Part shown: positions 1 through 64,000 of the stretch, one piece after another
Layout: each line of letters begins with the position of its first letter
How positions within the stretch are numbered: the stretch's first letter is position 1
Source: Kosmotoga olearia TBF 19.5.1
Lineage (GTDB): Bacteria; Thermotogota; Thermotogae; Petrotogales; Kosmotogaceae
Direction: 5' to 3'
Assembly (NCBI RefSeq): GCF_000023325.1
Contig: NC_012785.1
Location: 1,364,001 to 1,428,000 of the forward strand
DNA length: 64,000 nucleotides
Translations under genes and position numbers: made by a program
Notes under the pieces: generated by a model
Database searches by the model: none
Seen by the model: the letters and a program-made list of their open reading frames with translations, nothing else
What the model was told of the DNA's origin: nothing

Positions 1-881
1 CTTGCCTGTAGAGGTCTTTAACCATTCTAACGATTTTATTCTTCTCTTCTTCGCGTCGCTTTTGCAGCATTTCCTGCCTGGTACATTTGAACTCCGTCAA
101 CTCTGTCGGAAGGTTTTTTTCTTCTATACCGGCTATTTTGATTCTTTTGGGTATCGTTCGCTTTATGTATTCTTTGGCTTCTTCGGTGAGATTCTTGACT
201 AAACGAAATCGGTCACTAACCTGTATGACCTGAGGGAATGCTTCTTCTAAGGCTTTTGCATAGCTAATCGAACCATCACGTGATACCACTTCTATATCCG
301 GATATCCTTTCAACCATTCGGTGACTTCTTTCGTATCTCGAAAGGCAACGATATCTACAACCTGTGACGTATCCCGATCGACCATCACTGTCCCATAAGT
401 GCGGACTTTCTTTATGGCAAAATCGTCGTTGCAGATTCTCTTGACTCTAATGTTTACAACTAACTTGTTTTTTTAATATCCGTAAGATTGTGTCATCCGA
501 AATCCTGGCTATCCCTTTGTTAATAACTTTCTTTGCACTGCGAGCACTCATATTTAATGCGATTTCTCTGATTTTTTCATCCAGCCTGATCGTTCTTCTT
601 CCATACCTGGTGGTAAAAGGAAGTGTTTCTGGAAATCGTGCATGGTCACATTCGGGATTCTTACAAAAAAAGACTCTCCGCTCCAGTATGATTGTCAGTA
701 GCTTTTCTTGAACGGGTAAATCGGAGATAGTATTACGATATACGGAGTGGACATTCCTCGATTTCTTGCCACAATATGGACAAGCCTCTTCAGAAGTCCC
801 TTTTCTCGCATGGAGTTCTATTTTTTTATCGTCCGTAAAAGCTTCTACCAATACCAAATCTGGATCCAGTGTTCTCAACAA
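1..881 (-). pseudogene. ISL3-family transposase, frameshifted
   Basis: The 5' reading frame (144 codons from TTG at 881) encodes the N-terminal zinc-binding part of an ISL3 transposase, with CPYCG and a second Cys pair (FFCKNPECDH), followed by a helix-turn-helix region. It stops at 447. The catalytic part continues in the +1 frame as VKRICNDDFAIKK, then TYGTVMVDRDT and EVVSRDGS, and is still open at position 1. The break falls at a run of seven A residues on the minus strand (467-473); six A residues would restore a single frame. The gene is therefore broken, or depends on slippage at that run. ISL3 transposases are usually about 400-450 aa, so about a third lies off the window. Confidence 0.8.
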
Positions 882-977
882 TCCCTACATTTATATCATC
901 TGTCTTGTCATAGTTTTTTGTCCATGCTTCGATTCTACTCTTTTTTATTGGTTAATCAGTAAATCCGTGGAAGAACC
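1..977 (-). mobile_element. ISL3-family insertion sequence, 3' part off the window
   Basis: The stretch carries an ISL3-type transposase on the minus strand and lies 23 bp beyond the end of the flippase gene. The right boundary near 977 is inferred: read on the minus strand the sequence there begins GGTTCTTCCACGG, which resembles ISL3-type terminal repeats. The other end is outside the window, so neither the inverted repeat nor a target duplication can be checked. Confidence 0.6.
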
Positions 978-999
978 AATTTTATTTGACCACATACAC

Positions 1000-2457
1000 T
1001 TATTGACTTTCTTGAAAGTTGCGATAAGTTTCTATTGAAAAATATAGCAAAATCAAAATGCAAATAGATGAAGGCCCAAAACGCCATAATCTTTCTGGAA
1101 TACTAAATGGTTCGAATATATTTGTCATGACATATTGTTCAAGAGAGATCGCAGAAGGGATTAATGCAAAAAGAAGCATAATATTAAGTGCCAACGTTTT
1201 CTCTCTCAAAAGAATGCTAGAGCTAAACCAGTGGAATAGGAATAAACAAAAATAGGAAAACACGGTAGTCCAAGCAGCAATTTCATAACCGTAACCTGGT
1301 ATAAGCCAGATGTTTAGCGTAATATTTATACCTCCTGCAAGCAACGAACCTATAGATATTATCAATGTTTTCTTTTTAAAGAGCGCATAATTTACGTAAA
1401 GAGTATACAAGAATTGGAAGAAATAGCTAAGAATGATTACCGGTATAATTCGAACTGAAGCAAGAAAATTAGAGGGAGCCAGAAACAGTGCAAGTTCAGG
1501 ACCTATTGCCATAATGCCTATGGTAGAAATTAAAAAAAGCATTGTAAATAAATAAGAGGCTTTTTTTATTCGCTCGGAGTTTCCAGCAGCTTTTTGTCGA
1601 AAAAACCATGGGACCCAGGCAGAGTTGGCAGCTACTAGAAGAATTAAAAGAATCATCCCAATATTATAAGCAAAACTGTATAAACCAGCTTCTTTTGAAC
1701 CAATTATCGATTGAATAGCGATCCTATCAAATTGAGCGAGAATTATGCCCGATAAACTGCTTGGTATTAATGGTATGCCTATTTTAAGAGCGTATTTCCA
1801 AGCTTTAGGCCAAACCATTTTTCTACCTGCACTCAAAACAAAAATGAAAATAACCACAGCGATTATAAAAGAAGGAATTAGTGAACCATAAACTCGCCCT
1901 AAATATTTTCTTCGTGAAAACAGTATTATTAACACTATAGAAAGACCCGCTTGAATTCCAGCATTAGTAATATTAAGTATTGCCCTTTGCTTGTATTTTT
2001 GTCTAAAGCGCAAATCATTGTCCCAAAAATATAAAACAAAACCAACATAACCAGCCATAAGTGAAAGCAAAAGCAAATCAATGCTTAACTGAGAAATTTT
2101 TGCAAGCCAACCAATTAAGAAAAAGATAAACAAAAACATACTCGCAAAAGAAAACAATGAGAGAAAAAGTACCGACGAACGATATTGCAAATACCGTTCC
2201 TTAAAATCTATTAGAGCTGTTCCGTTTCCAGCTTGTAAGTTTGCTCCGGTAAGAATCTTCATTATACCAACAACACTTGCATATACTGAAATGATGCCGT
2301 ATTCTTCTACTGAAAGAAGCCTCGTAAAGATAGGGATTGTAATAAACGATATCCCTCTCAAAAGGAATTCGCTAATAAGATACCAAATTCCAGATTTAAG
2401 AGTGGTACTTCTGTATAGGAGTACCTTTGCTTTCTTAAGATAACTAAGTAAATGCAT
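1000..2457 (-). CDS. Wzx-like polysaccharide flippase
   Basis: A 485-aa polytopic membrane protein with about 12-14 hydrophobic segments and short charged loops, typical of the MATE/MVF-like polysaccharide transporters (Polysacc_synt family). The N-terminal ISEFLLRGISFITIPIFTRLL segment is characteristic of Wzx proteins. The role inferred is to flip undecaprenyl-linked repeat units across the inner membrane for assembly by the Wzy-like protein encoded upstream. The ATG follows GGAGAATAGGG. It is the last gene of the minus-strand polysaccharide cluster and ends next to the ISL3 element. The substrate cannot be read from the sequence. Confidence 0.85.
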   Translation of the reverse strand: MHLLSYLKKAKVLLYRSTTLKSGIWYLISEFLLRGISFITIPIFTRLLSVEEYGIISVYASVVGIMKILTGANLQAGNGTALIDFKERYLQYRSSVLFLSLFSFASMFLFIFFLIGWLAKISQLSIDLLLLSLMAGYVGFVLYFWDNDLRFRQKYKQRAILNITNAGIQAGLSIVLIILFSRRKYLGRVYGSLIPSFIIAVVIFIFVLSAGRKMVWPKAWKYALKIGIPLIPSSLSGIILAQFDRIAIQSIIGSKEAGLYSFAYNIGMILLILLVAANSAWVPWFFRQKAAGNSERIKKASYLFTMLFLISTIGIMAIGPELALFLAPSNFLASVRIIPVIILSYFFQFLYTLYVNYALFKKKTLIISIGSLLAGGINITLNIWLIPGYGYEIAAWTTVFSYFCLFLFHWFSSSILLREKTLALNIMLLFALIPSAISLEQYVMTNIFEPFSIPERLWRFGPSSICILILLYFSIETYRNFQESQ

Positions 2458-2774
2458 CTACCCTATTCTCCTAATTTGATTTTTGAGGTTTTTAAATATT
2501 TTGATTTTAATCTGATGCAGAACCTTGTGATTATAATAGTAATAAAAGTATAGAAACAATTCGCAAAAAAGCGAACAAATTTCTTTGAATATGCCTTTTT
2601 GCGTAACCCTAGTTAACCATTTTCATTTTTACATCATCCAAATACGCGTCACAGGTATACTTTTCCTTTAAATCTCAACTATAGTCCAATTTAACACATT
2701 TTCAAATTTTGTGTTGAGGTTTTCTATCTTTTCCACATGTTCGATGTTTTAAGAAAAGCAGTATAATTTGAAAT
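2458..2774. other. AT-rich intergenic region
   Basis: About 320 bases between the flippase and the amidotransferase-like gene. The sequence is AT-rich and I see no reading frame with a ribosome binding site, no clear hairpin and none of the hairpin repeats found further right. Confidence 0.5.
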
Positions 2775-4484
2775 TCAATACTTTAATATGTTTTCAATAT
2801 TACCGATTTTGAATTCTATTAAGCTATCAGCGACACCATCAACAATTGTGTCAGTTAGCATTTTTAACTTAAGAATTTCGATAGCGAGGGGAGTCTTGTT
2901 GATTTGGTAACTCCAAATAAGTGATTTATTGAAAATACTGTCAAATAAGTCGTTTTTTTTGTTCAAAACATCATGAAGGAATTTTTGAAAATCTCTGTGA
3001 AGAGTCCATTTCCAATAATCCAACCCTGTTCCTCTAAAAAAACGTGCTATAATTGATTTACCAGCTTGTTCTGGTAAATGACTTAACATAGGATTTTTTC
3101 TTTTTATTATTTCTCGTAACATCACCCTATTAACTATGAATTTTGGAGGCCATTTTAATATATTGTCAAATGCGAAGGGATAATAAAAGTAATATGTCTT
3201 CTTTGTTCTTGATAACGATTCAAAACCACCACAGTATTGCCAACGCTCAAGTATAGTTGCAGCATACTTCTGCCTTGAAAAAAATTTTCCACCTTCACGG
3301 TTTCTTTCTAGGAATTTAGCAATATGAGTTCTATAATCAGTAATATCATTAATATCGTATAAAAAATCCAGAATACCTAGCTCGTCTTTTTTGTTTCTTC
3401 CTTTTGGTAGAAATTTTTCGAGTAATTTTCGTGGTCGCCTGTGATATATTGAATATCGCCACTTATAAATAGTAAAGTAGTCCATCATGTAGTTTAGTAG
3501 TTCTTCATAACTCATTCTATCGTGATCATATTTGACCATGCCGCCAACAGATATGCCAGGATGTCCAGTGAGTAATATATCAAATTTGGGAATACGGGTT
3601 ACTGGATTCTTAAACACTTGTGAAGGCCCAAGGGGATTATTTCTAAGATCTAAAAGAGCTTGGCCAAGATATTTTCCATCTGTATAATTCACAAAGTAAT
3701 TTGAGATTCCAAGATGCTTTGCAATCATAATTGAATTTTTATGAGAAATTGAAAGCCACCCCCCAAAGGGGCTTTCCTCTCCTATTATGAATGATAATAC
3801 TGGCAAATTATATTGCTTAGCATAAACAGCAATTAATCTAGAATCCAATCCACCGCTATTTCCGAATGCGAAAACTTTGTTTGGATTTCTTGTTTTAATG
3901 AAATGAAAGAATTTATTCATATCAGATTCAAAGCGTTGAAAAGCTTCATCAATCGTTAGAGTGTAATCTGGATTATATGAGTAATTCCAGTATCTTGATT
4001 TAGTAAAATCTAATGAATTTATGTCAATTTTCATGATAGTCGCGTATGGTAGTGTAGTAATGTTTTTAAAAAATGTGGATTCTTCATCGAAGCTGTAAAA
4101 AAAGAAAAGAGTTTTCTTCAATACGTCAGGAAGGATTTCAATATCACTATAACCCACATTTCGCACAATTTCCCAGAGACAATTTGTTAGAATGAAACGA
4201 TTTCCTTTTTTGAAAAGGAAGGTTGGAATCTTGCCAAGTTTGTCATTTTTTATAACTAGGACATTGTGTAAAGCATCGTAACCAATGTAGATGAAAATAC
4301 CACGAACAGGAGTAACAGCAAAATCATTTGGTGAAATTTCTAAAAGTTGTTCTGTGGTATATTCGACACATTCACCATCTAATATGATGAGTCGATTCTT
4401 AGTTAAATTCGCGTTCCCTTTGTAGTAAATTGAACCAAACTTAATACTATCTTTGAAAGGTTGGTTGCTAACTACAAAATCCAC
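2775..4484 (-). CDS. asparagine-synthase-like amidotransferase of the polysaccharide cluster
   Basis: A 569-aa protein with the two-part layout of asparagine synthetase B. Residues about 1-200 look like the N-terminal glutamine-amidotransferase-type fold. From about 205 comes an adenylating PP-loop domain with the signature SGGLDSR (about 209-215). The nucleophilic Cys2 of true glutamine-dependent enzymes is missing: the protein begins MDFVVSN. It may therefore use ammonia or a different nucleophile. AsnB-like proteins in O-antigen clusters, such as the WbpS type, amidate uronic acid sugars, and that is my inference here. Lasso-peptide cyclase or beta-lactam synthetase relatives share the fold but their usual neighbours are absent. 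The GTG start follows AAGAAGGTG. Confidence 0.7.
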   Translation of the reverse strand: MDFVVSNQPFKDSIKFGSIYYKGNANLTKNRLIILDGECVEYTTEQLLEISPNDFAVTPVRGIFIYIGYDALHNVLVIKNDKLGKIPTFLFKKGNRFILTNCLWEIVRNVGYSDIEILPDVLKKTLFFFYSFDEESTFFKNITTLPYATIMKIDINSLDFTKSRYWNYSYNPDYTLTIDEAFQRFESDMNKFFHFIKTRNPNKVFAFGNSGGLDSRLIAVYAKQYNLPVLSFIIGEESPFGGWLSISHKNSIMIAKHLGISNYFVNYTDGKYLGQALLDLRNNPLGPSQVFKNPVTRIPKFDILLTGHPGISVGGMVKYDHDRMSYEELLNYMMDYFTIYKWRYSIYHRRPRKLLEKFLPKGRNKKDELGILDFLYDINDITDYRTHIAKFLERNREGGKFFSRQKYAATILERWQYCGGFESLSRTKKTYYFYYPFAFDNILKWPPKFIVNRVMLREIIKRKNPMLSHLPEQAGKSIIARFFRGTGLDYWKWTLHRDFQKFLHDVLNKKNDLFDSIFNKSLIWSYQINKTPLAIEILKLKMLTDTIVDGVADSLIEFKIGNIENILKY

Positions 4485-4539
4485 AAAATCACCTTCTTCT
4501 TATTCTTTTGATAACGTGTTATGTTCGATAATTTATTAA

Positions 4540-5085
4540 GTTGTCTCGAGACTCAGTAATAACCAACGATATTAGCCACTTTTCTGTGGAGGGGTAACCA
4601 TCTAATCTAAGATGTTGAAAATAACACAAAAGTTATAAGCCAAAATGGTCAAACCAACTGCTGTATCATCATTCTCATATACCGGATATGTTCTAGTTTG
4701 AAGTAATCTTCGAGGATATTGTTCTTTCTATCCTCCCCAGCGTTTTAAATACTTTGCGGTATGTTTTTCAATTCCAATAGTTCCATATATTCAGGGTTCT
4801 ATTCTAAAAAGTCCTTTGTACCACGATAAGAAGTGCCACTCAGTTTAAGCAACACCAAGAAATTCATTCTGCTCTTGTCAAAATGCAATTTTCTTCCCTC
4901 TCTGCCACTTATGTTGATAGATTCGATCGGCAAGAGCTTATCCCTAGTATTTCAATAGCCTTCGCGATGTTCTTTCTTCAAGCTTTTGCGGTATCGTGGG
5001 CCTCCTTTCTTGTTTTGAACTGTTTCAATAGTACCACCATTGAAACCTTTGAAGTCCCTCTTTTTTCGAGGTATCCTATAATATT
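4540..5085 (-). mobile_element. decayed, internally deleted relic of the 1,070-bp IS
   Basis: The sequence aligns by eye with the IS at 24377-25446. The left part (about 4540-4755) matches its transposase 3' end, and the right part (about 4760-5085) matches its 5' end and terminus. Roughly 500 bases of the transposase middle are missing. Stops and indels occur throughout, and the ends have decayed (GTTGTCTC, GGTATCC). It sits between two polysaccharide genes and shows that this IS has long been present in the genome. Confidence 0.8.
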
Positions 5086-5489
5086 AATTTTAATACCACT
5101 AATAAAGCATGATCATTGCTTTTTATTCGTGTTATGCACTTCAAATTAACGGCACGAATATATTACAAATTCTCCCGAACAAATATTATTAAGGCTGCCT
5201 GCTTCGACCGCAAAGAACAGGAGAGATTCGTCCTCAATTATTCCTCTGTCTTGTTCATAGCAAACCACAAAAACGAAACGCCAAAAGACTTGCTAAGTTA
5301 TGTAATTGCTCTCAATTTTCCATTTCAGCGAGATTCTATCATTCTGTCAAAGATTAGATAGGACTTAGAGATTTCTTAGAAGAACTCATTTTCAATCTAT
5401 CTTTGGATTGCTAAGAAAATCGTTGAAATCAGCTCTTTTGTTGTGCTTTTGATTTCTTTGTTAGTTCAAAATGCATAACTTGAGGAACA
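5086..5489. other. intergenic region, no gene seen
   Basis: About 400 bases between the IS relic and the end of the GT-B-like gene. The open frames here lack ribosome binding sites and resemble no family I know. It may be decayed coding sequence. Confidence 0.4.
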
Positions 5490-6935
5490 TCAGAATCGTT
5501 CTGGTTGTCTACCACTTAACATAGTAATAAAAGATCTAAAAGACTCTTGCCAATCCATCTTCCAATAGTACTTCCAGTCAACTTTATTCTTAGGTTTATC
5601 TTTAGAAACAATAAGTTCAGCGAGTTCTTCAGCGCTCTTAAACCACTTTCCAATTCCTTCGGGAATATAAGCTCTGCTTCTAATATCATCGTAAATAAAA
5701 ATGGATTTTTCAAATGGCAATGCCTCAAAAAGAGTCGTAGAATTAAAGCCTACAATTGCGATTGAGTTGGCAATATAATCGTAAATGCTGCCGTCTTTCA
5801 CAACCGTAATTCCGCTGATATTGTACAATGATCGATATCTGTCTTCAAAAGCAATTTCTCCTGGATGAAGTTTAAAAATAATCTCATATTTCTCTGGAAG
5901 TAAATTGCGCAGTTTTTTCGCAAGAGTAACCATCAAGCTCGAGACTATACCTTGTGAAACAACCAGTATTTTTTTCCTAGTTGGATTTGTTGTGATATTT
6001 TTATTTTTATACTTAATCCACCTACGTGCCAAATCAGGATTACCGATCACAACCTTTTGACTAGGATATCTTTTGAGAGAATCGTTCCAGTATTGACCAA
6101 AAGTTAGGAAGTAATCTGGGAGGTAATTCTTGTAAATTTCATTGTTGATTGCATAATTGTATGCTAAATGACTATTCCCTACCCAGCCATGCTGGAATTC
6201 TGCTACTTTAATGCCTAAGTTTTTACATTCTTTGATGATTATAGAATTCTTTCCACCATAAGACCCGCAATGAACAAAAACAAGCTTTGGACGAATTTTG
6301 TTAACTAAACGCATTACTATACGTGAATATTCTAATCCATATATGATTTGCTTGCTTAATATTGTTTTATTTATTATTACTTGTGGGAATTCTTGAATTA
6401 TTCTTTGTTCCAGTTCATCAACAAATGTTTTTACAATTTTTTTCTTAGAACGTGGTATTTGCAACATGGCAATCTTTGCCTGTAAATTCAAAGGTTCCAA
6501 GTAAATAATTTTCTTTGAAAAAGCCGGTGAGTAGTGAACTCCTGAAGTTCCTTCTTCCAAAATCACCGGTTCATTTGGAAATAGTGAAGCAAGGTTATCA
6601 TATATCGTATCAAAATAGAGGTTATTAACCTTTCTTCTACGAAGTCCTGAAATAGAAAATATAAGAAAATCAGATTTCATTTTCCTTATCCTGTAACTGT
6701 GTACTGTCCAGCCCATTACTAAAGATTGAGCGAAATTCAGTTTCCAGAGTTTTTGATTAGTTAAAGAAGAATAGGGTTTTTCAAATTTAGAATATGAATA
6801 AATTATACTACTAAGAAGATTCCAGCGAATTATTGGGTAAATAAGTTTATCCTCAATTTTCTCTGCTAGAAGTACATCTTCATTTTTCTTTTCAAACTCC
6901 AGCACTTTCTCTACCAATTGCTGATAATCGTTCAT
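5490..6935 (-). CDS. GT-B-like capsular polysaccharide glycosyltransferase
   Basis: A 481-aa soluble protein. Its C-terminal half has features shared by the CDP-glycerol glycerophosphotransferase and capsule polymerase group: VAEFQHGWVG (about 245), FKLHPGE (about 350), and a nucleotide-sugar-binding segment GFNSTTLFEALPF (about 405). The exact donor and acceptor are unknown. The ATG follows AGGAGGTCAG. It overlaps the 3' end of the Wzy-like gene by 44 bases, which suggests translational coupling. The N-terminal half (residues 1-200) matches nothing I recognise. Confidence 0.65.
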   Translation of the reverse strand: MNDYQQLVEKVLEFEKKNEDVLLAEKIEDKLIYPIIRWNLLSSIIYSYSKFEKPYSSLTNQKLWKLNFAQSLVMGWTVHSYRIRKMKSDFLIFSISGLRRRKVNNLYFDTIYDNLASLFPNEPVILEEGTSGVHYSPAFSKKIIYLEPLNLQAKIAMLQIPRSKKKIVKTFVDELEQRIIQEFPQVIINKTILSKQIIYGLEYSRIVMRLVNKIRPKLVFVHCGSYGGKNSIIIKECKNLGIKVAEFQHGWVGNSHLAYNYAINNEIYKNYLPDYFLTFGQYWNDSLKRYPSQKVVIGNPDLARRWIKYKNKNITTNPTRKKILVVSQGIVSSLMVTLAKKLRNLLPEKYEIIFKLHPGEIAFEDRYRSLYNISGITVVKDGSIYDYIANSIAIVGFNSTTLFEALPFEKSIFIYDDIRSRAYIPEGIGKWFKSAEELAELIVSKDKPKNKVDWKYYWKMDWQESFRSFITMLSGRQPERF

Positions 6936-8160
6936 TCTGACCTCCTAGAGTATGACCAGACTTATAGTATAACTCTTTAATAGCAACAGCCCAATTAAAT
7001 TCAGCGATTAACACAACAATAAGTATAGGAATGATCCTTAAAGTAATGACGTTAAGACCATTAAATTGGGAGATCGCAAGGTTTATTGTCATTAACCATG
7101 TAAATAGCGAATAGTTATATTTGCTTAGGAGCCCTAGTAATGTACTTATTATCAGTGTTCCAAGGAATATACCATAGATCCCATTAACAATGTACATCTC
7201 TCCGAAATATGTTATTCTTACACCAACCGTGCTATTTTGACTTCCAAAAAGAATTGAATGAAACAGACTCCCTCTATTGAATAAACCGATTTCGTATTTA
7301 TTCACACCGAGAAACTGCCAAACTTCGTCTGGAAGCAGTGTCGCGATCATATTTCCCAATATTCTTTTTCCTGTTTCAGTGTTGGAATTCGGATCATATT
7401 TGTTAATGAAATTCGAAAAATCTCGAAATTCGGGAGCTAAAGATGCGAGAGTGATTCTGGAAATAAGAACAGGATCATCTATTTTGCTTTTTATAAGCAA
7501 TATCCGATAAAACATCATAGACAAAAACGCTATAATTATAAACATAAAGAGTATGGTTCTAAAACGATGATTTCCAATACCCATTATTACAAGGAAATAT
7601 ACAAACATTATTCCTAACCACAAAAACAAGCTTCGCGATCTTCCGAAAAGTACTAAAATTGAGAATTTTGCTATAAATAACAACAAGATAAAGATTTTAC
7701 TATTCGAAGATTTTCTAGAAAATAAGTATAGACAATCAAGACCCGATGCAATTGACAAAACAGTTAATCCTACACCAACTAATCCAGATTCTGTTATTGG
7801 GACTCCACCATAAACCCAGAATGGTTTGAACCCCATCTGATACAATCTATTGAAAACAAGCATAACACCAACTGTAAGGAGTGCCAGTGAAGAAGTTGTA
7901 TAACTAAATCTCGTTATATTCAATACTATAGGGTAAGTGCGTTTAGGTAAAACAGAACGAGCAATTTTGTAGGCAATAACAGCCAGAAGATAATTAATTA
8001 TCATAATATAAACTGTCTCATTTCTTCCAATAGTTTGATATCCATAAAAAAAGTTCATGAATGTTGACATTAAATAACCAACACCGAATAAATATATATA
8101 TATCATTGAATAAATAAAGAAACTGAAATTGTCCCTTACTCCAGAAAACAACCGATTCAT
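6892..8160 (-). CDS. Wzy-like polysaccharide polymerase
   Basis: A polytopic membrane protein of about 422 aa with roughly 10-12 hydrophobic helices and a long hydrophilic loop (about residues 225-300, including PEFRDFSNFI). This is the shape of O-antigen/oligosaccharide repeat-unit polymerases, which are poorly conserved in sequence. Context supports the call: it lies in the same operon as a priming transferase, glycosyltransferases and a Wzx-like flippase. I prefer the ATG at 8160, which has GGGTGAG just upstream; an in-frame GTG lies at 8169. The downstream gene starts inside its 3' end. Confidence 0.7.
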   Translation of the reverse strand: MNRLFSGVRDNFSFFIYSMIYIYLFGVGYLMSTFMNFFYGYQTIGRNETVYIMIINYLLAVIAYKIARSVLPKRTYPIVLNITRFSYTTSSLALLTVGVMLVFNRLYQMGFKPFWVYGGVPITESGLVGVGLTVLSIASGLDCLYLFSRKSSNSKIFILLLFIAKFSILVLFGRSRSLFLWLGIMFVYFLVIMGIGNHRFRTILFMFIIIAFLSMMFYRILLIKSKIDDPVLISRITLASLAPEFRDFSNFINKYDPNSNTETGKRILGNMIATLLPDEVWQFLGVNKYEIGLFNRGSLFHSILFGSQNSTVGVRITYFGEMYIVNGIYGIFLGTLIISTLLGLLSKYNYSLFTWLMTINLAISQFNGLNVITLRIIPILIVVLIAEFNWAVAIKELYYKSGHTLGGQNERLSAIGRESAGV

Positions 8161-8198
8161 CACGCTCACCCGACTTTAGAAAAGTCTGTATAAAATTT

Positions 8199-9284
8199 TT
8201 AGGAGAAAATTTTCCTGTAATAAGCAAAATAGTTCTCCCAATACAAATTATTTTCTAAAACATAACTTCTTGAAAGATTTTGGAGATATCTTAGTTTACT
8301 TTCATTTTTTGCAATCGAAGAGACTTTTTGATAAATTTCTTCGGGACTTGCTCGCTTGCCAACAAGGAGCATAACCTCCTTTGGGATTTTTATTGAAAAA
8401 CGAGAGTGATCAGTAACTAATACACAGCCGCCAATTAAATATTCATAATTTTTATTAGGAGAAATTATTTCTGATTCTGGAAAGTCAAGCAAATTGAATC
8501 CAAAATCGCTTTGTAAAATAATTTTGGCAACTATTTTGTGATCCACAGAACCTAAAAATTTCAGATCATCTGGAAATTTGTTCTGCAAATCCTCTATCCT
8601 TTTCTTTATTCTATTTTTTCCTGGTCGATTTGCAATTTTGCCTATTAAAATAGTTTGAAATTCTCCAGACTGAAGTAGAAGTTCGAAAACATCGAGTGTC
8701 TTCAACATAAACCGATGTTCTTCTGTTATCATACCTGCATAAACTACTGTCTTTTTTCTAGTGACTGATTTATTCATATCTTTAAACTCAAAGTCTTCTT
8801 TCATAGGAAGATTATCAAAAACAAAAACATGATCAAATTTATTTTCTAAGTACTTTTGTCCACGAATAGCTGTCACACATGATCTACTTAATTTGTGGTG
8901 CAGCGATTTCAAAAACAAGAATTCGATCTTTGACATTGTGCCTCCAATTTTCTCATGAATATCAACGACAATTTTGCCATTCACGCTTCTTCTAAAGGAA
9001 AAGAGCGGTAACAATATAGGATCTTGAACAAAGAAATAATCATACCCTTTTAAGCTTTTACTTATGGTGCGAAAAGTCGAAAAAATGTTTCCATAATCTC
9101 TTTTTCCAGAGATGTGGTAGTGTTTAAACTCAAAGCGATTATCATTTACCATAAAAGTTGGGGTATTTTCAGTAGATATGTTGAAGTACGTTACATAATA
9201 ACCAAGATGCAAAAGGGATACAATATGTCTTTTTATTCTGTAATCATAACTCGGATGGCAAGATAATACAGCAATTCGTTTCAT
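8199..9284 (-). CDS. glycosyltransferase, GT4-like
   Basis: About 361 aa with the two Rossmann-type lobes of a GT-B glycosyltransferase. The N-terminus MKRIAVLSCHPSYD and DYFFVQDPILLPL fit the acceptor lobe, and FDNLPM leads into the C-terminal donor lobe with VVYAGMITEEH. The usual EX7E motif is degenerate (FPESEIISPNKNYEYL). I chose the ATG at 9284, preceded by GGTAGGTG, over an upstream in-frame start at 9341. It ends 39 bases before the Wzy-like gene. Sugar specificity is unknown. Confidence 0.7.
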   Translation of the reverse strand: MKRIAVLSCHPSYDYRIKRHIVSLLHLGYYVTYFNISTENTPTFMVNDNRFEFKHYHISGKRDYGNIFSTFRTISKSLKGYDYFFVQDPILLPLFSFRRSVNGKIVVDIHEKIGGTMSKIEFLFLKSLHHKLSRSCVTAIRGQKYLENKFDHVFVFDNLPMKEDFEFKDMNKSVTRKKTVVYAGMITEEHRFMLKTLDVFELLLQSGEFQTILIGKIANRPGKNRIKKRIEDLQNKFPDDLKFLGSVDHKIVAKIILQSDFGFNLLDFPESEIISPNKNYEYLIGGCVLVTDHSRFSIKIPKEVMLLVGKRASPEEIYQKVSSIAKNESKLRYLQNLSRSYVLENNLYWENYFAYYRKIFS

Positions 9285-9509
9285 ATATACACCTACCGTT
9301 TGAGATAATTTACTTTTAATCAAATCGATATTTTTTAGCATAAACTCTTGAGTAGCACAAAAAATATTCCTATAGGAACATATTACTGGAAAGTAAAAGC
9401 TGTAGAGTTGTTTTCCGTATTTTATTAATAGCTTTCTTACTATCTTGATTTTTCTTTAGTCTGACCTTGTCTAACTCTCATTTCAGCGATATCATTTTTT
9501 CTCACCTGG

Positions 9510-9722
9510 TTAGAACTTTTCCTGTATCAAAGGTGAGGTTTTCTTCCTGCTATGAAAAGTCTTTCCTTTTTTCCAAAAGCTCTTTCCACTGCGTTTTTTA
9601 TATCGGGTTATATGTACACTTATTGTTCGAATAAATATCCCTTTCTTTTTTGGCGGTTTCTTAAGAAATTCCTTTATTGATGTATTTTTTCCTTTCTTAT
9701 TTATTTTCTTAGTGATACTCAT
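9510..9722 (-). CDS. small lysine-rich ORF, doubtful
   Basis: A 70-codon frame whose ATG overlaps the stop codon of the upstream glycosyltransferase (TAATG), a layout typical of coupled genes. The product is very basic, with many Lys and Arg residues, and matches no family I know. AT-rich DNA can give such frames by chance, so I rate it as possible only. The bases between 9285 and 9509 hold nothing I can identify. Confidence 0.25.
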   Translation of the reverse strand: MSITKKINKKGKNTSIKEFLKKPPKKKGIFIRTISVHITRYKKRSGKSFWKKGKTFHSRKKTSPLIQEKF

Positions 9723-10810
9723 TATGCAAGCTTTTTACTAAGTATTTTCAGTGAGATATTAACTATATTTTCGGCTGCTTTAGAAGGTGAATATTTCAAC
9801 TTTCCAAATTCCCATGCATTTCTGCACATCGCTACCTTTTCACTAAAATCTAATTTTTTGTAGTAGTCTATTGCACAAACAAAGCCATCTACGTCACCTT
9901 CATGAACTAAGAACCCCGTTTTCTTATCAATTATCTGTTCATTTATAGCTCCCGTATTAAAAGCTACCACTGGTCTTGAATGTCTATAAGCTTCAATTAT
10001 AACTCCAGATTGTGTTGCGGATTTATAAGGCAATAATACTAAACCTGCGTTATCAAAAAAAGTATTCATTTCTTTTTCTGAAACATATCTATCAATTAAC
10101 TTTATATGACTAAAATTCCTGGGTAATTCATAGACTTCTTGTTTTATTTTCTTGTGAACTTTTCCAACGATAAAGATTTTATTAGAGACCTTTTGGGCAA
10201 TTTTTTTAAAAGTAAGAACCCCTTTATACGGATTGATTCGTCCGAAAAAAAGCAATGTATTGTCGGTTTTTAATTCATTAAAATCTAACCATTGGTGCCA
10301 AAGATTAAGAATGCTAACTTTTTTTTCAGGAAAATTGTATTTTCTACAAAATAGATCCTTAAAGTTTTTGCTGTGAAGAATTATAAGGTCTGTATATTTA
10401 GAAATTAGTCTATTATAATTGTATATAAACAAACCCTTTCCCTCATTCGGATGAGGAATGGGATCATGAATGCTATGAAGAATACTAATATTATTTCTTT
10501 TTAAATGTGGATACAAAAATATATTCCATATATGAGAACTTAAATAATAAACTACGTTGATTTTATGCAGTTTTATTATTCTTATAAGTCTGCTAAGTGA
10601 TGAAAAATTTAAAGTTCTAAATTCAATTCCTGGCTTGTTGGGAACATCAATTAGAAAATTATGTTTATCTATATCTACATTATCAATTAATTTTGTGCTA
10701 CCAATGGTTATTGTGAATGCTTTTTCTTTTAAATTATTATATAGCGTATAAAGGTATTTTTGCATATCATAATTATTCGAAAAGCTAATAAGAGCTATCC
10801 TTAAATTCAA
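9722..10810 (-). CDS. glycosyltransferase family 4 protein
   Basis: A 362-aa GT-B enzyme. The donor-binding half shows LLFFGRINPYKG (about 190), a classic GT4 segment, and SGVIIEAYRHSRPVVAFNTG (about 270-290), containing the EX7E-type region and the glycine-rich turn. It would add a sugar to the lipid-linked repeat unit on the cytoplasmic face. The start is a TTG with GAGGTGAAG upstream. It is the second gene of the polysaccharide operon after the priming sugar transferase. Confidence 0.85.
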   Translation of the reverse strand: MNLRIALISFSNNYDMQKYLYTLYNNLKEKAFTITIGSTKLIDNVDIDKHNFLIDVPNKPGIEFRTLNFSSLSRLIRIIKLHKINVVYYLSSHIWNIFLYPHLKRNNISILHSIHDPIPHPNEGKGLFIYNYNRLISKYTDLIILHSKNFKDLFCRKYNFPEKKVSILNLWHQWLDFNELKTDNTLLFFGRINPYKGVLTFKKIAQKVSNKIFIVGKVHKKIKQEVYELPRNFSHIKLIDRYVSEKEMNTFFDNAGLVLLPYKSATQSGVIIEAYRHSRPVVAFNTGAINEQIIDKKTGFLVHEGDVDGFVCAIDYYKKLDFSEKVAMCRNAWEFGKLKYSPSKAAENIVNISLKILSKKLA

Positions 10811-11167
10811 ATTATCTTCACCTCTAAGTTAAGTCTCTATTATTTCCTGATTTAAAAAATAAGAGAGCTTTTTTGTTAATAAATCACAAGTGTTACCGCT
10901 TAAATGTTTTACATGTTAAAATGGTCAAACGATCATATTCAATTCTGAAACGCGCTTTTGTATGTTTGTTCTTTCCTATTTTTCCTTTTTTAATTTTTCA
11001 AACTGTTAACAATATTCCCATAAATTTATTTGTGGCAGTTCTTTAATGACCTCAACTTTTTTGAATTTTAGGTGCCTTTTTTACGGGTCTACTATCTTTA
11101 CTTGAGATTATCTTGATAGCATTACCACTGGAATTATGAGAGCTCCTTTGTTTTCATCATATTATGT
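10811..11167. other. AT-rich intergenic region
   Basis: About 357 bases between the priming transferase and the first glycosyltransferase gene. I see no gene, repeat or terminator-like hairpin. A promoter for the downstream minus-strand genes could lie here but none is clear. Confidence 0.4.
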
Positions 11168-12454
11168 TTACTTAGCTCCCTTCCTGAATACCACAGTTTC
11201 AAACGTTCTAAGAATTATCAGAAGATCGAGCAGTAACGATCTGTTTTTTATGTAGTAAAGGTCATAGCTTAGTTTCTTTGCCTGTTCTTCTATCGTTGCA
11301 GCGTATTTGTAATTCGTCTGAGCCCAACCGGTAAGTCCGGGTTTTAATTTATTGCGGTAGTTATAGTAGGGTAAAGCTTCTGCCAATTCTTTGGCGAATT
11401 CAGGTTGTTCTGGCCTTGGACCCACGAAGGACATCTTTCCTATCAATATATCATAAAACTGGGGAATTTCATCCAATCTGACTGGTCTCATTAATTTTCC
11501 GATTCTTGTGACGTTGTTTTCCTGTTGGGTGGCATATTTAGCACCGGTTGATTCCGCATCTTTTTTCATTGACCTGAATTTATGCATGATAAAATTACTG
11601 CCATTCAAGCCTACGCGCATTTGTTTGAAAATGATTGGTAGTCCATCGTCCAGAAGTATTGCCAGATATATTACCAAATATACAGGGGAAAGAATAATCA
11701 TAGCTATTACTGAAATGAATAGGTCTAAAACTCTTTTTGAAGGGGTTTCTTTTACTGAACTGAATTGAATTTCATAATACTCCTTGAACTTATCTATCAG
11801 TTCAATGGGGATTCTTTTCAGGGTTTGTTCGACTATTAAGGGAAGGAATTCCACTGATTTACCCTGTGAATCTGCTTTTTCGAGAATGGATTCTACAGAT
11901 CTGGAGAGCTTTTGGTCGGCTACGAGGATGCTATCAAAGAGACTTAGTGAAAGAGCTTGTTCAAGAGCAACAGAAGAAGGATTCATATATCCATAGATTT
12001 TTACTTTTTCCATAGAAGCTTTTTCGATTTCTCGGATGATTTCTCCTATCTCTGACTCATTCCCAATAACGAGATAGCGTTTTGGAGGGATCATGGAAAG
12101 CACTTTTCTTATTGTGAATGTAGAGATTATTGGAAATATCACACCTGAAAGTGCAAGAGCTGTTATGAACACCTCTTTTGGAAGTTTTGCTTTGAAAAAA
12201 GCTACGATCATCAAAGAGAAGAGAGCACCTATAAGAGAGCCTATAGAATAAGAGACAAGACTAGAATTTAATGATTGAATGTTGAAATTATCAAAGCCCC
12301 GGAATGCGTAGATGCCTAAGAGAAGTGAAATGTTTAAGATTGTCGCCTGGATAAAAAGAGAAATATCCCACTCGAGTAACAGGGATTGAATGATGTATAA
12401 AATTATAAAATAGAACAATGCTAACGAATATTTCACTTCGCGTAATCTTTTCAA
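11168..12454 (-). CDS. polyprenyl-phosphate sugar phosphotransferase (priming transferase)
   Basis: A 428-aa protein of the WbaP/WcaJ type. Residues 1-115 hold four or five membrane helices, followed by a Rossmann-like region (YLVIGNESEIGEIIREIEK) and a C-terminal catalytic domain starting KRVLDLFISVIAMIILSP (about 240). Catalytic-domain signatures include MHKFRSMKKDAE, RLDEIPQ and FVGPRPE. These enzymes transfer a sugar-1-phosphate to undecaprenyl phosphate and start repeat-unit synthesis. The TTG start follows GGAGGGGG. It is the first gene of the minus-strand cluster, so the promoter should lie upstream of 12454. Confidence 0.92.
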   Translation of the reverse strand: MKRLREVKYSLALFYFIILYIIQSLLLEWDISLFIQATILNISLLLGIYAFRGFDNFNIQSLNSSLVSYSIGSLIGALFSLMIVAFFKAKLPKEVFITALALSGVIFPIISTFTIRKVLSMIPPKRYLVIGNESEIGEIIREIEKASMEKVKIYGYMNPSSVALEQALSLSLFDSILVADQKLSRSVESILEKADSQGKSVEFLPLIVEQTLKRIPIELIDKFKEYYEIQFSSVKETPSKRVLDLFISVIAMIILSPVYLVIYLAILLDDGLPIIFKQMRVGLNGSNFIMHKFRSMKKDAESTGAKYATQQENNVTRIGKLMRPVRLDEIPQFYDILIGKMSFVGPRPEQPEFAKELAEALPYYNYRNKLKPGLTGWAQTNYKYAATIEEQAKKLSYDLYYIKNRSLLLDLLIILRTFETVVFRKGAK

Positions 12455-12507
12455 ATAGCCCCCTCCGATAATAAATTAATAAAAAGCTTGCTATTTAAAT
12501 ATTTGCT

Positions 12508-12610
12508 CTGGTTTACCGTTACCAGTGACGTCTTTACCCTCAGTTAATACTTGTTCTGTCCCCAATATTTGGAACTTTCACCTTATAGTTGTATGGCGTG
12601 TTGGGCTTAC
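12508..12610 (-). mobile_element. decayed 5' fragment of a group II intron
   Basis: Read on the minus strand this matches the first roughly 100 bases of the introns at 28957, 41367 and 50380. It begins GTAAGCCC against GTGTGCCC, then shows the shared ACAACTATA(A/G)GGTGAAAG, the CTGAGGG block, and CACTGGTAACGGT with scattered changes. The match ends near 12508. It is the only intron-derived piece on the minus strand and has no catalytic domain or maturase. Confidence 0.75.
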
Positions 12611-12930
12611 CACTGCAAGCATCTTATTACTCTTAGACATTCTTTCCTTAAAAACTTTATACTTAATTATCGGACATTATAGCCAATTATCAGCTGTTAA
12701 TGTTTGTTATATCATTATTTCTTTTATGTAGTACATGTTAACTTTACAGAATTTATATTTCGTTTTTATTTCCACAATGATAATATCATTATTACGACGC
12801 ATGTTGATATAGTTCACTTAACAAACTAACGACCTATATTCAAATTCCCAATTGCAACCTTTCTATTATTATATACTATCAAACACTACAATCAATAGTT
12901 TTCTATGGATGTTAGAGATTGGAGAAAGCT
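12611..12930. other. AT-rich spacer
   Basis: About 320 AT-rich bases between the intron fragment and the first hairpin array. I find no gene or repeat. It separates the polysaccharide cluster from the toxin/defence island. Confidence 0.4.
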
Positions 12931-13195
12931 GCTTCGCAGCGAAGGAATCCCTTTGGGATTGCCGTGACCGGCTACTCCGGTGTCACGAACTCCTTCGGAG
13001 TTGGAAAAAATCTGACGCTTGCGAGGCTGAGGCTTGCAGACGCTGATGAAATTCGTTGTTGGTTGTAGGTTGTGGGTTGTACGTAAAGATCAAGTTTTGG
13101 TAACCGAAGAGAGATTAGATGTTGGAGACTAGGGTTTGGATAAAGATCAAAAACCGAGAATCAGAGAGCAGAGATTAGGTAATAAAGATCGAGAT
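12931..13195 (+). repeat. composite repeat with a 3-unit hairpin array (12946-13002)
   Basis: It starts with the palindrome GCTGCTTCGCAGC. Three 21-bp hairpin units follow at 12946, 12967 and 12988: AATCCCtttGGGATT, ACCGGctactCCGGT and AACTCCttcGGAGTT. After these come the GACGCTTGCGAGGCTG block and a TTGTNGG tandem tract (about 13053-13082). This is the first array in the window and none occurs inside the polysaccharide cluster. Confidence 0.85.
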
Positions 13196-13338
13196 TGGAT
13201 TTTGGTTTTGGTTGGCATGTTATTTTGTATAGTTATGTGGTGTTTGCCTTTTCGAAAAGGGTTTCTTTGGAATTCTCTGGAATCATAGTTTATAATCCTT
13301 GTAGTAAGATGGATTTATTGAAAGAGGGTGGATTTTTA

Positions 13339-13605
13339 ATGGCTGAAAAGGAATTTGATATCCAGGGTGAGGTATTGGATCGTTATTCTAATTTTGTCCA
13401 TATATCTTCATCGTTTTTTGATTTCACATTGAGATTTGGATTAGTAGAAGATTTGAAATCGGAACAGAATAAACTGACGATTAGCAATGTCACGCGAGTT
13501 TTTCTAAGTCCACAACATGCTAAGGTGCTTTATAAGATTCTTAAACAGCAGCTTGATGAATACGAGAAAAGATTCGGTGAAATAAAATTGCCTAAGGAGG
13601 AATAA
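13339..13605 (+). CDS. DUF3467-family protein, copy 1
   Basis: An 88-aa protein beginning MAEKEFDIQGEVLDRYSN. Its middle SSSFFDFTLRFG and the C-terminal LSPQHAKVLYKILKQQL are typical of DUF3467, a small domain of unknown function. I chose the ATG after GAGGGTGG; the frame is open further upstream but enters repeat DNA. It is followed after 2 bases by the small 87-aa gene and then by a VapC-like toxin, and the same trio recurs at 40005-40999, so the three appear to form one module. Confidence 0.8.
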   Translation: MAEKEFDIQGEVLDRYSNFVHISSSFFDFTLRFGLVEDLKSEQNKLTISNVTRVFLSPQHAKVLYKILKQQLDEYEKRFGEIKLPKEE

Positions 13606-13607
13606 TT

Positions 13608-13871
13608 ATGAGACCTGAGGCTTTGCATAAATGGCTTCATAAGAATGATATAACGACTTCCATGTATTATTTGTCTGTATCTACGAAGGGATATTCTAAG
13701 GCCATTTCTTCAAGTAATACACAACAAGTTGTTGGTATTCAATATGTGAAATCTTCAAAGCAAAAGCGCGAGTTGCTTCAATTACGTGGGCTTGGAAAGC
13801 ATGTATGGGAAGGTATCAACGCAGATGAGTATGTTCGAGAGCTAAGAGAAGAATGGAAAGAAAGTGAATGA
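13608..13871 (+). CDS. unrecognised 87-aa protein, probable antitoxin, copy 1
   Basis: Not a family I recognise. The protein starts MRPEALHKWLHKNDITTSMY and ends in a charged helix, RELREEWKESE. It follows AAGGAGGAATAATT and sits directly before the PIN-domain toxin gene in both copies. That position, its size and its charged C-terminal helix make it the best antitoxin candidate of the module. The assignment is by context only; no DNA-binding motif is obvious. Confidence 0.6.
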   Translation: MRPEALHKWLHKNDITTSMYYLSVSTKGYSKAISSSNTQQVVGIQYVKSSKQKRELLQLRGLGKHVWEGINADEYVRELREEWKESE

Positions 13872-14094
13872 GTCAGTTTGGAGAATGTGTTTGAAAAAGT
13901 AACAAGAATAGGTATTGATACTTCCCCTTTTATTTACTTCATAGAATGTGTATGGCAAAATAAAGATACAGCGAGTGGCAGGATAAAAATCCAGCGGTAG
14001 GGAAAAAGAAAAGATCATTGCCAGCACCGGGGAAATCCATTACCCTTTAATTGCACAGCAAACAGTTAAAGGGGGTTAGAAAGGAGTGCTGACA

Positions 14095-15570
14095 ATGATC
14101 CAGGTACATCATATCAAATATCTGCGAGAATTTAAAGGGAAGTCATTGAGAAGCATAGCCAACGAGACGGGTCATGACTTCAGAACGGTGAAGAAATATG
14201 ACGAAATGGACGATTTCAACGAGTATGTTCAACGCAGAAAGAAGACTTCCAAGCTCGAACCGTACAAGCCCAAAATAGATGAATGGCTGGAAGAAGACAA
14301 AAGAGTCAAAGCGAAACAGCGACACACTGCCAGAAGGATTTACAGGAGATTGTGTGAGGAATATCCAGATTTCCCCCTCAGTGAACGTACCGTGAGGGCA
14401 TATGTGAGGAGGAAAAAGAAGGAATTATATTCCAACGAAGGTTATATACCTCTTGACCATCCTGGTGGTGAGGCACAAGCGGATTTCGGTCATGCTCAGT
14501 TCATTGAAAAGGGTAAAGAAACGACGTTGCATTATCTAAACCTTTCCTTTCCATACAGCAACGGAGGATATTTTCAATTATTTAGAGGGGAGAACCTTGA
14601 ATGTTTGCTCGAGGGGTTAAAGAACATATTCGAACATATGGGAAAGGTTCCCAGGCGTATATGGTTCGACAACCTATCTCCCGTGGTGAAAAAAATCCTG
14701 GATGGAGGGGAAAGGGAAGTAACGGAGAAGTTTTACAGATTTTGCCTTCATTATGGATTTGAGGCGGTGTTTTGTAATCCTGGTCGGGGCAATGAAAAAG
14801 GCAATGTGGAGAACAAGGTTGGATATAACAGGCGAAACTTCTTTGTTCCCATACCCAGGATAGAAAACCTTGAGGACTACAACAAAAAACTCTTAACCCT
14901 CTCGGAGAAAGATATGGAAAGACCCCATTACCGAAAGGGGAAGAGCATTAAAGAACTATTTTTAGAAGAAAAGAAAAAGATGCTGCCACTAAACGAAAAG
15001 CCTTTGGATATTTCCAGGTTACAGAAGGTGAAGACAGACAAGTATGGGATGCTTCGTTTTGAAAACAACAGATACTCTGTATCTCCAAAATGTGCGGAAA
15101 TAGAAGTGTGGTTGAAGATAGGGGCGTCGGAGATAGAGATACTGGATGAAGACTACAAAGTACTCGTAAAACACCCAAGATTGTACGGACACAACCTCCA
15201 ATCTCTGAATTGGTATCCATACCTTGAGACCTTGAGCAAAAGGCCAGGTGCGTTAAAATACACAGGATTTTACAGGGAATTGCCTCCTATTTGGCAAGAA
15301 TACTTCGAATCCTGTGATTACCAGGAAAAGAAAACCAGCCTGAAGTTGTTGGTCAAAATGCTGCGCGAAACAGATATGGAAACCGCGAGACATGCACTGG
15401 AGATAAGCCGCAAGAGCGAACGCTGCAATGCTGAGACCATATTCCTATCGTACCGACGGTTGATCCAGGAAGAACCATCGCCCTTTGAAACAGGGAAGGA
15501 AGTACCGAGATTACAGACATACACAACCGATTTCAAGGAATACGATTCCCTGGTGGGTGAAAGGAAATGA
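14095..15570 (+). CDS. istA: IstA transposase of an IS21-family element
   Basis: About 491 aa. The N-terminal helix-turn-helix region (KSLRSIANETGHDFRTVKKY) binds the IS ends. The DDE catalytic core includes GGEAQADFGHAQF (first Asp), WFDNLSPVV (second Asp) and GNEKGNVENKVGY (Glu). The C-terminal region resembles the beta-barrel of IstA (YGMLRFENNRYSV). The ATG at 14095 follows AAGGAG at the right distance; a GTG lies 9 bases earlier. It cuts the IS ends and joins them to the target together with IstB. Confidence 0.95.
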   Translation: MIQVHHIKYLREFKGKSLRSIANETGHDFRTVKKYDEMDDFNEYVQRRKKTSKLEPYKPKIDEWLEEDKRVKAKQRHTARRIYRRLCEEYPDFPLSERTVRAYVRRKKKELYSNEGYIPLDHPGGEAQADFGHAQFIEKGKETTLHYLNLSFPYSNGGYFQLFRGENLECLLEGLKNIFEHMGKVPRRIWFDNLSPVVKKILDGGEREVTEKFYRFCLHYGFEAVFCNPGRGNEKGNVENKVGYNRRNFFVPIPRIENLEDYNKKLLTLSEKDMERPHYRKGKSIKELFLEEKKKMLPLNEKPLDISRLQKVKTDKYGMLRFENNRYSVSPKCAEIEVWLKIGASEIEILDEDYKVLVKHPRLYGHNLQSLNWYPYLETLSKRPGALKYTGFYRELPPIWQEYFESCDYQEKKTSLKLLVKMLRETDMETARHALEISRKSERCNAETIFLSYRRLIQEEPSPFETGKEVPRLQTYTTDFKEYDSLVGERK

Positions 15571-16289
15571 AAGAAATCATCGCTCAATACTGCAAAGAAC
15601 TGAGATTGGGGAAAAGCATAGTGGAAAACTACCAAAGGATACAGGCAGAAACCAACGAAGAATTCCTTCTGAAACTACTAAAGCTGGAGATTGAAAACAG
15701 ACGGGTATCACGTAAAAACCGTTACCTAAAACAAGCTAACTTTGAGGTAATGAAAACCTTCGAAGACTACAGTTTTGACAACGTACAGATACCCCAGAGT
15801 ATAACATTGGAAGAACTACAAGAAGGGAGGTTTTTGGAAAAGAAAGAAAACCTAATACTGTATGGTCCTGTAGGAACAGGTAAAACACATATGGCAACAG
15901 CGATAGGCATCGTAGCCTGTAACCGGGAAAAGAAAGTTAGGTTTTACAGAACAGCTACACTGGTAAACGAACTTGTGGAAGCGAAAAACAATGGAACATT
16001 GAAAAGATTCTTGAAGACACTCAGAAAGACAGATTTGCTCATATGCGACGAATGGGGTTACATACCTCTAGACAGAGAAGGAGCACAACTCTTATTTCAA
16101 GTGATTGCAGAAAGATACGAAAGGAACAGTGTAATAATCACAACGAACCTTGAATTCAGTAAATGGAACGGGATATTCTACGACGACAAACTCACCAGTG
16201 CCATAATAGACAGATTAATTCACCATTGTCATTTACTGGTATTTACAGGCAGGAGTTACCGATTGGAACATTCGAGCATTAAGGCTTAG
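15567..16289 (+). CDS. istB: IstB AAA+ ATPase of an IS21-family element
   Basis: A 240-aa DnaC/IstB-like ATPase with Walker A GPVGTGKTH (about 105), Walker B LLICDEWGYIPLD (about 150) and a sensor segment SVIITTNLEFSKW. It helps select and bend target DNA for IstA. The ATG overlaps the istA stop (ATGA), the usual coupling in IS21 elements. Length is close to the family norm. Confidence 0.95.
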   Translation: MKEIIAQYCKELRLGKSIVENYQRIQAETNEEFLLKLLKLEIENRRVSRKNRYLKQANFEVMKTFEDYSFDNVQIPQSITLEELQEGRFLEKKENLILYGPVGTGKTHMATAIGIVACNREKKVRFYRTATLVNELVEAKNNGTLKRFLKTLRKTDLLICDEWGYIPLDREGAQLLFQVIAERYERNSVIITTNLEFSKWNGIFYDDKLTSAIIDRLIHHCHLLVFTGRSYRLEHSSIKA

Positions 16290-16754
16290 TTTTTTTACCC
16301 CGGGTGCTGGCTTTTTATTTTTCCGAATGCTGGATTTTTATATTGCCAAAAACAATAGAAGAGAATGAAAAATACCTCGAGGTTCTTACCTTCATTTTCA
16401 AAAAGATTGACATAGGATCTATAAAGGCTTTTTCGTCAGTCTTAACTCTTGCTGAAGTGCTGGTGCGACCATTTGTTAAAGGAGAACAGCATCTTATCAA
16501 TGAGTATATTAGTATTTTTACAAGCTGTGAAAACCTTTCTTTGATCCCTGTGGAAAAAGAAATAGCAGTTTTGGCCGCCAAAATTAGAGCTAAGAATGGT
16601 TTGAAACTTCCTGATGCCCTCCATTTTGCGACAGCCAAAGTATATAAGTGCGAGTTGTTTATCACAAATGACAAACATTTCAATGGGATCTCAGATTCTG
16701 AGATACAGATAGTTTTACTTGATGATCTTCTGGATAAGAATGTCTGAAGGGCGG

Positions 16755-17115
16755 AGTTACGCTCTGGGGACTTATGAACGCAGTAAAAACCGTTGTTGGT
16801 TGTAGGTTGTGGGTTGTACGTGACGATCGAAATCAGAAATTTGGTACGACTGTCTGACACCAGTGTTTCGAACTCATTCTGAGTTGTTGCGAACTCCTGC
16901 GGAGTTGGAAAAAATCTGACGCTTGCGAGGCTGAGGCTTGCGACACTGACAAATGATAATGCGACGCTTGTGAGGCTGTCAGCTGATGGAGCGACGGTTG
17001 ATAAAGTGATGCGAACCGCAAGCGGTTGTTGCGAACTCTTTCAGAGTTGTCACGAACTCCTTCGGAGTTGTTACGAACTGCTGCGCAGTTGTCTCGATCG
17101 ACTTTGTCGATGATG
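16755..17115 (+). repeat. composite repeat with hairpin arrays (16871-16906, 17014-17111)
   Basis: It contains a TTGTNGG tract (about 16793-16818). A two-unit array follows (starts 16871 and 16892), then GACGCTTGCGAGGCTG-type blocks. Next is a five-unit array at 17014, 17034, 17055, 17076 and 17097, with stems AACCGC, AACTCT, AACTCC, AACTGC and ATCGAC. The final ATCGACtttGTCGAT unit is followed by a T-run and then by the 3' end of the minus-strand four-helix-bundle gene. The junction TCACG/AACTCC inside this array is the empty version of the site occupied by the intron at 41367. Confidence 0.9.
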
Positions 17116-17142
17116 CATTTTTTTGAAAAGAGAAGAAGTTAA

Positions 17143-17499
17143 TTAATTCGCATGCTTTAAATACTTTATGAGAGCTGATAATCTGTGTTCTAGAGTCTCA
17201 CACATTTTGATTATCAAACGAAAGTCTTCTTGACTGAGATAACCGATTTTGTTTGATAGTATGCATTGGGTTTGTAGTTCATATAATGAGCCCTTAGCTA
17301 TATTGAGGAATCTTATGAAGTCTTTTGTTGAATCTCTACCCTTTCCTTCCGCTATGTTAGATGGTATTGATACTGCAGCTCTTCTTATTTGGTCTGTTAT
17401 TCCAAAGATTTCTGTTTTTGGGAATTTATCTGTGATTTTATATACTGTTTCAGCTAAGTCCATTGCTGATTTCCAGACTTTAAGTTTTTCGACGTCCAT
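17143..17499 (-). CDS. four-helix-bundle protein (23S IVP/S23 family), copy 1
   Basis: 118 aa, a typical length for the family. Hallmarks are KVWKSAMDLAETVYKIT, IFGITDQIRRAAVSIPSNIAEG and a C-terminal helix SALIKYLKHA. The family was first found in insertions in 23S rRNA genes and has relatives (Avd) near diversity-generating retroelements; its function is poorly known. Neither rRNA nor template repeats are present here. The ATG follows AAGGAGGCC, with TATACT about 40 bases upstream. A near-identical copy lies at 36317-36673. Confidence 0.9.
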   Translation of the reverse strand: MDVEKLKVWKSAMDLAETVYKITDKFPKTEIFGITDQIRRAAVSIPSNIAEGKGRDSTKDFIRFLNIAKGSLYELQTQCILSNKIGYLSQEDFRLIIKMCETLEHRLSALIKYLKHAN

Positions 17500-17561
17500 G
17501 GGTGGCCTCCTTTTTTGGGTTTCGAGATTAGTATAACATTGTTGTTTTTATGAACGATGCG

Positions 17562-17638
17562 AACCGCAAGCGGTTGTTGCGAACTCTTTCAGAGTTGTTT
17601 CGAACTCCTGCGGAGTTGACCCGAACCACTGTGTGGTT
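17562..17638 (+). repeat. 4-unit hairpin array
   Basis: Units start at 17562, 17582, 17603 and 17624, with stems AACCGC (2-nt loop), AACTCT, AACTCC and AACCAC and linkers GTTGCG, GTTTCG and GACCCG. It lies just upstream of the four-helix-bundle promoter region. It is on the + strand although that gene is on the minus strand. Confidence 0.9.
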
Positions 17639-18040
17639 GACTACTGAGGTAAAGAGTGGGTTTTATAGGGTCTTGGGTCTGGTGTTCTTACTACTACGAA
17701 ACCCTAACAACTAGACCCTAAACCCGAGTTTAATAGAGCGGATCTGTGGTATAGGGTCCGAAAAATAGAAAAATAGGAAAAATAGGGACAGACACCAATA
17801 TTGAAAAAACCAAAAGCAGGTATAGGGTCTGGGGTTTAGGGTATAGAAAGAGCTTCGAGAACCGAGAATCGGGGTCCGAGAGGGTCGCTGTGCGGCTGGT
17901 GAGCACGCTAGGCGTGGGTAAGCCCGACTTCGTCGGTGATACGTACTGGCGGTGGGAAATGAGAGCTGGAAGGCTTTCCTTATTATTGGGGGTCAGACCG
18001 CTGAGTCCAAGTGCGTCCCGGGTATAACAAAATCCTCGAA
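17639..18040. repeat. mixed intergenic repeat, no gene
   Basis: About 400 bases with ACCCTAA-containing tracts, a GAGAATCGGGG-type purine tract and the palindromes GAGCACGCTAGGCGTG and CCCGACTTCGTCGG. I find no supported coding frame. Confidence 0.6.
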
Positions 18041-18143
18041 GATCCTGAATCGAGTTCATGATGACGAAGCGGCTGGAGTGTAGAAAGTCCAAAAACTATC
18101 AACTAACAACTAATAATTGAATTAGATGGGGAAAGGCGAAGCT

Positions 18144-19112
18144 TCAGGAATTGTGACGATTGTGTAGTAATACGTTTTTTGCTTTCCATATTAATTGGGG
18201 TTGTAGGTTGATCCTTTGTATAAGTTTGGTATCTTGAGTTAAGAGTTCAGGTACAATTTTGCCTTCGTTGTTGAGCAGCGATAGAAATTTTTCTTCGTTA
18301 TCTTTAAGTGGAAAAACGGTCCTGACGATTTCTTTTGATGCGCTTACAATTTCGTTGATTTGTTCATCGAAAGGTATTTTCAATTTGCTTTTGTTCAGTA
18401 CTGGTAGCAGTTGCTTTTTGATCTCTTTCTTGTCAGGTACGAGATCTTTTTCGGAGATTTCCATTAAATTTTTTCTATTCAATCCTATATAAACAACAAA
18501 TGCGATTTTTACCTTTTTCCAATCGATTTCATGAATGTGATTTCTGAGACTGTATAGGTCATAAAAATCACGAGCAGCTTTTCTTGCAAGCATAGCAACA
18601 ATTTTGGAAGCTAAAAGTTCGTTTAAGTTGAGAATAGAGACTTTTTGTGCTTTGTATGGGCCGATATTTTTCGAATCCATTATTACCGGATCAAATAGTG
18701 GTATTCTGAATTGGTAGTTGATTTCGATCTTAAGGTTTCCCCCGGCGCCCATAGCACTTTCGTATCTTAAGGAATATGAAGTTGCAGCGTCTGTTTTTCG
18801 TGAGTTTCGAATTTTGAGTTCCAGGGTTTTGAATGTAGATTCAATGAAATGTTCAAAACCCGGCCGTTCGGCATTAAGTGATTTTCGATCGGGATCTCCT
18901 ATGAAATTTAGATCAATGTCTACCGACAATCTTGGGATATCGAACAGAAAGAGGTTTAGAGCTGTTCCGCCCTTTAATACGAATTTTCCTTTTAACTCGG
19001 GTGTTTTGACAGCTTCATCAAGCCATGATAGAAGTATTAAGACCTTCTCAAGGATTTCAGGACGATATCCTGTATCTTCCGACAGTTTTTGCAGGGTTTC
19101 TCTGGAAAGCAA
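18144..19112 (-). CDS. AbiEii-type nucleotidyltransferase toxin, copy 1
   Basis: 322 aa of the AbiEii/AbiGii family, toxins of type IV toxin-antitoxin systems that also act in abortive infection; studied members modify tRNA with nucleotides. The nucleotidyltransferase core is visible as VLKGGTALNLF (about 46), RLSVDIDLNF (about 62) and a Lys-containing NELLASKIVAMLARKAARD (about 180). The TTG start follows GAGGAATAA. It begins 3 bases after the AbiEi-like gene and is co-transcribed with it. Confidence 0.9.
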   Translation of the reverse strand: MLSRETLQKLSEDTGYRPEILEKVLILLSWLDEAVKTPELKGKFVLKGGTALNLFLFDIPRLSVDIDLNFIGDPDRKSLNAERPGFEHFIESTFKTLELKIRNSRKTDAATSYSLRYESAMGAGGNLKIEINYQFRIPLFDPVIMDSKNIGPYKAQKVSILNLNELLASKIVAMLARKAARDFYDLYSLRNHIHEIDWKKVKIAFVVYIGLNRKNLMEISEKDLVPDKKEIKKQLLPVLNKSKLKIPFDEQINEIVSASKEIVRTVFPLKDNEEKFLSLLNNEGKIVPELLTQDTKLIQRINLQPQLIWKAKNVLLHNRHNS

Positions 19113-19115
19113 GAT

Positions 19116-19916
19116 TTATTCCTCCCATTCGAGTTCTAACAATGATTCCGGGATTGCCAGGTTCCATTTTTTGGAAACTCGTGTTTTTTCCTTTCTTGAA
19201 CGATCTAAGTAATGTATTGATTTTGGTTTCAATTTTTCGATTTCATGGAGAAGAGAGCTTTCAACGTTGAATGTTTTACGGTGGGTTTCAAGAAAGAATC
19301 CAACTTTTGCTGCTGTTGTGGAATTTTCTAAGAGCTTCAAGTATTCAAATAGCACTCTCATATCGAGAAATTCGGTCATTTCCAGAGAACGCCATACTTC
19401 TTCGATGCCTCCACTAAGGTCTGGTCTATCAAGCATGTCAACGAATGTTCTTTCACGACAGGTAATACGTACCTTTAGTCCCTGGATATCTATCTCCTTT
19501 ACACCGTAATTAACTTTCTTTTTTTTCAAAAGGGTGGTTGGTGGTTTGACCGGTTTGTAATATATATCCCTGAACTCAAAAGGCTTGATGTTTCTATTTG
19601 TAATGAAGGTTCTTACGTTATGTATTGAATAAGCACTCCCATAATATTCTTGGGCAGTGTGATAAGCCAGAATCGAGTCTGAAGTTCGTTTGCCTGCTAC
19701 CAAAAAAGGGTTGGGAGAGAAGTTTTCTGGATTAGCATTAGCCGGGACACTGGCATAGAGACTTCTACATATTTTGATAATCCTTCCTTGCTTTAAGTGA
19801 TAGTTTAGAAGAAGGTAATAGTTTTTTTCTGCCTTTGATTTCCAGCTTTTGAGATATTCTTTTAGTTCTGTTGTGGTAAAAACTGGATAGCTAGCGAAAA
19901 AGGAATCAAGTTTCAT
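19116..19916 (-). CDS. AbiEi-type antitoxin and autorepressor, copy 1
   Basis: About 266 aa. The N-terminal winged-helix part (FTTTELKEYLKSW through LKQGRIIKICRSLYA) and the C-terminal AbiEi domain (ITCRERTFVDMLDRPDLSGG) match the antitoxin of AbiE systems. I choose ATG 19916, which follows AAAAAGGTG by 6 bases; in-frame GTG and ATG codons lie up to 9 bases earlier. AbiEi proteins repress their own promoter by binding inverted repeats, and such repeats flank this promoter. Confidence 0.88.
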   Translation of the reverse strand: MKLDSFFASYPVFTTTELKEYLKSWKSKAEKNYYLLLNYHLKQGRIIKICRSLYASVPANANPENFSPNPFLVAGKRTSDSILAYHTAQEYYGSAYSIHNVRTFITNRNIKPFEFRDIYYKPVKPPTTLLKKKKVNYGVKEIDIQGLKVRITCRERTFVDMLDRPDLSGGIEEVWRSLEMTEFLDMRVLFEYLKLLENSTTAAKVGFFLETHRKTFNVESSLLHEIEKLKPKSIHYLDRSRKEKTRVSKKWNLAIPESLLELEWEE

Positions 19917-19929
19917 AGACATCACCTTT

Positions 19930-19986
19930 TTGACAATGTGGAGCGTAATATATAGTATTATTATATATTTTGGCGATCATTGTCAA
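19930..19986 (-). promoter_or_regulatory. AbiE promoter with flanking inverted repeat operators
   Basis: A perfect 9-bp inverted repeat, TTGACAATG (19930-19938) and CATTGTCAA (19978-19986), brackets the promoter. Read on the minus strand the distal arm also supplies the -35 box TTGACA, with TATAAT 15 bases or TAATAA 17 bases downstream. A repressor bound to both arms would cover the -35 and the leader. The site is conserved in copy 2. Confidence 0.8.
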
Positions 19987-20022
19987 GTGGTGCTGGGAAC
20001 CAGCAGAGCTGTGCGCTGCTTT

Positions 20023-20312
20023 GTAGCGGGTAAGCACGCTAGGCGTGGGTAAGCTTGGCTTTGCCAAGGGTAAGCCCGGCTGCGCCGGGGGTGAGCCAAA
20101 GCCGTTGTTGGTTGTACGTTGTGCGTTGTACGTGACAATCGAGAAACCGAGATCCGAGAGTCCGAGAAAGCTGCTTCGCAACAGATCGAGTAGGAGAGGG
20201 GCAATGCCCCTCTCCTACTCGATAACCACTACGTGGTTGATAAAAAACGTTGTGGGTTGTAGGTTGTACGTAAAAAACGAGAATCCGAGAGGGACGCTGT
20301 GCGGCAGATACG
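20023..20312 (+). repeat. composite repeat: GTAAGC-type hairpins, TTGTNGG tract and spacer
   Basis: Successive palindromes start with GTAAGCACGCTAGGCGTGGG and continue with TTGGCTTTGCCAA and CCCGGCTGCGCCGGG. The join GGGTAAG/CTTGGCT here is the empty equivalent of the insertion site of intron copy A. A TTGTNGG tract lies at about 20104-20129, followed by GAGAATCC-type purine repeats. Confidence 0.85.
20185..20223. repeat. perfect 18-bp palindrome identical to the intron tail
   Basis: The arms ATCGAGTAGGAGAGGGGC and its exact inverse are separated by AAT. The last 26 bases equal the 3' end of intron copies A and C, and the base after it begins a hairpin unit (AACCACtacGTGGTT), exactly as after an intron. 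It could be a fold-back remnant of an intron 3' end. Confidence 0.85.
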
Positions 20313-20411
20313 AATCCCTTCGGGATTGTTACGACCGGCTGCGCCGGTGTTACGAACTCCTGCGGAGTTGACTCGAACTGCAAGCAGTTGTCTCGATCGA
20401 CTTCGTCGATG
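20313..20411 (+). repeat. 5-unit hairpin array
   Basis: Units start at 20313, 20334, 20355, 20376 and 20396, with stems AATCCC, ACCGGC, AACTCC, AACTGC (2-nt loop) and ATCGAC. Linkers are GTTACG, GTTACG, GACTCG and GTCTCG. The last unit is the ATCGAC type that ends several arrays. Confidence 0.92.
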
Positions 20412-20416
20412 ATGTT

Positions 20417-20435
20417 CGCCTGCGGCGTTTTTTTT
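20417..20435 (+). terminator. hairpin plus T-run at the end of the array
   Basis: CGCCtgcGGCG is followed by eight T residues, a short rho-independent-terminator shape on the + strand. It ends at the last codon of the minus-strand ATPase gene. The stem is only 4 bp, so terminator strength is uncertain. Confidence 0.5.
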
Positions 20436-21795
20436 AGTTTAATACGCATTTTTTATCAATAATCCACCCCTTATCCCGATCTAATTTTACTAGCATTATG
20501 TTTTGCATTATTTCTAAATTGTTTTTGAACCCTGTTTTTGAGACTAATATGTAGCACGATGGTTTTACACCGAGTGCCTTTTCTTTTTTATAGAGTGTAT
20601 TCAAATCGCTTTGGGTGATATTTCTATTTCTCCATTTACATTCACCAATAAACCACTGGTCTCTCTTTTTTCCTATGATATCGATCTCCAGATCGTTCTC
20701 CCAAAACCTTCCAATTCTGTCAAATCCCAGTGTGCTTGACAGAAAGATCCTGGCTTCTTTTTCGAATTGGAAGGAGACAAATTGTTCAAAATTCTTTTCA
20801 AGTTGTTCGATTACCGGCTCAATCTGCCCGAATTCAAGGTATTGAAGGTAAGGAAAAACAAAGCGATACCAGAACCTGAAAAGCGGATCAGAAATTACGT
20901 AAATTCCTTTTCTCGTTCTGATGGGGTTCTTTATGGTAACCGGTATTTCTTTTTGAACTATGTTTAACGTTATGAGGTTATGCAGGTATGGCTGAATCTT
21001 TCTTGAATCTGAAAAGCCTATTTTGCTGGCAATATCTCCAGGGCGATTGTAACCAAAGGCGAGCGCTTCAAGTATGCTTTGATATATCTTTGGCTCCCTT
21101 AGCTCTTGGGATAGTATGAAAAGGGGTTCTTCTTTGAGTGGTGCACCTGAGCTCAGAAATAGGTCAATGATATTTTTAGAAATGCTCTTTTTTGTGTCGA
21201 AAAGGTTCAAATATTGTGGGACCCCACCAGTGATTGCATATGCTTTCATCAGGTTGTGGAAGTCGTAATCAGGCAAGAAATCATTGGAATGCTCAAATTT
21301 CACCGGATTGAGTTTCATATATCCGGTTTTTCTGCCGAACACGGGGCTTTTATAAGCAAGCAATTTTTCCATAAAGCTTATGCTTGAACTACAAAGGATC
21401 AGCTTTATCTTTGATTCTTCATGATCAACAAGCATTTGAATAATTGAAGGTAATTCGGGGGAGGCTTCAACCAGGTACTGAAATTCGTCAAGAACGAGAT
21501 AAATATTTTCATCCTTCGCTTTTTGGAAGACAAATCTCAAAGCATCTTCCCAGCTTTTGAATGTAGCACCGTGAAGATTGAACAACCGGGCCACTTCATT
21601 TGAAAAAGCATCCAGAAGAGTTGAGCCCGTAACCTGTCTTCCGACAAAGAAAATACCTTTTTTCCCATATACTGCTTTTTTCAAGAGAGCAGTTTTTCCT
21701 ACTCTTCTTCTGCCATAAAGTATAAAGAATTCAAGATTATCCGAATTGAGGTACTTCTTTAATGTATTGAGTTCCTCTATCCTGTTGTAAAACAA
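20434..21795 (-). CDS. archaeal-type P-loop ATPase with nuclease-like C-terminus
   Basis: About 453 aa of the ATPase_2 plus DUF234 group, common in archaea and Thermotogota. Visible motifs are Walker A FILYGRRRVGKTALL (about 30), Walker B IYLVLDEFQYL (about 105), a helix-turn-helix (RPGDIASKIGFSDSRKIQPYL), and a C-terminal PD-(D/E)XK-like segment with EIDIIG, then ECKWR. The function of these ATPases is unknown, though they often sit in mobile or defence regions. I favour TTG at 21795 (GAGGTGAG upstream); the longer frame starts with GTG at 21804. Confidence 0.8.
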   Translation of the reverse strand: MFYNRIEELNTLKKYLNSDNLEFFILYGRRRVGKTALLKKAVYGKKGIFFVGRQVTGSTLLDAFSNEVARLFNLHGATFKSWEDALRFVFQKAKDENIYLVLDEFQYLVEASPELPSIIQMLVDHEESKIKLILCSSSISFMEKLLAYKSPVFGRKTGYMKLNPVKFEHSNDFLPDYDFHNLMKAYAITGGVPQYLNLFDTKKSISKNIIDLFLSSGAPLKEEPLFILSQELREPKIYQSILEALAFGYNRPGDIASKIGFSDSRKIQPYLHNLITLNIVQKEIPVTIKNPIRTRKGIYVISDPLFRFWYRFVFPYLQYLEFGQIEPVIEQLEKNFEQFVSFQFEKEARIFLSSTLGFDRIGRFWENDLEIDIIGKKRDQWFIGECKWRNRNITQSDLNTLYKKEKALGVKPSCYILVSKTGFKNNLEIMQNIMLVKLDRDKGWIIDKKCVLN

Positions 21796-21869
21796 TGCCC
21801 TCACCTCATGCTAATTATGAATAGACTAATTTAGATTATACTATATAATTTGATTTTTTCAAAGGTTGG

Positions 21870-22254
21870 GAAAGCCGCTTCGCGGCGACACGAATCCCTT
21901 TGGGATTGGGGCGAACTCCTGATAAGAATACGAGAAGGCGAGAGGGCGAGAACCGGTAGCCGCTGCGCGGCGCTCCGAATCCCTTCGGGATTGTTACGAC
22001 CGGCTGCGCCGGTGTTACGAACTCCTGCGGAGTTGCCTAGAACCACTACGTGGTTGATAAAAAACGTTGTGGGTTGTAGGTTGTACGTAAAAAACGAGAA
22101 TCCGAGAGAGCCGCTACGCGGCGGAAAGCAGCTACGCTACTGAAGTGCTGAGGTGTGCTAAGGAGGCTGTACGCTGCGGGGCAGCGGATATGAGGAGCTT
22201 CGTCCAGGATAATTACGACGTTGGATAAATCTGAAAGCTGATTAGACATGGTTT
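21870..22254 (+). repeat. composite repeat with 4-unit hairpin array (21978-22055)
   Basis: A single AATCCCtttGGGATT unit lies near 21894. The array starts at 21978, 21999, 22020 and 22041 with stems AATCCC, ACCGGC, AACTCC and AACCAC. It is followed by a GATAAAAAACG stretch, a TTGTNGG-type tract, GAGAATCC repeats and CTGAAGTGCTGAGG-type palindromic blocks. The same string of modules recurs at 23609 and 50098. No gene is supported. Confidence 0.88.
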
Positions 22255-22310
22255 TTGGTATAATATGGGTGCTAAGTTACTTAACCCCTACTAAGTAACT
22301 TAGTACCCAT
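22255..22310 (+). promoter_or_regulatory. extended -10 promoter and 19-bp dyad operator
   Basis: TTGGTATAAT (22255-22264) is an extended -10 box. It is followed at once by the dyad ATGGGTGCTAAGTTACTTA (22265-22283), an 8-base gap and its inverse (22292-22310), which matches at 18 of 19 positions. The dyad covers the expected transcription start and ends 24 bases before the ATG of the ATPase gene. It looks like an operator, or a leader hairpin if transcribed. Confidence 0.85.
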
Positions 22311-22333
22311 TAAATATAAGGGAGGTCTTGCCA

Positions 22334-23431
22334 ATGCTGTTCTCAATTGAGCCGAAACACTCTTTAAGAGACATATTCAACAGGAAAGAAGAGGTTAGCA
22401 CATTTCAGAAAGCTTTGCAGAGCGAAAGGTTAATTATTCTCGATGGGTTGAGACGGATTGGAAAAACTTCACTCCTCAAAGCTGTGCTCGAGGAATTTGA
22501 TGGTTATCATGTTTTTATAGATTGCAGAGCTTATTTCCGTAACAACCTAATTGATGCAGAAGCATTTGATAAGGCACTAATTAAAGGGATCGAAAAGACC
22601 CTTAAATTAGGAAAATTGAAGAAGATTTTAAAATCAATATCAGGACTTTCTTTTGGAGGTTTTGGAATATCTATAGAAGATAAAGGGCAGGAAACTAGTT
22701 TAGCTGAAGTGTTGAAAAATATAGATGAAGCGCTCAAAGGAAAGAGGTTCATTCTTGCATTTGATGAAGCACAGAATTTGCGCTTTTATAGAAAGGGCGG
22801 GAAGGATTTGCTTAATCTTTTTGCCTATACATACGACAATTTGAGGAATTTCGTTATTGTTCTTACAGGTTCTGAAATAGGTTTACTACACGATTTTCTG
22901 GGAATAGATGATCCAGATGCACCCTTATTCGGAAGATATTTGAGTGAGATAAGGTTGCAGAGATTTTCTCAAGATAAATCCCTTGAGTTTCTAAGGAAAG
23001 GATTTGAAGAATTGGCCATTGATGTCTCTGAAAAAGTGCTGGAAAGAGTAGTTGATGAACTCGATGGCATTGTTGGATATTTATCCATGTACGGTTATAT
23101 CTACTACAAAGGCAATCAAGTGGATGCCCTGGAAAGAACTAAAGAGCAGGCAAAAAAGCTGGTAGCAAAAGAATTGGGTGCGCTTATTAAAAGGTCAATG
23201 AATTATGGTTATGTTCTCAAGGCTGTTTCTTTGCATATAAACAGATTCAGTCAGATAAGAACCTATATTGAGAATAATTTTGGAAGCATTTCAGACCCAA
23301 CGTTGAGCAAGATTCTGAATACACTCGTCAAACAGAGTTTTTTGGAGCAAGAGTATGTTGATGGAGTAAAACGTTATTCAATTCCAGATCCCGTGGTGGA
23401 ATATGTTTGCAGAGAGATGAAGGTGAAATGA
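22334..23431 (+). CDS. archaeal-type ATPase (ATPase_2 family)
   Basis: About 365 aa with Walker A LDGLRRIGKTSLLKA (about 35) and Walker B RFILAFDEAQNLRF (about 140), then the C-terminal winged-helix domain of the MNS-clade STAND-like ATPases. The nuclease-like extension seen in the other two ATPases of this window is absent. The ATG at 22334 has GGGAGG at 8 bases; an upstream TTG is less likely. It is preceded by a strong dyad and may be autoregulated. Its cellular role is not known. Confidence 0.8.
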   Translation: MLFSIEPKHSLRDIFNRKEEVSTFQKALQSERLIILDGLRRIGKTSLLKAVLEEFDGYHVFIDCRAYFRNNLIDAEAFDKALIKGIEKTLKLGKLKKILKSISGLSFGGFGISIEDKGQETSLAEVLKNIDEALKGKRFILAFDEAQNLRFYRKGGKDLLNLFAYTYDNLRNFVIVLTGSEIGLLHDFLGIDDPDAPLFGRYLSEIRLQRFSQDKSLEFLRKGFEELAIDVSEKVLERVVDELDGIVGYLSMYGYIYYKGNQVDALERTKEQAKKLVAKELGALIKRSMNYGYVLKAVSLHINRFSQIRTYIENNFGSISDPTLSKILNTLVKQSFLEQEYVDGVKRYSIPDPVVEYVCREMKVK

Positions 23432-23444
23432 TGATGGCTGGGAT

Positions 23445-23885
23445 TCGTTGATGTGAATGGAATGCTGGACTGCGTCCTGGAGGCTGTACGCTGCTTCGCC
23501 AAAGCTGCTCCGCAGCGGGGACGAATCCCTTCGGGATTGATCCGAACTCCTGATAAGAATCCGAGAATCCGAGAGTCCGAGAACCGGTAGCTGCTGTGCA
23601 GCGATCCGAATCCCTTCGGGATTGTTACGACCGGCTGCGCCGGTGTTACGAACTCCTGCGGAGTTGCCTAGAACCACTACGTGGTTGATAAAAAACGTTG
23701 TGGGTTGTAGGTTGTACGTAAAAAACGAGAATCCGAGAGAGCCGCTGCGCGGCGGAAAGCAGCTACGCTACTGAAGTGCTGAGGTGTGCTAAGGAGGCTC
23801 ACGACGTTGACGCTCACGAGGTTGAGGCAAGGAGCAAGTGCATCGCTGATGCTGGTGTTAGGAGCGGTCGTGCGTAAATTTTTTT
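23445..23885 (+). repeat. composite repeat with 4-unit hairpin array (23609-23686)
   Basis: A single AATCCCttcGGGATT unit lies near 23526 and the array starts at 23609, 23630, 23651 and 23672. Palindromic blocks follow (TGCTGAGGTGTGC, GGAGGCTCACGACG). The order of blocks is the same as at 21870-22240, so these are related copies of one long composite repeat. Confidence 0.88.
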
Positions 23886-24376
23886 AGCTATTATTTGATG
23901 ATTTTTATTAGTTGGATCATGTCTTCCGAATCAGGAGTTGATTGGAGGACTTTGAAGTTATGGCGATGGTAAAATTCTAGTAGTTTCTTTTTGTTTTTGC
24001 ACTCGACTAAGACAACTCTGCCGCCAATTTTCTTCATGCAGTCTTTTATCAACGGAATAGCGTAATCGATTATTTCTGAACCAGTTATTTTGTCTATATA
24101 AAGATCGTTTTTTGCTAATTGACCTATCAAGTAGACATTTAGACTTTTTGCATCTTTTGATATTCCATCAAGTTCTCTTCGTTTGCTTTTGGAAATTTCT
24201 TCAGCTAGATCTATTGATTTGAGTTCTAAAGAGAAATAGCCAAGGATTACTAGTCTTTGATTGCTTAGCTCTGCTTCATCAACAATCAAATAAGTGCGAC
24301 TCTTATCTGCATCTTCAAATCTTATCGCATTTTTATGCAAAAAATTCTGAACATCTTGATCTTTCTTACAGAAAAA

Positions 24377-25446
24377 TAGGGTGTCTCAAAAATCAGTAAC
24401 AGCCAATAATATCAGCCACCTTTCTGTGAGGACGGCTGTTCAAGATATTGAACATAACACAAAGATTGTATGCCAATATGGCCAAACCCAATACCGCATC
24501 ATAATTCCTGTTTCTCACATACCAAATGTATTCCAGATTGAAATATTCTTGTAGAATGTTAATCGTTCTCTCTATCTCCCAACGGTTTTTATACTTCTCC
24601 GCATATATTTGCCTCAATTGAATGCCCAGCCAACGAGCCTGACACTGTTTTTCCAGTGATACACCTTTCCTTTTGTTTGTGTCTATTACTGGTATCATGC
24701 TACTACAATCGAATATATAACGGTATATCTGTTGCGAATCATATGCGCTGTCTGCGAGGAAATACTTATATCCCTGGCCAGAATCTATTTGTGCCTTTGC
24801 CACCGTCGAATCGTGTACAGCTGCTGGCGTTGTCATCCAATCTTGAATCAATAGGTTCTGTGCATCCAAACTCATATGTACCTTTCTTCCGTATTCCCAG
24901 CCTTTTGTCGTCTTTGTCCAACTGGATTGGGGGTCTTTGTATTTCCCTGTCCTTCTTCGTCTTTGTGCTGTATGGGTTTTACAAGTCTTGGTCACGAAAG
25001 GAATCCACCACCAACTCAATCCTTTCAAGTCCTTCTATATCCAAAAAGAGGTTTACAACATCTTTGTTTATCCTGTGAAGAGGCAATTCTCTTACTCTCC
25101 TGGATATAGTCTGGAATGGTGGTATGTTTTTCAAGTCCAAGAGTTCCATGTATTTGGGATTCTTTTCTAAAAAGTTCTTTGCCCCACGATATGAGACATC
25201 GCATAGCTTCAATAAAATGGAAAGTTTCAAGATGCTCTTGTCAGAATAAGCCTTTCTTCTACCTCTGCCTTGTTTGTTAACGAAGTTAGAAGGCAAAAGC
25301 TTGTCTAACTGCTCAATAATCTTTACAATATCGCTTTTTGTGAGTTCTTGTGGTACCATTTATTTGGGCCTCCTTTCTTGTTTTGGGCTATTTCAATGGT
25401 ACCACCATTGGAACTTGGGAGGCCCGCTTTTTTTCGTGACACCCTA
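24377..25446 (-). mobile_element. IS4/IS5-type insertion sequence (1,070 bp)
   Basis: The terminal inverted repeats are TAGGGTGTC and GACACCCTA, with a 9-bp target duplication ACAGAAAAA on both sides (24368-24376, 25447-25455). It encodes a DDE transposase in two frames. A decayed, internally deleted relative lies at 4540-5085. I cannot fix the exact family; a DDE core with Y-R-E spacing and a 9-bp duplication fit IS4/IS5-like groups. Confidence 0.92.
24393..25359 (-). pseudogene. DDE transposase, frameshifted
   Basis: The N-terminal frame (126 codons, ATG at 25359 after GGAGG) ends with IELVVDSFRDQDL just after the first catalytic Asp. The second frame (24393 to about 25028) carries KTHTAQRRRRTGKYK, the second Asp in FLADSAYDS, and the Glu in NRWEIERTINILQEYFNLE, the Y-(2)-R-(3)-E-(6) signature. 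The frames differ by +1 near 24990-25000. Either a single-base indel inactivated it or expression needs frameshifting. Confidence 0.85.
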
Positions 25447-25471
25447 ACAGAAAAAATTAGACACAAAAAAA

Positions 25472-25489
25472 GAGGAAAGTTCTTTCCTC
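25472..25489 (-). terminator. terminator-like hairpin inside the 5' part of the GNAT toxin frame
   Basis: On the minus strand GAGGAAAG and CTTTCCTC form an 8-bp inverted repeat followed by seven T residues. It lies after the antitoxin-like gene but within the toxin reading frame. If it terminates transcription it would lower toxin expression relative to antitoxin. Confidence 0.5.
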
Positions 25490-25535
25490 AAGTTTGTGGT
25501 TCCTTTATTGGCGTTTTCTAGTTTTAACAAATCAC

Positions 25536-25703
25536 TCAGCGCAATGAGAGTTTTACTAATTTAGTTTTACTCCTTTCTAATTCGTCAAGAACCTTACGTA
25601 CTTTGGAATCATCGACTACTGTAGGATTTTTAAAGCTATCGATAATTACATCAGCAGCTTTTTCGTTTATAACAATTTTTTTATCAAATGTGGAAGTAGC
25701 CAT
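25536..25703 (-). CDS. small antitoxin-like protein upstream of the GNAT toxin
   Basis: A 55-aa protein, MATSTFDKKIVINEKAADV at the N-terminus and a charged C-terminal helix (VRKVLDELERSK). The ATG at 25703 follows AAAAGGTG; another ATG lies 9 bases earlier. Small proteins with this type of TTFDKxIVI start are found directly before GNAT acetyltransferase toxins, and here the toxin frame overlaps its 3' end. It is too short for many gene callers. DNA binding is not evident. Confidence 0.7.
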   Translation of the reverse strand: MATSTFDKKIVINEKAADVIIDSFKNPTVVDDSKVRKVLDELERSKTKLVKLSLR

Positions 25704-26160
25704 ATTTATCATCACCTTTTACTTCACTCTTCATTATTTATTGCCTTTGTTATTATAGCACAATCGAGCATTTTCTTGGAGACCTGCAATTTAAGCCTCG
25801 AAATTAATACCTAATGCTGTGCCCCTTAATATGTTTTTGCAAAGGGCAGAACATGTTCTGCCCCTACGATAAAAAACAGCATCATTGCCAAAGGCGATTC
25901 CAGCATCAGCGCACGTTTTTTGCGCTTCAAACATTTACAACTGTCATTCTGGATGTGATCCGGAATCTGGGAATGTTTTAAGGATGAGATCCTGAATCAA
26001 GTTCAGGATGACGAGTTAGCATGGCTGGGGTGTGAATCCTGATTATGCCGGTGGTTGTGGAGTGCACTGAAATATATTGAAAATTTAGATAGTTATTTAG
26101 TGTATGCTTAAAGTGTATGCTTAATAGGTGTTGGGCCAAAAACTAGGACAACAAACAAAA
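25704..26160. repeat. intergenic palindromes, no gene
   Basis: It contains GGGCAGAACATGTTCTGCCC (about 25846-25865) followed by CCTACGATAAAAAACAG, a pair seen again at about 52505. Further on is the palindrome ATCCTGAATCAAGTTCAGGAT (split by a 5-base loop), also present at 18041, 32375, 54522 and 60539 with variations. Two GTGTATGCTTAA repeats lie near 26103. I see no supported coding frame. Confidence 0.65.
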
Positions 26161-26187
26161 AGCGACTGGTTTTCTATACCAGTCGCT
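26161..26187 (-). terminator. rho-independent terminator of the mazF-like gene
   Basis: AGCGACTGGT and its exact inverse form a 10-bp stem with a 7-base loop. On the minus strand it is followed by TTTTTGTTTGTTG. It lies about 105 bases past the end of the MazF-like gene. Confidence 0.75.
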
Positions 26188-26291
26188 GGGCCGCTAAGGG
26201 CAATTTCCAATCATTTTTTGACCGCTAAGGGCACAGTTTTCTCTTTCTTGCTTAGAGTATAACTCTTTTATATCTCATATGTCAAGCTTCC

Positions 26292-26852
26292 CTATTCTGC
26301 ATCTGTGCTTCTTTGAAATATCTTGCTAAGCTGAATGTCAATTAGGTCTAGTTCCTCATCAGATAATCTTCCAATAATGATTTTATTGTGGCGTACTCGT
26401 TTTATTCGCATCTTGCTTATGGATTTAATGTGCTTCAAATCTACATAACTTTGAGCTGAAAGGACAGGATTTGTCCCCACATAAACCAACCCGTCTATTT
26501 TTTTCGTGGTTCCCGAAGAATTGTAACTCCTAACAGGTGCTATTATTACGTTTTTCTCTTTCTTTGAGTTATTTTTTTCTAACACAATAGCAGGTCTAAA
26601 TCCTCCTAGTTCTGAACCAATATTGTATCCAAAATCAACCCACATTATGTGACCTTTCTTAAATCGAGGTAGTTTAGTTGGATCAAATACTGATTCTTGG
26701 ATTAGGTATTTTATGTATGCTTTCAACCACTTAAAAAGCGAGATATTCTGCTTATCATTATAAACTCCGAATAATATCATTACTTGCTTCCAGAATTCCG
26801 CAATTATGGATTTTAGTTCATCGCTTATTTTAACTGGATTCTCCAAGACCAA
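26292..26852 (-). CDS. MazF/PemK-family toxin with N-terminal extension
   Basis: 186 aa. The MazF fold begins near residue 63 with FKKGHIMWVDFGYNIGSE and FRPAIVLE, and continues through NVIIAPVRS to the C-terminal helix LDLIDIQLSKIF. MazF proteins are usually about 110-120 aa, so the first 60 residues are an extra helical extension, which may hold or replace antitoxin contacts. Family members cleave mRNA at short sites. No separate antitoxin gene is evident upstream; the TTG start follows GGAGGAG. HigBA lies directly upstream on the same strand. Confidence 0.8.
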   Translation of the reverse strand: MVLENPVKISDELKSIIAEFWKQVMILFGVYNDKQNISLFKWLKAYIKYLIQESVFDPTKLPRFKKGHIMWVDFGYNIGSELGGFRPAIVLEKNNSKKEKNVIIAPVRSYNSSGTTKKIDGLVYVGTNPVLSAQSYVDLKHIKSISKMRIKRVRHNKIIIGRLSDEELDLIDIQLSKIFQRSTDAE

Positions 26853-26931
26853 ATGCTCCTCCTTTCATAATGGAGAAATAGATGCCGTTTCATTGTTCTT
26901 TTCTTGTAAAACGGAGCCGGGTGAGAGCCTG

Positions 26932-28050
26932 CTATTTTTCTACATAATATTTCTCTGGTATTAGTTCACCAACTTTCTTTTTGAATCTGTTGAGGTTCTT
27001 TCTGGATAGTTTTCCGTAATGCTGCAATATTCCAACAACGAGTGCTGGATGTATTCTTAATTTTTTTGAACAGTGGTTTACCTTTACTTCTGATATGTAC
27101 CCGTAGCTGCCTTTGAAGTAGTCAAGAATTTGATCTCGTTTTAACCATTCACCGGCAATGTTATTCGCTTCTACTTCAGCTTCGTTGTCGCTTAAATCTG
27201 CAAGGTTATCGATGAATGGTTTTTCATCGTCCAGATGATGGTAGAGGATATGTGCGATTTCGTGAGCTACGGTAAACCAGAAGTTGTCAATCCTGTCGTA
27301 TCTTTTTGTGTAAACGATTACCGGACCATATTCATCTATATAAGAGGCACCGTCAATATAGGTTTTTTGTAAATGGGGAAGGACCATGAACCTAACACCG
27401 GTGTTTTCTAATTCTTCTAGAAATCGTTCTATACCTTCGGGATAAAGTGAGTATTCTGCGATCTGGCACGCCAACTCCTCTAGCTTTTCTTTATTATAGG
27501 CATAACCAGGATTTTTTTGCTTTGAAAGCTTTTTTGCCATTAAGAACCAGGTATATGCGTAAAAACCGTTGAAGTTTTGATGTGCTTCAGATCTTCTAAA
27601 TGCGGGGGCAAGATCTTTCTTTTGGAGTTTCTCTTTTAGTTCTTCAAGGTTCTTCACTCCGAAAAATTCCAAGATTGATTTTTTTACTTTTTCGAAGGAA
27701 CGGGAGTTATCTATCCAACCTCTTTTTTTCATTTCTCTTATTGGCAGGTATTGGTAAAGAATAGATCGGTCTTCGATCGCTTTGTTTTCTTCGGATTCCA
27801 GATTTTCGATCCTTGATCTATACATGTTGTATAAATTCAACCAGGTATTCGGAGTACCACCTATGGCTTTGCTTAATTTAACGGCAAGTTCAAAGGTTAT
27901 GGGTGTTTTATCTTGTATCAATAGGTTTACGGTTTTTAAAGAAACGCCCATGACCTCAGCGAGATCCTGCTGAGTCCAGCCAAGGTATTCAATTTCATCT
28001 TTAATGTGTTTTCCAGGACCTATGATTTTTCCTGGTCTAATTTCACCCAT
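26932..28050 (-). CDS. HigA-like antitoxin fused to an ImmA/IrrE metallopeptidase domain
   Basis: About 372 aa. Residues 1-90 form a HigA-type XRE helix-turn-helix (WTQQDLAEVMGVSLKTVNLL, then TPNTWLNLYNMY). The C-terminal part carries a zinc peptidase motif TVAHEIAHILYHH (about 272), as in ImmA/IrrE proteins. The ATG at 28050 has AAAGGTGAG upstream; a GTG lies 9 bases earlier. It follows the HigB-like toxin by 11 bases. The peptidase domain suggests regulated proteolysis of a partner or of itself. Confidence 0.88.
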   Translation of the reverse strand: MGEIRPGKIIGPGKHIKDEIEYLGWTQQDLAEVMGVSLKTVNLLIQDKTPITFELAVKLSKAIGGTPNTWLNLYNMYRSRIENLESEENKAIEDRSILYQYLPIREMKKRGWIDNSRSFEKVKKSILEFFGVKNLEELKEKLQKKDLAPAFRRSEAHQNFNGFYAYTWFLMAKKLSKQKNPGYAYNKEKLEELACQIAEYSLYPEGIERFLEELENTGVRFMVLPHLQKTYIDGASYIDEYGPVIVYTKRYDRIDNFWFTVAHEIAHILYHHLDDEKPFIDNLADLSDNEAEVEANNIAGEWLKRDQILDYFKGSYGYISEVKVNHCSKKLRIHPALVVGILQHYGKLSRKNLNRFKKKVGELIPEKYYVEK

Positions 28051-28061
28051 GATTCTCACCT

Positions 28062-28373
28062 TTATTCATAGTGTTTTGAAATTTCGTCGATTCCAAATAT
28101 TCCGATTGTATGTTTATTGTCTATCCACTCAATCTCAATTTCTAGCCGATATTTTTTGTTGAGCCTTATCGAATATCTGCTATTATAACCAGCGAGTTTC
28201 TCGAATTTATAGCTTCTTCTGCTGCGTATAGCTGCTATCGTGTCTGCCGCTTTGATAAAGTCAACTACCTCAATGTATTTGTCTATTAGATATTGAGGTA
28301 GAGGGTATTTTTTATTTTTCTTGGCTTCTTTATAGAGTTTTTCAAGGTGTTTTTTCAGGAAAATTGTTTCCAA
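28062..28373 (-). CDS. HigB-like toxin (RelE superfamily)
   Basis: About 103 aa. The features are those of the HigB/plasmid maintenance killer group: helices at the N-terminus, IRSRRSYKFEKLAGYNSRYS in the middle and RLNKKYRLEIEIEW towards the end, then IFGIDEISKHYE. HigB toxins cleave mRNA on the ribosome. The TTG at 28373 follows GGAGG by 7 bases and is a better start than the upstream frame opening. The toxin precedes the antitoxin, the usual order for higBA. Confidence 0.88.
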   Translation of the reverse strand: METIFLKKHLEKLYKEAKKNKKYPLPQYLIDKYIEVVDFIKAADTIAAIRSRRSYKFEKLAGYNSRYSIRLNKKYRLEIEIEWIDNKHTIGIFGIDEISKHYE

Positions 28374-28509
28374 TTGACTGCCTCCTGAGTAATGCACTTA
28401 TATTTTACACTTATAAGGTAAAAATGTCAAACCTATTGTTACTTACTACGTATAATTATGAAAACAGATAATGCTCATTCATAATCTACATCTATACATT
28501 ATTATACCA

Positions 28510-28956
28510 TGCTTTTGCTTCGTCTAAGCCGCTGCGCAGCGATTTAAAACGTTGTGGGTTGTGCGTGACAATCGAGAAACCGAGAAGGCGAGAGTCCGGA
28601 GGGCCGCTACGCGGCGGAAGAGCTGAGCTGCGCTCAGGAGGCTCACGACGTTGACGCTCACGAGGTTGAGGCTTGCAGAGGCTGATGAAATCCGAGAATC
28701 CGAGAGTCCGAGAGTCCGAGAAAAAACAAGACGCTTGCGAGGCTGTCAGCTGGTGGAGCGACGCTCACGAGGTTGAGGCTTGCGGACGCTGATTAAATCC
28801 GAGAATCCGAGAATCCGAGAGTCCGAGAAAAAACAAGACGCTCGCGAGGCTGTCAGCTGGTGGAGCGACGCTCGAAGACTGAGGCTTGCGGACGCTGAAT
28901 AAAAGCCGAGAATCCGAGAATCCGAGATCCGGTAAGCACGCTAGCGCGTGGGTAAG
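28510..28956 (+). repeat. composite repeat of palindromes and purine tracts
   Basis: Contains GCCGCTGCGCAGCG-type hairpins, repeated GACGCTTGCGAGGCTG and GTCAGCTGGTGGAGCGACGC blocks, and four GAGAATCCGAGAGTCC-type tracts of 8-bp period. It ends in the hairpin CACGCTAGCGCGTG followed by GGTAAG, where intron copy A begins. There are no 21-bp hairpin arrays here and no supported gene. Confidence 0.8.
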
Positions 28957-30950
28957 GTGTGCCCGGCATGACATACAACTATAGGGTGAAAGTCCCGAAT
29001 GTGGGGAGTGAAATAAGCATTAGCTGAGGGCAAGGGTGTCACTGGTAACGGTGAATCTGAAGGAAGCCTAAGGCAAAATCCGGAACTGAACGAAAGTGAA
29101 CCAGTGTTGGCCGGTAGAGAGGGTAACCTTGCCTTACATGGGGAAGCCCAAGCTCCAACTCTACAGGTTGGGATGGCAGGATTCGGATGAAAGCTGTATG
29201 TCTTACCCGGGGAAGTCCTCACTCGTCCCAGAAATGGGTAAGCCGGAACAAGGGGAAACCCAAGGACCGGTAAAGCGGAGGAGGATGGCAGACGAACCCG
29301 TAGTAGTGTAGAACCTCTCTGAAAGGAGAAGGGACCATCGCCTTGAGCGATGGGGGTAACAGGAACCGAAAGGGCCTGTTACTTGCGAAGGGGGGAAGGG
29401 TTGAGAAAATGGCACAAAGGGAAGTGAGTATAACAGGAGCCCGTAACGGAGGCTGAAATGCTAACGACGGTTGAAAATAACCGGGGCAGGTAAGTAACCA
29501 TTGCAAAGATAGGAAGATTCCCGGGAGGGTAAAGAATCCAATCTTTGGATGGAAGAAGAAACCGATTCTGTTATATGCGACTTATCTGGAAGGCCATACA
29601 GGAGGTAACATGAGGAAGTACTACAGTCTTATTGACAAAGTTTATCTGGAATCGAACCTGGCCAAAGCATATCACAAGGTGCGAAGAAACAACGGAGCAC
29701 CCGGGATAGATGGAGTAACGGTTCAGGAGTATGGAGAAAACCTTCTGGAAAGGATCAAGAAACTCAGCGAAAAGTTGCGTAAAGGAGAATACCGGCCTTC
29801 ACCGGTAAAAAGGGTGGAAATCCCGAAAGGAAATGGGAAGACACGTATGCTCGGGATACCAACGGTAGAGGATCGGATAGTACAACAATCGCTGAAAGAA
29901 ATAATGGAACCAATCTTTGAGGAAGGATTTCATCCTTCAAGTTATGGATACAGGAAAGGAAGGAATCCACACCAAGCAGTAGAAAAAGCCTATGCTTTCG
30001 CGTGCAAATACAAAATGAAATACGTGGTCCAGTTAGACCTTAGCCAATGCTTTGACACCTTAGACCACGAAAAGATAATAGACGCAGTAGCGGAAAGAAT
30101 AAGCGATGGCAAAATATTGAGATTAATAAGAAGTTTCCTCAAAAGTGGAGTCATAACGGACCAATACCAACCCAGTGAGATGGGAAGTCCACAGGGCGGA
30201 GTAATAAGCCCCTTGTTAGCCAACATCTATCTGAACAAATTTGACCAGAAAATGATGGCCAGAGGAATAAGGATAGTGAGATATGCAGACGACATACTAA
30301 TCTTCGCAAAGAGCTACAAAAGCGCGGAAAAATACCTAAAAATAGCTATCCGGATACTGGAAAAAGAGCTGAAATTGAAGGTCAACAAAGAAAAGACGAG
30401 AATAACCACGATAGATGATGGAATCGAATTCCTTGGATTTACCATACAAAAAGGCAAAATACGAATCCAGGAAAAGAAAATAAAAAGGTTCAAAGCGAAA
30501 GTAAAAACACTCACCCGGAGAAACCAATGTACACCGATTGGAGAGATAATAAAACGGCTAAACCAATTGCTGAGAGGCTTCAGCAATTACTACAAAATAA
30601 TCGATTGGGTGGGAGTATTCAAAGGCCTCATGGGTTGGATAAGAAGGAGATTGAGAGCCATAATCCTGCGACAATGGAAGACGACAAAGAAACTATGCAG
30701 GGTGATGAGACAAAAAGGATACAGAGGCGAAATATCTGGAATAAGGATGAACAAATGGAGAAGCTCTCAATCCCGGTTGGTCAGTAGGCTACTGCCGAAC
30801 AAGTATTTCCAGAAGATAGGGCTGTATGATATGAAGCTTTCGCATGTACCACTGTCGGAGAATCCGATACTCAATCCATGAGCCGTGTACGTTGGCCCGT
30901 ACGCACGGTTCTGTGAGAGGACGGGGGGCAATGCCCCTCTCCTACTCGAT
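28957..30950 (+). mobile_element. group II intron with maturase, copy A (1,994 bp)
   Basis: It starts GTGTGCCCGGC, fitting the GUGYG 5' consensus, and has typical domain I sequence including AGGGTGAAAGTCCC. Domain V is near 30881-30912 (GAGCCGTGTACG pairing with CGTACGCACGGTTC) and domain VI runs into CTCCTACTCGAT at the 3' end. The boundary is supported by empty sites elsewhere: GGTAAG/CTTGGCT also occurs uninterrupted near 20050-20065. Copy C has the same length and appears identical. Insertion 6 nt after a hairpin points to group IIC-like targeting. Confidence 0.93.
29610..30881 (+). CDS. ltrA: group II intron reverse transcriptase/maturase, copy A
   Basis: 423 aa. RT motifs run from NNGAPGIDGVTVQEYG and RMLGIPTVEDRIVQQ through QLDLSQCFDTLDH and GSPQGGVISPLLANIYL to the catalytic YADDILIF (about 224). 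The maturase domain X follows (LLRGFSNYYKI, WIRRRLRAIILRQWK). There is no C-terminal HNH endonuclease, as in group IIC proteins, which are of similar length. The ATG follows AGGAGGTAAC. The protein splices its host RNA and copies it into new sites. Confidence 0.95.
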   Translation: MRKYYSLIDKVYLESNLAKAYHKVRRNNGAPGIDGVTVQEYGENLLERIKKLSEKLRKGEYRPSPVKRVEIPKGNGKTRMLGIPTVEDRIVQQSLKEIMEPIFEEGFHPSSYGYRKGRNPHQAVEKAYAFACKYKMKYVVQLDLSQCFDTLDHEKIIDAVAERISDGKILRLIRSFLKSGVITDQYQPSEMGSPQGGVISPLLANIYLNKFDQKMMARGIRIVRYADDILIFAKSYKSAEKYLKIAIRILEKELKLKVNKEKTRITTIDDGIEFLGFTIQKGKIRIQEKKIKRFKAKVKTLTRRNQCTPIGEIIKRLNQLLRGFSNYYKIIDWVGVFKGLMGWIRRRLRAIILRQWKTTKKLCRVMRQKGYRGEISGIRMNKWRSSQSRLVSRLLPNKYFQKIGLYDMKLSHVPLSENPILNP

Positions 30951-31342
30951 CTTGGCTGCGCCGGGGGTGAGCCTAGCTTCGCTAGGGGTAAGCCTGACGA
31001 AGTCAGGGGGGGACACATTTTCGTTGTCGGTCGTACGCGAGATTGGAAAAATTGAGATTCGGAGACTGAGACAGGGATAAGAGGATTAATACGTTAAAGG
31101 AAAACTCTGATGAGTTATGGTGGCGGTGGGCAGGATCAAGCTGTCGACTTTGCGGGTATGATTAGATGTTTTAGGAATATGGCATCGCCACTGCGAATCG
31201 AACCCTGACCTTTGGACTGAGAATCCGATTGGGTATAGGACAGATTCTCCTTTTTATGATACGGGTAATTTTTTTAGTCTGCATAGATGACTGAGAACCG
31301 AGAATTCGAGAGGACGAGAGGGAAGCCGGTACGCTGATTGAA
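30951..31342. repeat. intron 3' flank: hairpins and non-coding DNA
   Basis: The first 60 bases contain hairpins of the GTAAGC type (CTTGGCTGCGCCGGGGG remnants, CCTAGCTTCGCTAGG, CCTGACGAAGTCAGG). The rest is unremarkable, with a tRNA-like stretch that I rejected and a purine tract near 31293. No gene is supported. Confidence 0.6.
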
Positions 31343-31374
31343 ATGTATGTTATAATGTATGTGAATATGTATGT
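31343..31374 (+). promoter_or_regulatory. promoter with three ATGTATGT boxes at 12-bp spacing
   Basis: ATGTATGT occurs at 31343, 31355 and 31367, exactly 12 bp apart, and TATAAT (31351-31356) lies between and partly under the boxes. The start codon of the antitoxin gene is about 40 bases on. Phd-type antitoxins repress their own promoters cooperatively at repeated sites, so these are good operator candidates. Confidence 0.75.
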
Positions 31375-31414
31375 TGTTATGTAGTAAAAGGTCTCGAGAA
31401 TGGAGGTGAGTAAT

Positions 31415-31690
31415 GTGAAATTTATTCCCTCGAGGGATTTGAGGAATAATCCTTCAAGGTTATGGAAGATTCTTGAGGATGATGAAATTGTAATAACTTC
31501 AAAGGGAAAGCCAAAGGCGATAATGATAAAGGCTGGTGATGATGTAGAAGAGTTGTTGAAATTAATAGACCAGGCTTTGGCTCAATTTGCTGTGGAGAAA
31601 ATGAGACTCGGTTCCCTGGCATCGGGAAGGTCAAAGTTGAGCGATAAAGAGATTGAAGAAGAAATAAGAAAGGCAAGGCGAGAGCTTTGA
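31415..31690 (+). CDS. Phd/YefM-type antitoxin
   Basis: About 91 aa. The N-terminal half is a Phd-like fold: VKFIPSRDLRNNPSRLW, then DEIVITSKGKPKAIMI. The C-terminal half is a charged tail that would wrap the toxin (DKEIEEEIRKARREL). I chose GTG 31415, which follows GGAGGTGAG, over the ATG at 31400 that overlaps that ribosome binding site. The stop overlaps the start of the PIN toxin. Confidence 0.88.
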   Translation: MKFIPSRDLRNNPSRLWKILEDDEIVITSKGKPKAIMIKAGDDVEELLKLIDQALAQFAVEKMRLGSLASGRSKLSDKEIEEEIRKARREL

Positions 31691-32073
31691 AGGTCGTTAT
31701 TGACACAAATGTACTCGTTTCTGCCTTACTTAAGCCTTACAGTAAGCCTGCCACGATCTTGAATATGATAATTGCCGGTCAAATTGTTCCTTGCTTTGAT
31801 GCCAGGATATTTAACGAATATGAACATGTGCTTTTGAGAAAAAAGTTTGGTTTTGATCCATCGCTCGTAGAAATATTTCTTCGATATTTGAAACGGCATG
31901 GAATTTTCGTTACACCTAAACCCCTAGATCCAGTGCTTCCTGATCCTTACGATCTTCCTTTCTATGAAGTTGCGGCCTCCGCTGGTGCCGTAATCATTAC
32001 CGGAAATAAAAAACATTTTCCTGTTGATGATGTTGAAGTTTTTTCGCCTGACGAATTTTTGCGCCGGGAGTAA
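31687..32073 (+). CDS. PIN-domain toxin
   Basis: 128 aa of the PIN ribonuclease family (COG1569-like). Acidic residues appear in VVIDTNVLVSALL (start), NEYEHVLLRKKF, LPDPYDLPFYEVAASAGA and IITGNKKHFP. Its TTG start overlaps the antitoxin stop by 4 bases, which couples the two. PIN toxins are metal-dependent RNases. It ends 14 bases before GTAAGCACTCCTTCGGAGTG, the empty form of the insertion site of intron copy C. Confidence 0.88.
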   Translation: MKVVIDTNVLVSALLKPYSKPATILNMIIAGQIVPCFDARIFNEYEHVLLRKKFGFDPSLVEIFLRYLKRHGIFVTPKPLDPVLPDPYDLPFYEVAASAGAVIITGNKKHFPVDDVEVFSPDEFLRRE

Positions 32074-32374
32074 GCACTCCTTCGGAGTGGGGGAATAATA
32101 GACGCTTGCGAGGCTGTCAGCTGGTGGAGCGACGCTCACGAGGTTGAGGCTTGCGGACGCTGATAAAAAGCTGAGAATCGAGATCCGAGAACCGAGAGGG
32201 CCGCTGTGCGGCAGATACGAATCCCTTCGGGATTGATCCGAACTCTTTCAGAGTTGTCACGAACTCCTGCGGAGTTGATTCGAACCACTTCGTGGTTGGT
32301 ACGAACTGCTTTGCAGTTGAAAAAGCCGTCATTCTGGAGATGTTTAATCCAGAATCTGGTTTTCTAAAGTACGA
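32066..32374 (+). repeat. composite repeat with 5-unit hairpin array (32220-32318)
   Basis: It starts with GTAAGCACTCCTTCGGAGTG followed by the GACGCTTGCGAGGCTG and GCGACGCTCACGAGG blocks. The array has starts at 32220, 32241, 32262, 32283 and 32304, exactly 21 bp apart, with stems AATCCC, AACTCT, AACTCC, AACCAC and AACTGC. A GTCATTCTGGAGATG-type stretch and the GATCCTGAATC palindrome follow and lead into the AbiE duplication. Confidence 0.92.
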
Positions 32375-32477
32375 GATCCTGAATCAAGTTCATGATGACG
32401 AAGCGGCTGGAGTGTAGAAAGTCCAAAAACTATCAACTAACAACTAATAATTGAATTAGATGGGGAAAGGCGAAGCT

Positions 32478-33446
32478 TCAGGAATTGTGACGATTGTGTA
32501 GTAATACGTTTTTTGCTTTCCATATTAATTGGGGTTGTAGGTTGATCCTTTGTATAAGTTTAGTATCTTGAGTTAAGAGTTCAGGTACAATTTTGCCTTC
32601 GTTGTTGAGCAGCGATAGAAATTTTTCTTCGTTATCTTTAAGTGGAAAAACGGTCCTGACGATTTCTTTTGATGCGCTTACAATTTCGTTGATTAGTTCA
32701 TCGAAAGGTATTTTCAATTTGCTTTTGTTCAGTACTGGTAGCAGTTGCTTTTTGATCTCTTTCTTGTCAGGTACGAGATCTTTTTCGGAGATTTCCATTA
32801 AATTTTTTCTGTTCAATCCTATGTAAACAACAAACGCGATTTTTACTTTTTCCCAATCGATTTCACGAATATGGTTTTTGAGACTGTATAGGTCATAAAA
32901 ATCACGAGCTGCTTTTCTTGCAAGCATAGCGACAATTTTAGAAGCTAAAAGTTCGTTTGGGTGGAGAATGGGGACTTTTTGTGCTCTGTATGAGCCGATA
33001 TTTTTCGAATCCATTATTACCGGGTCAAATATTGGTATTCTGAATTGGTAGTTGATTTCGACCTTAAGATTTCCCCCGGTGCCCATAGCGCTTTCGTACC
33101 TTAAGGAATATGAAGTTGCAGCGTCTGTTTTTCGTGAGTTTCGAATTTTGAGTTCCAGGGTTTTGAATGTAGATTCAATGAAATGTTCAAAACCCGGCCG
33201 TTCGGCATTAAGTGATTTTCGATCGGGATCTCCTATGAAATTTAGATCAATGTCTACCGACAATCTTGGGATATCGAACAGAAAGAGGTTTAGAGCTGTT
33301 CCGCCCTTTAATACGAATTTTCCTTTTAACTCGGGCGTTTTGACAGCTTCATCAAGCCATGATAGAAGTATTAAGACCTTCTCAAGGATTTCAGGACGAT
33401 ATCCTGTATCTTCCGACAGTTTTTGCAGGGTTTCTCTGGAAAGCAA
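32478..33446 (-). CDS. AbiEii-type nucleotidyltransferase toxin, copy 2
   Basis: 322 aa, differing from copy 1 at about a dozen positions, nearly all between residues 120 and 220 (for example SILNLNELL becomes PILHPNELL and HEIDWKK becomes REIDWEK). The catalytic signatures VLKGGTALNLF and RLSVDIDLNF are unchanged, so it should be active. Same TTG start and spacing to the antitoxin as copy 1. The clustered differences suggest recombination with a third allele or gene conversion of the ends. Confidence 0.9.
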   Translation of the reverse strand: MLSRETLQKLSEDTGYRPEILEKVLILLSWLDEAVKTPELKGKFVLKGGTALNLFLFDIPRLSVDIDLNFIGDPDRKSLNAERPGFEHFIESTFKTLELKIRNSRKTDAATSYSLRYESAMGTGGNLKVEINYQFRIPIFDPVIMDSKNIGSYRAQKVPILHPNELLASKIVAMLARKAARDFYDLYSLKNHIREIDWEKVKIAFVVYIGLNRKNLMEISEKDLVPDKKEIKKQLLPVLNKSKLKIPFDELINEIVSASKEIVRTVFPLKDNEEKFLSLLNNEGKIVPELLTQDTKLIQRINLQPQLIWKAKNVLLHNRHNS

Positions 33447-33449
33447 GAT

Positions 33450-34250
33450 TTATTCCTCCCATTCGAGTTCTAACAATGATTCCGGGATTGCCAGGTTCCA
33501 TTTTTTGGAAACTCGTGTCTTTTCCCTTCTTGAACGATCTAAGTAATGTATTGATTTTGGTTTCAATTTTTCGATTTCATGGAGAAGAGAGCTTTCAACG
33601 TTGAATGTTTTGCGATGGGTTTCAAGAAAGAATCCCACTTTTGCTGCTGTTGTGGAATTTTCTAAGAGCTTCAAGTATTCAAGTAGCACTCTCATATCGA
33701 GAAATTCGGTCATTTCCAGAGAACGCCATACTTCTTCGATGCCTCCACTAAGGTCCGGTCTATCAAGCATGTCAACGAATGTTCTTTCACGACAGGTAAT
33801 ACGTACCTTTAGTCCCTGGATATCTATCTCCTTTACACCGTAATTAACTTTCTTTTTTTTCAAAAGGGTGGTTGGTGGTTTGACCGGTTTGTAATATATA
33901 TCCCTGAACTCAAAAGGCTTGATGTTTCTATTTGTAATGAAGGTTCTTACGTTATGTATTGAATAAGCACTCCCATAATATTCTTGGGCAGTGTGATAAG
34001 CCAGAATCGAGTCTGAAGTTCGTTTGCCTGCTACCAAAAAAGGGTTGGGAGAGAAGTTTTCTGGATTAGCATTAGCCGGGACACTGGCATAGAGACTTCT
34101 ACATATTTTGATAATCCTTCCTTGCTTTAAGTGATAGTTTAGAAGAAGGTAATAGTTTTTTTCTGCCTTTGATTTCCAGCTTTTGAGATATTCTTTTAGT
34201 TCTGTTGTGGTAAAAACTGGATAGCTAGCGAAAAAGGAATCAAGTTTCAT
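33450..34250 (-). CDS. AbiEi-type antitoxin and autorepressor, copy 2
   Basis: Differs from copy 1 at only about two residues (F to L in the VLFEYLKLL segment, K to R in SRKEK), so each antitoxin probably neutralises both toxins. The winged-helix part and the TCRERTFVDMLDR segment are intact. Start by analogy with copy 1 at the ATG 6 bases after AAAAAGGTG; an in-frame GTG lies at 34259. Confidence 0.88.
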   Translation of the reverse strand: MKLDSFFASYPVFTTTELKEYLKSWKSKAEKNYYLLLNYHLKQGRIIKICRSLYASVPANANPENFSPNPFLVAGKRTSDSILAYHTAQEYYGSAYSIHNVRTFITNRNIKPFEFRDIYYKPVKPPTTLLKKKKVNYGVKEIDIQGLKVRITCRERTFVDMLDRPDLSGGIEEVWRSLEMTEFLDMRVLLEYLKLLENSTTAAKVGFFLETHRKTFNVESSLLHEIEKLKPKSIHYLDRSRREKTRVSKKWNLAIPESLLELEWEE

Positions 34251-34263
34251 AGACATCACCTTT

Positions 34264-34320
34264 TTGACAATGTGGAGCGTAATATATAGTATTATTATAT
34301 ATTTTGGTGGTCATTGTCAA
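34264..34320 (-). promoter_or_regulatory. AbiE promoter and inverted repeat operators, copy 2
   Basis: TTGACAATG (34264-34272) and CATTGTCAA (34312-34320) are retained exactly. The sequence between differs from copy 1 at two bases (GGTGGTC against GGCGATC), both outside the arms and the -10 box. Conservation supports a role in binding. Confidence 0.8.
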
Positions 34321-34356
34321 GTGGTGCTGGGAACCAGCGGAGCTGTGCGCTGCGAG

Positions 34357-34740
34357 GCAGTGGCTATGCTGAGCTTCGCTGATGAAGTGCTGGACTACGT
34401 CCAGGAGGCTCACGACGTTGACGCTCACGAGGTTGAGGCTTGCGGACGCTGATGAAAAGCCGAGAATCGAGATCCGAGAGTCCGAGAAAAAACAGGACGC
34501 TTGCGAGGCTGTCAGCTGATGGAGCGACGCTCGAAGACTGAGGCTTGCGGACGCTGATAAAAAGCTGAGAATCCGAGATCCGAGGAGGAGGCGAAAGAAC
34601 TGCTGCGCAGTTGACATGCGCCTTTGGCGGATAGAAAATATAGGATTTAGGGTTTAGAAAAAGAGACGAACAACCTACAACCAACGACCTACAACGATGA
34701 TGGGCACGTTATGCGTTGCGAGCTGGTGTTCGGGCTATAC
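34357..34740 (+). repeat. composite repeat, no 21-bp array
   Basis: Blocks include CTGAGCTTCGCTGATG, CTGGACTACGTCCAGG, the GACGCTCACGAGG and GCGACGCTCGAAGACTGAGG blocks, GAGAATCC tracts and a single AACTGCtgcGCAGTT hairpin near 34599. Near 34672-34697 the TTGTNGG tract occurs in the reverse orientation. No gene is supported. Confidence 0.75.
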
Positions 34741-34796
34741 TTGACTTTGAATTGCAGAAAATAGTATACTGAACGGTAAGTTACGGGATAGTATAC
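34741..34796 (+). promoter_or_regulatory. promoter with paired ATAGTATAC boxes
   Basis: TTGACT (34741-34746) and TATACT (34765-34770) are separated by 18 bases. ATAGTATAC occurs at 34761-34769 over the -10 and again at 34788-34796, and each contains the self-complementary GTATAC. Between them lies GGTAAGTTAC, similar to the CTAAGTTACTT arm upstream of the ATPase at 22334. The layout suggests a repressor site over the transcription start. Confidence 0.7.
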
Positions 34797-34809
34797 AAGG
34801 GGTGGGATT

Positions 34810-36174
34810 GTGAGATTTTACGACAGAGTCAAAGAAAGGGAGTTTTTTGAAAAAATAAAAACCACAAAGAAAAAGCAAATGATTGTAATTTTTGGGCGGA
34901 GAAGAATAGGGAAAACTACACTGTTGCGAAAGGTGCTTCCTGATGCTGCTTACTTTTTTGTCGATACGCGTTCTTCTGAAACCCTACTTGCAGATTTTTC
35001 AAGACAAGTTTTCAATGGTCTGTTTGAAAATTGGGAAAACTTTTTTAGTTACCTCTTCAAGAACTATGAAACCGTTATCTTTGATGAATTTCAAAATTTC
35101 TTACGAGTTGATCGTTCGGTTTTTTCAAGTCTTCAAAAAGTCTGGGACGAACTGGATTCGAAAACAATGTTAATACTATGCGGCTCATATGTAGGAATGA
35201 TGAAGAGAATCTTTTTCGACAGCAAGGAACCCCTTTTTGGTAGAAGCGATTATAAACTTCAACTGAAACCATTCGATTTTATTAGTGCTGCTGAGATGCT
35301 CTTGAATTTTGGTTACCCAATTGATGAAGTAATTACCTGGTATTCAATATTGGGTGGTGTTCCTAAATATCTGTGGTATCTCGATAAAAGAAGGCCTTTC
35401 AAAGAACTTCTGTACGAACTTTTCTTTGCCGAATTCGCTCCTTTCAGGGAAGAGGGCAAAAACCTGCTTGTAGGGGAGTTTGGCTCTGAACATCCGGGAT
35501 ATTTCGCTGTACTTGAAGCAATAGGAGATCTCGACAGGGAAGCAAAGGAAATCACTGATAGAACCAACATGAATAGAACCAAAGTGATGAAGTACATGAA
35601 CGAACTGGTGAATTATTATGACATTATCGAGAAAGTGGATAATCGGTTGTCGAAGGCTCAGCGTGGGGCAAGATACAGAATAAAAGATAATTTCCTGAGT
35701 TTCTGGTTTAGATATATATATGCTCAACAGGCTGTTGTTGAGTTCAATCCGCAGGCGGCTTTTGAATATACTCTGGAAAATCAGCCGGCATCTACTGGAA
35801 GGGCTTTTGAGAAGATTATCTCTTCACTTATTCCGTTGTTTTACAATGAAGGGATAATACCTGTTATGCCCCACAAAGTGGGAAAGCACTGGGGAAAAGT
35901 ACCGGGAGCAAAGGATAAAAGTTATGAAATAGATCTGGTTGGAGAAGATAAAGCCTCAATATTAGTTTTCGAATGCAAATGGACAAATAAACCAGTTACA
36001 AGAAAAACTGCAAATGATTTTCTGAAAAAATGTGACTATATAAAGGATAGTCGAAAGAGGATTCCGGTCATGATAAGCAAATCGGGTTTTGTCGGAAACA
36101 TAGATGAGAAGATAGTAAAAATAGATCTTGACACAATAGAGAGGTTAGTTAAAAAGCATATAGGGGTTCGGTAA
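34810..36174 (+). CDS. archaeal-type P-loop ATPase with nuclease-like C-terminus
   Basis: 454 aa. Walker A is IVIFGRRRIGKTTLL (about 28), Walker B is ETVIFDEFQNFL (about 92), followed by a helix-turn-helix (AKEITDRTNMNRTKVMKYM). The C-terminal PD-(D/E)XK-like segment has SYEIDLVG, then LVFECKWTNKP. Same architecture as the ATPase at 20434 but only distantly similar in sequence. The GTG start has AGGGGTGGG upstream. The role of this ATPase group is unknown. Confidence 0.8.
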   Translation: MRFYDRVKEREFFEKIKTTKKKQMIVIFGRRRIGKTTLLRKVLPDAAYFFVDTRSSETLLADFSRQVFNGLFENWENFFSYLFKNYETVIFDEFQNFLRVDRSVFSSLQKVWDELDSKTMLILCGSYVGMMKRIFFDSKEPLFGRSDYKLQLKPFDFISAAEMLLNFGYPIDEVITWYSILGGVPKYLWYLDKRRPFKELLYELFFAEFAPFREEGKNLLVGEFGSEHPGYFAVLEAIGDLDREAKEITDRTNMNRTKVMKYMNELVNYYDIIEKVDNRLSKAQRGARYRIKDNFLSFWFRYIYAQQAVVEFNPQAAFEYTLENQPASTGRAFEKIISSLIPLFYNEGIIPVMPHKVGKHWGKVPGAKDKSYEIDLVGEDKASILVFECKWTNKPVTRKTANDFLKKCDYIKDSRKRIPVMISKSGFVGNIDEKIVKIDLDTIERLVKKHIGVR

Positions 36175-36207
36175 AGCTGATGGAGTGACGGCTGATAAAA
36201 CGATGCG

Positions 36208-36285
36208 AACCACTTCGTGGTTGTCTCGAACTCATTCTGAGTTGACTAGAACTGCTGCGCAGTTGTCCCGATCGACTTCGTCGAT
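36208..36285 (+). repeat. 4-unit hairpin array
   Basis: Units start at 36208, 36229, 36250 and 36271 with stems AACCAC, AACTCA, AACTGC and ATCGAC, linkers GTCTCG, GACTAG and GTCCCG. It ends with the ATCGACttcGTCGAT unit and GACGCATTTTTT, as at 17097, immediately before the 3' end of the second four-helix-bundle gene. Confidence 0.92.
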
Positions 36286-36316
36286 GACGCATTTTTTAAA
36301 AAAGAGAAGAAGTTAA

Positions 36317-36673
36317 TTAATTCGCGTGCTTTAAATACTTTATGAGAGCTGATAATCTGTGTTCTAGAGTCTCACACATTTTGATTATCAAACGAAAGTC
36401 TTCTTGACTGAGATAACCGATTTTGTTTGATAGGATGCATTGGGTTTGGAGTTCGTATAATGAGCCTTTGGCTATGTTGAGGAATCTTACGAAATCTTTA
36501 GCTGAATCTCTGCCCTTTCCTTCTACTATGTTAGATGGTATTGATACTGCAGCTCTTCTTATTTGGTCTGTTATACCAAAGATTTCTGTTTTTGGGAATT
36601 TATCTGTGATTTTATATACTGTTTCAGCTAGATCCATTGCTGATTTCCAGACTTCGAGTTTTTCGATGTCCAT
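36317..36673 (-). CDS. four-helix-bundle protein (23S IVP/S23 family), copy 2
   Basis: 118 aa, differing from copy 1 at about five residues (DIEKLEVW against DVEKLKVW, SNIVEG against SNIAEG, DSAKDFVRF against DSTKDFIRF). The ATG follows AAAGGAGGAC. The promoter region with TATACT, the downstream array and the T-run are also duplicated, so the copied unit is larger than the gene. Confidence 0.9.
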   Translation of the reverse strand: MDIEKLEVWKSAMDLAETVYKITDKFPKTEIFGITDQIRRAAVSIPSNIVEGKGRDSAKDFVRFLNIAKGSLYELQTQCILSNKIGYLSQEDFRLIIKMCETLEHRLSALIKYLKHAN

Positions 36674-36821
36674 GAGTTGTCCTCCTTTTTTGGGTTTCGA
36701 GATTAGTATAACATTTTGTTGATGCGACGCTTGCGAGGCTGTCGGCTAATGGAGCGATGTTTGCAGAGGTAGTAAGAGCAAAAAAGTGCGTATAGGGTCT
36801 GGGGTATGGATTCGGTTGCTT

Positions 36822-37325
36822 TTATTTTTTGAGCTTTATATTCTTTAGCACAGCAGAAACTGTGATATTTTCATTTAACCAAAACCCTTTTTGTTTCATT
36901 TTAGCAAGGTACAATTCTGCACAACTTTCGGTTATAAGATTTTTAATCACTCCAAGAGCTAGTATATATACACTTCCGTGGACCTCAATTCCAAAATCTT
37001 TACAGTATTTTCTGGCGAGTTTATCGTCGGTGAGGATTGTGGAATTTACATACTTTATTGCGGCCAGATAAATACAGGAAATCTCTCCGTCGTGGAGTCC
37101 TCTATATGAGCTGGCATAAAAAGATCTTTTGAAAAGCTCAAAATTACTACTTTCGATCTCTTGGAGAGGGAAAGGAAGGGAAACCTCTGAATGCCTTTTC
37201 GTCATATAAAATTCATCCCTGACAAAACTAGGCACAATCACGTTATTTTCCAGGATCTTAGAAAGCAAATCTATGTTTTGTATAGTAAAAAAGTTACTAA
37301 GAACTGTATTGTCTAGTATAAACAT
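36822..37325 (-). CDS. PIN-like toxin candidate, third gene of an XRE/ImmA operon
   Basis: 167 aa. PIN-type acidic positions can be placed at MFILDNTVLSNFF (start), VPSFVRDEFY, RGLHDGEISCIYLA and STILTDDKLARKYC, similar to DUF3368-like PIN proteins. It starts on the last base of the ImmA-like gene and follows AAGGAAGAG. In this setting it is the likely toxin, with the XRE and peptidase proteins controlling it. Confidence 0.7.
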   Translation of the reverse strand: MFILDNTVLSNFFTIQNIDLLSKILENNVIVPSFVRDEFYMTKRHSEVSLPFPLQEIESSNFELFKRSFYASSYRGLHDGEISCIYLAAIKYVNSTILTDDKLARKYCKDFGIEVHGSVYILALGVIKNLITESCAELYLAKMKQKGFWLNENITVSAVLKNIKLKK

Positions 37326-38053
37326 TAATCTCTTCCTTTAAGGTTATCAAGAACTTCATAACCGTCATGACCTATTTCCTCCATCATTTTCAGGAATTTT
37401 CCGGTACTGATTTTTCCTTTCTGTAAGGCTTCATATGCGAGTAGTATGTAGCTAGTGCTTGACCAGTATATTTCATTATTACTTTCATAAAGTTCCGGGC
37501 TGAGATCGAGAAGTCGCGCTGCTTTTACAGGGGAAGCATTAAGAAGATCTTCTGGAATCTTCTTAATATGTAAGATCTGAGCTAATCTTATAACAGCGGC
37601 TTGAAAACTTACCCTGAAAAAGGCAGAAACTTTCATCGCTGTTATAAGATCTAGTTTTTTTGAATTATTATCTTCTACAAATTTTATTACTTCATCGTGA
37701 GGCATAAGAAAGCATGAGGCAAAATAATCAGCCTCTTTCTCTTTTTCTTTGTTGATTGGGGTAATTCCATCGATATGATTTTTGATGTTATGAAGTTGAA
37801 AATGGGCAAGTTCATGGCAAAGTGTGAAGTTTTGTCTACCAAGTGTATGAGACGAATTGATCACAATGACTTTCACATTGTGATCTTGTAAGGCGGCCCC
37901 AGAAAATGAATCATTTCCAAAGGGATAATAAAAAAGGAAATAGCCCTTTCTTTCAAGAACCTTTCTCAATTCTTTTTCATTAACCGCTCCACCTTGAAAT
38001 CCAAGTTCAGAACGGAGAGTATTTGCGGCTGCTTCTGTTTTAGACATCCTCAT
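37325..38053 (-). CDS. ImmA/IrrE-family metallopeptidase
   Basis: 242 aa. The zinc motif is FTLCHELAHFQLHN (about 82), with a second group KEADYFASCFLMP (about 110), both standard for the family. Members cleave XRE-type repressors or antitoxins in phage-like and toxin systems. The ATG overlaps the end of the XRE gene by 14 bases and follows AAAGGAG, and the PIN-like gene follows without a gap. Confidence 0.88.
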   Translation of the reverse strand: MRMSKTEAAANTLRSELGFQGGAVNEKELRKVLERKGYFLFYYPFGNDSFSGAALQDHNVKVIVINSSHTLGRQNFTLCHELAHFQLHNIKNHIDGITPINKEKEKEADYFASCFLMPHDEVIKFVEDNNSKKLDLITAMKVSAFFRVSFQAAVIRLAQILHIKKIPEDLLNASPVKAARLLDLSPELYESNNEIYWSSTSYILLAYEALQKGKISTGKFLKMMEEIGHDGYEVLDNLKGRD

Positions 38054-38363
38054 CGAGAATCTCCTTTAAAAAGATAATATCTTGCATTACTTTGCTTATT
38101 TTGTCTAATACTTGTTTAGCATTTTCATCCAGTTTCTCTGCATCACGAAAAACAAATGCTAATTCTCTCTTTCTTGGCTGAATGCCCATAAGATTTTCGG
38201 GTGAAGTGTGGTATAGTTTAGCCATTTTAAACAGTAATATTGGATCAATCTTTCGTTTTCCATTCTCAAGTCGTGAAAGAATGGTTCTATCAATATTTAA
38301 TAACCTTGCAGCTTCTTGTTGGGAAAGTCCAGCACGTTTACGAAATTCTTTTAATTTCATCAT
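38040..38363 (-). CDS. XRE-family transcriptional regulator
   Basis: About 107 aa from the ATG that follows GAGGTGAGG; a longer open frame extends to 38447 without a ribosome binding site. The helix-turn-helix is RKRAGLSQQEAARLLNIDR with TILSRLENGKRK. It is the first gene of the XRE/ImmA/PIN operon, probably the repressor and target of the peptidase. Confidence 0.88.
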   Translation of the reverse strand: MMKLKEFRKRAGLSQQEAARLLNIDRTILSRLENGKRKIDPILLFKMAKLYHTSPENLMGIQPRKRELAFVFRDAEKLDENAKQVLDKISKVMQDIIFLKEILDEDV

Positions 38364-38447
38364 GTTCCTCACCTCTTTTTCTTCTAATTGATATATTAAC
38401 ACATTTAATCCGAAAATATGGTTAATAGTTGTGACAATATAGCACAT

Positions 38448-38926
38448 AAATTTTAAACATGGGTGACTGGAAAAGCAGCTACGCTACTGAAGTGCTGAGC
38501 TGCGCTCAGGAGGCTCACGACGTTGAGGCTTGCAACGCTGTAAAACGGAAGAGCGAGACTGGACGCTGGAGAATAGAGAAAACACGAGATTCTCGAATAA
38601 GAACCTGGTTGATCGTTTTGATGACTGGAGCAACTATGTTGCTGATGAAGGAATCATCTTGATTTTTTTAATGAAATAGCCTTTCTTGTGGCCTGGTTTT
38701 TTAGTTAACAGTGTCCTGAGAACATGAATTTTCAGAAAAATGTGTCTTGCCGTCCAGTGAATTTCAGGAATATATGTAAATGTTTTGTTGTTTTGAGAGT
38801 GACGATAGTATTGTACTTTAGTATTAGTCGTTTGTACTAAAGGTGCGATTGATTTATACATGTTCTGTGATTTTAACATTAAAGTGTGCATGAAATACGC
38901 TTTATAGTTCTCTTTTTCGCACTAAA
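38448..38926. repeat. intergenic region with short repeat
   Basis: CTGAGCTGCGCTCAGGAGGC and GACGTTGAGGCTTGC blocks occur at about 38485-38540. The remaining 350 bases show nothing I can name. Confidence 0.5.
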
Positions 38927-38936
38927 TTGGTATAAT
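38927..38936 (+). promoter_or_regulatory. extended -10 promoter
   Basis: TTGGTATAAT, the same ten bases as the promoter at 22255. It lies 30 bases before the ATG of the secreted protein, with AAAGGAGGTGG between. Confidence 0.7.
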
Positions 38937-38965
38937 TTAATGAGAATAAAAAAGGAGGTGGAGAT

Positions 38966-39496
38966 ATGAAAAAGGTCGGTTTGTTGTTGGTAATCCTTAG
39001 CCTGGTTAGCTTTATTTTCGCTGGGGATCTCTTCTTAGGAGTAGGAGCAGATTTATATGGGGTTACTGTCTCTCTTGATGACTTCGAATTAGATGAACTT
39101 GAAGTTGATTTTGAGGACTTTTCAGGTGCTAGTGTATTTGCTCAAGTGGATTTGTCAATATTTACTGCGCAGTTTCTCCTTGGTCGTTACGATAACAGTA
39201 CCGGGGAATTTTACCAGTACGCTAATCCCAAGGCAGCTCTCGGTATAAACCTTAAACTCCCAATCTGGATTTTCTATCTGAGAGGACAGGTTGTTTCTCC
39301 ATTGTCAATGCTTGAAAATCTCGCTAAGGGTTTCATCAATTACACTGATTTGTACCTCATCACAAGGCTTGGTGTTGGTGCTAGGCTTTCTAACTTCTTT
39401 GCTGAAGTAGGAATGAGTGCGGGCTCTTATGTAGCTTATTTAAATACGTTCAATCCTTTCGATGTGCCCTATGTGCTTATTGGTGTTGCATTCTAA
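38966..39496 (+). CDS. small secreted, probable outer-membrane beta-barrel protein
   Basis: 176 aa with a clear signal peptide (MKKVGLLLVILSLVSFIFAG, cleavage near residue 19). The rest has alternating hydrophobic patterns, an aromatic C-terminal residue (VLIGVAF) and Gly-rich strands, consistent with a small beta-barrel of the Thermotogota outer sheath. No named family is certain. It has its own promoter and terminator, a good GGAGGTGG site, and no relation to the surrounding toxin genes. Confidence 0.65.
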   Translation: MKKVGLLLVILSLVSFIFAGDLFLGVGADLYGVTVSLDDFELDELEVDFEDFSGASVFAQVDLSIFTAQFLLGRYDNSTGEFYQYANPKAALGINLKLPIWIFYLRGQVVSPLSMLENLAKGFINYTDLYLITRLGVGARLSNFFAEVGMSAGSYVAYLNTFNPFDVPYVLIGVAF

Positions 39497-39515
39497 GATC
39501 GGTTTAAATAACGGG

Positions 39516-39539
39516 ACGCCCCTGAGGGGGCGTTTTTTA
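39516..39539 (+). terminator. rho-independent terminator
   Basis: ACGCCCC and GGGGGCGT pair around TGA and are followed by TTTTTA. It lies 20 bases after the stop codon of the secreted protein gene. Confidence 0.9.
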
Positions 39540-39860
39540 TTGATGTTGACGCTTGATAATACGACGCTTGCGAGGCTGTCAGCTGGTGGAGCGACGCTCG
39601 AAGACTGAGGCTTGCGGACGCTGATGAAATCCGAGAATCCGAGAATCCGAGAGTCCGAGAGTCCGAGAAAAAACAAGACGCTTGCGATAAAAAAACACGA
39701 GAATCCGAGAGGGCCGCTGTGCGGCAGATACGAATCCGTTCGGGATTGTTACGACCGGCTGCGCCGGTGTTACGAACTCCTGCGGAGTTGCCTCGAACCA
39801 CTGCGTGGTTGACTCGCGCCTGCGGCGGGAAGAGCAAAAAGTGAAATTGGATGTTGGAGA
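39540..39860 (+). repeat. composite repeat with 4-unit hairpin array (39733-39810)
   Basis: GACGCTTGCGAGGCTG blocks and five GAGAATCC-type purine units come first. The array starts at 39733, 39754, 39775 and 39796. Its first stem is imperfect (AATCCG against GGGATT), a rare unpaired change. It precedes the second DUF3467/VapC module. Confidence 0.9.
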
Positions 39861-40004
39861 CTGGATTAGGGATTTGGCTGGCATGTTATTTTGTATAGTT
39901 ATGTGGTATTTGTTTTTGCGAGAAGAGTTTCTTTGGAATTCTCTGGAATCATAGTTTATAATCCTTATAGTGTGATGGATTTATTGAAAGAGGGTGGATT
40001 TTTA

Positions 40005-40271
40005 ATGGTTGAAAAGGAATTTGATATTCAGGGTGAGGTATTGGATCGTTATTCTAACTTTGTACATATATCTTCTTCGTTTTTTGATTTCACATTGAGA
40101 TTTGGATTGGTTGAGGATTTGAAATCGGAACAGAATAAACTGACGGTTAGCAATGTCACACGAATTTTTTTAAGTCCACAACATGCTAAGGTGCTTTATA
40201 AGATACTTAAACAGCAGCTTGATGAATACGAGAAAAGATTCGGTGAAATAAAATTGCCTAAGGAGGAATAA
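40005..40271 (+). CDS. DUF3467-family protein, copy 2
   Basis: 88 aa, differing from copy 1 at three positions (MVEKEF, LTVSNVTRIF). The ATG follows GAGGGTGG. A promoter is visible upstream: TTGGAA (39933) and TATAAT (39957) with an 18-base gap, also present before copy 1 in similar form. It is the first gene of the trio with the small protein and VapC. Confidence 0.82.
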   Translation: MVEKEFDIQGEVLDRYSNFVHISSSFFDFTLRFGLVEDLKSEQNKLTVSNVTRIFLSPQHAKVLYKILKQQLDEYEKRFGEIKLPKEE

Positions 40272-40273
40272 TT

Positions 40274-40537
40274 ATGAGACCTGAGGCTTTGCATAAATGG
40301 CTTCATAAGAATGATATAACAACTTCCATGTATTATTTGTCTATTTCTACGAAGGGATATTCTAAGGCCATTTCTTCAAGTAATACACGACAAGTTGTTG
40401 GTATTCAATATGTGAAATCTTCAAGGCAAAAGCGCGGGTTACTTCAATTACGTGGGCTTGGAAAGCATGTATGGAAAGGTATCAATGCAGATGAGTATGT
40501 TCGAGAGCTAAGGGAAGAATGGAAAGAAAGTGAATGA
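40274..40537 (+). CDS. unrecognised 87-aa protein, probable antitoxin, copy 2
   Basis: Differs from copy 1 at about six residues (SISTKGYSK, NTRQVVG, SRQKRGLLQ, VWKGI). Not a family I recognise. Conservation of both copies together with the adjacent PIN gene supports an antitoxin role. It follows AAGGAGGAATAATT. Confidence 0.6.
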   Translation: MRPEALHKWLHKNDITTSMYYLSISTKGYSKAISSSNTRQVVGIQYVKSSRQKRGLLQLRGLGKHVWKGINADEYVRELREEWKESE

Positions 40538-40543
40538 GTCAGT

Positions 40544-40999
40544 TTGGAGAATGTGTTTGAAAAAGTAACAAGAATAGGTATTGATACTTCCCCTTTTATT
40601 TATTTCATAGAAGAGAATGAAAAATACCTCGAGTTTCTTACCTCCCTTTTCAAAAAGATTGACATAGGATCTATAAAGGCTTTTTCGTCAGTCTTAACTC
40701 TCGCTGAAGTGCTGGTGAGACCATTTGTTAAAGGAGAACAGTATCTTATCAATGAGTATATTAGTATTCTTACAGGCTGTGAAAACCTTTCTTTGATCCC
40801 TGTGGAAAAAGAAATAGCAGTTTTGGCCGCCAAAATTAGAGCTAAGAATGGTTTGAAACTTCCTGATGCTCTCCATTTTGCGACAGCCAAAGTATATAAG
40901 TGCGAGTTGTTTATCACAAATGACAAACATTTCAATGGGATCTCAGATTCAGAGATACAGATAGTTTTGCTTGATGATCTTCTTGATAAAAATGCTTGA
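40544..40999 (+). CDS. vapC: VapC-like PIN toxin, intact copy 2
   Basis: 151 aa. PIN catalytic positions are visible in RIGIDTSPFIYFIE (Asp), LTLAEVLVRP (Glu), LPDALHFATA (Asp) and FITNDKHFNG (Asp). PIN toxins cleave tRNA or rRNA. A TTG start lies 6 bases after the stop of the small gene; the ribosome binding site is weak (AAGAAAGTGA), so coupling is likely. This copy shows the uninterrupted site of the IS21 insertion in copy 1. Confidence 0.88.
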   Translation: MENVFEKVTRIGIDTSPFIYFIEENEKYLEFLTSLFKKIDIGSIKAFSSVLTLAEVLVRPFVKGEQYLINEYISILTGCENLSLIPVEKEIAVLAAKIRAKNGLKLPDALHFATAKVYKCELFITNDKHFNGISDSEIQIVLLDDLLDKNA

Positions 41000-41366
41000 A
41001 ATGCTGGACTTCGTCCAGGAGATTTGCGAAACTGTGCGCTGATGGAGCGACGTTCGAAGACAGAGACTTGCAGACGCTGAATAAAAGCCGAGAATCCGAG
41101 AGTCCGAGAATCCGAGAACCGAGATAGCCGCTGCGCGGCGGAAGAGCTGAGCTGCGCTCAGGAGGCTCACGACGTTGACGCTCACGAGGTTGAGGCTTGC
41201 GGACGCTGATGAAATCCGAGAATCCGAGAGTCCGAGAGTCCGAGAAAAAACAAGACGCTTGCGATAAAAAAACACGAGAATCCGAGAGTCCGAGAACCGA
41301 GAGGGCCGCTGTGCGGCAGACACGAATCCCTTCGGGATTGATCCGAACTCTTTCAGAGTTGTCACG
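41000..41366 (+). repeat. composite repeat ending in 2 hairpin units (41325-41360)
   Basis: Blocks GAAGACAGAGACTTGC, GCCGCTGCGCGGC, CTGAGCTGCGCTCAGG and GAGAATCC tracts lead to hairpins at 41325 (AATCCC) and 41346 (AACTCT) with linkers GATCCG and GTCACG. The next unit would start at 41367, where intron copy B begins. The array resumes at 42134. Confidence 0.92.
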
Positions 41367-42133
41367 GTGTGCCCGGCATGACATACAACTATAGGGTGAA
41401 AGTCCCGAATGCGGGGAGCGGAATAAGCATTAGCTGAGGGCAAGGGTGTCACTGGTAACGGTGAATCTGAAGGAAGCCTAAGGCAAAATCCGGAACTGAA
41501 CGAAAGTGAACCAGTGTTGGCCGGTAGAGTGGGTAACCTTGCCGTGAATGGGTAAGCCCGAGCTCCAACTCTACAGGTTTGGATGGCAGGCTTCGGATGA
41601 AAGCTGTATGTCTTACCCGGGGAAGTCCTCACTCGTCCCAAGATGGGTAAGCCGGAACAAGGGGAGACCCAAGGACCGGTGAAGCGGAGGAGGATGGCAG
41701 ATGAACCCGTAGTAGTGTTGAACCTCTCTGAAAGGAGAAGGGACTATCGCCTTGAGCGATGGGGGTAACAGGAACCGAAAGGGTCTGTTACTTGCGAAGG
41801 GGGGAAGGGTTGAGGAAATGGCACAAAGGGAAGCGAATATAACAGGAGCCCGTAACGGAGGCTGAAATGCCGACGGTGGTCTGAAATGGCTGGGGCAGGC
41901 AAGTAATCCATTATAGGGTTGGGAATATTCCTCGAAAGGGGTAGAAAACCGATGCTTGTGTGGAAGAAGAAACCGATCCTGTTATATGCGACTTATTCTG
42001 AAGGCCATGCGGAGGTAGTATGATGGCACTTAACCACCGTCGGAGAATTCGATACTCAATCCATGAGCCGTGTACGTTGGCCCGTACGCACGGTTCTGTG
42101 AGAGGACGGGGGGATTCCCCCCTCCTACTCGAT
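41367..42133 (+). mobile_element. group II intron without maturase, copy B (767 bp)
   Basis: It shares the 5' end GTGTGCCCGGC and the roughly 650-base domain I-IV part with copies A and C, with scattered substitutions. The maturase gene is missing: after GGAGGTAGTATGATGGCACT the sequence joins directly to the region around CGGAGAATTCGATACTC and domain V. Domains V and VI are present and the 3' end is CTCCTACTCGAT. It could be spliced or moved by the maturases of copies A or C acting in trans. Its insertion splits a hairpin array exactly at a unit boundary. Confidence 0.92.
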
Positions 42134-42190
42134 AATTCCTTCGGAGTTGACCCGAATTGCTGCGCAGTTGGAGCGACCGGCTACGTCGGT
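42134..42190 (+). repeat. 3 hairpin units, continuation of the split array
   Basis: Starts at 42134, 42155 and 42176, again 21 bp apart: AATTCC/GGAGTT, AATTGC/GCAGTT and ACCGGC/GTCGGT. Two stems hold a T opposite G, a pair allowed in RNA. The bases to 42295 hold no other feature besides the promoter. Confidence 0.9.
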
Positions 42191-42280
42191 GATATGCGCC
42201 TGCGGCGGGAAGAGCAAAAGAGCGGGAGTGGGTGGAGGAGATTGGAATGAGAGTCTGAAGTGAAGATTTTGGGTTGGCGG

Positions 42281-42296
42281 TGATATAATTTTTTCA
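42281..42296 (+). promoter_or_regulatory. extended -10 promoter abutting the jetD start codon
   Basis: TGATATAAT, an extended -10, ends 6 bases before the ATG at 42296. Transcription would then start at or next to the A of the start codon and give a leaderless message. No ribosome binding site is visible before the ATG, which fits. Confidence 0.65.
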
Positions 42297-43342
42297 TGAA
42301 TGTGAAGAAGATTTTAATGGGATTTCTGGATGAATTTGGTGGGGTTTTTGTAGAAAGTTTTGAGCTGGAAGAGTTTTTGCGTTCCAGAGACAATTTTGAT
42401 TATTTTTCTTTTTATGAAGCGATTTCTGAGTTGGTTTTTCTCGGAGTTCTTTCCCCTGTCAGGAATTCTGGTTTCAACGGCAGAAATCCTCCACTGTACA
42501 ATAAGTATCGTAAGAGGAAACCTGGGCTATCTGCAGAAGATAGGGAGTTTCTTGATTCTCTGGATCCTGCCATAGATACTTCCAGGTATCGGAAGAGTCC
42601 CGATTTGCTGAATAGGGATAAAGGTTTTCTTGAGCTGCTGGATAGGTTTTTAAAGGCTTCTGATAGAGAGAGTTTAAGAGTTCCTTCTTCTATAAATGAA
42701 CGTTCTTTCGAGATTTTCGGAGATGAGAAGTTTCTTTCCAGCGCAGATGGTCATGCGTTTTTGCAGAATGCTTCGATTTCTGAGGATTTTTTGAATGTTT
42801 ACCGTACCCCTGAACCTTTTTTCTTCTCAAGTGATTCTGCTTATTCTGGAAGTTTGTTTAATGTACTTGTTATTGAGAACAAGGATACTTTTTATACGAT
42901 AAAGCGCTGTTTTTTTAGCAACGGATGGAGGTTGCTAGGTAAGGTTTTTTCTCATCTTGTTTATGGTGAGGGGAAGAAGATTATCAAGAGTTTTGAATTT
43001 GCTCTTGAGATTGGTTTGACTCCTGATAGTTGCAGGGTGTTTTATTTTGGAGATCTTGACCCTGAAGGGATAGGTATCTTCGAGAGTTTCAGAGAGAGGT
43101 TTTCTGATTATGATATTTGTCCTTTCGTTGAGCTGTATGAGGAACTCCTCACTGTGAATTTTTCCAGAGCTCCAAAGTTGAGAAGGAAGCAGAGGGTAAG
43201 TGCTGAGAGGTTTTCGAGGTTTCTTGAGAATTTTCCCCGGGAGGTTTCTGAAAGGATAATGGAATTGTTTGATTCGGAAAGGTATTTACCCCAGGAGGGG
43301 TTGAACTTTCAATTTTTTGATAAGGTGACAGGAAATGGGTGA
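42296..43342 (+). CDS. jetD: Wadjet protein JetD (Toprim nuclease subunit)
   Basis: 348 aa. The N-terminal two thirds resemble the arm region of JetD proteins. The C-terminal Toprim domain shows the Glu in NVLVIENKDTFYTIKR (about 191) and the DxD-type motif YFGDLDPEGIGIFESF (about 251). JetD is the nuclease that cuts plasmid DNA after loop extrusion by JetABC. It is the first gene here, whereas the named order in published systems is A-B-C-D. It overlaps jetA by 8 bases. Confidence 0.88.
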   Translation: MNVKKILMGFLDEFGGVFVESFELEEFLRSRDNFDYFSFYEAISELVFLGVLSPVRNSGFNGRNPPLYNKYRKRKPGLSAEDREFLDSLDPAIDTSRYRKSPDLLNRDKGFLELLDRFLKASDRESLRVPSSINERSFEIFGDEKFLSSADGHAFLQNASISEDFLNVYRTPEPFFFSSDSAYSGSLFNVLVIENKDTFYTIKRCFFSNGWRLLGKVFSHLVYGEGKKIIKSFEFALEIGLTPDSCRVFYFGDLDPEGIGIFESFRERFSDYDICPFVELYEELLTVNFSRAPKLRRKQRVSAERFSRFLENFPREVSERIMELFDSERYLPQEGLNFQFFDKVTGNG

Positions 43343-44882
43343 GTTATCCGGGTTTTCTGACAGAGTTAAGGGTGTTGCTATTTTTCAGCCTTTGCTGGAG
43401 CTGAAGAATCTTCGAAAGTATGAGGACTTTGATCTTTTTTCTCTTGGTTTTTCTATCCTCCTCTTTATTATGGAAAGTATGCTGTATAACCGGGAGCGTT
43501 GTGGTTATCCCGAGCTTTCGGCCTTTCTCCGGGAACAGGTTTCGATTAATTATCGCAAGATTTTATCTGAAGAAGAAAGCCTGGAACTGGCGAGGTTTCT
43601 TATGGATCATCTCAGGAATAGTGGTTCTCCATGGTGCTTTGAATATCTGGATCTGGAGGATGGGAAACCGAAGAAATACAGGTTCCATCTTATTGGTTTA
43701 GCTGATTACGACCACGGCCCCCATGGTGACAGGGATATTTATTTTAAGCTCACAGATGAGGGACTTGATCTCATCTTTAAAACGAAAGAGATTTATAAGG
43801 AGTTACGGATAAGTATTTCCCAATTGTATTTCAGGCAGCAGATTGAACGAGGTGTTTTTGATAAAGCTCTGGAGACTGTCAGGGAGCTGTTTACCCAGGT
43901 CAGAAGCCGTATGGACGAGATGGAGAAATTCAGGCGAAGGATGGTCATGAATATTGGTGGGGTTTTTACAGAGGAGTATCAGAAACAGGTGAAGGAGATA
44001 TATAACCAGTTGGAAAGGGAACAGGAGGTATTCCAGTCTCTTTCTGAACTGGTCAAAGAAAAGAAGGAAGCTTATTTGTATGAGAGGTTGGAAGAGATTG
44101 AGGAGAAGAATCTTGACCAACTCATTGAGATTTCAAATATGCTGGATATTGTGATAAATGAGCATAGCAAGCTGTTTGGGATCAAGCTTCGGACAGATGA
44201 ACAGTTCAGGAAAGCCCTGGCAGAGAGTATCCAGAATTTTATACAATCGAAGATTGATTTCAGAAAAGAGATACTTGAGAAGGTAATTGCTTCGGAAACC
44301 CGGGGTGATGATCTGAGAAGGCTTTTGCAGCCTTTACTGACTCCGGCCAGGTTCTTGGGCTTCAATCCTATGAGGATTTTTATCCCGCAGAGGCTTCAGC
44401 AGAAAAGGGAAGGTTTCAGCGAGGAAGAATTGCCCGTGGATCAGAGTTTTGCAATGGAGCTGGAAAGGGAGTTGAAAAGGAAAAGAGAGAGAGACAGGAG
44501 ATTCAGAGAGTATATTGAGGTTGTTTTTGAGCCTTTGAAGTCCAGGAACAATTATACTCTTAAAGAGGTTTTGGAAGGTCTTTCTCAGCAGAAGAGGGAA
44601 GAGTTTAGTAACAGAGCTGAGTTTTACAGTTTTCTTGTTGGTTTGCACCAACTCTCGCCTGTGGAGCTGAGGGTTGATTCTGAAATCAGGGATAAGGTTT
44701 TCGATTCTGAAGATAATCTTCCTTTTCTGCTTCTGGAATATCTTGAGAATCAAAAATTGGACAGAGAGAAGAGGTTCCTTGAGGTTCAAGCAACCTGTGA
44801 AGAGTTGAGTTTTGAGAACGGTTGTGTGGTTACCAATTATCGTTTTCATGTTATTGAGGAGGATGAATTGAATGTACGATAG
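43335..44882 (+). CDS. jetA: Wadjet protein JetA (kleisin-like subunit)
   Basis: 515 aa, matching by size, position and composition the JetA-like (DUF5716-type) kleisin of large Wadjet systems. The N-terminal part has winged-helix character (FDLFSLGFSILLFIMESM). Residues 150-400 are rich in heptad-like coiled-coil sequence, and the C-terminus again has winged-helix features. In the complex it links the heads of the JetC dimer. The ATG follows AAGGTGACAGG and overlaps the end of jetD. Family assignment rests on memory of the family and on operon context. Confidence 0.8.
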   Translation: MGELSGFSDRVKGVAIFQPLLELKNLRKYEDFDLFSLGFSILLFIMESMLYNRERCGYPELSAFLREQVSINYRKILSEEESLELARFLMDHLRNSGSPWCFEYLDLEDGKPKKYRFHLIGLADYDHGPHGDRDIYFKLTDEGLDLIFKTKEIYKELRISISQLYFRQQIERGVFDKALETVRELFTQVRSRMDEMEKFRRRMVMNIGGVFTEEYQKQVKEIYNQLEREQEVFQSLSELVKEKKEAYLYERLEEIEEKNLDQLIEISNMLDIVINEHSKLFGIKLRTDEQFRKALAESIQNFIQSKIDFRKEILEKVIASETRGDDLRRLLQPLLTPARFLGFNPMRIFIPQRLQQKREGFSEEELPVDQSFAMELERELKRKRERDRRFREYIEVVFEPLKSRNNYTLKEVLEGLSQQKREEFSNRAEFYSFLVGLHQLSPVELRVDSEIRDKVFDSEDNLPFLLLEYLENQKLDREKRFLEVQATCEELSFENGCVVTNYRFHVIEEDELNVR

Positions 44883-45588
44883 TTATACCAGGGAAGAGGT
44901 TGAAGCGGCCTTCAGGATTTATCTTTTGCTGCAGAAAAAGGGAGAGTTGAGAAGACGGGATTTTATGGACCTTTTTGAAAAGTACAGCAGTAATCCGAAG
45001 GTGAGAGATATTTTTGTTAGTGTATTTGAACCGATGGCAGAGGCGAAGGTGCTGGAATCCGAAGATGTGCTTTATCTTGTCCCGGAACCGGATAGTGATT
45101 ATCTTAGTTACAATAACGAGCAGTTGAGGGAATTGATGCGGCTGGACAACAATACAGAGCTATACTGTGCCTATTTTGTGATTTTGTGTTTGCTTTCGGA
45201 ATTTTTTGGTGCCGATTTTCTGGATGAAGTCCTCAGGGAATATATTCTGGTGAAGGATCTTGAAAGGGTTGTTTCGGCTTCTTTTGAAAGTATAGAACCT
45301 CATATGGATGAATTGGAAGTTGATTCGGGGTTCAATCTCAGGGCAGCTTATGAACACTGGAAATCTATGGAGGAATACAGGGAACTGGAACGGATGAAGG
45401 CGAGCAAGACGAATCGATATAGTTTTATTTTGAGGGTTTGTAGTTTTCTTCAGTCTCAGGGATTGGTGAATCTGGTTCAGGAAAGGGAGATATATATCAC
45501 CCGGAAAACGGAGCTTATAGTCAGGAATTTTTACGCAGGTAAGGAAACGAAGGAAAAGCTTTTGAAGTTGATCAGCGGGAGGCTTTGA
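44872..45588 (+). CDS. jetB: Wadjet protein JetB (KITE-like subunit)
   Basis: 238 aa, with an acidic, winged-helix-like N-terminus (EVEAAFRIYLLLQKKGELRR) similar to DUF6063-type JetB proteins. JetB forms the small accessory dimer that binds the kleisin. It overlaps jetA by 11 bases and ends one base before jetC, so the four genes form one transcription unit. Confidence 0.78.
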   Translation: MYDSYTREEVEAAFRIYLLLQKKGELRRRDFMDLFEKYSSNPKVRDIFVSVFEPMAEAKVLESEDVLYLVPEPDSDYLSYNNEQLRELMRLDNNTELYCAYFVILCLLSEFFGADFLDEVLREYILVKDLERVVSASFESIEPHMDELEVDSGFNLRAAYEHWKSMEEYRELERMKASKTNRYSFILRVCSFLQSQGLVNLVQEREIYITRKTELIVRNFYAGKETKEKLLKLISGRL

Positions 45589-45589
45589 G

Positions 45590-48500
45590 ATGCCGAGAAT
45601 ATGGAGAATGAGACTGGTTAATATACAGTATGATGCCGGGAAGAAGGTTTTCGCGGATGAGCTTTTTAATTTTGGGGGCAAGAACACTCTGTTTAATCTG
45701 GCGAATGGAGGAGGAAAGACTCTTCTCGTCCAGCTTATGCTTCAGACAGTCCTTCCCAATGAGAGGCTGAATAAGAGGCGCCTTTCGGATCTGCTTCAGA
45801 ACAGGAATTTTACAGGGCATATAGCCGTTGAATGGCGTCTGGATTCGGCTGAGGCTGATTTTTTGCTTACGGGTTTTTGTTTCACCAGGGGGAATGATGA
45901 GTCGGGAAGGTTGAGATATTTTATGTACACGAGTCATTATAAGGAAGCTAATCCATATGATATAAAACACTTCCCCTATGTAAACGATAAACGTCCCCTC
46001 AGCTATGACGAACTGTTGAGGCTGTTGAAGAATTTGAAGGGAAGTTATTTCAAGGTGTTTTACAGTGATTCAAAGAGAAGCGATTATCTTCGGGAATTGA
46101 GTACTTATAATCTCTTCGAGAAAGAGTGGAGACGTATTAAGGAGACCAATAACAATGAAGGTGGAATAGATGATTTTTTCAATAGTCTTCAAAGTACGGA
46201 TCAGCTTCTGGATAATCTTTTGATTCCGGTAGCCGAGGAGTTGTTTTACGATGATCCAAGGGAACAAAAAGAAAATCTGGTGGAGGCTTTCAACAATCTG
46301 AAGAATAAGCTTTTGAATATCCCGGAACTGGAGAGAAATCTAAAGGATTTGGCCCTTGTAAGGGAAAAGGGACAGGTACTTCTTGAAGCTTTCAGAGAGC
46401 GTGAAGATGCTAGCAGGGAGTTTGAGGAGCGGAAGGTTAATCTGGCAATGTATTCTAACTCTCTTGAACACTGGCATAACTGTGTTGTTGAAGAGCTCAA
46501 GGAGATTGATGAGGAATTGAGGAGTATAGAGAGGGAGGAAACGAAGAACAGATATCTCCTTGAGTCGGTGAAGTATTCCAGAGAGTATGCCGCTGTTGAG
46601 GAGAAACGACAGGAGCTTTTTGAGATCAGTTCTAAAAAAGAGGAACTCTATGAAGTGATTCAAAAAACCAAAGGGGAATTGGATCTTTCTAAAGCTGTGA
46701 ATCTTTGGTTTGAAAAGAAGGATCTGGAATCGAAAAATAGAGCTTTGAATGAAAGTATCGGTAATATGTATCTCGGAAAGGAAGAGAAACTAGAAAAGCT
46801 GATGATTTACGCGGCAACTGTTTATCAAAGGTTGGGTGAAGAGATAGAGAAATTGGAGCGGAGGCTCAGAGAAGTCGAACAGGAAAGGATTGAGAAAGAG
46901 AAAAAAAAGGAAAGTCTTCAGGAAAGGAATCGGGAGCTTAACAGGCAAAAAAGTGGTATTGCGGTGGAAAAGACAAGGCAGCAATTGAAGATTGAGGAAA
47001 GGGATAAGTTTTCCACTTCTTTGTTTGAGATTCACAAAAATGAACGCTGGCAATTGTTGCCAGATGTTGGGCTGGAAGAGTCGCGTTCTGAGTTTAGCAG
47101 ACTGGTTGAGGATCTAAAAAGTCTTGAGGTTCAAAGAGACAACCTTGAAAGGGAAAGAACAAAGATTCTCGAGGAGATGGATGAGTTAAAGATCAGAAAA
47201 CCCGAGTTGTTAGCGAGGATTGGAGCTATCGACAAGGAGATACAGGGATACAGGAAAAAAAGGCAGCAGGTTAGAGATGTGCTAAGAAGGCATGAAATCA
47301 GCTATGTTGATCTTTTTAAGGAGAAGTCTCTGATAGAACTTAAACTTGAGAAGCTCCAGAAAGAGCTGGAAGAGGAGGGCTTCGTCAATAAGTCAAGTCT
47401 TCAAGACCTCAGGAATCAACTTCAATTGATTGAGAGATACGATTTTTATGTGCCATCTGAAGAGGTTATAAAACTCAAGAAGTATCTGGAGGATTCCGGG
47501 GTTTCCTGTCGAACGGGTCCTGAATGGTTGAAATTACAGGGGTTTTCGGATGAGAAAAGGGTTCAGTATCTGAAAAGATTTCCTCTTTTGCCTTTTTCTT
47601 TGGTCGTAATCAAGGAGGAATTGAGCAGGCTGGCGAAGCTTTCGATTGATGTTGAGGAGTTTGCCGGTTCTTATCCGGTTCCTATTATCCTTTTGCCGAA
47701 GGGTTCGCTAGACACAAATGATGACAAACAGTTTTTGGAGATATTTGAAGGGCAGTATATCTTCTGGCAAAAGGCTCATGAGTATGCTTCTTCCCGGGCA
47801 TCTCTGGATTTTGTTGCTGCTGAACTTGAAAGCAAAATTGAAAGGGTCAAGGAAGTACTTAGCAGGATAGAGAATTCAATGGAGAATCTGAGAGGTACCA
47901 GGGAGATTGTGTACGCTTTTTTTGCTGATTATGCGGAGGATCTGGAGAGTTTAAGGTTGCCTGAATTGGAGGTTTTGAAGACTGAACTTGAGGCTCTTGA
48001 AGATAGGGAACATGAGTTGAAACGAGCTGCGATTTCAGCAGAAGAGCGTTTGTCCGAACTTGCTGACAGGTGGAAAAAATTGAATTCGAGGAAGGCAGAT
48101 GTCGAGGAACTCATCATTAAGTTCGAAAGGTTAATTGAACTCAACAAACAGGCTTATGAAGCAGATAAGGAATTGCGAAGGCTCAAAGAAATTGAAAATG
48201 CGATAGGTAAAGAATTGAAGGACAACGATGACGCCATCTCAAGATGCGATGAAGAACTTAAGAAGATTCACGCGCTTAAGGCTATTCTGGATAAAGATTT
48301 GTCTGATCGTCGGAAAGAAAGGGAGTTTTACAGAGAAAAGGGAAAGGGACGTAATCCTGTTTCGCTGTCTTTAACGGAGGCTATAGACTCATACAGAAGG
48401 TTGGAATCGGAACTGGGAAGCCATAGTGCAACTATAAAGCACTATGAAGAACAAATAAGGGAGAATATCAAGAGGATAGAGTCTGTGGAAAGGAAACTGT

Positions 48501-49957
48501 CAAAATTCGGATTTTCGGAGACAGAGTTTGAAGAATTCACTATGAGGGTTTCGGATATTCAGATAGAAGCTCTAGAAAAGAAACTCGATGAATTGGAGAA
48601 TGAGTATGTCGGATTAAGGGAAAAAGCTTCCGGGATTCGTGGGGAATTGAGGGAAAAAGAGAAGAATATTGAAAACATGAAAAAACGTATCGTTTCTGAG
48701 TATTCTAAGGAACCGACATTACTGGAAGAACCTGATGAACAGGAGAAAAGGTCGAATGAGGATTTAATAAGGCTTGATACGGATAAGAAACGGTGGATGG
48801 ATATAAGAAGTGAATCGGAAGGTTTTGAAAAATTGCTGGGAGAGCTCATTTTGAAAGTAAGCAATAGTATGATGCATTATAAAGTTGACAGGGTGGATGG
48901 AGGAATTACAGATCGTAGTTTGAAAGAGGTCAAAGAAAAGATCAGCGACGAGGTTGATGCGGTGATTGATTCTGTTGGAAAGGCTTTTTTGCGTCTGGAA
49001 GAATCAAAGGAGAAGGTTCGGAAAGCTGTTGGGAATTATATGGCCGTGTCAGGAGAGGCAAACAGTGATATTGTTGCCGGGTTGCTGAGCAAGATGACGT
49101 ATGAAGATTATTTTCAGCTTTCCTATTCTGAGGTAAAAGAAGCTTTTGAGTATTTATTCGGACAAATTTCGAAATATGAGAAGCAGATTCATGCTGAGCT
49201 TGTTCAAAAAGACAAAGATAAGAAGCTGTTTGTGGAAAGTTGTGTGAGGCAGACAAGGAGACTTGCAGAGGAGATAGAGGCTATTGATTCGTCGTCGTAT
49301 ATAGATTATGCCGGGAAACATTGGAAAGCTGTACAGATAAAGCTGGACAACTGGGATTTGCCGGATATGAGTGCGAAGATGGAAATTTATATAAATCGTT
49401 GTATAGAAGAATTGAAGACTATTCCCGATGAGAAAACCCAGCAACTTGATTATATAAAGAACAGACTCTCTTCGAAGAATCTTTTGAATGTTATTACGGA
49501 TTTGCGTAGATGCAAGGTAAGGGTGTTGAAACCCGAAGCCAGAGCGGAGCATTCGACGTTGCAGCCCTGGGATTCGATACAGAAATGGTCTGGTGGAGAG
49601 AAATATGCTGCCTATGCTGCTATGTTCATCGCTGTGATAAGTCATATTAGAAAGAAAAAGAGTAATCTGAGTAAGCCATGGAAGGTGCTGATAGCTGATA
49701 ATCTATTTGGAAAGGCATCGTCAGCCCACATACTTGAATATGTCTTTCAGATTCTGGAAAGAAATAGGGTTCAGCTCATCGCGCTTACTGATCACACTAA
49801 ACAAACGATTTATAATTATTTTCCGGTGGTTTATAGCTTGAAACTAAGAAGTTATTTAAACAGAGATTATGTGTCTTCAAATCTGGAGAAGGGATATTAT
49901 GATATAGCTCCTCTTGAAGAAGAGCTCCGTTCTGAAAGGCAGGAGAGTTTGTGGTGA
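45590..49957 (+). CDS. jetC: Wadjet protein JetC (SMC-like ATPase)
   Basis: 1,455 aa. Walker A is FNLANGGGKTLLVQLML (about 35-50). Two long coiled coils (about 240-640 and 730-1260) flank a globular hinge-like region (about 640-725). Near the C-terminus lie the ABC signature QKWSGGEKYAAYAAMF (about 1332) and a Walker B-like VLIADNLFGKASS, where Asn replaces the usual Glu, as I recall for this JetC subgroup. It is the loop-extruding motor that recognises small circular DNA. Size and partners resemble type III Wadjet. Confidence 0.9.
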   Translation: MPRIWRMRLVNIQYDAGKKVFADELFNFGGKNTLFNLANGGGKTLLVQLMLQTVLPNERLNKRRLSDLLQNRNFTGHIAVEWRLDSAEADFLLTGFCFTRGNDESGRLRYFMYTSHYKEANPYDIKHFPYVNDKRPLSYDELLRLLKNLKGSYFKVFYSDSKRSDYLRELSTYNLFEKEWRRIKETNNNEGGIDDFFNSLQSTDQLLDNLLIPVAEELFYDDPREQKENLVEAFNNLKNKLLNIPELERNLKDLALVREKGQVLLEAFREREDASREFEERKVNLAMYSNSLEHWHNCVVEELKEIDEELRSIEREETKNRYLLESVKYSREYAAVEEKRQELFEISSKKEELYEVIQKTKGELDLSKAVNLWFEKKDLESKNRALNESIGNMYLGKEEKLEKLMIYAATVYQRLGEEIEKLERRLREVEQERIEKEKKKESLQERNRELNRQKSGIAVEKTRQQLKIEERDKFSTSLFEIHKNERWQLLPDVGLEESRSEFSRLVEDLKSLEVQRDNLERERTKILEEMDELKIRKPELLARIGAIDKEIQGYRKKRQQVRDVLRRHEISYVDLFKEKSLIELKLEKLQKELEEEGFVNKSSLQDLRNQLQLIERYDFYVPSEEVIKLKKYLEDSGVSCRTGPEWLKLQGFSDEKRVQYLKRFPLLPFSLVVIKEELSRLAKLSIDVEEFAGSYPVPIILLPKGSLDTNDDKQFLEIFEGQYIFWQKAHEYASSRASLDFVAAELESKIERVKEVLSRIENSMENLRGTREIVYAFFADYAEDLESLRLPELEVLKTELEALEDREHELKRAAISAEERLSELADRWKKLNSRKADVEELIIKFERLIELNKQAYEADKELRRLKEIENAIGKELKDNDDAISRCDEELKKIHALKAILDKDLSDRRKEREFYREKGKGRNPVSLSLTEAIDSYRRLESELGSHSATIKHYEEQIRENIKRIESVERKLSKFGFSETEFEEFTMRVSDIQIEALEKKLDELENEYVGLREKASGIRGELREKEKNIENMKKRIVSEYSKEPTLLEEPDEQEKRSNEDLIRLDTDKKRWMDIRSESEGFEKLLGELILKVSNSMMHYKVDRVDGGITDRSLKEVKEKISDEVDAVIDSVGKAFLRLEESKEKVRKAVGNYMAVSGEANSDIVAGLLSKMTYEDYFQLSYSEVKEAFEYLFGQISKYEKQIHAELVQKDKDKKLFVESCVRQTRRLAEEIEAIDSSSYIDYAGKHWKAVQIKLDNWDLPDMSAKMEIYINRCIEELKTIPDEKTQQLDYIKNRLSSKNLLNVITDLRRCKVRVLKPEARAEHSTLQPWDSIQKWSGGEKYAAYAAMFIAVISHIRKKKSNLSKPWKVLIADNLFGKASSAHILEYVFQILERNRVQLIALTDHTKQTIYNYFPVVYSLKLRSYLNRDYVSSNLEKGYYDIAPLEEELRSERQESLW

Positions 49958-50379
49958 GCACCTTTGGAGCGGAAGTGCTGGACTGCGTCCACGACGCTTG
50001 CGAGGCTGTCAGCTGGTGGAGCGGCGCTCACGAGGTTGAGGCTTGCAGACGCTGATGAAATCCGAGAATCCGAGAGGGCCGCTGTGCGGCAGATACGAAT
50101 CCCTTCGGGATTGTTACGACCGGCTGCGCCGGTGTTACGAACTCCTGCGGAGTTGCCTCGAACCACTACGTGGTTGATAAAAAACGTTGTGGGTTGTAGG
50201 TTGTACGTAAAAAACGAGAATCCGAGAGTGCTGGACTGCGTCCAGGAGGCTTGCAAACGCTGTCAGTTGGTGGAGCGACGCTCGAAGACTGAGGCTTGCG
50301 GACGCTGATGAAAAGCTGAGATCCGAGATTCGAGAACCGAGAGTCCGAGAACCGAGAAAGCCGCTGCGCGGCTGGTGAG
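49958..50379 (+). repeat. composite repeat with 4-unit hairpin array (50098-50175)
   Basis: CTGGACTGCGTCCA and GACGCTTGCGAGGCTG blocks precede the array with starts 50098, 50119, 50140 and 50161 (AATCCC, ACCGGC, AACTCC, AACCAC). A GATAAAAAACG stretch and TTGTNGG tract follow, then purine tracts. The end is the hairpin AGCCGCTGCGCGGCT plus GGTGAG, where intron copy C begins. Confidence 0.9.
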
Positions 50380-52373
50380 GTGTGCCCGGCATGACATACA
50401 ACTATAGGGTGAAAGTCCCGAATGTGGGGAGTGAAATAAGCATTAGCTGAGGGCAAGGGTGTCACTGGTAACGGTGAATCTGAAGGAAGCCTAAGGCAAA
50501 ATCCGGAACTGAACGAAAGTGAACCAGTGTTGGCCGGTAGAGAGGGTAACCTTGCCTTACATGGGGAAGCCCAAGCTCCAACTCTACAGGTTGGGATGGC
50601 AGGATTCGGATGAAAGCTGTATGTCTTACCCGGGGAAGTCCTCACTCGTCCCAGAAATGGGTAAGCCGGAACAAGGGGAAACCCAAGGACCGGTAAAGCG
50701 GAGGAGGATGGCAGACGAACCCGTAGTAGTGTAGAACCTCTCTGAAAGGAGAAGGGACCATCGCCTTGAGCGATGGGGGTAACAGGAACCGAAAGGGCCT
50801 GTTACTTGCGAAGGGGGGAAGGGTTGAGAAAATGGCACAAAGGGAAGTGAGTATAACAGGAGCCCGTAACGGAGGCTGAAATGCTAACGACGGTTGAAAA
50901 TAACCGGGGCAGGTAAGTAACCATTGCAAAGATAGGAAGATTCCCGGGAGGGTAAAGAATCCAATCTTTGGATGGAAGAAGAAACCGATTCTGTTATATG
51001 CGACTTATCTGGAAGGCCATACAGGAGGTAACATGAGGAAGTACTACAGTCTTATTGACAAAGTTTATCTGGAATCGAACCTGGCCAAAGCATATCACAA
51101 GGTGCGAAGAAACAACGGAGCACCCGGGATAGATGGAGTAACGGTTCAGGAGTATGGAGAAAACCTTCTGGAAAGGATCAAGAAACTCAGCGAAAAGTTG
51201 CGTAAAGGAGAATACCGGCCTTCACCGGTAAAAAGGGTGGAAATCCCGAAAGGAAATGGGAAGACACGTATGCTCGGGATACCAACGGTAGAGGATCGGA
51301 TAGTACAACAATCGCTGAAAGAAATAATGGAACCAATCTTTGAGGAAGGATTTCATCCTTCAAGTTATGGATACAGGAAAGGAAGGAATCCACACCAAGC
51401 AGTAGAAAAAGCCTATGCTTTCGCGTGCAAATACAAAATGAAATACGTGGTCCAGTTAGACCTTAGCCAATGCTTTGACACCTTAGACCACGAAAAGATA
51501 ATAGACGCAGTAGCGGAAAGAATAAGCGATGGCAAAATATTGAGATTAATAAGAAGTTTCCTCAAAAGTGGAGTCATAACGGACCAATACCAACCCAGTG
51601 AGATGGGAAGTCCACAGGGCGGAGTAATAAGCCCCTTGTTAGCCAACATCTATCTGAACAAATTTGACCAGAAAATGATGGCCAGAGGAATAAGGATAGT
51701 GAGATATGCAGACGACATACTAATCTTCGCAAAGAGCTACAAAAGCGCGGAAAAATACCTAAAAATAGCTATCCGGATACTGGAAAAAGAGCTGAAATTG
51801 AAGGTCAACAAAGAAAAGACGAGAATAACCACGATAGATGATGGAATCGAATTCCTTGGATTTACCATACAAAAAGGCAAAATACGAATCCAGGAAAAGA
51901 AAATAAAAAGGTTCAAAGCGAAAGTAAAAACACTCACCCGGAGAAACCAATGTACACCGATTGGAGAGATAATAAAACGGCTAAACCAATTGCTGAGAGG
52001 CTTCAGCAATTACTACAAAATAATCGATTGGGTGGGAGTATTCAAAGGCCTCATGGGTTGGATAAGAAGGAGATTGAGAGCCATAATCCTGCGACAATGG
52101 AAGACGACAAAGAAACTATGCAGGGTGATGAGACAAAAAGGATACAGAGGCGAAATATCTGGAATAAGGATGAACAAATGGAGAAGCTCTCAATCCCGGT
52201 TGGTCAGTAGGCTACTGCCGAACAAGTATTTCCAGAAGATAGGGCTGTATGATATGAAGCTTTCGCATGTACCACTGTCGGAGAATCCGATACTCAATCC
52301 ATGAGCCGTGTACGTTGGCCCGTACGCACGGTTCTGTGAGAGGACGGGGGGCAATGCCCCTCTCCTACTCGAT
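50380..52373 (+). mobile_element. group II intron with maturase, copy C (1,994 bp)
   Basis: Same length as copy A and without visible differences, offset 21,423 bases. The 3' flank CACTCCTTCGGAGTG with the following GGGGAATAATAGACGC equals the sequence at 32075 after GTAAG, which gives a near-empty site and fixes the boundary. It lies 422 bases past jetC, so two introns bracket the Wadjet operon. Confidence 0.93.
51033..52304 (+). CDS. ltrA: group II intron reverse transcriptase/maturase, copy C
   Basis: 423 aa, the same protein as in copy A, with YADDILIF, the SPQGGVISPLLANIYL segment and domain X intact and no endonuclease domain. Identity of the two copies implies a very recent transposition or gene conversion. 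Either copy could supply maturase to the maturase-less intron. Confidence 0.95.
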   Translation: MRKYYSLIDKVYLESNLAKAYHKVRRNNGAPGIDGVTVQEYGENLLERIKKLSEKLRKGEYRPSPVKRVEIPKGNGKTRMLGIPTVEDRIVQQSLKEIMEPIFEEGFHPSSYGYRKGRNPHQAVEKAYAFACKYKMKYVVQLDLSQCFDTLDHEKIIDAVAERISDGKILRLIRSFLKSGVITDQYQPSEMGSPQGGVISPLLANIYLNKFDQKMMARGIRIVRYADDILIFAKSYKSAEKYLKIAIRILEKELKLKVNKEKTRITTIDDGIEFLGFTIQKGKIRIQEKKIKRFKAKVKTLTRRNQCTPIGEIIKRLNQLLRGFSNYYKIIDWVGVFKGLMGWIRRRLRAIILRQWKTTKKLCRVMRQKGYRGEISGIRMNKWRSSQSRLVSRLLPNKYFQKIGLYDMKLSHVPLSENPILNP

Positions 52374-52553
52374 CACTCCTTCGGAGTGGGGGAATAATAG
52401 ACGCTTGCGATAAAAAAACACGAGAGTCCGAGAGGGCGAGAATCCGAAAAATTAAGAACGATAGTTCCTGAATCGACAAAATCAGAAGAAAATACTTGTA
52501 ATACAAAGGGCAGAACATGTTCTGCCCCTACGATAAAAAACAGTATCATTGCC
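52374..52553. repeat. hairpin, purine tract and GGGCAGAACATG palindrome
   Basis: CACTCCTTCGGAGTG, a GACGCTTGCGATAAAAAAACA block and GAGAGTCC units, then GGGCAGAACATGTTCTGCCC with CCTACGATAAAAAACAG as at 25846. It lies at the 3' end of the flavodiiron gene and might end its transcript. Confidence 0.75.
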
Positions 52554-53744
52554 TTAGGCAATTGCTTTTGCCATATTTTTGCCGAGTAATTTACATTGTT
52601 CAAGTTCTTCCTTTTTTGGAGCGTGTTTAGCTTCTATTACAGGTTCTACGAGTTCCCACTTCATTTTTTGTGCGAAATCGTGTAGTTCTTTCAGAGCTCC
52701 ACCGCTCCAGCTGTAAGAACCGAAGACACCTATGTGCCTGTTTTTCAGCATTCTATTTTCTAAAGCGGTCAGGAGGTTTTTCATTGGTGGGAATAGTTCC
52801 ATGTTATAGGTACAGCTACCAAGGATAACCCCTTTGAACCGCCATATATCTCTTATTATGAAAGATAAGTGAGTGACGGATATGTTGTGTATTCTTATTT
52901 TTTCTACACCTTCTTCAACAAGACCCTGCGCAACCGCTTCCATCATCTTCTGGGTATTGCCGTACATCGAGCCGTAAACAAGAACTACCCCTTTTTCAGC
53001 TTCATAACGGCTCCATTTATCGTAAAGCTCAATAATCTGTTTTGGATTGTCCCTCCATACAGGGCCGTGTGTGGCGGCGATGATTTTGATATCCACGTTC
53101 TCTAACTTTTTGAACGCTCGTTGAACCATGGGGCTGTATCTTCCAACGATGTTGGAAAAATATCTGAGAACCTCGTCCTCGTAGAATTCTATATCGACTA
53201 CATCATCAAAAATACCGCCGTTCAGAGCACCGAAACCACCAAAAGCGTCTCCAGAGAAGAGGATACCATCTGTTAAATCGTAAGTCATCATTGTTTCAGG
53301 CCAATGGACCATGGGTGTGAGATAGAACTTCAATTTGTGTTTTCCGAGGTCCAATACATCACCATCGTTGATCACCATAAAATTGTCGCTGATTCCATAA
53401 AACCCTTCAAGGAAATCCCTGGTCTTCTTGTTACCCACTATCTTGATTTCCGGGAAAGCCTCTACAAGTACTTTTATTGCTCCAGAATGATCAGGTTCCA
53501 TGTGGTTTATTATGAGATAGTCCACAGGTTTACCATCGGGTAAAAGGGCTTTAACTTTGTCAAGGAAAGTGGCAAAGAAACTGCCTTTTACAGTATCAAT
53601 GAGTGCTACCTTTTCATCTAATATCATGTAAGCATTGTATGATACCCCCATAGGAAGCGGCCATAAAGATTCAAAGAGATGTGTCTCAAAATCATTAACC
53701 CCTATCCAGAAAACATCTTTTGTTACCGGTATACCCTGATCCAT
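52554..53744 (-). CDS. FprA-type flavodiiron protein
   Basis: 396 aa. The N-terminal metallo-beta-lactamase-like diiron domain shows NHMEPDHSG (the HxExDH ligand set), GDAFGGFGAL and ATHGPVWR. The C-terminal flavodoxin domain starts VLVYGSMYGNTQKMM. These enzymes reduce oxygen to water (or nitric oxide) in anaerobes, in the cytoplasm, with electrons usually from rubredoxin or F420-like carriers. The ATG at 53744 has GAGGTG upstream, a better start than the in-frame codon at 53780. Confidence 0.93.
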   Translation of the reverse strand: MDQGIPVTKDVFWIGVNDFETHLFESLWPLPMGVSYNAYMILDEKVALIDTVKGSFFATFLDKVKALLPDGKPVDYLIINHMEPDHSGAIKVLVEAFPEIKIVGNKKTRDFLEGFYGISDNFMVINDGDVLDLGKHKLKFYLTPMVHWPETMMTYDLTDGILFSGDAFGGFGALNGGIFDDVVDIEFYEDEVLRYFSNIVGRYSPMVQRAFKKLENVDIKIIAATHGPVWRDNPKQIIELYDKWSRYEAEKGVVLVYGSMYGNTQKMMEAVAQGLVEEGVEKIRIHNISVTHLSFIIRDIWRFKGVILGSCTYNMELFPPMKNLLTALENRMLKNRHIGVFGSYSWSGGALKELHDFAQKMKWELVEPVIEAKHAPKKEELEQCKLLGKNMAKAIA

Positions 53745-53846
53745 ACTTTTACACCTCGCCTTTTCATTTATAAGAACCAAAACTTATGTTGTGGGTACCT
53801 TTCAGAAATCCGAATCCCGAACTAACATTTTCTATGAATGCAATTC

Positions 53847-54110
53847 CTAGGTTTCCTCTTCAAAATCAAAATATTCTTTAAGAAGCTCCTTCGCTTCTTC
53901 AATACACTTATCCTCAATATACACAGATTTTGCTCTTCTTGAACCGGAAATATAACCCTTTTCTGTCAAATCATTCAGAACATCAAAATTATACCCTTTC
54001 CAGGCTCTAAGTGGAGACGGTCCCCGGGAAGTTAATTCCCGCCACGAGGTTAAGTACAGAAGCATTATCGTCAGTTTCTCGATAATCTCTTCCCTTTCCA
54101 ATTTGCACAC
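53847..54110 (-). CDS. DUF6429-like small protein
   Basis: About 87 aa (84 if the TTG at 54101, better spaced from AAAGGAGG, is the start). The segments MLLYLTSWRE, RAWKGYNFDVLNDLTEKGYI and RRAKSVYIED resemble DUF6429 proteins, which look like small winged-helix domains of unknown function. It stands alone between the flavodiiron gene and a repeat region. Confidence 0.7.
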   Translation of the reverse strand: MCKLEREEIIEKLTIMLLYLTSWRELTSRGPSPLRAWKGYNFDVLNDLTEKGYISGSRRAKSVYIEDKCIEEAKELLKEYFDFEEET

Positions 54111-54778
54111 CTCCTTTATGTGCTCACATCAATTATAAAACAAAGTTGCGATTGGCTAACGTCGAAGCCGCTACGCGGTGGATAAGCCCGGCTGCGCCGG
54201 GGGTGAGCCTAGCTGCGCTGTGAAGCTGAGCTGCGCTCAGGAGGCTCACGACGTTGACGCTCACGAGGTTGAGGCTTGCGGACGCTGATGAAAAGCTGAG
54301 AATCCGAGATCCGAGAATCCGAGAGTCCGAGAGTCCGAGAAAAAACATGACGCTTGCGACAAAAAAACACGAGAATCCGAGAGGGCGAGAAAAAACAAGA
54401 CGCTTGCGAGGCTATGCGCTGCTTCGTAGCGGCTATGCTGAGCTAAAGCTCAGGCTATGCGTGACTTCGTCACGGCTATGCGCAACTTCGTTGCGGCTAA
54501 GTATCTTTTAGAGAGCAATGACGAGATCCTGAATCGAGTTCAGGATGACAATCAAAATAAAGAGCACAGCATGCTGTGCCCTGTTTTTTATGTCAGCGAC
54601 GCAGTCGCTTGATAAAAACACAAGAATCGGAGAAGCGAGAAGGTGAAAAACAGGACGCTTGTAAGACAGAGACTTGCGATGTCGAAGTGCTGGCTTACCC
54701 TATACCCTCTTTTTTCAAAAAGGTGTTAGAGGTTTCATATTTTTTGCAGTGTGATATGATATAACTTTAATATAGTGT
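54111..54778 (+). repeat. composite repeat without 21-bp arrays
   Basis: GTAAGC-type hairpins (CCCGGCTGCGCCGGGGG), CTGAGCTGCGCTCAGG, GACGCTCACGAGG blocks and six GAGAATCC-type units come first. Related palindromes follow (GCTGCTTCGTAGC, GTGACTTCGTCAC, GCAACTTCGTTGC) joined by GGCTA, an array-like set near 54413-54510. The palindromes ATCCTGAATCGAGTTCAGGAT and GGGCACAGCATGCTGTGCCC type end it. A promoter-like TATAAC lies near 54758. Confidence 0.75.
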
Positions 54779-57103
54779 ATGAAACTTAATAAGAGGGGGA
54801 TTATTTTGAGCCGGAGAATTGTTCTTTTTCTTTTGATTTTTCTCCTGGGGGTAACGGTCATTGGAAGAACCATAAAGGTGGGTATATATGAAAATAAGCC
54901 TCTTGTTTTTGTTGAAAATGGCGTTGCTAAAGGGGTATATATTGATATCCTTCAGGAGATTGCCCGTAAAGAAAACTGGGAGCTTAGTTTTGTTCGAGGA
55001 AACTGGATAGAGTGTCTGGATAAGCTAAGAAACGGCGATATAGATATACTTGTCGCAATAGCCCATACTCCCGAAAGGGAAGCGATCTATGATTTTAATA
55101 AAGAGGCCGTGTTTACTAATTGGGGACAGATATACTGTAGAAAGGGTTTTTCTCCAGAATCTGTTATTGATCTTGAAGGTAAGATGATCGCAGGGGTTAG
55201 TGGAGACATTTATTACCAGCATTTCTACGAGCTTCTTAAAAATTTCAACATTTCTGCTGATTTGGTGACTGTTGAGGAATATCATGAAGTCCTCTCGCTA
55301 CTTGACCTTGGAGAAGTTGATGCTGGGGTTATTTCCAGGCTTTATGCTCAATTGAACGCTTCAAATTACAGGGTTAAAGAGACGGGCATTATTTTTTCAC
55401 CTGTGGTGCTCAAGTTTGCTTTTACAAAGCATAAGCATAGAGACTTAATAATAACTATAGACAAATATCTGAAGGAGTTCAAAGAAGACCCTGAATCAGT
55501 TTACTATGAATCTTTAGACAGGTGGTTGAACATAGATGTTGTCGAAAGCACTTTTGTTATTCCACAGTGGTTAGTTGTTGCTCTTATTGTTTCTTCTATA
55601 TTTATCACAATTTTTGCTGGAACTGCTTTTTTGCTCCAGAAGCGCGTGGATTTGAAAACGCGTGAATTGAGAGAGAGAAACATGGAATTGGAAGAGTTAT
55701 CTAAGAAATTGAAGAAGAGTGAGGAAAAATTCAGACAATTAATTCAATCAATGGACGATGTTGTTTTTGTTCTTGATGTTAACAAGAGGTTTGTTGAATT
55801 CTACGGCGAATGGTTCGAGAAATATGGGTTGGACCCCGAAAAACTTGTAGGGAAAAAACCGTCAGCTGTGCTGGACAAGATCAATGGCGAGAGTATAGAA
55901 AAGGCCGCAGAGGTAGCTTTAGAGAGTGGAAGTGCAACGGTAGAATGGATCGTAAAACGTGACGATGACAATAAAGACAACAAAAAAGATGAAGGTTCCA
56001 AAATTTATTTGGGTGTTTCTCTTTCAGCTCTTCGTAATGGCAATGGTAAAGTGGTTGGAATAGTCGGTGTAGCGCGGGATATAACGGAGAAGGTGAAGAA
56101 CAACGAGAAAATGCGGTACCTTAGTTTTCACGATGTTCTTACGGGTTTATACAATCGTGCCTTCTTTGAAGAGGAGTTGAAGAGACTTGATTCCCACAGG
56201 CAGTTGCCCATAAGCCTGATTATGATAGATATAAATTGTCTCAAGTTGACCAACGATATTTTTGGCCATCTTGAAGGAGATAGGGTAATAAAGGAAGTTG
56301 CCCAAGCTTTGAGAAGTTCGTGTAGAAAGGAAGACATAATTGCTCGTTGGGGAGGGGATGAGTTTGTTATCCTCTTACCAAAGACCCCCTTTGAAGAGGT
56401 GAAAGAGGTGGGCGAAAGAATAAGGCGAACGTGTAGGATTAAGATTGTCGATGATATTGAGTTAAATGTATCTCAGGGCATCGCAACAAAGGAAAAGTTT
56501 TCTCAAGATATGATGGATGTCTTGAGAGAAGCAGAGATGAGGATGTATGAGGAAAAGGTTGCTCTTGATGTTCAGATAAAGAAAGCATTGTTGAGATACT
56601 TTAGAGAAAAGATAGCCCAAGGGCAAGGGGCAGTTAGCAGTGTTGAATGCCTGGAGAAGATGAAAGAGATCGCAGAAAGGTTCGGTTACGCCGTTGGACT
56701 GGATAATGCAGAGATGAATAAATTACTTCTTCTGGTAGAGTACCATGATATAGGGATTGTTGCGCTGAAGAATCATTCTGAAAAAGGGTTGAATTACGAA
56801 AAGCATCCGGAGGTAGGGTACAAGATCGCTTTGAACTTCCCTGAGATTGCTCCGATAGCTGAGTACATACTTTATCATCATGAACGCTGGGATGGACAGG
56901 GTTATCCTAAGAAATTGCGTGGTAATGAAATCCCATTGCTTTCGAGGTTAGTATCTATACTCGACTTTTATGCGAAGGAAAAATGCAAAGATGGTGAACC
57001 CAAACAATCCGATGAGCGGATTATTTTAGAATTGGGAAAACGCGCAGGTTCCGAATTTGATCCTGATTTGGTGAAACTCTTCACGAAGTTACTTCTTTTG
57101 TAG
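54779..57103 (+). CDS. periplasmic-binding/PAS/GGDEF/HD-GYP sensor protein
   Basis: 774 aa. Domain order: signal segment (about 12-28), solute-binding SBP_bac_3-like domain (about 30-255, KVGIYENKPLVF, DIDILVAIAHTPER), one membrane helix (about 262-284), coiled linker, PAS (about 310-435), GGDEF with intact RWGGDEFVILL (about 520), and a C-terminal HD-GYP domain (YHDIGIVAL, HHERWDGQGYP). It can in principle make and break cyclic di-GMP in response to a periplasmic ligand. The HD motif reads HDIGI where HDIGK is usual. A TTG at 54806 preceded by GAGGGGG is a likely real start, giving 765 aa. Confidence 0.9.
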   Translation: MKLNKRGIILSRRIVLFLLIFLLGVTVIGRTIKVGIYENKPLVFVENGVAKGVYIDILQEIARKENWELSFVRGNWIECLDKLRNGDIDILVAIAHTPEREAIYDFNKEAVFTNWGQIYCRKGFSPESVIDLEGKMIAGVSGDIYYQHFYELLKNFNISADLVTVEEYHEVLSLLDLGEVDAGVISRLYAQLNASNYRVKETGIIFSPVVLKFAFTKHKHRDLIITIDKYLKEFKEDPESVYYESLDRWLNIDVVESTFVIPQWLVVALIVSSIFITIFAGTAFLLQKRVDLKTRELRERNMELEELSKKLKKSEEKFRQLIQSMDDVVFVLDVNKRFVEFYGEWFEKYGLDPEKLVGKKPSAVLDKINGESIEKAAEVALESGSATVEWIVKRDDDNKDNKKDEGSKIYLGVSLSALRNGNGKVVGIVGVARDITEKVKNNEKMRYLSFHDVLTGLYNRAFFEEELKRLDSHRQLPISLIMIDINCLKLTNDIFGHLEGDRVIKEVAQALRSSCRKEDIIARWGGDEFVILLPKTPFEEVKEVGERIRRTCRIKIVDDIELNVSQGIATKEKFSQDMMDVLREAEMRMYEEKVALDVQIKKALLRYFREKIAQGQGAVSSVECLEKMKEIAERFGYAVGLDNAEMNKLLLLVEYHDIGIVALKNHSEKGLNYEKHPEVGYKIALNFPEIAPIAEYILYHHERWDGQGYPKKLRGNEIPLLSRLVSILDFYAKEKCKDGEPKQSDERIILELGKRAGSEFDPDLVKLFTKLLLL

Positions 57104-57130
57104 TGGAATTCGAAAAAAAGGAGTGATATT

Positions 57131-58057
57131 GTGTCAGCTGAAGTAGTATTGGGAGTTAAAAACCTACGCAAGTATTATGGACAAGTGAAAGCAGTTAACG
57201 GGATTTCGTTCGAAGTAAAAAGAGGAGAATGTCTTGCCATCCTTGGTCCTAATGGCGCGGGGAAAACAACCACAGTTGAAATCCTCGAGGGGTTGAGAAA
57301 ACCTGACGCTGGTGAGATATATTATTTTGGAAAGGTTGTTAAAAGAATAGATGATTCGATTAAGGAAAGAATAGGCGTTCAGCTGCAAAGTTCTGCTTTT
57401 CTGGAGCATTTAACGGTTAAGGAAACGCTGGATTTTTTTGGCGGCCTCTACAGCAAAAGGCTTCCTTCGAAAGAATTGATAAGACTGCTTTCTCTTGAGG
57501 AGAAGGTGAATGCCCGTGTTAAAGGTCTTTCTGGCGGTCAGCTTCAGCGTCTGGCTGTTGCTGTTGCGTTGATCAATGATCCTGAAATTGTCTATTTAGA
57601 TGAGCCTACTACCGGCATGGATCCACAGGCTAGAAGAATGCTCTGGAGCACGGTTGAGGATTTGAAGAAACGCGGAAAAACAGTGATATTAACCACGCAC
57701 TACATGGAAGAAGCGGAGTATCTTGCTGACAGGGTGTTGATTATAGACCACGGGAAAGTCATAGCGGAAGGTACCGTAGAGGAACTTATTCGTTCGATAG
57801 GTGAGCAGAGTATCATAGAGTTCAGTCTTGCTGGTATAGAAACGATATCTATTGAAAACCTGAAGAAATTGCTTCCAGATATTGAAGCCCTCGAAGAAGG
57901 GCGGTGCATGATTACTACCAATAAAGTCGAGGAAAGCCTTTCTCAATTGTTTGAGAAAACAAAGAACACTGGAATTATTATTGACGATGTTATTATAAGA
58001 AGACCAAATCTTGAGGATGTTTTCCTGAAACTTACAGGTCGTTCTTTGAGGGATTGA
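57131..58057 (+). CDS. ABC transporter ATP-binding protein (ABC-2 type)
   Basis: 308 aa with Walker A GPNGAGKTT (about 37), signature LSGGQLQRLAVAVAL (about 133), Walker B IVYLDEPTTGMD and the switch His in TTHYMEEAEYLADR. The C-terminal extension fits drug/polymer exporter ATPases. The GTG start follows AAGGAG 28 bases after the sensor gene. It is the first gene of an exporter operon with two permeases; the substrate is unknown. Confidence 0.93.
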   Translation: MSAEVVLGVKNLRKYYGQVKAVNGISFEVKRGECLAILGPNGAGKTTTVEILEGLRKPDAGEIYYFGKVVKRIDDSIKERIGVQLQSSAFLEHLTVKETLDFFGGLYSKRLPSKELIRLLSLEEKVNARVKGLSGGQLQRLAVAVALINDPEIVYLDEPTTGMDPQARRMLWSTVEDLKKRGKTVILTTHYMEEAEYLADRVLIIDHGKVIAEGTVEELIRSIGEQSIIEFSLAGIETISIENLKKLLPDIEALEEGRCMITTNKVEESLSQLFEKTKNTGIIIDDVIIRRPNLEDVFLKLTGRSLRD

Positions 58058-58059
58058 GT

Positions 58060-59223
58060 ATGGAGAGAAGATTCTATACTCTGTTCAAAGGGCTTTTCCT
58101 CGATGAAATTCGCGAATTTCAGAGAGTTTTCTGGATGATGATTTTCCCTCTAATCCTTTATTTTATACTGGTTTCCGCCCTTGGGAACATGGGGAATGAG
58201 GGAGTGAGTTTTAAACTCGGGATTGTGAAAGAAGAGAATCTGTCCGGTTTTGGAAAGATAATCGATGAGGTTTTGAAAGGTATAACCTCCGAAGGAGGTC
58301 CTTTCATCGCCATTGAATTTGTGGACAGAGGGTCAGGATTAGAAGCGCTCAGGAAGAATAAAATAGACGCTTTGCTTGTTGTTCCCAAGGGTATTAATGC
58401 CGGGTTGGCGAGGGCTTTCATCGTTCGTGGTAAGGTGGAGCCTCCGAATTTGGAAGTTTATTACGCTGAGGGGAGACAGGCATCTGAAATTTCCGCCGAT
58501 GTTTTATCGCAAATACTAGAGCAGGTTAACCTTGAAATTGCCAGACAGCAAAAAAAAGATTATAGAACGTTTGAAGTGAAAGAGAATATTGTTTCCTCTC
58601 CTGATAAAAAGACTTTCGATTATGCGGAGTATCTCTTCCCGGGAATTGTGTTGATGATGATCCTTTCTGTTTCTTTGTTCAGCGCTCCTATCAGATTGAT
58701 GGTTTTTAGAAATTCCGGAGTGCACAAGAAGCTATACACTACTCCTATAAAGCCGCTGGAGTATTTCGCTGCTTATTTGCTAAAGTTGTTTGTTGTGATA
58801 ATACTCTCTTTTATCTCTATTTTGTTTGTGGCGCTTTTTGTTTACAGAGTGGAGATTCCTGTTTTTAGTTGTGCGTTTCTCTTTTCGTTCCTGTATTCTA
58901 TTTTGGTTTTGCTATCGATGGGTTTGATGTTCGCTTCATTTATTAAAAAGCTTTCAACGGCCAATGTTGTTGGGCAGATAGCTAATCAATTAATGATGTT
59001 CCTTGGTGGGCTTTATTTTCCTGTGTTTAATATCCCCTGGACAATGAGATGGCTGGTTTACGCGATCCCAACAACATATCTGGCTGAGTTAACAAGAAGG
59101 AGCCTTGGATATCGGATCGCTCCCATACCTGATCACTTTTTGATAATTGTGCCGGCGATATGGCTTGTAACCTCTGTGGTGATTTTCTCTTTGAATTTCA
59201 AGAAGGTGATGGGATATGAGTAA
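58060..59223 (+). CDS. ABC-2 type permease
   Basis: About 387 aa. It has an N-terminal membrane helix, a long extracytoplasmic domain (about 45-185) and five C-terminal helices, the ABC2_membrane_3 shape. The segment GGLYFPVFNIPWTMRWLVYA is typical of the permease C-terminus. ATG 58060 follows GAGG; a TTG lies 6 bases earlier and overlaps the ATPase stop. It pairs with the next permease. Confidence 0.88.
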   Translation: MERRFYTLFKGLFLDEIREFQRVFWMMIFPLILYFILVSALGNMGNEGVSFKLGIVKEENLSGFGKIIDEVLKGITSEGGPFIAIEFVDRGSGLEALRKNKIDALLVVPKGINAGLARAFIVRGKVEPPNLEVYYAEGRQASEISADVLSQILEQVNLEIARQQKKDYRTFEVKENIVSSPDKKTFDYAEYLFPGIVLMMILSVSLFSAPIRLMVFRNSGVHKKLYTTPIKPLEYFAAYLLKLFVVIILSFISILFVALFVYRVEIPVFSCAFLFSFLYSILVLLSMGLMFASFIKKLSTANVVGQIANQLMMFLGGLYFPVFNIPWTMRWLVYAIPTTYLAELTRRSLGYRIAPIPDHFLIIVPAIWLVTSVVIFSLNFKKVMGYE

Positions 59224-60280
59224 TATGAAGCAGCTTCGTTCGCTTTTTGTCGCATTTACAAAGGAATCTTTGAGAAATCGTATGGAGGTTTTTTTCAATA
59301 TTCTTTTTCCTCTTATTCTTCTTATCCTTTTTGGGACTTTTTTTGGTACTCCTGAGGTTAATCGCTTGAGAGTGGGAATTTATATAGAGCAGTCCGGAGG
59401 TTTATCTATTGATAATTTTGCGGAATTTGGGTTTGAGGCTGAGTTTTTTGATTCTCGAACAAATCTTTTGGAGTCAATGGATGCACGTAGATTGGACCTC
59501 GCTATAGAAGTTAAAAACGATGAGATTATTTTCAGCTATCTTGAGGGAAATATTTCAAAAACGAGTCAGATAAAGATGTTAGAGCATGCTATAAAGGCGG
59601 TGCTGGAGAAGAAGGTAAACGGTGTTGAAGATGTAATTTCTTTGAACAAGATACCTGTGAGTGTTGGAAGGGTAAAATCAGACCACTTAAATTATCTTAT
59701 GGCAGGAATTATCGCCATCTCTTTGCTGTCTTCTGGGATGTTTTCGGTTATAAATCTTTTTGGTCGTTATCAGGAGCAGGGGGTATTGAAAAGGATTGTG
59801 GTGGCACCGATAAATCCCTTCAACTTTGTAATAGGCAGCACGCTGACGAGATTCTTGATAAGCTTTTTATCTGTTCTGATTATAATGTTTTCTAACAATC
59901 TTATATTCCATTCGCAGTTCGATGTGTACTGGCCAGCCTTCATTGTTACGGTAATCAGTTCTACCCTCGGGATGATGGCTCTCGGTGTTTTGTTGGTGAT
60001 AATCTTCAAGTCCTCTGGAGCCGCTGAAAGTGCCGGAGTATTGATGGTTTTCATGGTCTTCCTTGCCGGGGTTTATTTCCCCGTGAGTTTCCTTCCAAAA
60101 TATTTACAGTATATTTCCGCTGTTCTTCCTATCAAATATGTCGCTGACCTCATGAGGTTTGTTGTTGGTGTGGAAAGCATGAGCATGTCGTGGTTTATCG
60201 TTACGAATCTCGTGCTCGCCGGTGCCGGAATAGTCCTTTTGTATCTAGCTGGAAAGAAGTTTTTGGGGCAGGTGCGTTGA
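59216..60280 (+). CDS. ABC-2 type permease
   Basis: 354 aa with the same topology as the preceding gene and a shorter extracytoplasmic domain. The segment GVYFPVSFLPKYLQYISAVL corresponds to the same position. The ATG overlaps the preceding gene by 8 bases. Its stop codon lies inside the left arm of the terminator hairpin. Confidence 0.88.
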   Translation: MSNMKQLRSLFVAFTKESLRNRMEVFFNILFPLILLILFGTFFGTPEVNRLRVGIYIEQSGGLSIDNFAEFGFEAEFFDSRTNLLESMDARRLDLAIEVKNDEIIFSYLEGNISKTSQIKMLEHAIKAVLEKKVNGVEDVISLNKIPVSVGRVKSDHLNYLMAGIIAISLLSSGMFSVINLFGRYQEQGVLKRIVVAPINPFNFVIGSTLTRFLISFLSVLIIMFSNNLIFHSQFDVYWPAFIVTVISSTLGMMALGVLLVIIFKSSGAAESAGVLMVFMVFLAGVYFPVSFLPKYLQYISAVLPIKYVADLMRFVVGVESMSMSWFIVTNLVLAGAGIVLLYLAGKKFLGQVR

Positions 60281-60325
60281 AGAAAATGGGGACTGTCCCG
60301 TAGTGGACTGTCCCCATTTTCTTCA
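60278..60325 (+). terminator. strong hairpin terminator of the ABC operon
   Basis: Two 21-base arms pair at 20 of 21 positions around the loop CGTAGT. The arms begin TGAAGAAAATGGGG, so the TGA stop codon of the permease is part of the stem, and the 3' arm includes ATTTTCTT. The perfect symmetry would also allow action on the opposite strand. Confidence 0.8.
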
Positions 60326-60651
60326 GATTCAAGAACAATTATTGTAGGGGCACAGCAAGCAAATAAAAACCGAGAGCCGAGAGCGCCGCTGCGCGGCGGA
60401 CACGAATCCCTTCGGGATTGACCCGAACTCCTGCGGAGTTGTTGCGAACCACTTCGTGGTTGTTACGAACTGCTTTGCAGTTGAAAAAGCTGTCATTCTG
60501 GAGATGTTTTATCCAGAATCTTATTTTCTTAAGTACGAGATCCTGAGTCAAGCTCGGGATGACGGCCTTGCAAGCGGCGCCTCATCAGCTGACAACGTCG
60601 TGAGCCTCCGGGGCGAAGCCCCGCACTTCATTACCGAAGGCAATCTAAGCG
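60326..60651 (+). repeat. composite repeat with 4-unit hairpin array (60405-60482)
   Basis: GCCGCTGCGCGGCGG is followed by the array with starts 60405, 60426, 60447 and 60468 (AATCCC, AACTCC, AACCAC, AACTGC), then a GTCATTCTGGAGATG stretch as at 32325. The final part (about 60565-60650) holds the GTCGTGAGCCTCC blocks in reverse orientation. Confidence 0.9.
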
Positions 60652-61551
60652 TCAATCGGTGATTATGCCGCTGCTAAGGTAGCGTTCAAGATGATCCGGC
60701 GCTATTGTTACCACTCTACGGAATCCTTCTTTAGACAAACGCAGCGCTGCAGCCACATTTGCACCGGAAGAGATACCAACCAGCAATCCTTCTTTTCTTT
60801 GAAGATATTTTGTCATCTCTATAGCTTCTTCATCGGTGACCGTTAAGACACCGTCCAGTAATTTGAGATCAAGGATATCGGGTATGAAACCAGCACCAAT
60901 TCCCTGTATTTTGTGTTTTCCGCTCCTGTTTTCTGTTATAACCGGTGAACCTGCCGGTTCGACACCGTAGATTTTTACGTTTGGAAGCACTTTCTTCAGA
61001 GCACGGCCAACACCGGTAACAGTTCCACCTGTACCTATTCCACAAACAAATGCATCAATATCAAATTCAGCCTGCACAAGTATTTCAGGTCCGGTGGTTA
61101 ACTCATGAATCAAAGGATTCGCCGGATTTGAGAACTGATTGAGCATCACTGCTGAAGGCTCGTTTTTAACTATTTCCAGAGCTTTCTGTCTGGAACCGTT
61201 CATACCCAAATCTGCGGGTGTCAATATAACCTCAGCACCAAAGGCCTTTAAAACCTTGATTCTTTCCTGACTCATGCTTTCCGGCATTACCATTACCGCT
61301 CTGTATCCTCGAACGGCCGACAACATTGCGATCGCTATCCCGGTGTTTCCACTTGTAGGTTCGACTATCGTAGCTCCTGGAGAAAGGATTCCCCTCTTTT
61401 CTGCATCGATAATCATCCCGAGCACTGTTCTATCCTTAATGCTCCCACCTGGGTTGTTCTTCTCAAGTTTTAAAAGAATCTCCCTATCATCGTTTCCAAG
61501 GGATTTCAGCAAAATCATAGGGGTATTTCCTATAAGTTCACGCAATCTCAT
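60652..61551 (-). CDS. cysK: cysteine synthase
   Basis: About 299 aa, the normal length. PLP-binding Lys is in NNPGGSIKDRTVLGM (about 40), the phosphate/substrate loop is EPTSGNTGIA, and the C-terminal GTGGTVTGVGR and SSGANVAAAL segments complete the fold. It makes cysteine from O-acetylserine and sulfide. I chose ATG 61551 (GCAAGAGG upstream), which lies inside the end of cysE; the longer frame upstream is the cysE region in another frame. Confidence 0.95.
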   Translation of the reverse strand: MRLRELIGNTPMILLKSLGNDDREILLKLEKNNPGGSIKDRTVLGMIIDAEKRGILSPGATIVEPTSGNTGIAIAMLSAVRGYRAVMVMPESMSQERIKVLKAFGAEVILTPADLGMNGSRQKALEIVKNEPSAVMLNQFSNPANPLIHELTTGPEILVQAEFDIDAFVCGIGTGGTVTGVGRALKKVLPNVKIYGVEPAGSPVITENRSGKHKIQGIGAGFIPDILDLKLLDGVLTVTDEEAIEMTKYLQRKEGLLVGISSGANVAAALRLSKEGFRRVVTIAPDHLERYLSSGIITD

Positions 61552-62113
61552 CCTCTTGCACCTCACATTTACAAAATTTACTAACAGGACGTGCTGGAAT
61601 ACCAACCACAGTGGTATTGGGTTGGACATGTTCCAGAACAACGCTATTAGCACCGATTTTCGCATTGTCGCCAATAACAAGTGGCCCAAGAATCTTAGCT
61701 CCAGCACCTATAACAACATTTCTTCCTACGTCCGGATGCCTCTTGCCTTCCACCAATTTGCGAGTTCCCAGGGTTACTCCATGATATATCAGAGTTCCAC
61801 TACCTATGGAAGTGGTAGACCCTATAACAGTTCCAATGCCGTGATCAATTACTACACCAGGTTCAATCTTTGCGGCCGGATGTATATCAACGGAAAAAAG
61901 TATCCTCGCCGCGTAATGAATAAACTCCGCAAGCCATTTCATTCTATGACACCAGAAGAAATGAGAGATTCTATAGAATAATAACGCATGGAACCCGATT
62001 GATGTAAATGCAACATGAGTTTCAGAACGTGCAGAAGGATCCTTTAGAAAATACTCTTTGAGATCAGCCCGCACAGCTCTGAGCATTTCAAGAAAATCAT
62101 ATAATAATTTCAT
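61538..62113 (-). CDS. cysE: serine O-acetyltransferase
   Basis: About 191 aa. The N-terminal helical part (MKLLYDFLEMLRAVRADL) is followed by left-handed beta-helix hexapeptide repeats (IGSTTSIGSGTLI, VVIGAGAKILGPLVIGDNAK) and the His-containing DHGIGTVIG and KRHPDVGRN. It makes O-acetylserine for CysK. ATG 62113 follows GGAGGTGAG. The last 14 bases overlap cysK, so the two are translationally coupled and probably form the cysteine synthase complex. Confidence 0.95.
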   Translation of the reverse strand: MKLLYDFLEMLRAVRADLKEYFLKDPSARSETHVAFTSIGFHALLFYRISHFFWCHRMKWLAEFIHYAARILFSVDIHPAAKIEPGVVIDHGIGTVIGSTTSIGSGTLIYHGVTLGTRKLVEGKRHPDVGRNVVIGAGAKILGPLVIGDNAKIGANSVVLEHVQPNTTVVGIPARPVSKFCKCEVQEDEIA

Positions 62114-62241
62114 GGTCTCACCTCCAAAGAGGTTTGTGATAATTTTACCAGCTAAGTACAAATTTAATTATAAACTTTTAATGCAATTCCGATTAAATTT
62201 CTCGGAATGATCCTGCTTCGCAGGGGGAATAACGTGAAACG

Positions 62242-62297
62242 AACCGCAAGCGGTTGTTGCGAACCACTTCGTGGTTGTTATGAACTGCTTTGCAGTT
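62242..62297 (+). repeat. 3-unit hairpin array
   Basis: Starts at 62242 (AACCGC, 2-nt loop), 62262 (AACCAC) and 62283 (AACTGC), with linkers GTTGCG and GTTATG. It lies upstream of cysE on the opposite strand and is the rightmost array in the window. Confidence 0.9.
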
Positions 62298-62320
62298 GAA
62301 AAAATTGATACTTAAAACGA

Positions 62321-62716
62321 TTGAATAATTTTCAAAATGCCGTATCTGATTATTCACCAAAAAATGATGGTCTGATACGTTGCTTCAACATTCCGGCATT
62401 CGGTACCGGTGAAATACGCGTTAATTCACAATATGTGAGCGCTACCTTGAGAATAGATATGAAGCAAGATTTCTCAGCGTTCATGATGGGTAGAGGTTGG
62501 AGCAATTTACCAATGCAGCTCTATAATTTCACACCATTCACGGATGCCAATTTTCCTCAAATAGCTCTTGCACAGTACTACAAAGGACCTCTTTTGTTTT
62601 CTGTCAGCACAGGGTGAAGTGACGCTCAACACGCCTTATTTGAACATGGATGAACCAAGCGATGATCCGACGACTTTACCGATCTCGAAGACTGGAAAGG
62701 ACCTGTTGGGGAGGTA
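62321..62716 (+). pseudogene. fragment of an unknown protein gene
   Basis: A 98-codon frame without a convincing start (IRCFNIPAFGTGEIRVNSQ and MKQDFSAFMMGRGWSNLPMQ) ends at 62617. A second frame, GEVTLNTPYLNMDEPSDDP, continues to a TAA at 62716. Joining them needs a frameshift near 62605. The style is that of a secreted or surface protein, but I do not recognise it. It appears to be the 3' remnant of a gene cut off by the hairpin array. Confidence 0.5.
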
Positions 62717-62852
62717 AGAACCGTAAATATCCTGAAACTGGAGGCTAAATTATCCATACAAGAGCTGGATCTTTAGCGATTTATCCTTATTATTTCGGAG
62801 ACTATTTTGGAAGGTTTATCTATGAAATACGCCTATATTTAATAAGATACTT

Positions 62853-63008
62853 TTAAATTACGCCGATTAAAAACAGCAAAAGAAGAGCTGTCGCAAATCC
62901 TGTTATAAAACCAAAGATAAAGGATCTAGAACTCCCTTTAGGAATTTTTCTGGGGAGTTCTAGCTTTTTTTGTTCTTCCTTATACCAGTCTCTATCGTAG
63001 ATCCCCAT
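62853..63008 (-). CDS. small single-helix membrane protein
   Basis: 51 aa, with a charged N-terminal half (MGIYDRDWYKEEQKKLELP) and one membrane helix near the C-terminus (FIFGFITGFATALLLLFLI). The ATG follows a perfect GGAGGTAAG, which makes the gene believable despite its size. No family recognised. The orientation suggests the C-terminus faces outward. It sits alone between the gene fragment and a repeat region. Confidence 0.7.
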   Translation of the reverse strand: MGIYDRDWYKEEQKKLELPRKIPKGSSRSFIFGFITGFATALLLLFLIGVI

Positions 63009-63029
63009 GTTCTTACCTCCCGGGTTTTA

Positions 63030-63364
63030 ATCGGTGTTCGAGAATAGAGATTCGAGATCCGCTGTGCGCTGCGAAGCAGCGGCAGTGCTGGGCTTTGCCC
63101 AGGCCATGCGTGACTTCGTTACGGCTTTGCGCAACTACGTTGCGGCTAAGTGCTCTAGAAACGTTGTCGGTTGTGGGTTGTACGTCTCTTTTTTTAAACT
63201 CTAGACACGATTTCTCTGTTGTCAGTTGATAGTTGTTAGTTTTTGAACTTTCTATATCCTAGATCCCAGACACTATACCCGATCTTTATCTAAACTCCAG
63301 TCTCCTACATCTATCCTCGCTTTTAATTTCTAATCCCAGATCTCGGTCACCGGTTCTCGGTTTT
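63030..63364. repeat. composite repeat, partly in reverse orientation
   Basis: GCTGCGAAGCAGCGG, CTGGGCTTTGCCCAGG, GTGACTTCGTTAC and GCAACTACGTTGC palindromes lie in the + orientation as at 54413-54510. From about 63220 the GTTGATAGTTGTTAG and CTCGGTTTTC tracts are the reverse of those at about 18085 and 13141. No gene is supported. Confidence 0.7.
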
Positions 63365-64000
63365 CTAGTCTTTCAAAACAAACATATTCCAGAATCTTCT
63401 TATGAAAACAATAGTGGGTACGGTAAGTATAATTCCAAAAGCTCCAAACAGTTCGCTGAATGCAAGAAGCGCTATGAGAACAACGAACCAGTTAAACTTT
63501 AATTGATTCGAGACGATCTTTGGCGATAGGAACCACATTTCCATCTGGTTTGCCGCTACAAGTATGATCAAAGCAATACCAACCCCCAGCAACCCTCTGC
63601 TGGTATAACCAAATACCATCATTGGAATAGCTGTTATTATGACTCCCAAAAAAGGTATAAGGTTGGTGATACCAGCAAGCAGACCGAGAAAATAAGAACC
63701 TTGAATTCCAAAAATCGCTGTAGAGATACCTATAAACACGCCGATACACAAAGCCACAATCAACTGTCCACCAATATATGTCTCAAGATCATCTAAGAAT
63801 CCCTTCCAGAATTCCATTATTTTCTTGGTATTACACTTCGGAAACAGCTTTGGGATAATCCTATCAACATTCTTTCCTCTGGAAAGAATGTAAATGGCAG
63901 CGACTATAAGAAGCACGACAAAGGTTATCCAGTTTGCTATGTGAGTGCTTATATAGGTAACTATACTGACCAACACATTCGACATCAAACTCCCAAAATT
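63365..64000 (-). CDS. AI-2E-family transporter, N-terminal part off the window
   Basis: The visible 207 or more residues are the C-terminal part of a PerM/AI-2E family membrane protein: LITNLIPFLG-like GITNLIPFLGVIITAIPM, GVGIALIILVAANQMEMWFLSP and a GAFGIILTVPTI ending. The frame is still open at the window edge (upstream codons read NFGSL before the Met at 63985), and the family is normally about 340 aa, so the Met near 63988 is probably internal. Members export diverse solutes or act as Na+/H+ antiporters; the substrate here is unknown. Confidence 0.85.
   Translation of the reverse strand, partial: NFGSLMSNVLVSIVTYISTHIANWITFVVLLIVAAIYILSRGKNVDRIIPKLFPKCNTKKIMEFWKGFLDDLETYIGGQLIVALCIGVFIGISTAIFGIQGSYFLGLLAGITNLIPFLGVIITAIPMMVFGYTSRGLLGVGIALIILVAANQMEMWFLSPKIVSNQLKFNWFVVLIALLAFSELFGAFGIILTVPTIVFIRRFWNMFVLKD

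Follow-up and report, generated by a model that had tools for sequence, protein, structure and literature searches.

Phase-locked rows of mini-hairpins in Kosmotoga olearia: a probable REP/MITE-like DNA repeat used by a group IIC-like intron

The window, a stretch of 64,000 nucleotides from the Kosmotoga olearia genome, carries rows of short hairpins on its forward strand, which sit between duplicated toxin-antitoxin and defence cassettes. Hairpin chaining recovered exactly the 56 units reported in the first-pass annotation, each with a 6-bp stem, a loop of 2-3 nt and a 6-nt linker (GNNNCG in this AA..TT family), spaced by 21 bp, or by 20 bp where the loop is AA. The example row starting at 32220, 32241, 32262, 32283 and 32304 proved exact to the nucleotide. 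In start order, the arrays lie at 12946..13002 (three units: AATCCC, ACCGGC with one mismatch, AACTCC), 16871..16906 (two: AACTCA, AACTCC), 17014..17111 (five: AACCGC with an AA loop, AACTCT, AACTCC, AACTGC, ATCGAC), 17562..17638 (four: AACCGC with an AA loop, AACTCT, AACTCC, AACCAC), 20313..20410 (five, the second differing in the counterpart in genome G019), 21978..22055 (four), 23609..23686 (four), 32220..32318 (five), 36208..36285 (four: AACCAC, AACTCA, AACTGC, ATCGAC), 39733..39810 (four), 41325..41360 (two), 42134..42190 (three, each with one G/T pair), 50098..50175 (four), 60405..60482 (four) and 62242..62297 (three). This makes 15 arrays, or the 14 originally given if 41325-41360 and 42134-42190 are taken as one array split by an intron. 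T opposite G occurs in three units, all within 42134-42190, rather than in two, and two units have a true mismatch (12967, C/T; 39733, G/G). The count leaves out GC-rich leading hairpins and, as due to chance, an array at 45176 and chain extensions at 17118, 17138, 36292, 36312 and 41367.

These leading hairpins, missed at first, stand in phase immediately upstream of five arrays, at 32199, 39712, 41304, 50077 and 60384, extending the features to 32199..32318, 39712..39810, 41304..41360, 50077..50175 and 60384..60482; four of the five have 5/6 pairs. Also missed were a second hairpin family with GGTAAG-like linkers (20054..20089, two units; 30951..31007, three units directly after an intron) and a third with GCTATG-like linkers (54417..54495, four hairpins; 63067..63144, four units). 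An Rfam scan and reading of the junctions located three group II intron copies, likewise on the forward strand: 28957..30950, which begins 6 nt after a mini-hairpin and contains a reverse transcriptase/maturase gene (29610-30881, forward strand), 41367..42133, inside an array and without a long reading frame, and 50380..52373.

The mini-hairpin arrays in the window are real. Perfect 6-bp stems with a 3-nt loop numbered 107 versus 23.9 expected, while stems with loops of 2 and of 4-8 nt were at expectation, and a two-unit pattern gave 125 genome matches and none when reversed. The statistical test of covariation proposed in the first-pass annotation gave a strong result, with 99.1% of cells paired versus 74.6 in shuffles and 75 cells changed on both sides versus 20.1 (0/500 shuffles; slid versions, 2-11), in a set of 27 overlapping and related rows that overstates independence. 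Measures counting pairs or pair types were weaker (9 versus 6.4, 4/500; 18 versus 15.4, 51/500).

In the K. olearia genome (2,302,126 bp), at least 106 arrays of 2-6 mini-hairpins were found on both strands of the 472 kb of stretches read, seven of the 106 overlapping a predicted gene; related genomes hold fewer. Nearly all units belong to about seven stem types in nearly fixed order, recognizable in K. pacifica and Mesotoga-like genomes too. Among 154 interior units, taken in regardless of pairing, 907 of 924 pairs are Watson-Crick, and frequent unpaired stems outside the window, which would have counted against the original claim, were not seen, arrays elsewhere being equally well paired. 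Most stem positions within a type hardly vary, whereas the middle of the linker, and mostly that of the loop, is free to vary; paired changes on both sides within a type numbered 29 in 2,196 cells, a figure obtained after assigning units to the nearest stem type, which hides drift between types. Because the stem types are few and their order is nearly fixed, a good part of the covariation reflects the contrast between one fixed type and another. The proposal that selection or copying acts on the fold and not on the sequence thus survives in part: the fold is kept, and both a copying mechanism and a constraint on the fold seem involved, but the sequence is not free.

Beyond K. olearia, the two-unit pattern matched 35 stretches of a genome contig collection, of which L014, L020 and L033, all from Thermotogota, were on reading the only related ones; the others are different 21-bp repeats or chance. 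Weak model matches in G015, G025, G026, G030 and G088 (E values of 1e-3 to 3e-5) look like chance, and a distant search with window positions 32160-32340 against phage records yielded no match. Direct reading also excluded a coding repeat (21 nt equals seven codons), since the 20-bp units shift the reading frame. A bulged extra pair at the linker was dropped, as linkers of relatives end in TG without a matching change, and a replication-strand preference (72 versus 34 arrays for the best of ten guessed origins, picked post hoc) is not claimed.

Read on the strand opposite the arrays, the triloops fit the C-GNA-G mini-hairpin of DNA: of 483 loops of perfect 6-bp triloop hairpins, 377 are TNC or the complementary GNA. 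Such hairpins reach 4.99 per kb in non-coding sequence versus 0.48 per kb inside predicted genes, in stretches chosen for their arrays; seven control stretches showed no excess (4 in 6.3 kb). For short oligonucleotides, GNA mini-hairpins are described as heat-stable in DNA (PMC4686876).

The group II introns are tied to these hairpins by position. All 11 found have their 5' junction 6-7 nt after a mini-hairpin, and 7 of the 9 3' junctions seen open a fully paired hairpin. The intron-encoded protein, scanned in one copy, contains RVT_1 and GIIM only and no endonuclease domain; together with insertion after hairpins, these are the marks of group IIC, and the introns are probably of class C type. 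The 11 positions show that the intron lands on a hairpin together with its linker. Class C introns have been described from terminators and attC motifs (PMC4424553); insertion a few nucleotides after a hairpin is shared with these targets, but the target here is a repeat unit without a T run or cassette integrase. Two perfect palindromes consist, by reading, of the last ~17 nt of the intron plus the exact complement, showing that products of fold-back synthesis exist in the K. olearia genome. The intron was rejected as sole cause of the arrays because G019, G020 and G021 have arrays and no RF02001 match.

The copy structure in G019 shows that the element spreads as a whole. A 110-bp core with five mini-hairpins is present there in nine distinct copies, 96-100% identical, with GAGAG..CTCTC ends; outside the core it drops quickly, the identity being down to 0.50 no more than 20 bp from the left edge and to 0.54 no more than 30 bp from the right one, against a background of 0.38-0.51. 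The set has the near-identical copies and defined ends of a MITE-like element. At two loci with an array in G019, one of them the 110-bp element, K. olearia lacks an array in the orthologous gap, both K. olearia stretches having been known beforehand to be array-free. At least two gaps hold arrays in both species in opposite orientation (L134/L103, L124/L098), and insertion is therefore not random between gaps. Within K. olearia, element ends are not sharp, and a search turned up neither a transposase nor a target duplication nor a clean empty site, the flanks being repeats themselves, as in all 65 candidate rows for such sites. New stems come as whole blocks in two comparisons with close relatives, in which arrays recombine as blocks by exchange between arrays.

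Several known systems share features with the arrays. They are not CRISPRs, as first stated: unit sequences differ where CRISPR repeats would be identical, and in place of unique, similarly long spacers there are 6-nt linkers with three variable bases. With REPs and REPINs they share short palindromes in high copy between genes and a single-stranded DNA hairpin logic, and compensatory changes are reported for REPIN spacers (PMC3116915). However, a REPIN comprises two inverted REPs, whereas here up to six different hairpins follow head-to-tail in fixed order and phase (106/106 arrays, which were defined as one-strand), and no GTAG tag was seen. According to the available sections of Di Nocera 2013, CGTC-3 REPs occur in K. 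olearia and M. prima, and REPs of the CGTC kind combine stems of 8-9 bp with loops of 4-5 nt and are mostly arranged as head-to-head dimers. The host is the same and CGTC-type repeats (GTCATTCTGG..CCAGAATC) often directly follow arrays by reading, but 6-bp stems, 2-3-nt loops and GNNNCG linkers without the CGTC tag set the arrays apart. Judged by those sections, the claim that this is no known REP family holds against the CGTC and GTAG families; interspersed palindromic repeats as such are a known kind. Mobilization by a Y1/RAYT transposase is not favoured. Arrays lie near at least one of the two K. olearia Y1 genes and a degenerate unit follows both, but the gene ends have other repeats closer by that fit them better: GGGACAG-containing repeats precede both genes and a GGGGACAG palindrome follows one of them, resembling the GGGGWSAS terminal repeats of Di Nocera 2013. 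Moreover, a K. pacifica transposase copy has no clean array behind it, and G021 (83% complete) has arrays and no transposase match. The ~110-bp core, near-identical copies and GAGAG..CTCTC ends in G019 recall MITEs and other small non-autonomous elements; no autonomous partner or target duplication was found, and the repeat-rich flanks gave no clean site. No integron integrase gene was identified, the one tyrosine recombinase, at 2,076,351, being classed to PF00589 level only.

Taken together, we consider it probable that the arrays are a non-coding repeat of DNA hairpins, similar to REPs and MITEs, which an enzyme spreads, ectopic recombination shuffles and a group IIC-like intron exploits. 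Each array lines up 2-6 mini-hairpins in nearly fixed order and 21-bp (20-bp) phase, their stems taken from a few types. As the G019 copies show, the element spreads as a whole, probably in the form of folded single-stranded DNA on which a putative enzyme acts. The strand opposite the arrays forms C-GNA-G triloops, unusually stable in DNA, and the fold would be maintained because spread requires folded DNA as its substrate. Recombination between arrays, seen in the two comparisons above, then shuffles the copies, and the intron, probably of class C type, lands at hairpin plus linker. The negative search for a transposase, target duplication or clean empty site in K. olearia, the blurred element ends there, conservation of stems within types beyond the need of a fold-only substrate, better pairing as RNA at 65 °C, a slight leaning to 3' regions and the non-random gaps speak against this explanation.

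That the arrays act instead as RNA, transcribed mostly downstream of genes and protecting or regulating transcripts or binding an RNA-binding protein, appears rather unlikely. At 65 °C, the growth optimum of K. olearia, predicted survival of array pairs is higher with RNA than with DNA parameters (mean 0.45-0.46 versus 0.33-0.35), the reverse holding at 37 °C (DNA 0.73-0.75, RNA 0.60-0.66). The stems are conserved, and the upstream gene is co-oriented in 58 of 96 cases, at median distances of 108-135 bp in the co-oriented classes, a slight leaning to transcribed 3' regions. However, one-sided stem departures (18 A/C, 13 G/T, 12 other) reveal no G-U preference on the array strand, RNA minimum-energy folds of both strands of 32199-32318 differ from the array hairpins, and the Rfam gathering scan of the window matched group II intron models only. 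Interior units have 1 G/T versus 8 A/C departures, which would fit RNA of the opposite strand; the copies are clonal, however. As for intrinsic terminators, several arrays end, by reading, in GTTGAAAAA, an A run and not a T run on the array strand.

Copying without selection, one arm templating repair of the other by template switching, could account for unpaired positions being far more variable than paired ones, and the intron-end palindromes testify to fold-back synthesis. Acting alone, it should let stems drift in pairs, but most types are fixed, with the few paired changes given above, and fixed order and the TNC loop stay unexplained; we regard it as improbable. The 21-bp spacing and palindromy might also suggest double-stranded, operator-like palindromes at two-helical-turn phase, bound by one nucleoid, partition or regulator protein. 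The first-pass argument that 21 bp is two helical turns is weak because 20-bp units occur freely, and these units, about seven stem sequences and a strand-asymmetric TNC loop misfit a duplex operator, leaving this reading very improbable. Going beyond the preferred DNA-hairpin repeat, it is conceivable but unlikely that the arrays serve, in the manner of attC sites but with no integron integrase involved, as a platform on which defence and toxin-antitoxin cassettes recombine. The rows of C-GNA-G hairpins in DNA would expose single strands at cassette joints, where cassettes may be duplicated, imported and reordered and group II introns may exploit the same sites.

The palindromes compared here (REP, REPIN and CGTC repeats) are single hairpins or inverted pairs; the arrays instead line up as many as six different hairpins in ordered, phase-locked fashion, with a loop that follows a folding rule of DNA. 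They make it possible to test whether selection or a copying enzyme recognizes folded single-stranded DNA rather than RNA, and they provide a well-defined place for group II introns to insert, distinct from both terminators and attC sites. Tentatively, those in the window may act as homologous joints for the exchange of toxin-antitoxin and defence cassettes, which could allow a thermophile to reshuffle its defence genes with no integron.

Hairpin chaining across the window recovered the 56 covarying units, in 14 arrays, described in the first-pass annotation, a number above chance. Searching the K. olearia genome, a single contig of 2,302,126 bases in which the window spans 1,364,001–1,428,000, with a two-unit covariance model extended the family to at least 150 matches (E ≤ 0.01), a lower bound set by scoring 150 of 826 candidates. 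Within 472 kb of K. olearia stretches, we counted 417 units and 107 groups of two or more units; strict chaining yielded 106 arrays with 366 units. Array orientation was strongly regional, with 19 arrays on the minus and two on the plus strand at 1.15–1.36 Mb of the genome, and the reverse (19 plus, two minus) at 1.36–1.52 Mb.

When the covariance search was applied to 103 Thermotogota genomes, using stricter filters than in the own-genome search and scoring 59 candidates per genome, 17 genomes contained a match at E ≤ 0.001: K. olearia 70, G019 23, G021 10, K. pacifica (G020) seven, G002 six, G018 five and G028 three, with one or two in ten others. Most of the G002 and G018 matches come from 6.3-kb contigs sharing 98.98% identity, so one of these bins may be contaminated, and those in G003, G055 and G096 are located on short contigs of draft genomes. 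Unrelated bacteria (stretches L013, L021, L031 and L032) contain other 21-bp-like tandem repeats that the search pattern also picks up; hairpin potential is present in at least one of them. On L045 (G027 C5, ~30.4 kb), the apparent 3' end of a Kosmotoga-type Y1 transposase gene was seen by eye upstream of an array. Among the titles and abstract openings listed by open-access literature searches on Kosmotoga repeats, REP, group II introns and tandem hairpin arrays, none described arrays of this kind.

The units follow a usual stem order, named by left arms: AATCCC, or AACCGC with an AA loop; optionally ACCGGC; AACTCC, AACTCT or AACTCA; AACCAC; AACTGC or AACCGC; and optionally ATCGAC. Our unit filter demanded an outer A..T pair, a G on either side of the hairpin, a G as the first linker base and a loop T (or AA); these positions are conserved because they were required. 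Not imposed by the filter were the C at the third loop base (305 of 341 three-nucleotide loops), the C at base 5 of the upstream linker (0–12% departures) and the inner stem bases, which mostly depart from type in 0–4% of cases. As units were assigned to the nearest type, this and the following departure figures hide drift between types. Exceptions among the inner stem bases reach 23%, and changes there occur largely in pairs, at the last pair of AACTC[C/T/A] and the third pair of ACCGGC. Across the six common types, upstream linker middles depart in 16–65% of cases; loop middles do so in 40–63% in four of the five common three-nucleotide-loop types, whereas the AATCCC loop middle departs in just 4%.

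Several features make it likelier that the fold acts as DNA rather than RNA. Intergenic triloops are TNC/GNA in 377 of 483 cases, and one-sided stem departures showed no G-U preference. With DNA parameters, each strand of the array at 32199–32318 gave the array itself as its centroid fold (z = -4.7 and -4.6), whereas minimum-energy folds under RNA parameters differed from it on both (z = -2.3 and -2.5). Counting against a DNA fold, prediction at 65 °C for 106 arrays kept more array pairs as RNA than as DNA, and there is a weak lean towards arrays lying behind co-oriented genes (58 of 96).

Across 6.3 kb, 27 events distinguish contig L033 from L014: five fall within the initial 5.6 kb and 22 within the final 0.74 kb, where the arrays lie. 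In one array, the two contigs are separated by a 40-nt indel equal to roughly two units, by altered linkers and loops, and by a stem change matched on both arms (GCCGC/GCGGC to GCCAC/GTGGC), as would be expected for replacement by another copy; both being MAG contigs, an assembly artefact may instead account for the difference. G019 stretch L120 aligns to window 20275–21863 with 97.9% identity over 1,589 bp. The second unit of its array, however, is of another type than its counterpart, and its left flank matches window 32095–32285 rather than the 20275–21863 neighbourhood, making it a recombinant within the array. G019 also has its own amplified version, comprising two hairpins followed by ACTGGC-AACTCC-ACCAGC, spaced 20–21 bp by reading, with a 110-bp core common to nine distinct copies. 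Its left edge is sharp; the right edge fades across 30 bp into octamer repeats resembling those on the left but in opposite orientation. In the window, octamer repeats (GAGAATCC) occur beside arrays at 28653–28931, 39628–39669 and 54298–54341, and heptamer (GGTTGTA) repeats lie near arrays elsewhere, for example at 13055–13081.

Between 12.9 and 62 kb, the window holds a defence island, with an array in 16 of its 25 gaps longer than 100 bp. It encodes two AbiEi/AbiEii pairs (window 18040–20019 and 32374–34353, and stretch L136; 98% identity), the Wadjet genes JetD, JetA, JetB and JetC between two arrays (42296–49957), three ATPase_2 genes (two with DUF234), two 23S-IVP genes and two DUF3467/PIN cassettes (13191–16748 and 39857–41000), the second PIN gene being recognised by 96% DNA identity. 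The first cassette is broken by an IS21-type element. In G022, array units also flank genes resembling AbiE by reading of ORFs. Of 14 listed ends of non-intron blocks that were duplicated or imported, ten are no more than 60 bp from a mini-hairpin (background 38%, P = 0.011) and seven no more than 60 bp from an array (background 24%, P = 0.030); these P values are optimistic because the ends were paired and hand-picked. The genome has one tyrosine recombinase gene.

The group II intron model RF02001 matched 11 times in the genome. Nine of the 11 introns begin exactly 6 nt after a mini-hairpin with a 5–6-bp stem; the other two (L160 and L161) start 7 nt past a 5-bp stem, or 6 nt counting a mismatched outer pair, and the L160 intron is antisense to its array. 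At the 3' side, seven of nine junctions seen open onto a fully paired hairpin (G/T allowed); the L153 hairpin is imperfect and the antisense intron has none. The intron protein, scanned in one copy, contains RVT_1 and GIIM and lacks an endonuclease domain, the set that would be expected for class C; according to a review (PMC4424553), introns of this class use terminators or attC motifs as insertion sites. Eight junctions were read among the 24 introns of G022 and G024, and every one follows a CGTC-REP-like palindrome. At window 20185–20223 and at ~1039–1076 of L138, the final ~17 nt of the intron and their exact complement form a perfect palindrome; it stops at the intron 3' end, followed in the window by a hairpin unit, and resembles a fold-back product left by abortive intron insertion. 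Together, the arrays are real, ordered, DNA-like mini-hairpin repeats, a variant form of interspersed palindromic repeat that offers a niche to a group II intron.

Follow-up and report, generated by a model that had tools for sequence, protein, structure and literature searches.

The stretch of the Kosmotoga olearia TBF 19.5.1 genome analysed here (64,000 nucleotides, hereafter the window) carries at positions 42296-49957 a complete and intact type III Wadjet operon, a little-studied type of this anti-plasmid system, whose SMC-like ATPase shares with all the type III homologues aligned an asparagine in place of the canonical catalytic glutamate. Wadjet systems cut small circular DNA. A sequence-only reading of the window had already proposed a complete Wadjet, which the PADLOC profiles bear out while fixing the subtype as type III: each of the four subunits finds its best match in a type III model, with nearly the whole protein length covered, and the proteins of 515 and 238 aa correspond to the Jet families JetA3 and JetB3 (Table 1). 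Since the matches to Jet-family HMMs range from 1e-98 to 1e-221 across nearly full proteins, a chance pattern of open reading frames is excluded. The positions and sizes of the frames (348, 515, 238 and 1,455 aa, all on the plus strand) stand as first given, and only the description of four overlapping genes needs to be amended: jetD and jetA overlap by 8 bases and jetA and jetB by 11, whereas jetB and jetC lie 1 base apart.

Table 1. Coordinates in the window of the type III Wadjet operon, its sequence motifs and the flanking introns and hairpins
Feature	Position	Strand	Evidence or remark
Pair of hairpin modules 21 bp apart, directly 5′ of the upstream intron	41325..41360	+	Hairpin-like units resume past the intron
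Upstream group II intron, ORF-less	41367..42133	+	Rfam RF02001/RF00029 (41449-42133); boundaries from copy comparison
Extended -10-like TGATATAAT, six bases 5′ of the jetD ATG	42281..42289	+	Read from sequence
jetD (type III), Toprim nuclease subunit, 348 aa	42296..43342	+	PADLOC JetD3 PDLC00591 E=2.8e-101; Pfam JetD_C above cut-off
JetD Toprim glutamate E194	42875..42877	+	73/74 aligned type III JetD, one gap
JetD Toprim metal-binding pair D253-x-D255	43052..43060	+	Both residues in 74/74 aligned type III JetD
jetA (type III), kleisin/MukF-like subunit, 515 aa	43335..44882	+	PADLOC JetA3 PDLC00558 E=1e-221
jetB (type III), KITE/MukE-like subunit, 238 aa	44872..45588	+	PADLOC JetB3 E=8.2e-98; Pfam DUF6063 E=5e-54
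jetC (type III), SMC-like ATPase, 1,455 aa	45590..49957	+	PADLOC JetC3 E=9.2e-106, residues 1-1424
JetC Walker A NGGGKT, residues 39-44	45704..45721	+	
JetC ABC signature WSGGEK, residues 1333-1338	49586..49603	+	
JetC Walker B and D-loop D-N-L-F-G-K-A-S	49697..49720	+	Asn1371 replaces catalytic Glu; Ser1377 replaces D-loop Asp
Array of four 15-nt hairpins, one every 21 bp, 3′ of jetC and 5′ of the downstream intron	50098..50175	+	
Downstream group II intron with RT ORF (RT 51033-52304)	50380..52373	+	Rfam RF02001/RF00029 (50462-52373); boundaries from copy comparison

To judge from its sequence and its predicted structure, the nuclease subunit JetD looks intact. The Toprim site, whose disruption had been considered earlier, is undisturbed, as E194, D253 and D255 are all present and essentially invariant in the type III alignment (n=74), and G252 and G258 are likewise kept in 73-74 of the 74 proteins. 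The AlphaFold model of JetD (pLDDT 90.8) has as its top solved-structure match the MksG of Corynebacterium glutamicum, followed by archaeal Topo VI-A and the JetD of Pseudomonas aeruginosa PA14, with low global TM-scores (about 0.3) that are attributed to the variable domain orientation of a two-domain protein. Searches by sequence with JetA, JetC and JetD as queries (phmmer and profiles) found no type III protein in the solved-structure library; JetD gave nothing useful beyond MksG (profile, E=0.78), and the JetA profile made a weak contact with MukF (E=0.12).

The position of jetD at the head of the operon, singled out by the first reading, is the rule for type III. In a survey of 84 loci selected by JetC (the best 80 JetC matches across GTDB and four further loci), 73 had all four genes and 66 of these showed the order D-A-B-C, one of them with an extra JetC fragment. 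The remaining complete loci were ordered either A-B-C-D (five, four of them from Halanaerobium and one from other Clostridia) or C-D-A-B (two, both from Thermotogota of another family within the same taxonomic order). One C-D-A-B operon (L014, genome G023, 1849-3214) encodes a JetA of only 356 aa before JetB, as against 456 aa in its sister locus L015, which could reflect a frameshift. Because the loci of this survey were the best JetC matches, a second one was made with the JetD3 profile in 399 Bacillota genomes, where 40 loci were taken and 35 were complete; D-A-B-C was found in all 35, and in two other loci JetC directly preceded JetD. A JetD-first order is thus the standard type III arrangement and the K. 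olearia operon a canonical one, and both surveys rule out a rearrangement as its origin. In types I and II, on the other hand, JetD comes last. Compared with the type III Wadjet of PADLOC (JetA3/B3/C3/D3), the K. olearia system shows the same subunits, sizes, gene order, Toprim residues and D-N Walker B, with no notable difference, and its JetC is about 23-30% identical to Bacillota type III JetC over the aligned segments. Wadjet I and II (ecJET, P. aeruginosa PA14 and MksBEFG; nvJET) likewise comprise a kleisin, a KITE protein, an SMC-like ATPase and a Toprim JetD, and their solved structures are matched by the folds predicted for K. olearia. The hinge of Wadjet-III has been described as lacking a channel, as in Wadjet-II (PMC12647877). 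MukBEF has in common the fold of the head domain and the three-subunit SMC architecture, but it lacks JetD and serves to organise the chromosome, not in defence.

Taken as a whole, the operon very probably encodes a functional type III Wadjet (JetDABC) that would restrict smaller circular DNA. JetA, JetB and JetC would form an SMC/MukBEF-like complex engaging plasmid DNA in an ATP-dependent manner, and the Toprim nuclease JetD would then cleave the engaged DNA. The integrity of the genes and the JetD residues are observed directly, whereas DNA loading, circle sensing and JetD activation would proceed as in types I and II by homology. Transposons, introns and duplicated toxin-antitoxin loci surround the operon, which could therefore be a decayed, non-functional remnant carried along as cargo of a repeat- and intron-rich island. 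This reading is very improbable, considering the four open frames, the full-length profile matches, the retained catalytic residues, a GC content of 0.411, close to the 0.399 of the window, and the 87-93% protein identity to a relative in another Thermotogota family, G099, with every frame intact. As for the island itself, which had been depicted as rich in genes against mobile elements, AbiE is indeed present twice, together with HigB-like and PemK-like genes, but these are mostly toxin-antitoxin loci. The two AbiEi/AbiEii pairs (18144-19925 and 32478-34259) are near-identical and 14 kb apart, indicating a recent duplication, and each copy is adjoined by a DUF234-type or related ATPase (20434-21804 and 34810-36174) that matches the PADLOC candidate PDC-S27.

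The two introns that bracket the operon are real group II introns (Rfam RF02001/RF00029), but a meaning of the bracket, pointed out by the sequence-only reading, for the operon is not supported, as the 11 genomic copies all adjoin intergenic hairpins. The upstream intron, which ends 163 bases before jetD, lacks the reverse-transcriptase ORF (about 748 nt versus 1,975 nt), and about 422 bases separate jetC from the downstream intron. A third copy in the window (29039-30950 by Rfam RF02001/RF00029, with its start at 28957) also contains the RT ORF. The intron 5′ region occurs in 11 copies in the genome, three of them in the window, besides a twelfth match that is diverged and partial; the copies outside the window whose 3′ end could be read are of about 750 nt or shorter. 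In all 11 copies a short hairpin ends about five or six bases before the intron 5′ end, and in the eight with a readable 3′ end a hairpin, or a sequence resembling one, lies a short way 3′ of the intron. Counted in the 64-kb window only, perfect 15-nt hairpins (6-bp stem; loop TNC or the complement of this) number 71, versus 0-6 in dinucleotide shuffles; they extend from 12988 to 62262, mostly on the plus strand (for example at 20313-20410 and 23609-23686), and the window scan found none within the operon. Neighbouring modules are often exactly 21 bp apart, and their stems differ while each remains perfectly complementary, which makes them an unusual kind of intergenic repeat. These hairpin arrays are evidently the targets of the introns, so that a 7.7-kb block of genes in this region can be flanked by introns without any functional reason, and the introns are taken as bystanders. 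The introns were also considered as the ends of a composite mobile unit, a possibility rejected because one is ORF-less and the other ORF-bearing, and because all 11 copies lie beside hairpins.

Regarding transcription of the operon, a pattern scan upstream of jetD scored no two-hexamer -35/-10 promoter. The extended -10-like TGATATAAT is also present before the jetD homologue of G099, and this suggests that it may be the operon's own promoter, possibly leaderless, with transcription starting 3′ of the intron.

The distribution of the system in the phylum is sporadic, with a strong JetD3 match in 4 of 103 Thermotogota genomes, and type III JetA is absent from all 16 other Kosmotogaceae genomes searched. 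A search of genome contigs with the single JetA protein retrieved no relatives, and the JetC alignment was used instead. The closest relative is the G099 operon, with JetC and JetD 87% and JetA 93% identical, and upstream of jetD the DNA of both genomes remains similar until, close to the boundary of the intron, hairpin repeats take over. In a JetA tree with long branches and without an outgroup, the K. olearia and G099 proteins pair among Bacillota loci. Given that the close kin are Bacillota apart from a single genome, which belongs to another Thermotogota family, the sequences indicate that the operon was probably acquired horizontally. The earlier suggestion that Wadjet could account for a lack of plasmids in this lineage fares less well. 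No plasmids are listed for either K. olearia or Kosmotoga pacifica (PMC5217533, Table 5), and the link is unsupported, since K. pacifica, devoid of Wadjet, is equally plasmid-free; Mesotoga prima MesG1.Ag.4.2 carries a plasmid (PMC4603820). Pontibacillus has a distant type III operon of D-A-B-C order that itself resides on a plasmid, an 898-kb replicon (L012, NZ_CP062975.1), well above the size cut-off of 50-100 kb quoted for Wadjet targets (PMC12287153). In this Pontibacillus locus, a gene for a MerR-family regulator lies upstream and overlaps jetD.

The feature that sets type III apart resides in the ATPase head of JetC, whose Walker A and signature motifs are otherwise of the standard kind. 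The Walker B region of the K. olearia protein reads VLIADNLFGKASS, whereas in the same collection it reads VVFDEAFNKMDE in type I and ISLDEAFAGVDEE in type II, with the motifs DEAFNKMD and DEAFAGVD, respectively; that is, D-E-A-F-x-x-x-D in types I and II versus D-N-P/L-F-G-K-A-S in type III. D1370 and N1371 are shared without exception by the 36 type III JetC aligned, namely that of the window and 35 from the JetD-selected sample, which were chosen without reference to the Walker B motif; loci scanned with a pattern containing DN[PL]FGKAS are a biased sample and were not counted. Profile-profile alignment (hhalign) places DNLFGKASS onto DEAFNKMDE (E 2.5e-4) and DEAFAGVDE (E 1.5e-4), ungapped at the motif, with Asn1371 aligned to the glutamate of type I and II JetC, and the canonical catalytic Walker B glutamate is therefore absent. 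The assignment of the fold is independent of this motif, since a model of the JetC C-lobe (pLDDT 84) matches the heads of MukB (Foldseek E=3e-5), of PA14 JetC of type I (1.2e-4), of Wadjet-II JetC and of SMC proteins; the global TM-scores are modest because the model spans the C-lobe and the coiled coil alone. A literature search limited to open-access papers, and so not extending to subscription articles or preprints, turned up no account of the asparagine in type III.

With the canonical glutamate replaced by asparagine, the ATP cycle of type III must, as far as the sequences tell, differ from that of types I and II, either through another general base or through an ATP-gated clamp with slow or absent hydrolysis. 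Asn1371 could mean that no ATP is hydrolysed, in which case type III may not follow the loop-extrusion model drawn up for types I and II. Of both options, hydrolysis via another general base is the more likely. It would be a sub-case of the functional Wadjet favoured above, in which the asparagine and the altered D-loop form a co-evolved active site and hydrolysis is normal, and we would give it somewhat less than an even chance: the strict conservation of the asparagine, the Walker A and the signature speaks of selection rather than decay, but the aligned C-lobes show no invariant acidic residue that could stand in for the glutamate, their invariant positions being S179, D215, N216, F218, Q240 and F256 (A7 numbering), the N-lobe having been looked at in less depth. 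Alternatively, type III Wadjet would be an ATP-gated sensor or clamp and not a processive extruder, ATP binding closing the heads on DNA and licensing JetD with little or no hydrolysis. This mode of action is rather unlikely, although it draws on several facts: the D-N Walker B in all the JetD-selected type III JetC versus D-E in types I and II, the replacement of the D-loop aspartate as well, and the engineered E1042Q change, which inactivates the type I motor MksB by impairing its ATPase activity (PMC10123090). A natural precedent is offered by Lamassu, for which the same mode has been proposed: its SMC/Rad50-like defence ATPase LmuB naturally has Q in place of the glutamate of Walker B, and is suspected of hydrolysing ATP poorly, if at all (PMC10586767). 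LmuB is, however, far shorter and acts with another effector and other subunits, and its match here is confined to the coiled-coil region (E=2.3e-05). Moreover, asparagine is not glutamine, another residue could serve as the base, and types I and II, with which type III is grouped as anti-plasmid, would depend on a working motor for their mechanism. A slimmer chance still is given to the broader proposal that the whole type III branch restricts without the canonical SMC hydrolysis cycle, as a hydrolysis-poor, ATP-gated complex that would sense circles by means other than loop extrusion.

In any case, types I and II, which possess the glutamate, are the basis of the loop-extrusion model of plasmid sensing. 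If type III restricts plasmids without this catalytic residue, either the model is not general or SMC ATPases include a new catalytic arrangement, and a thermophilic complex such as the type III Wadjet of K. olearia may be handy to purify.
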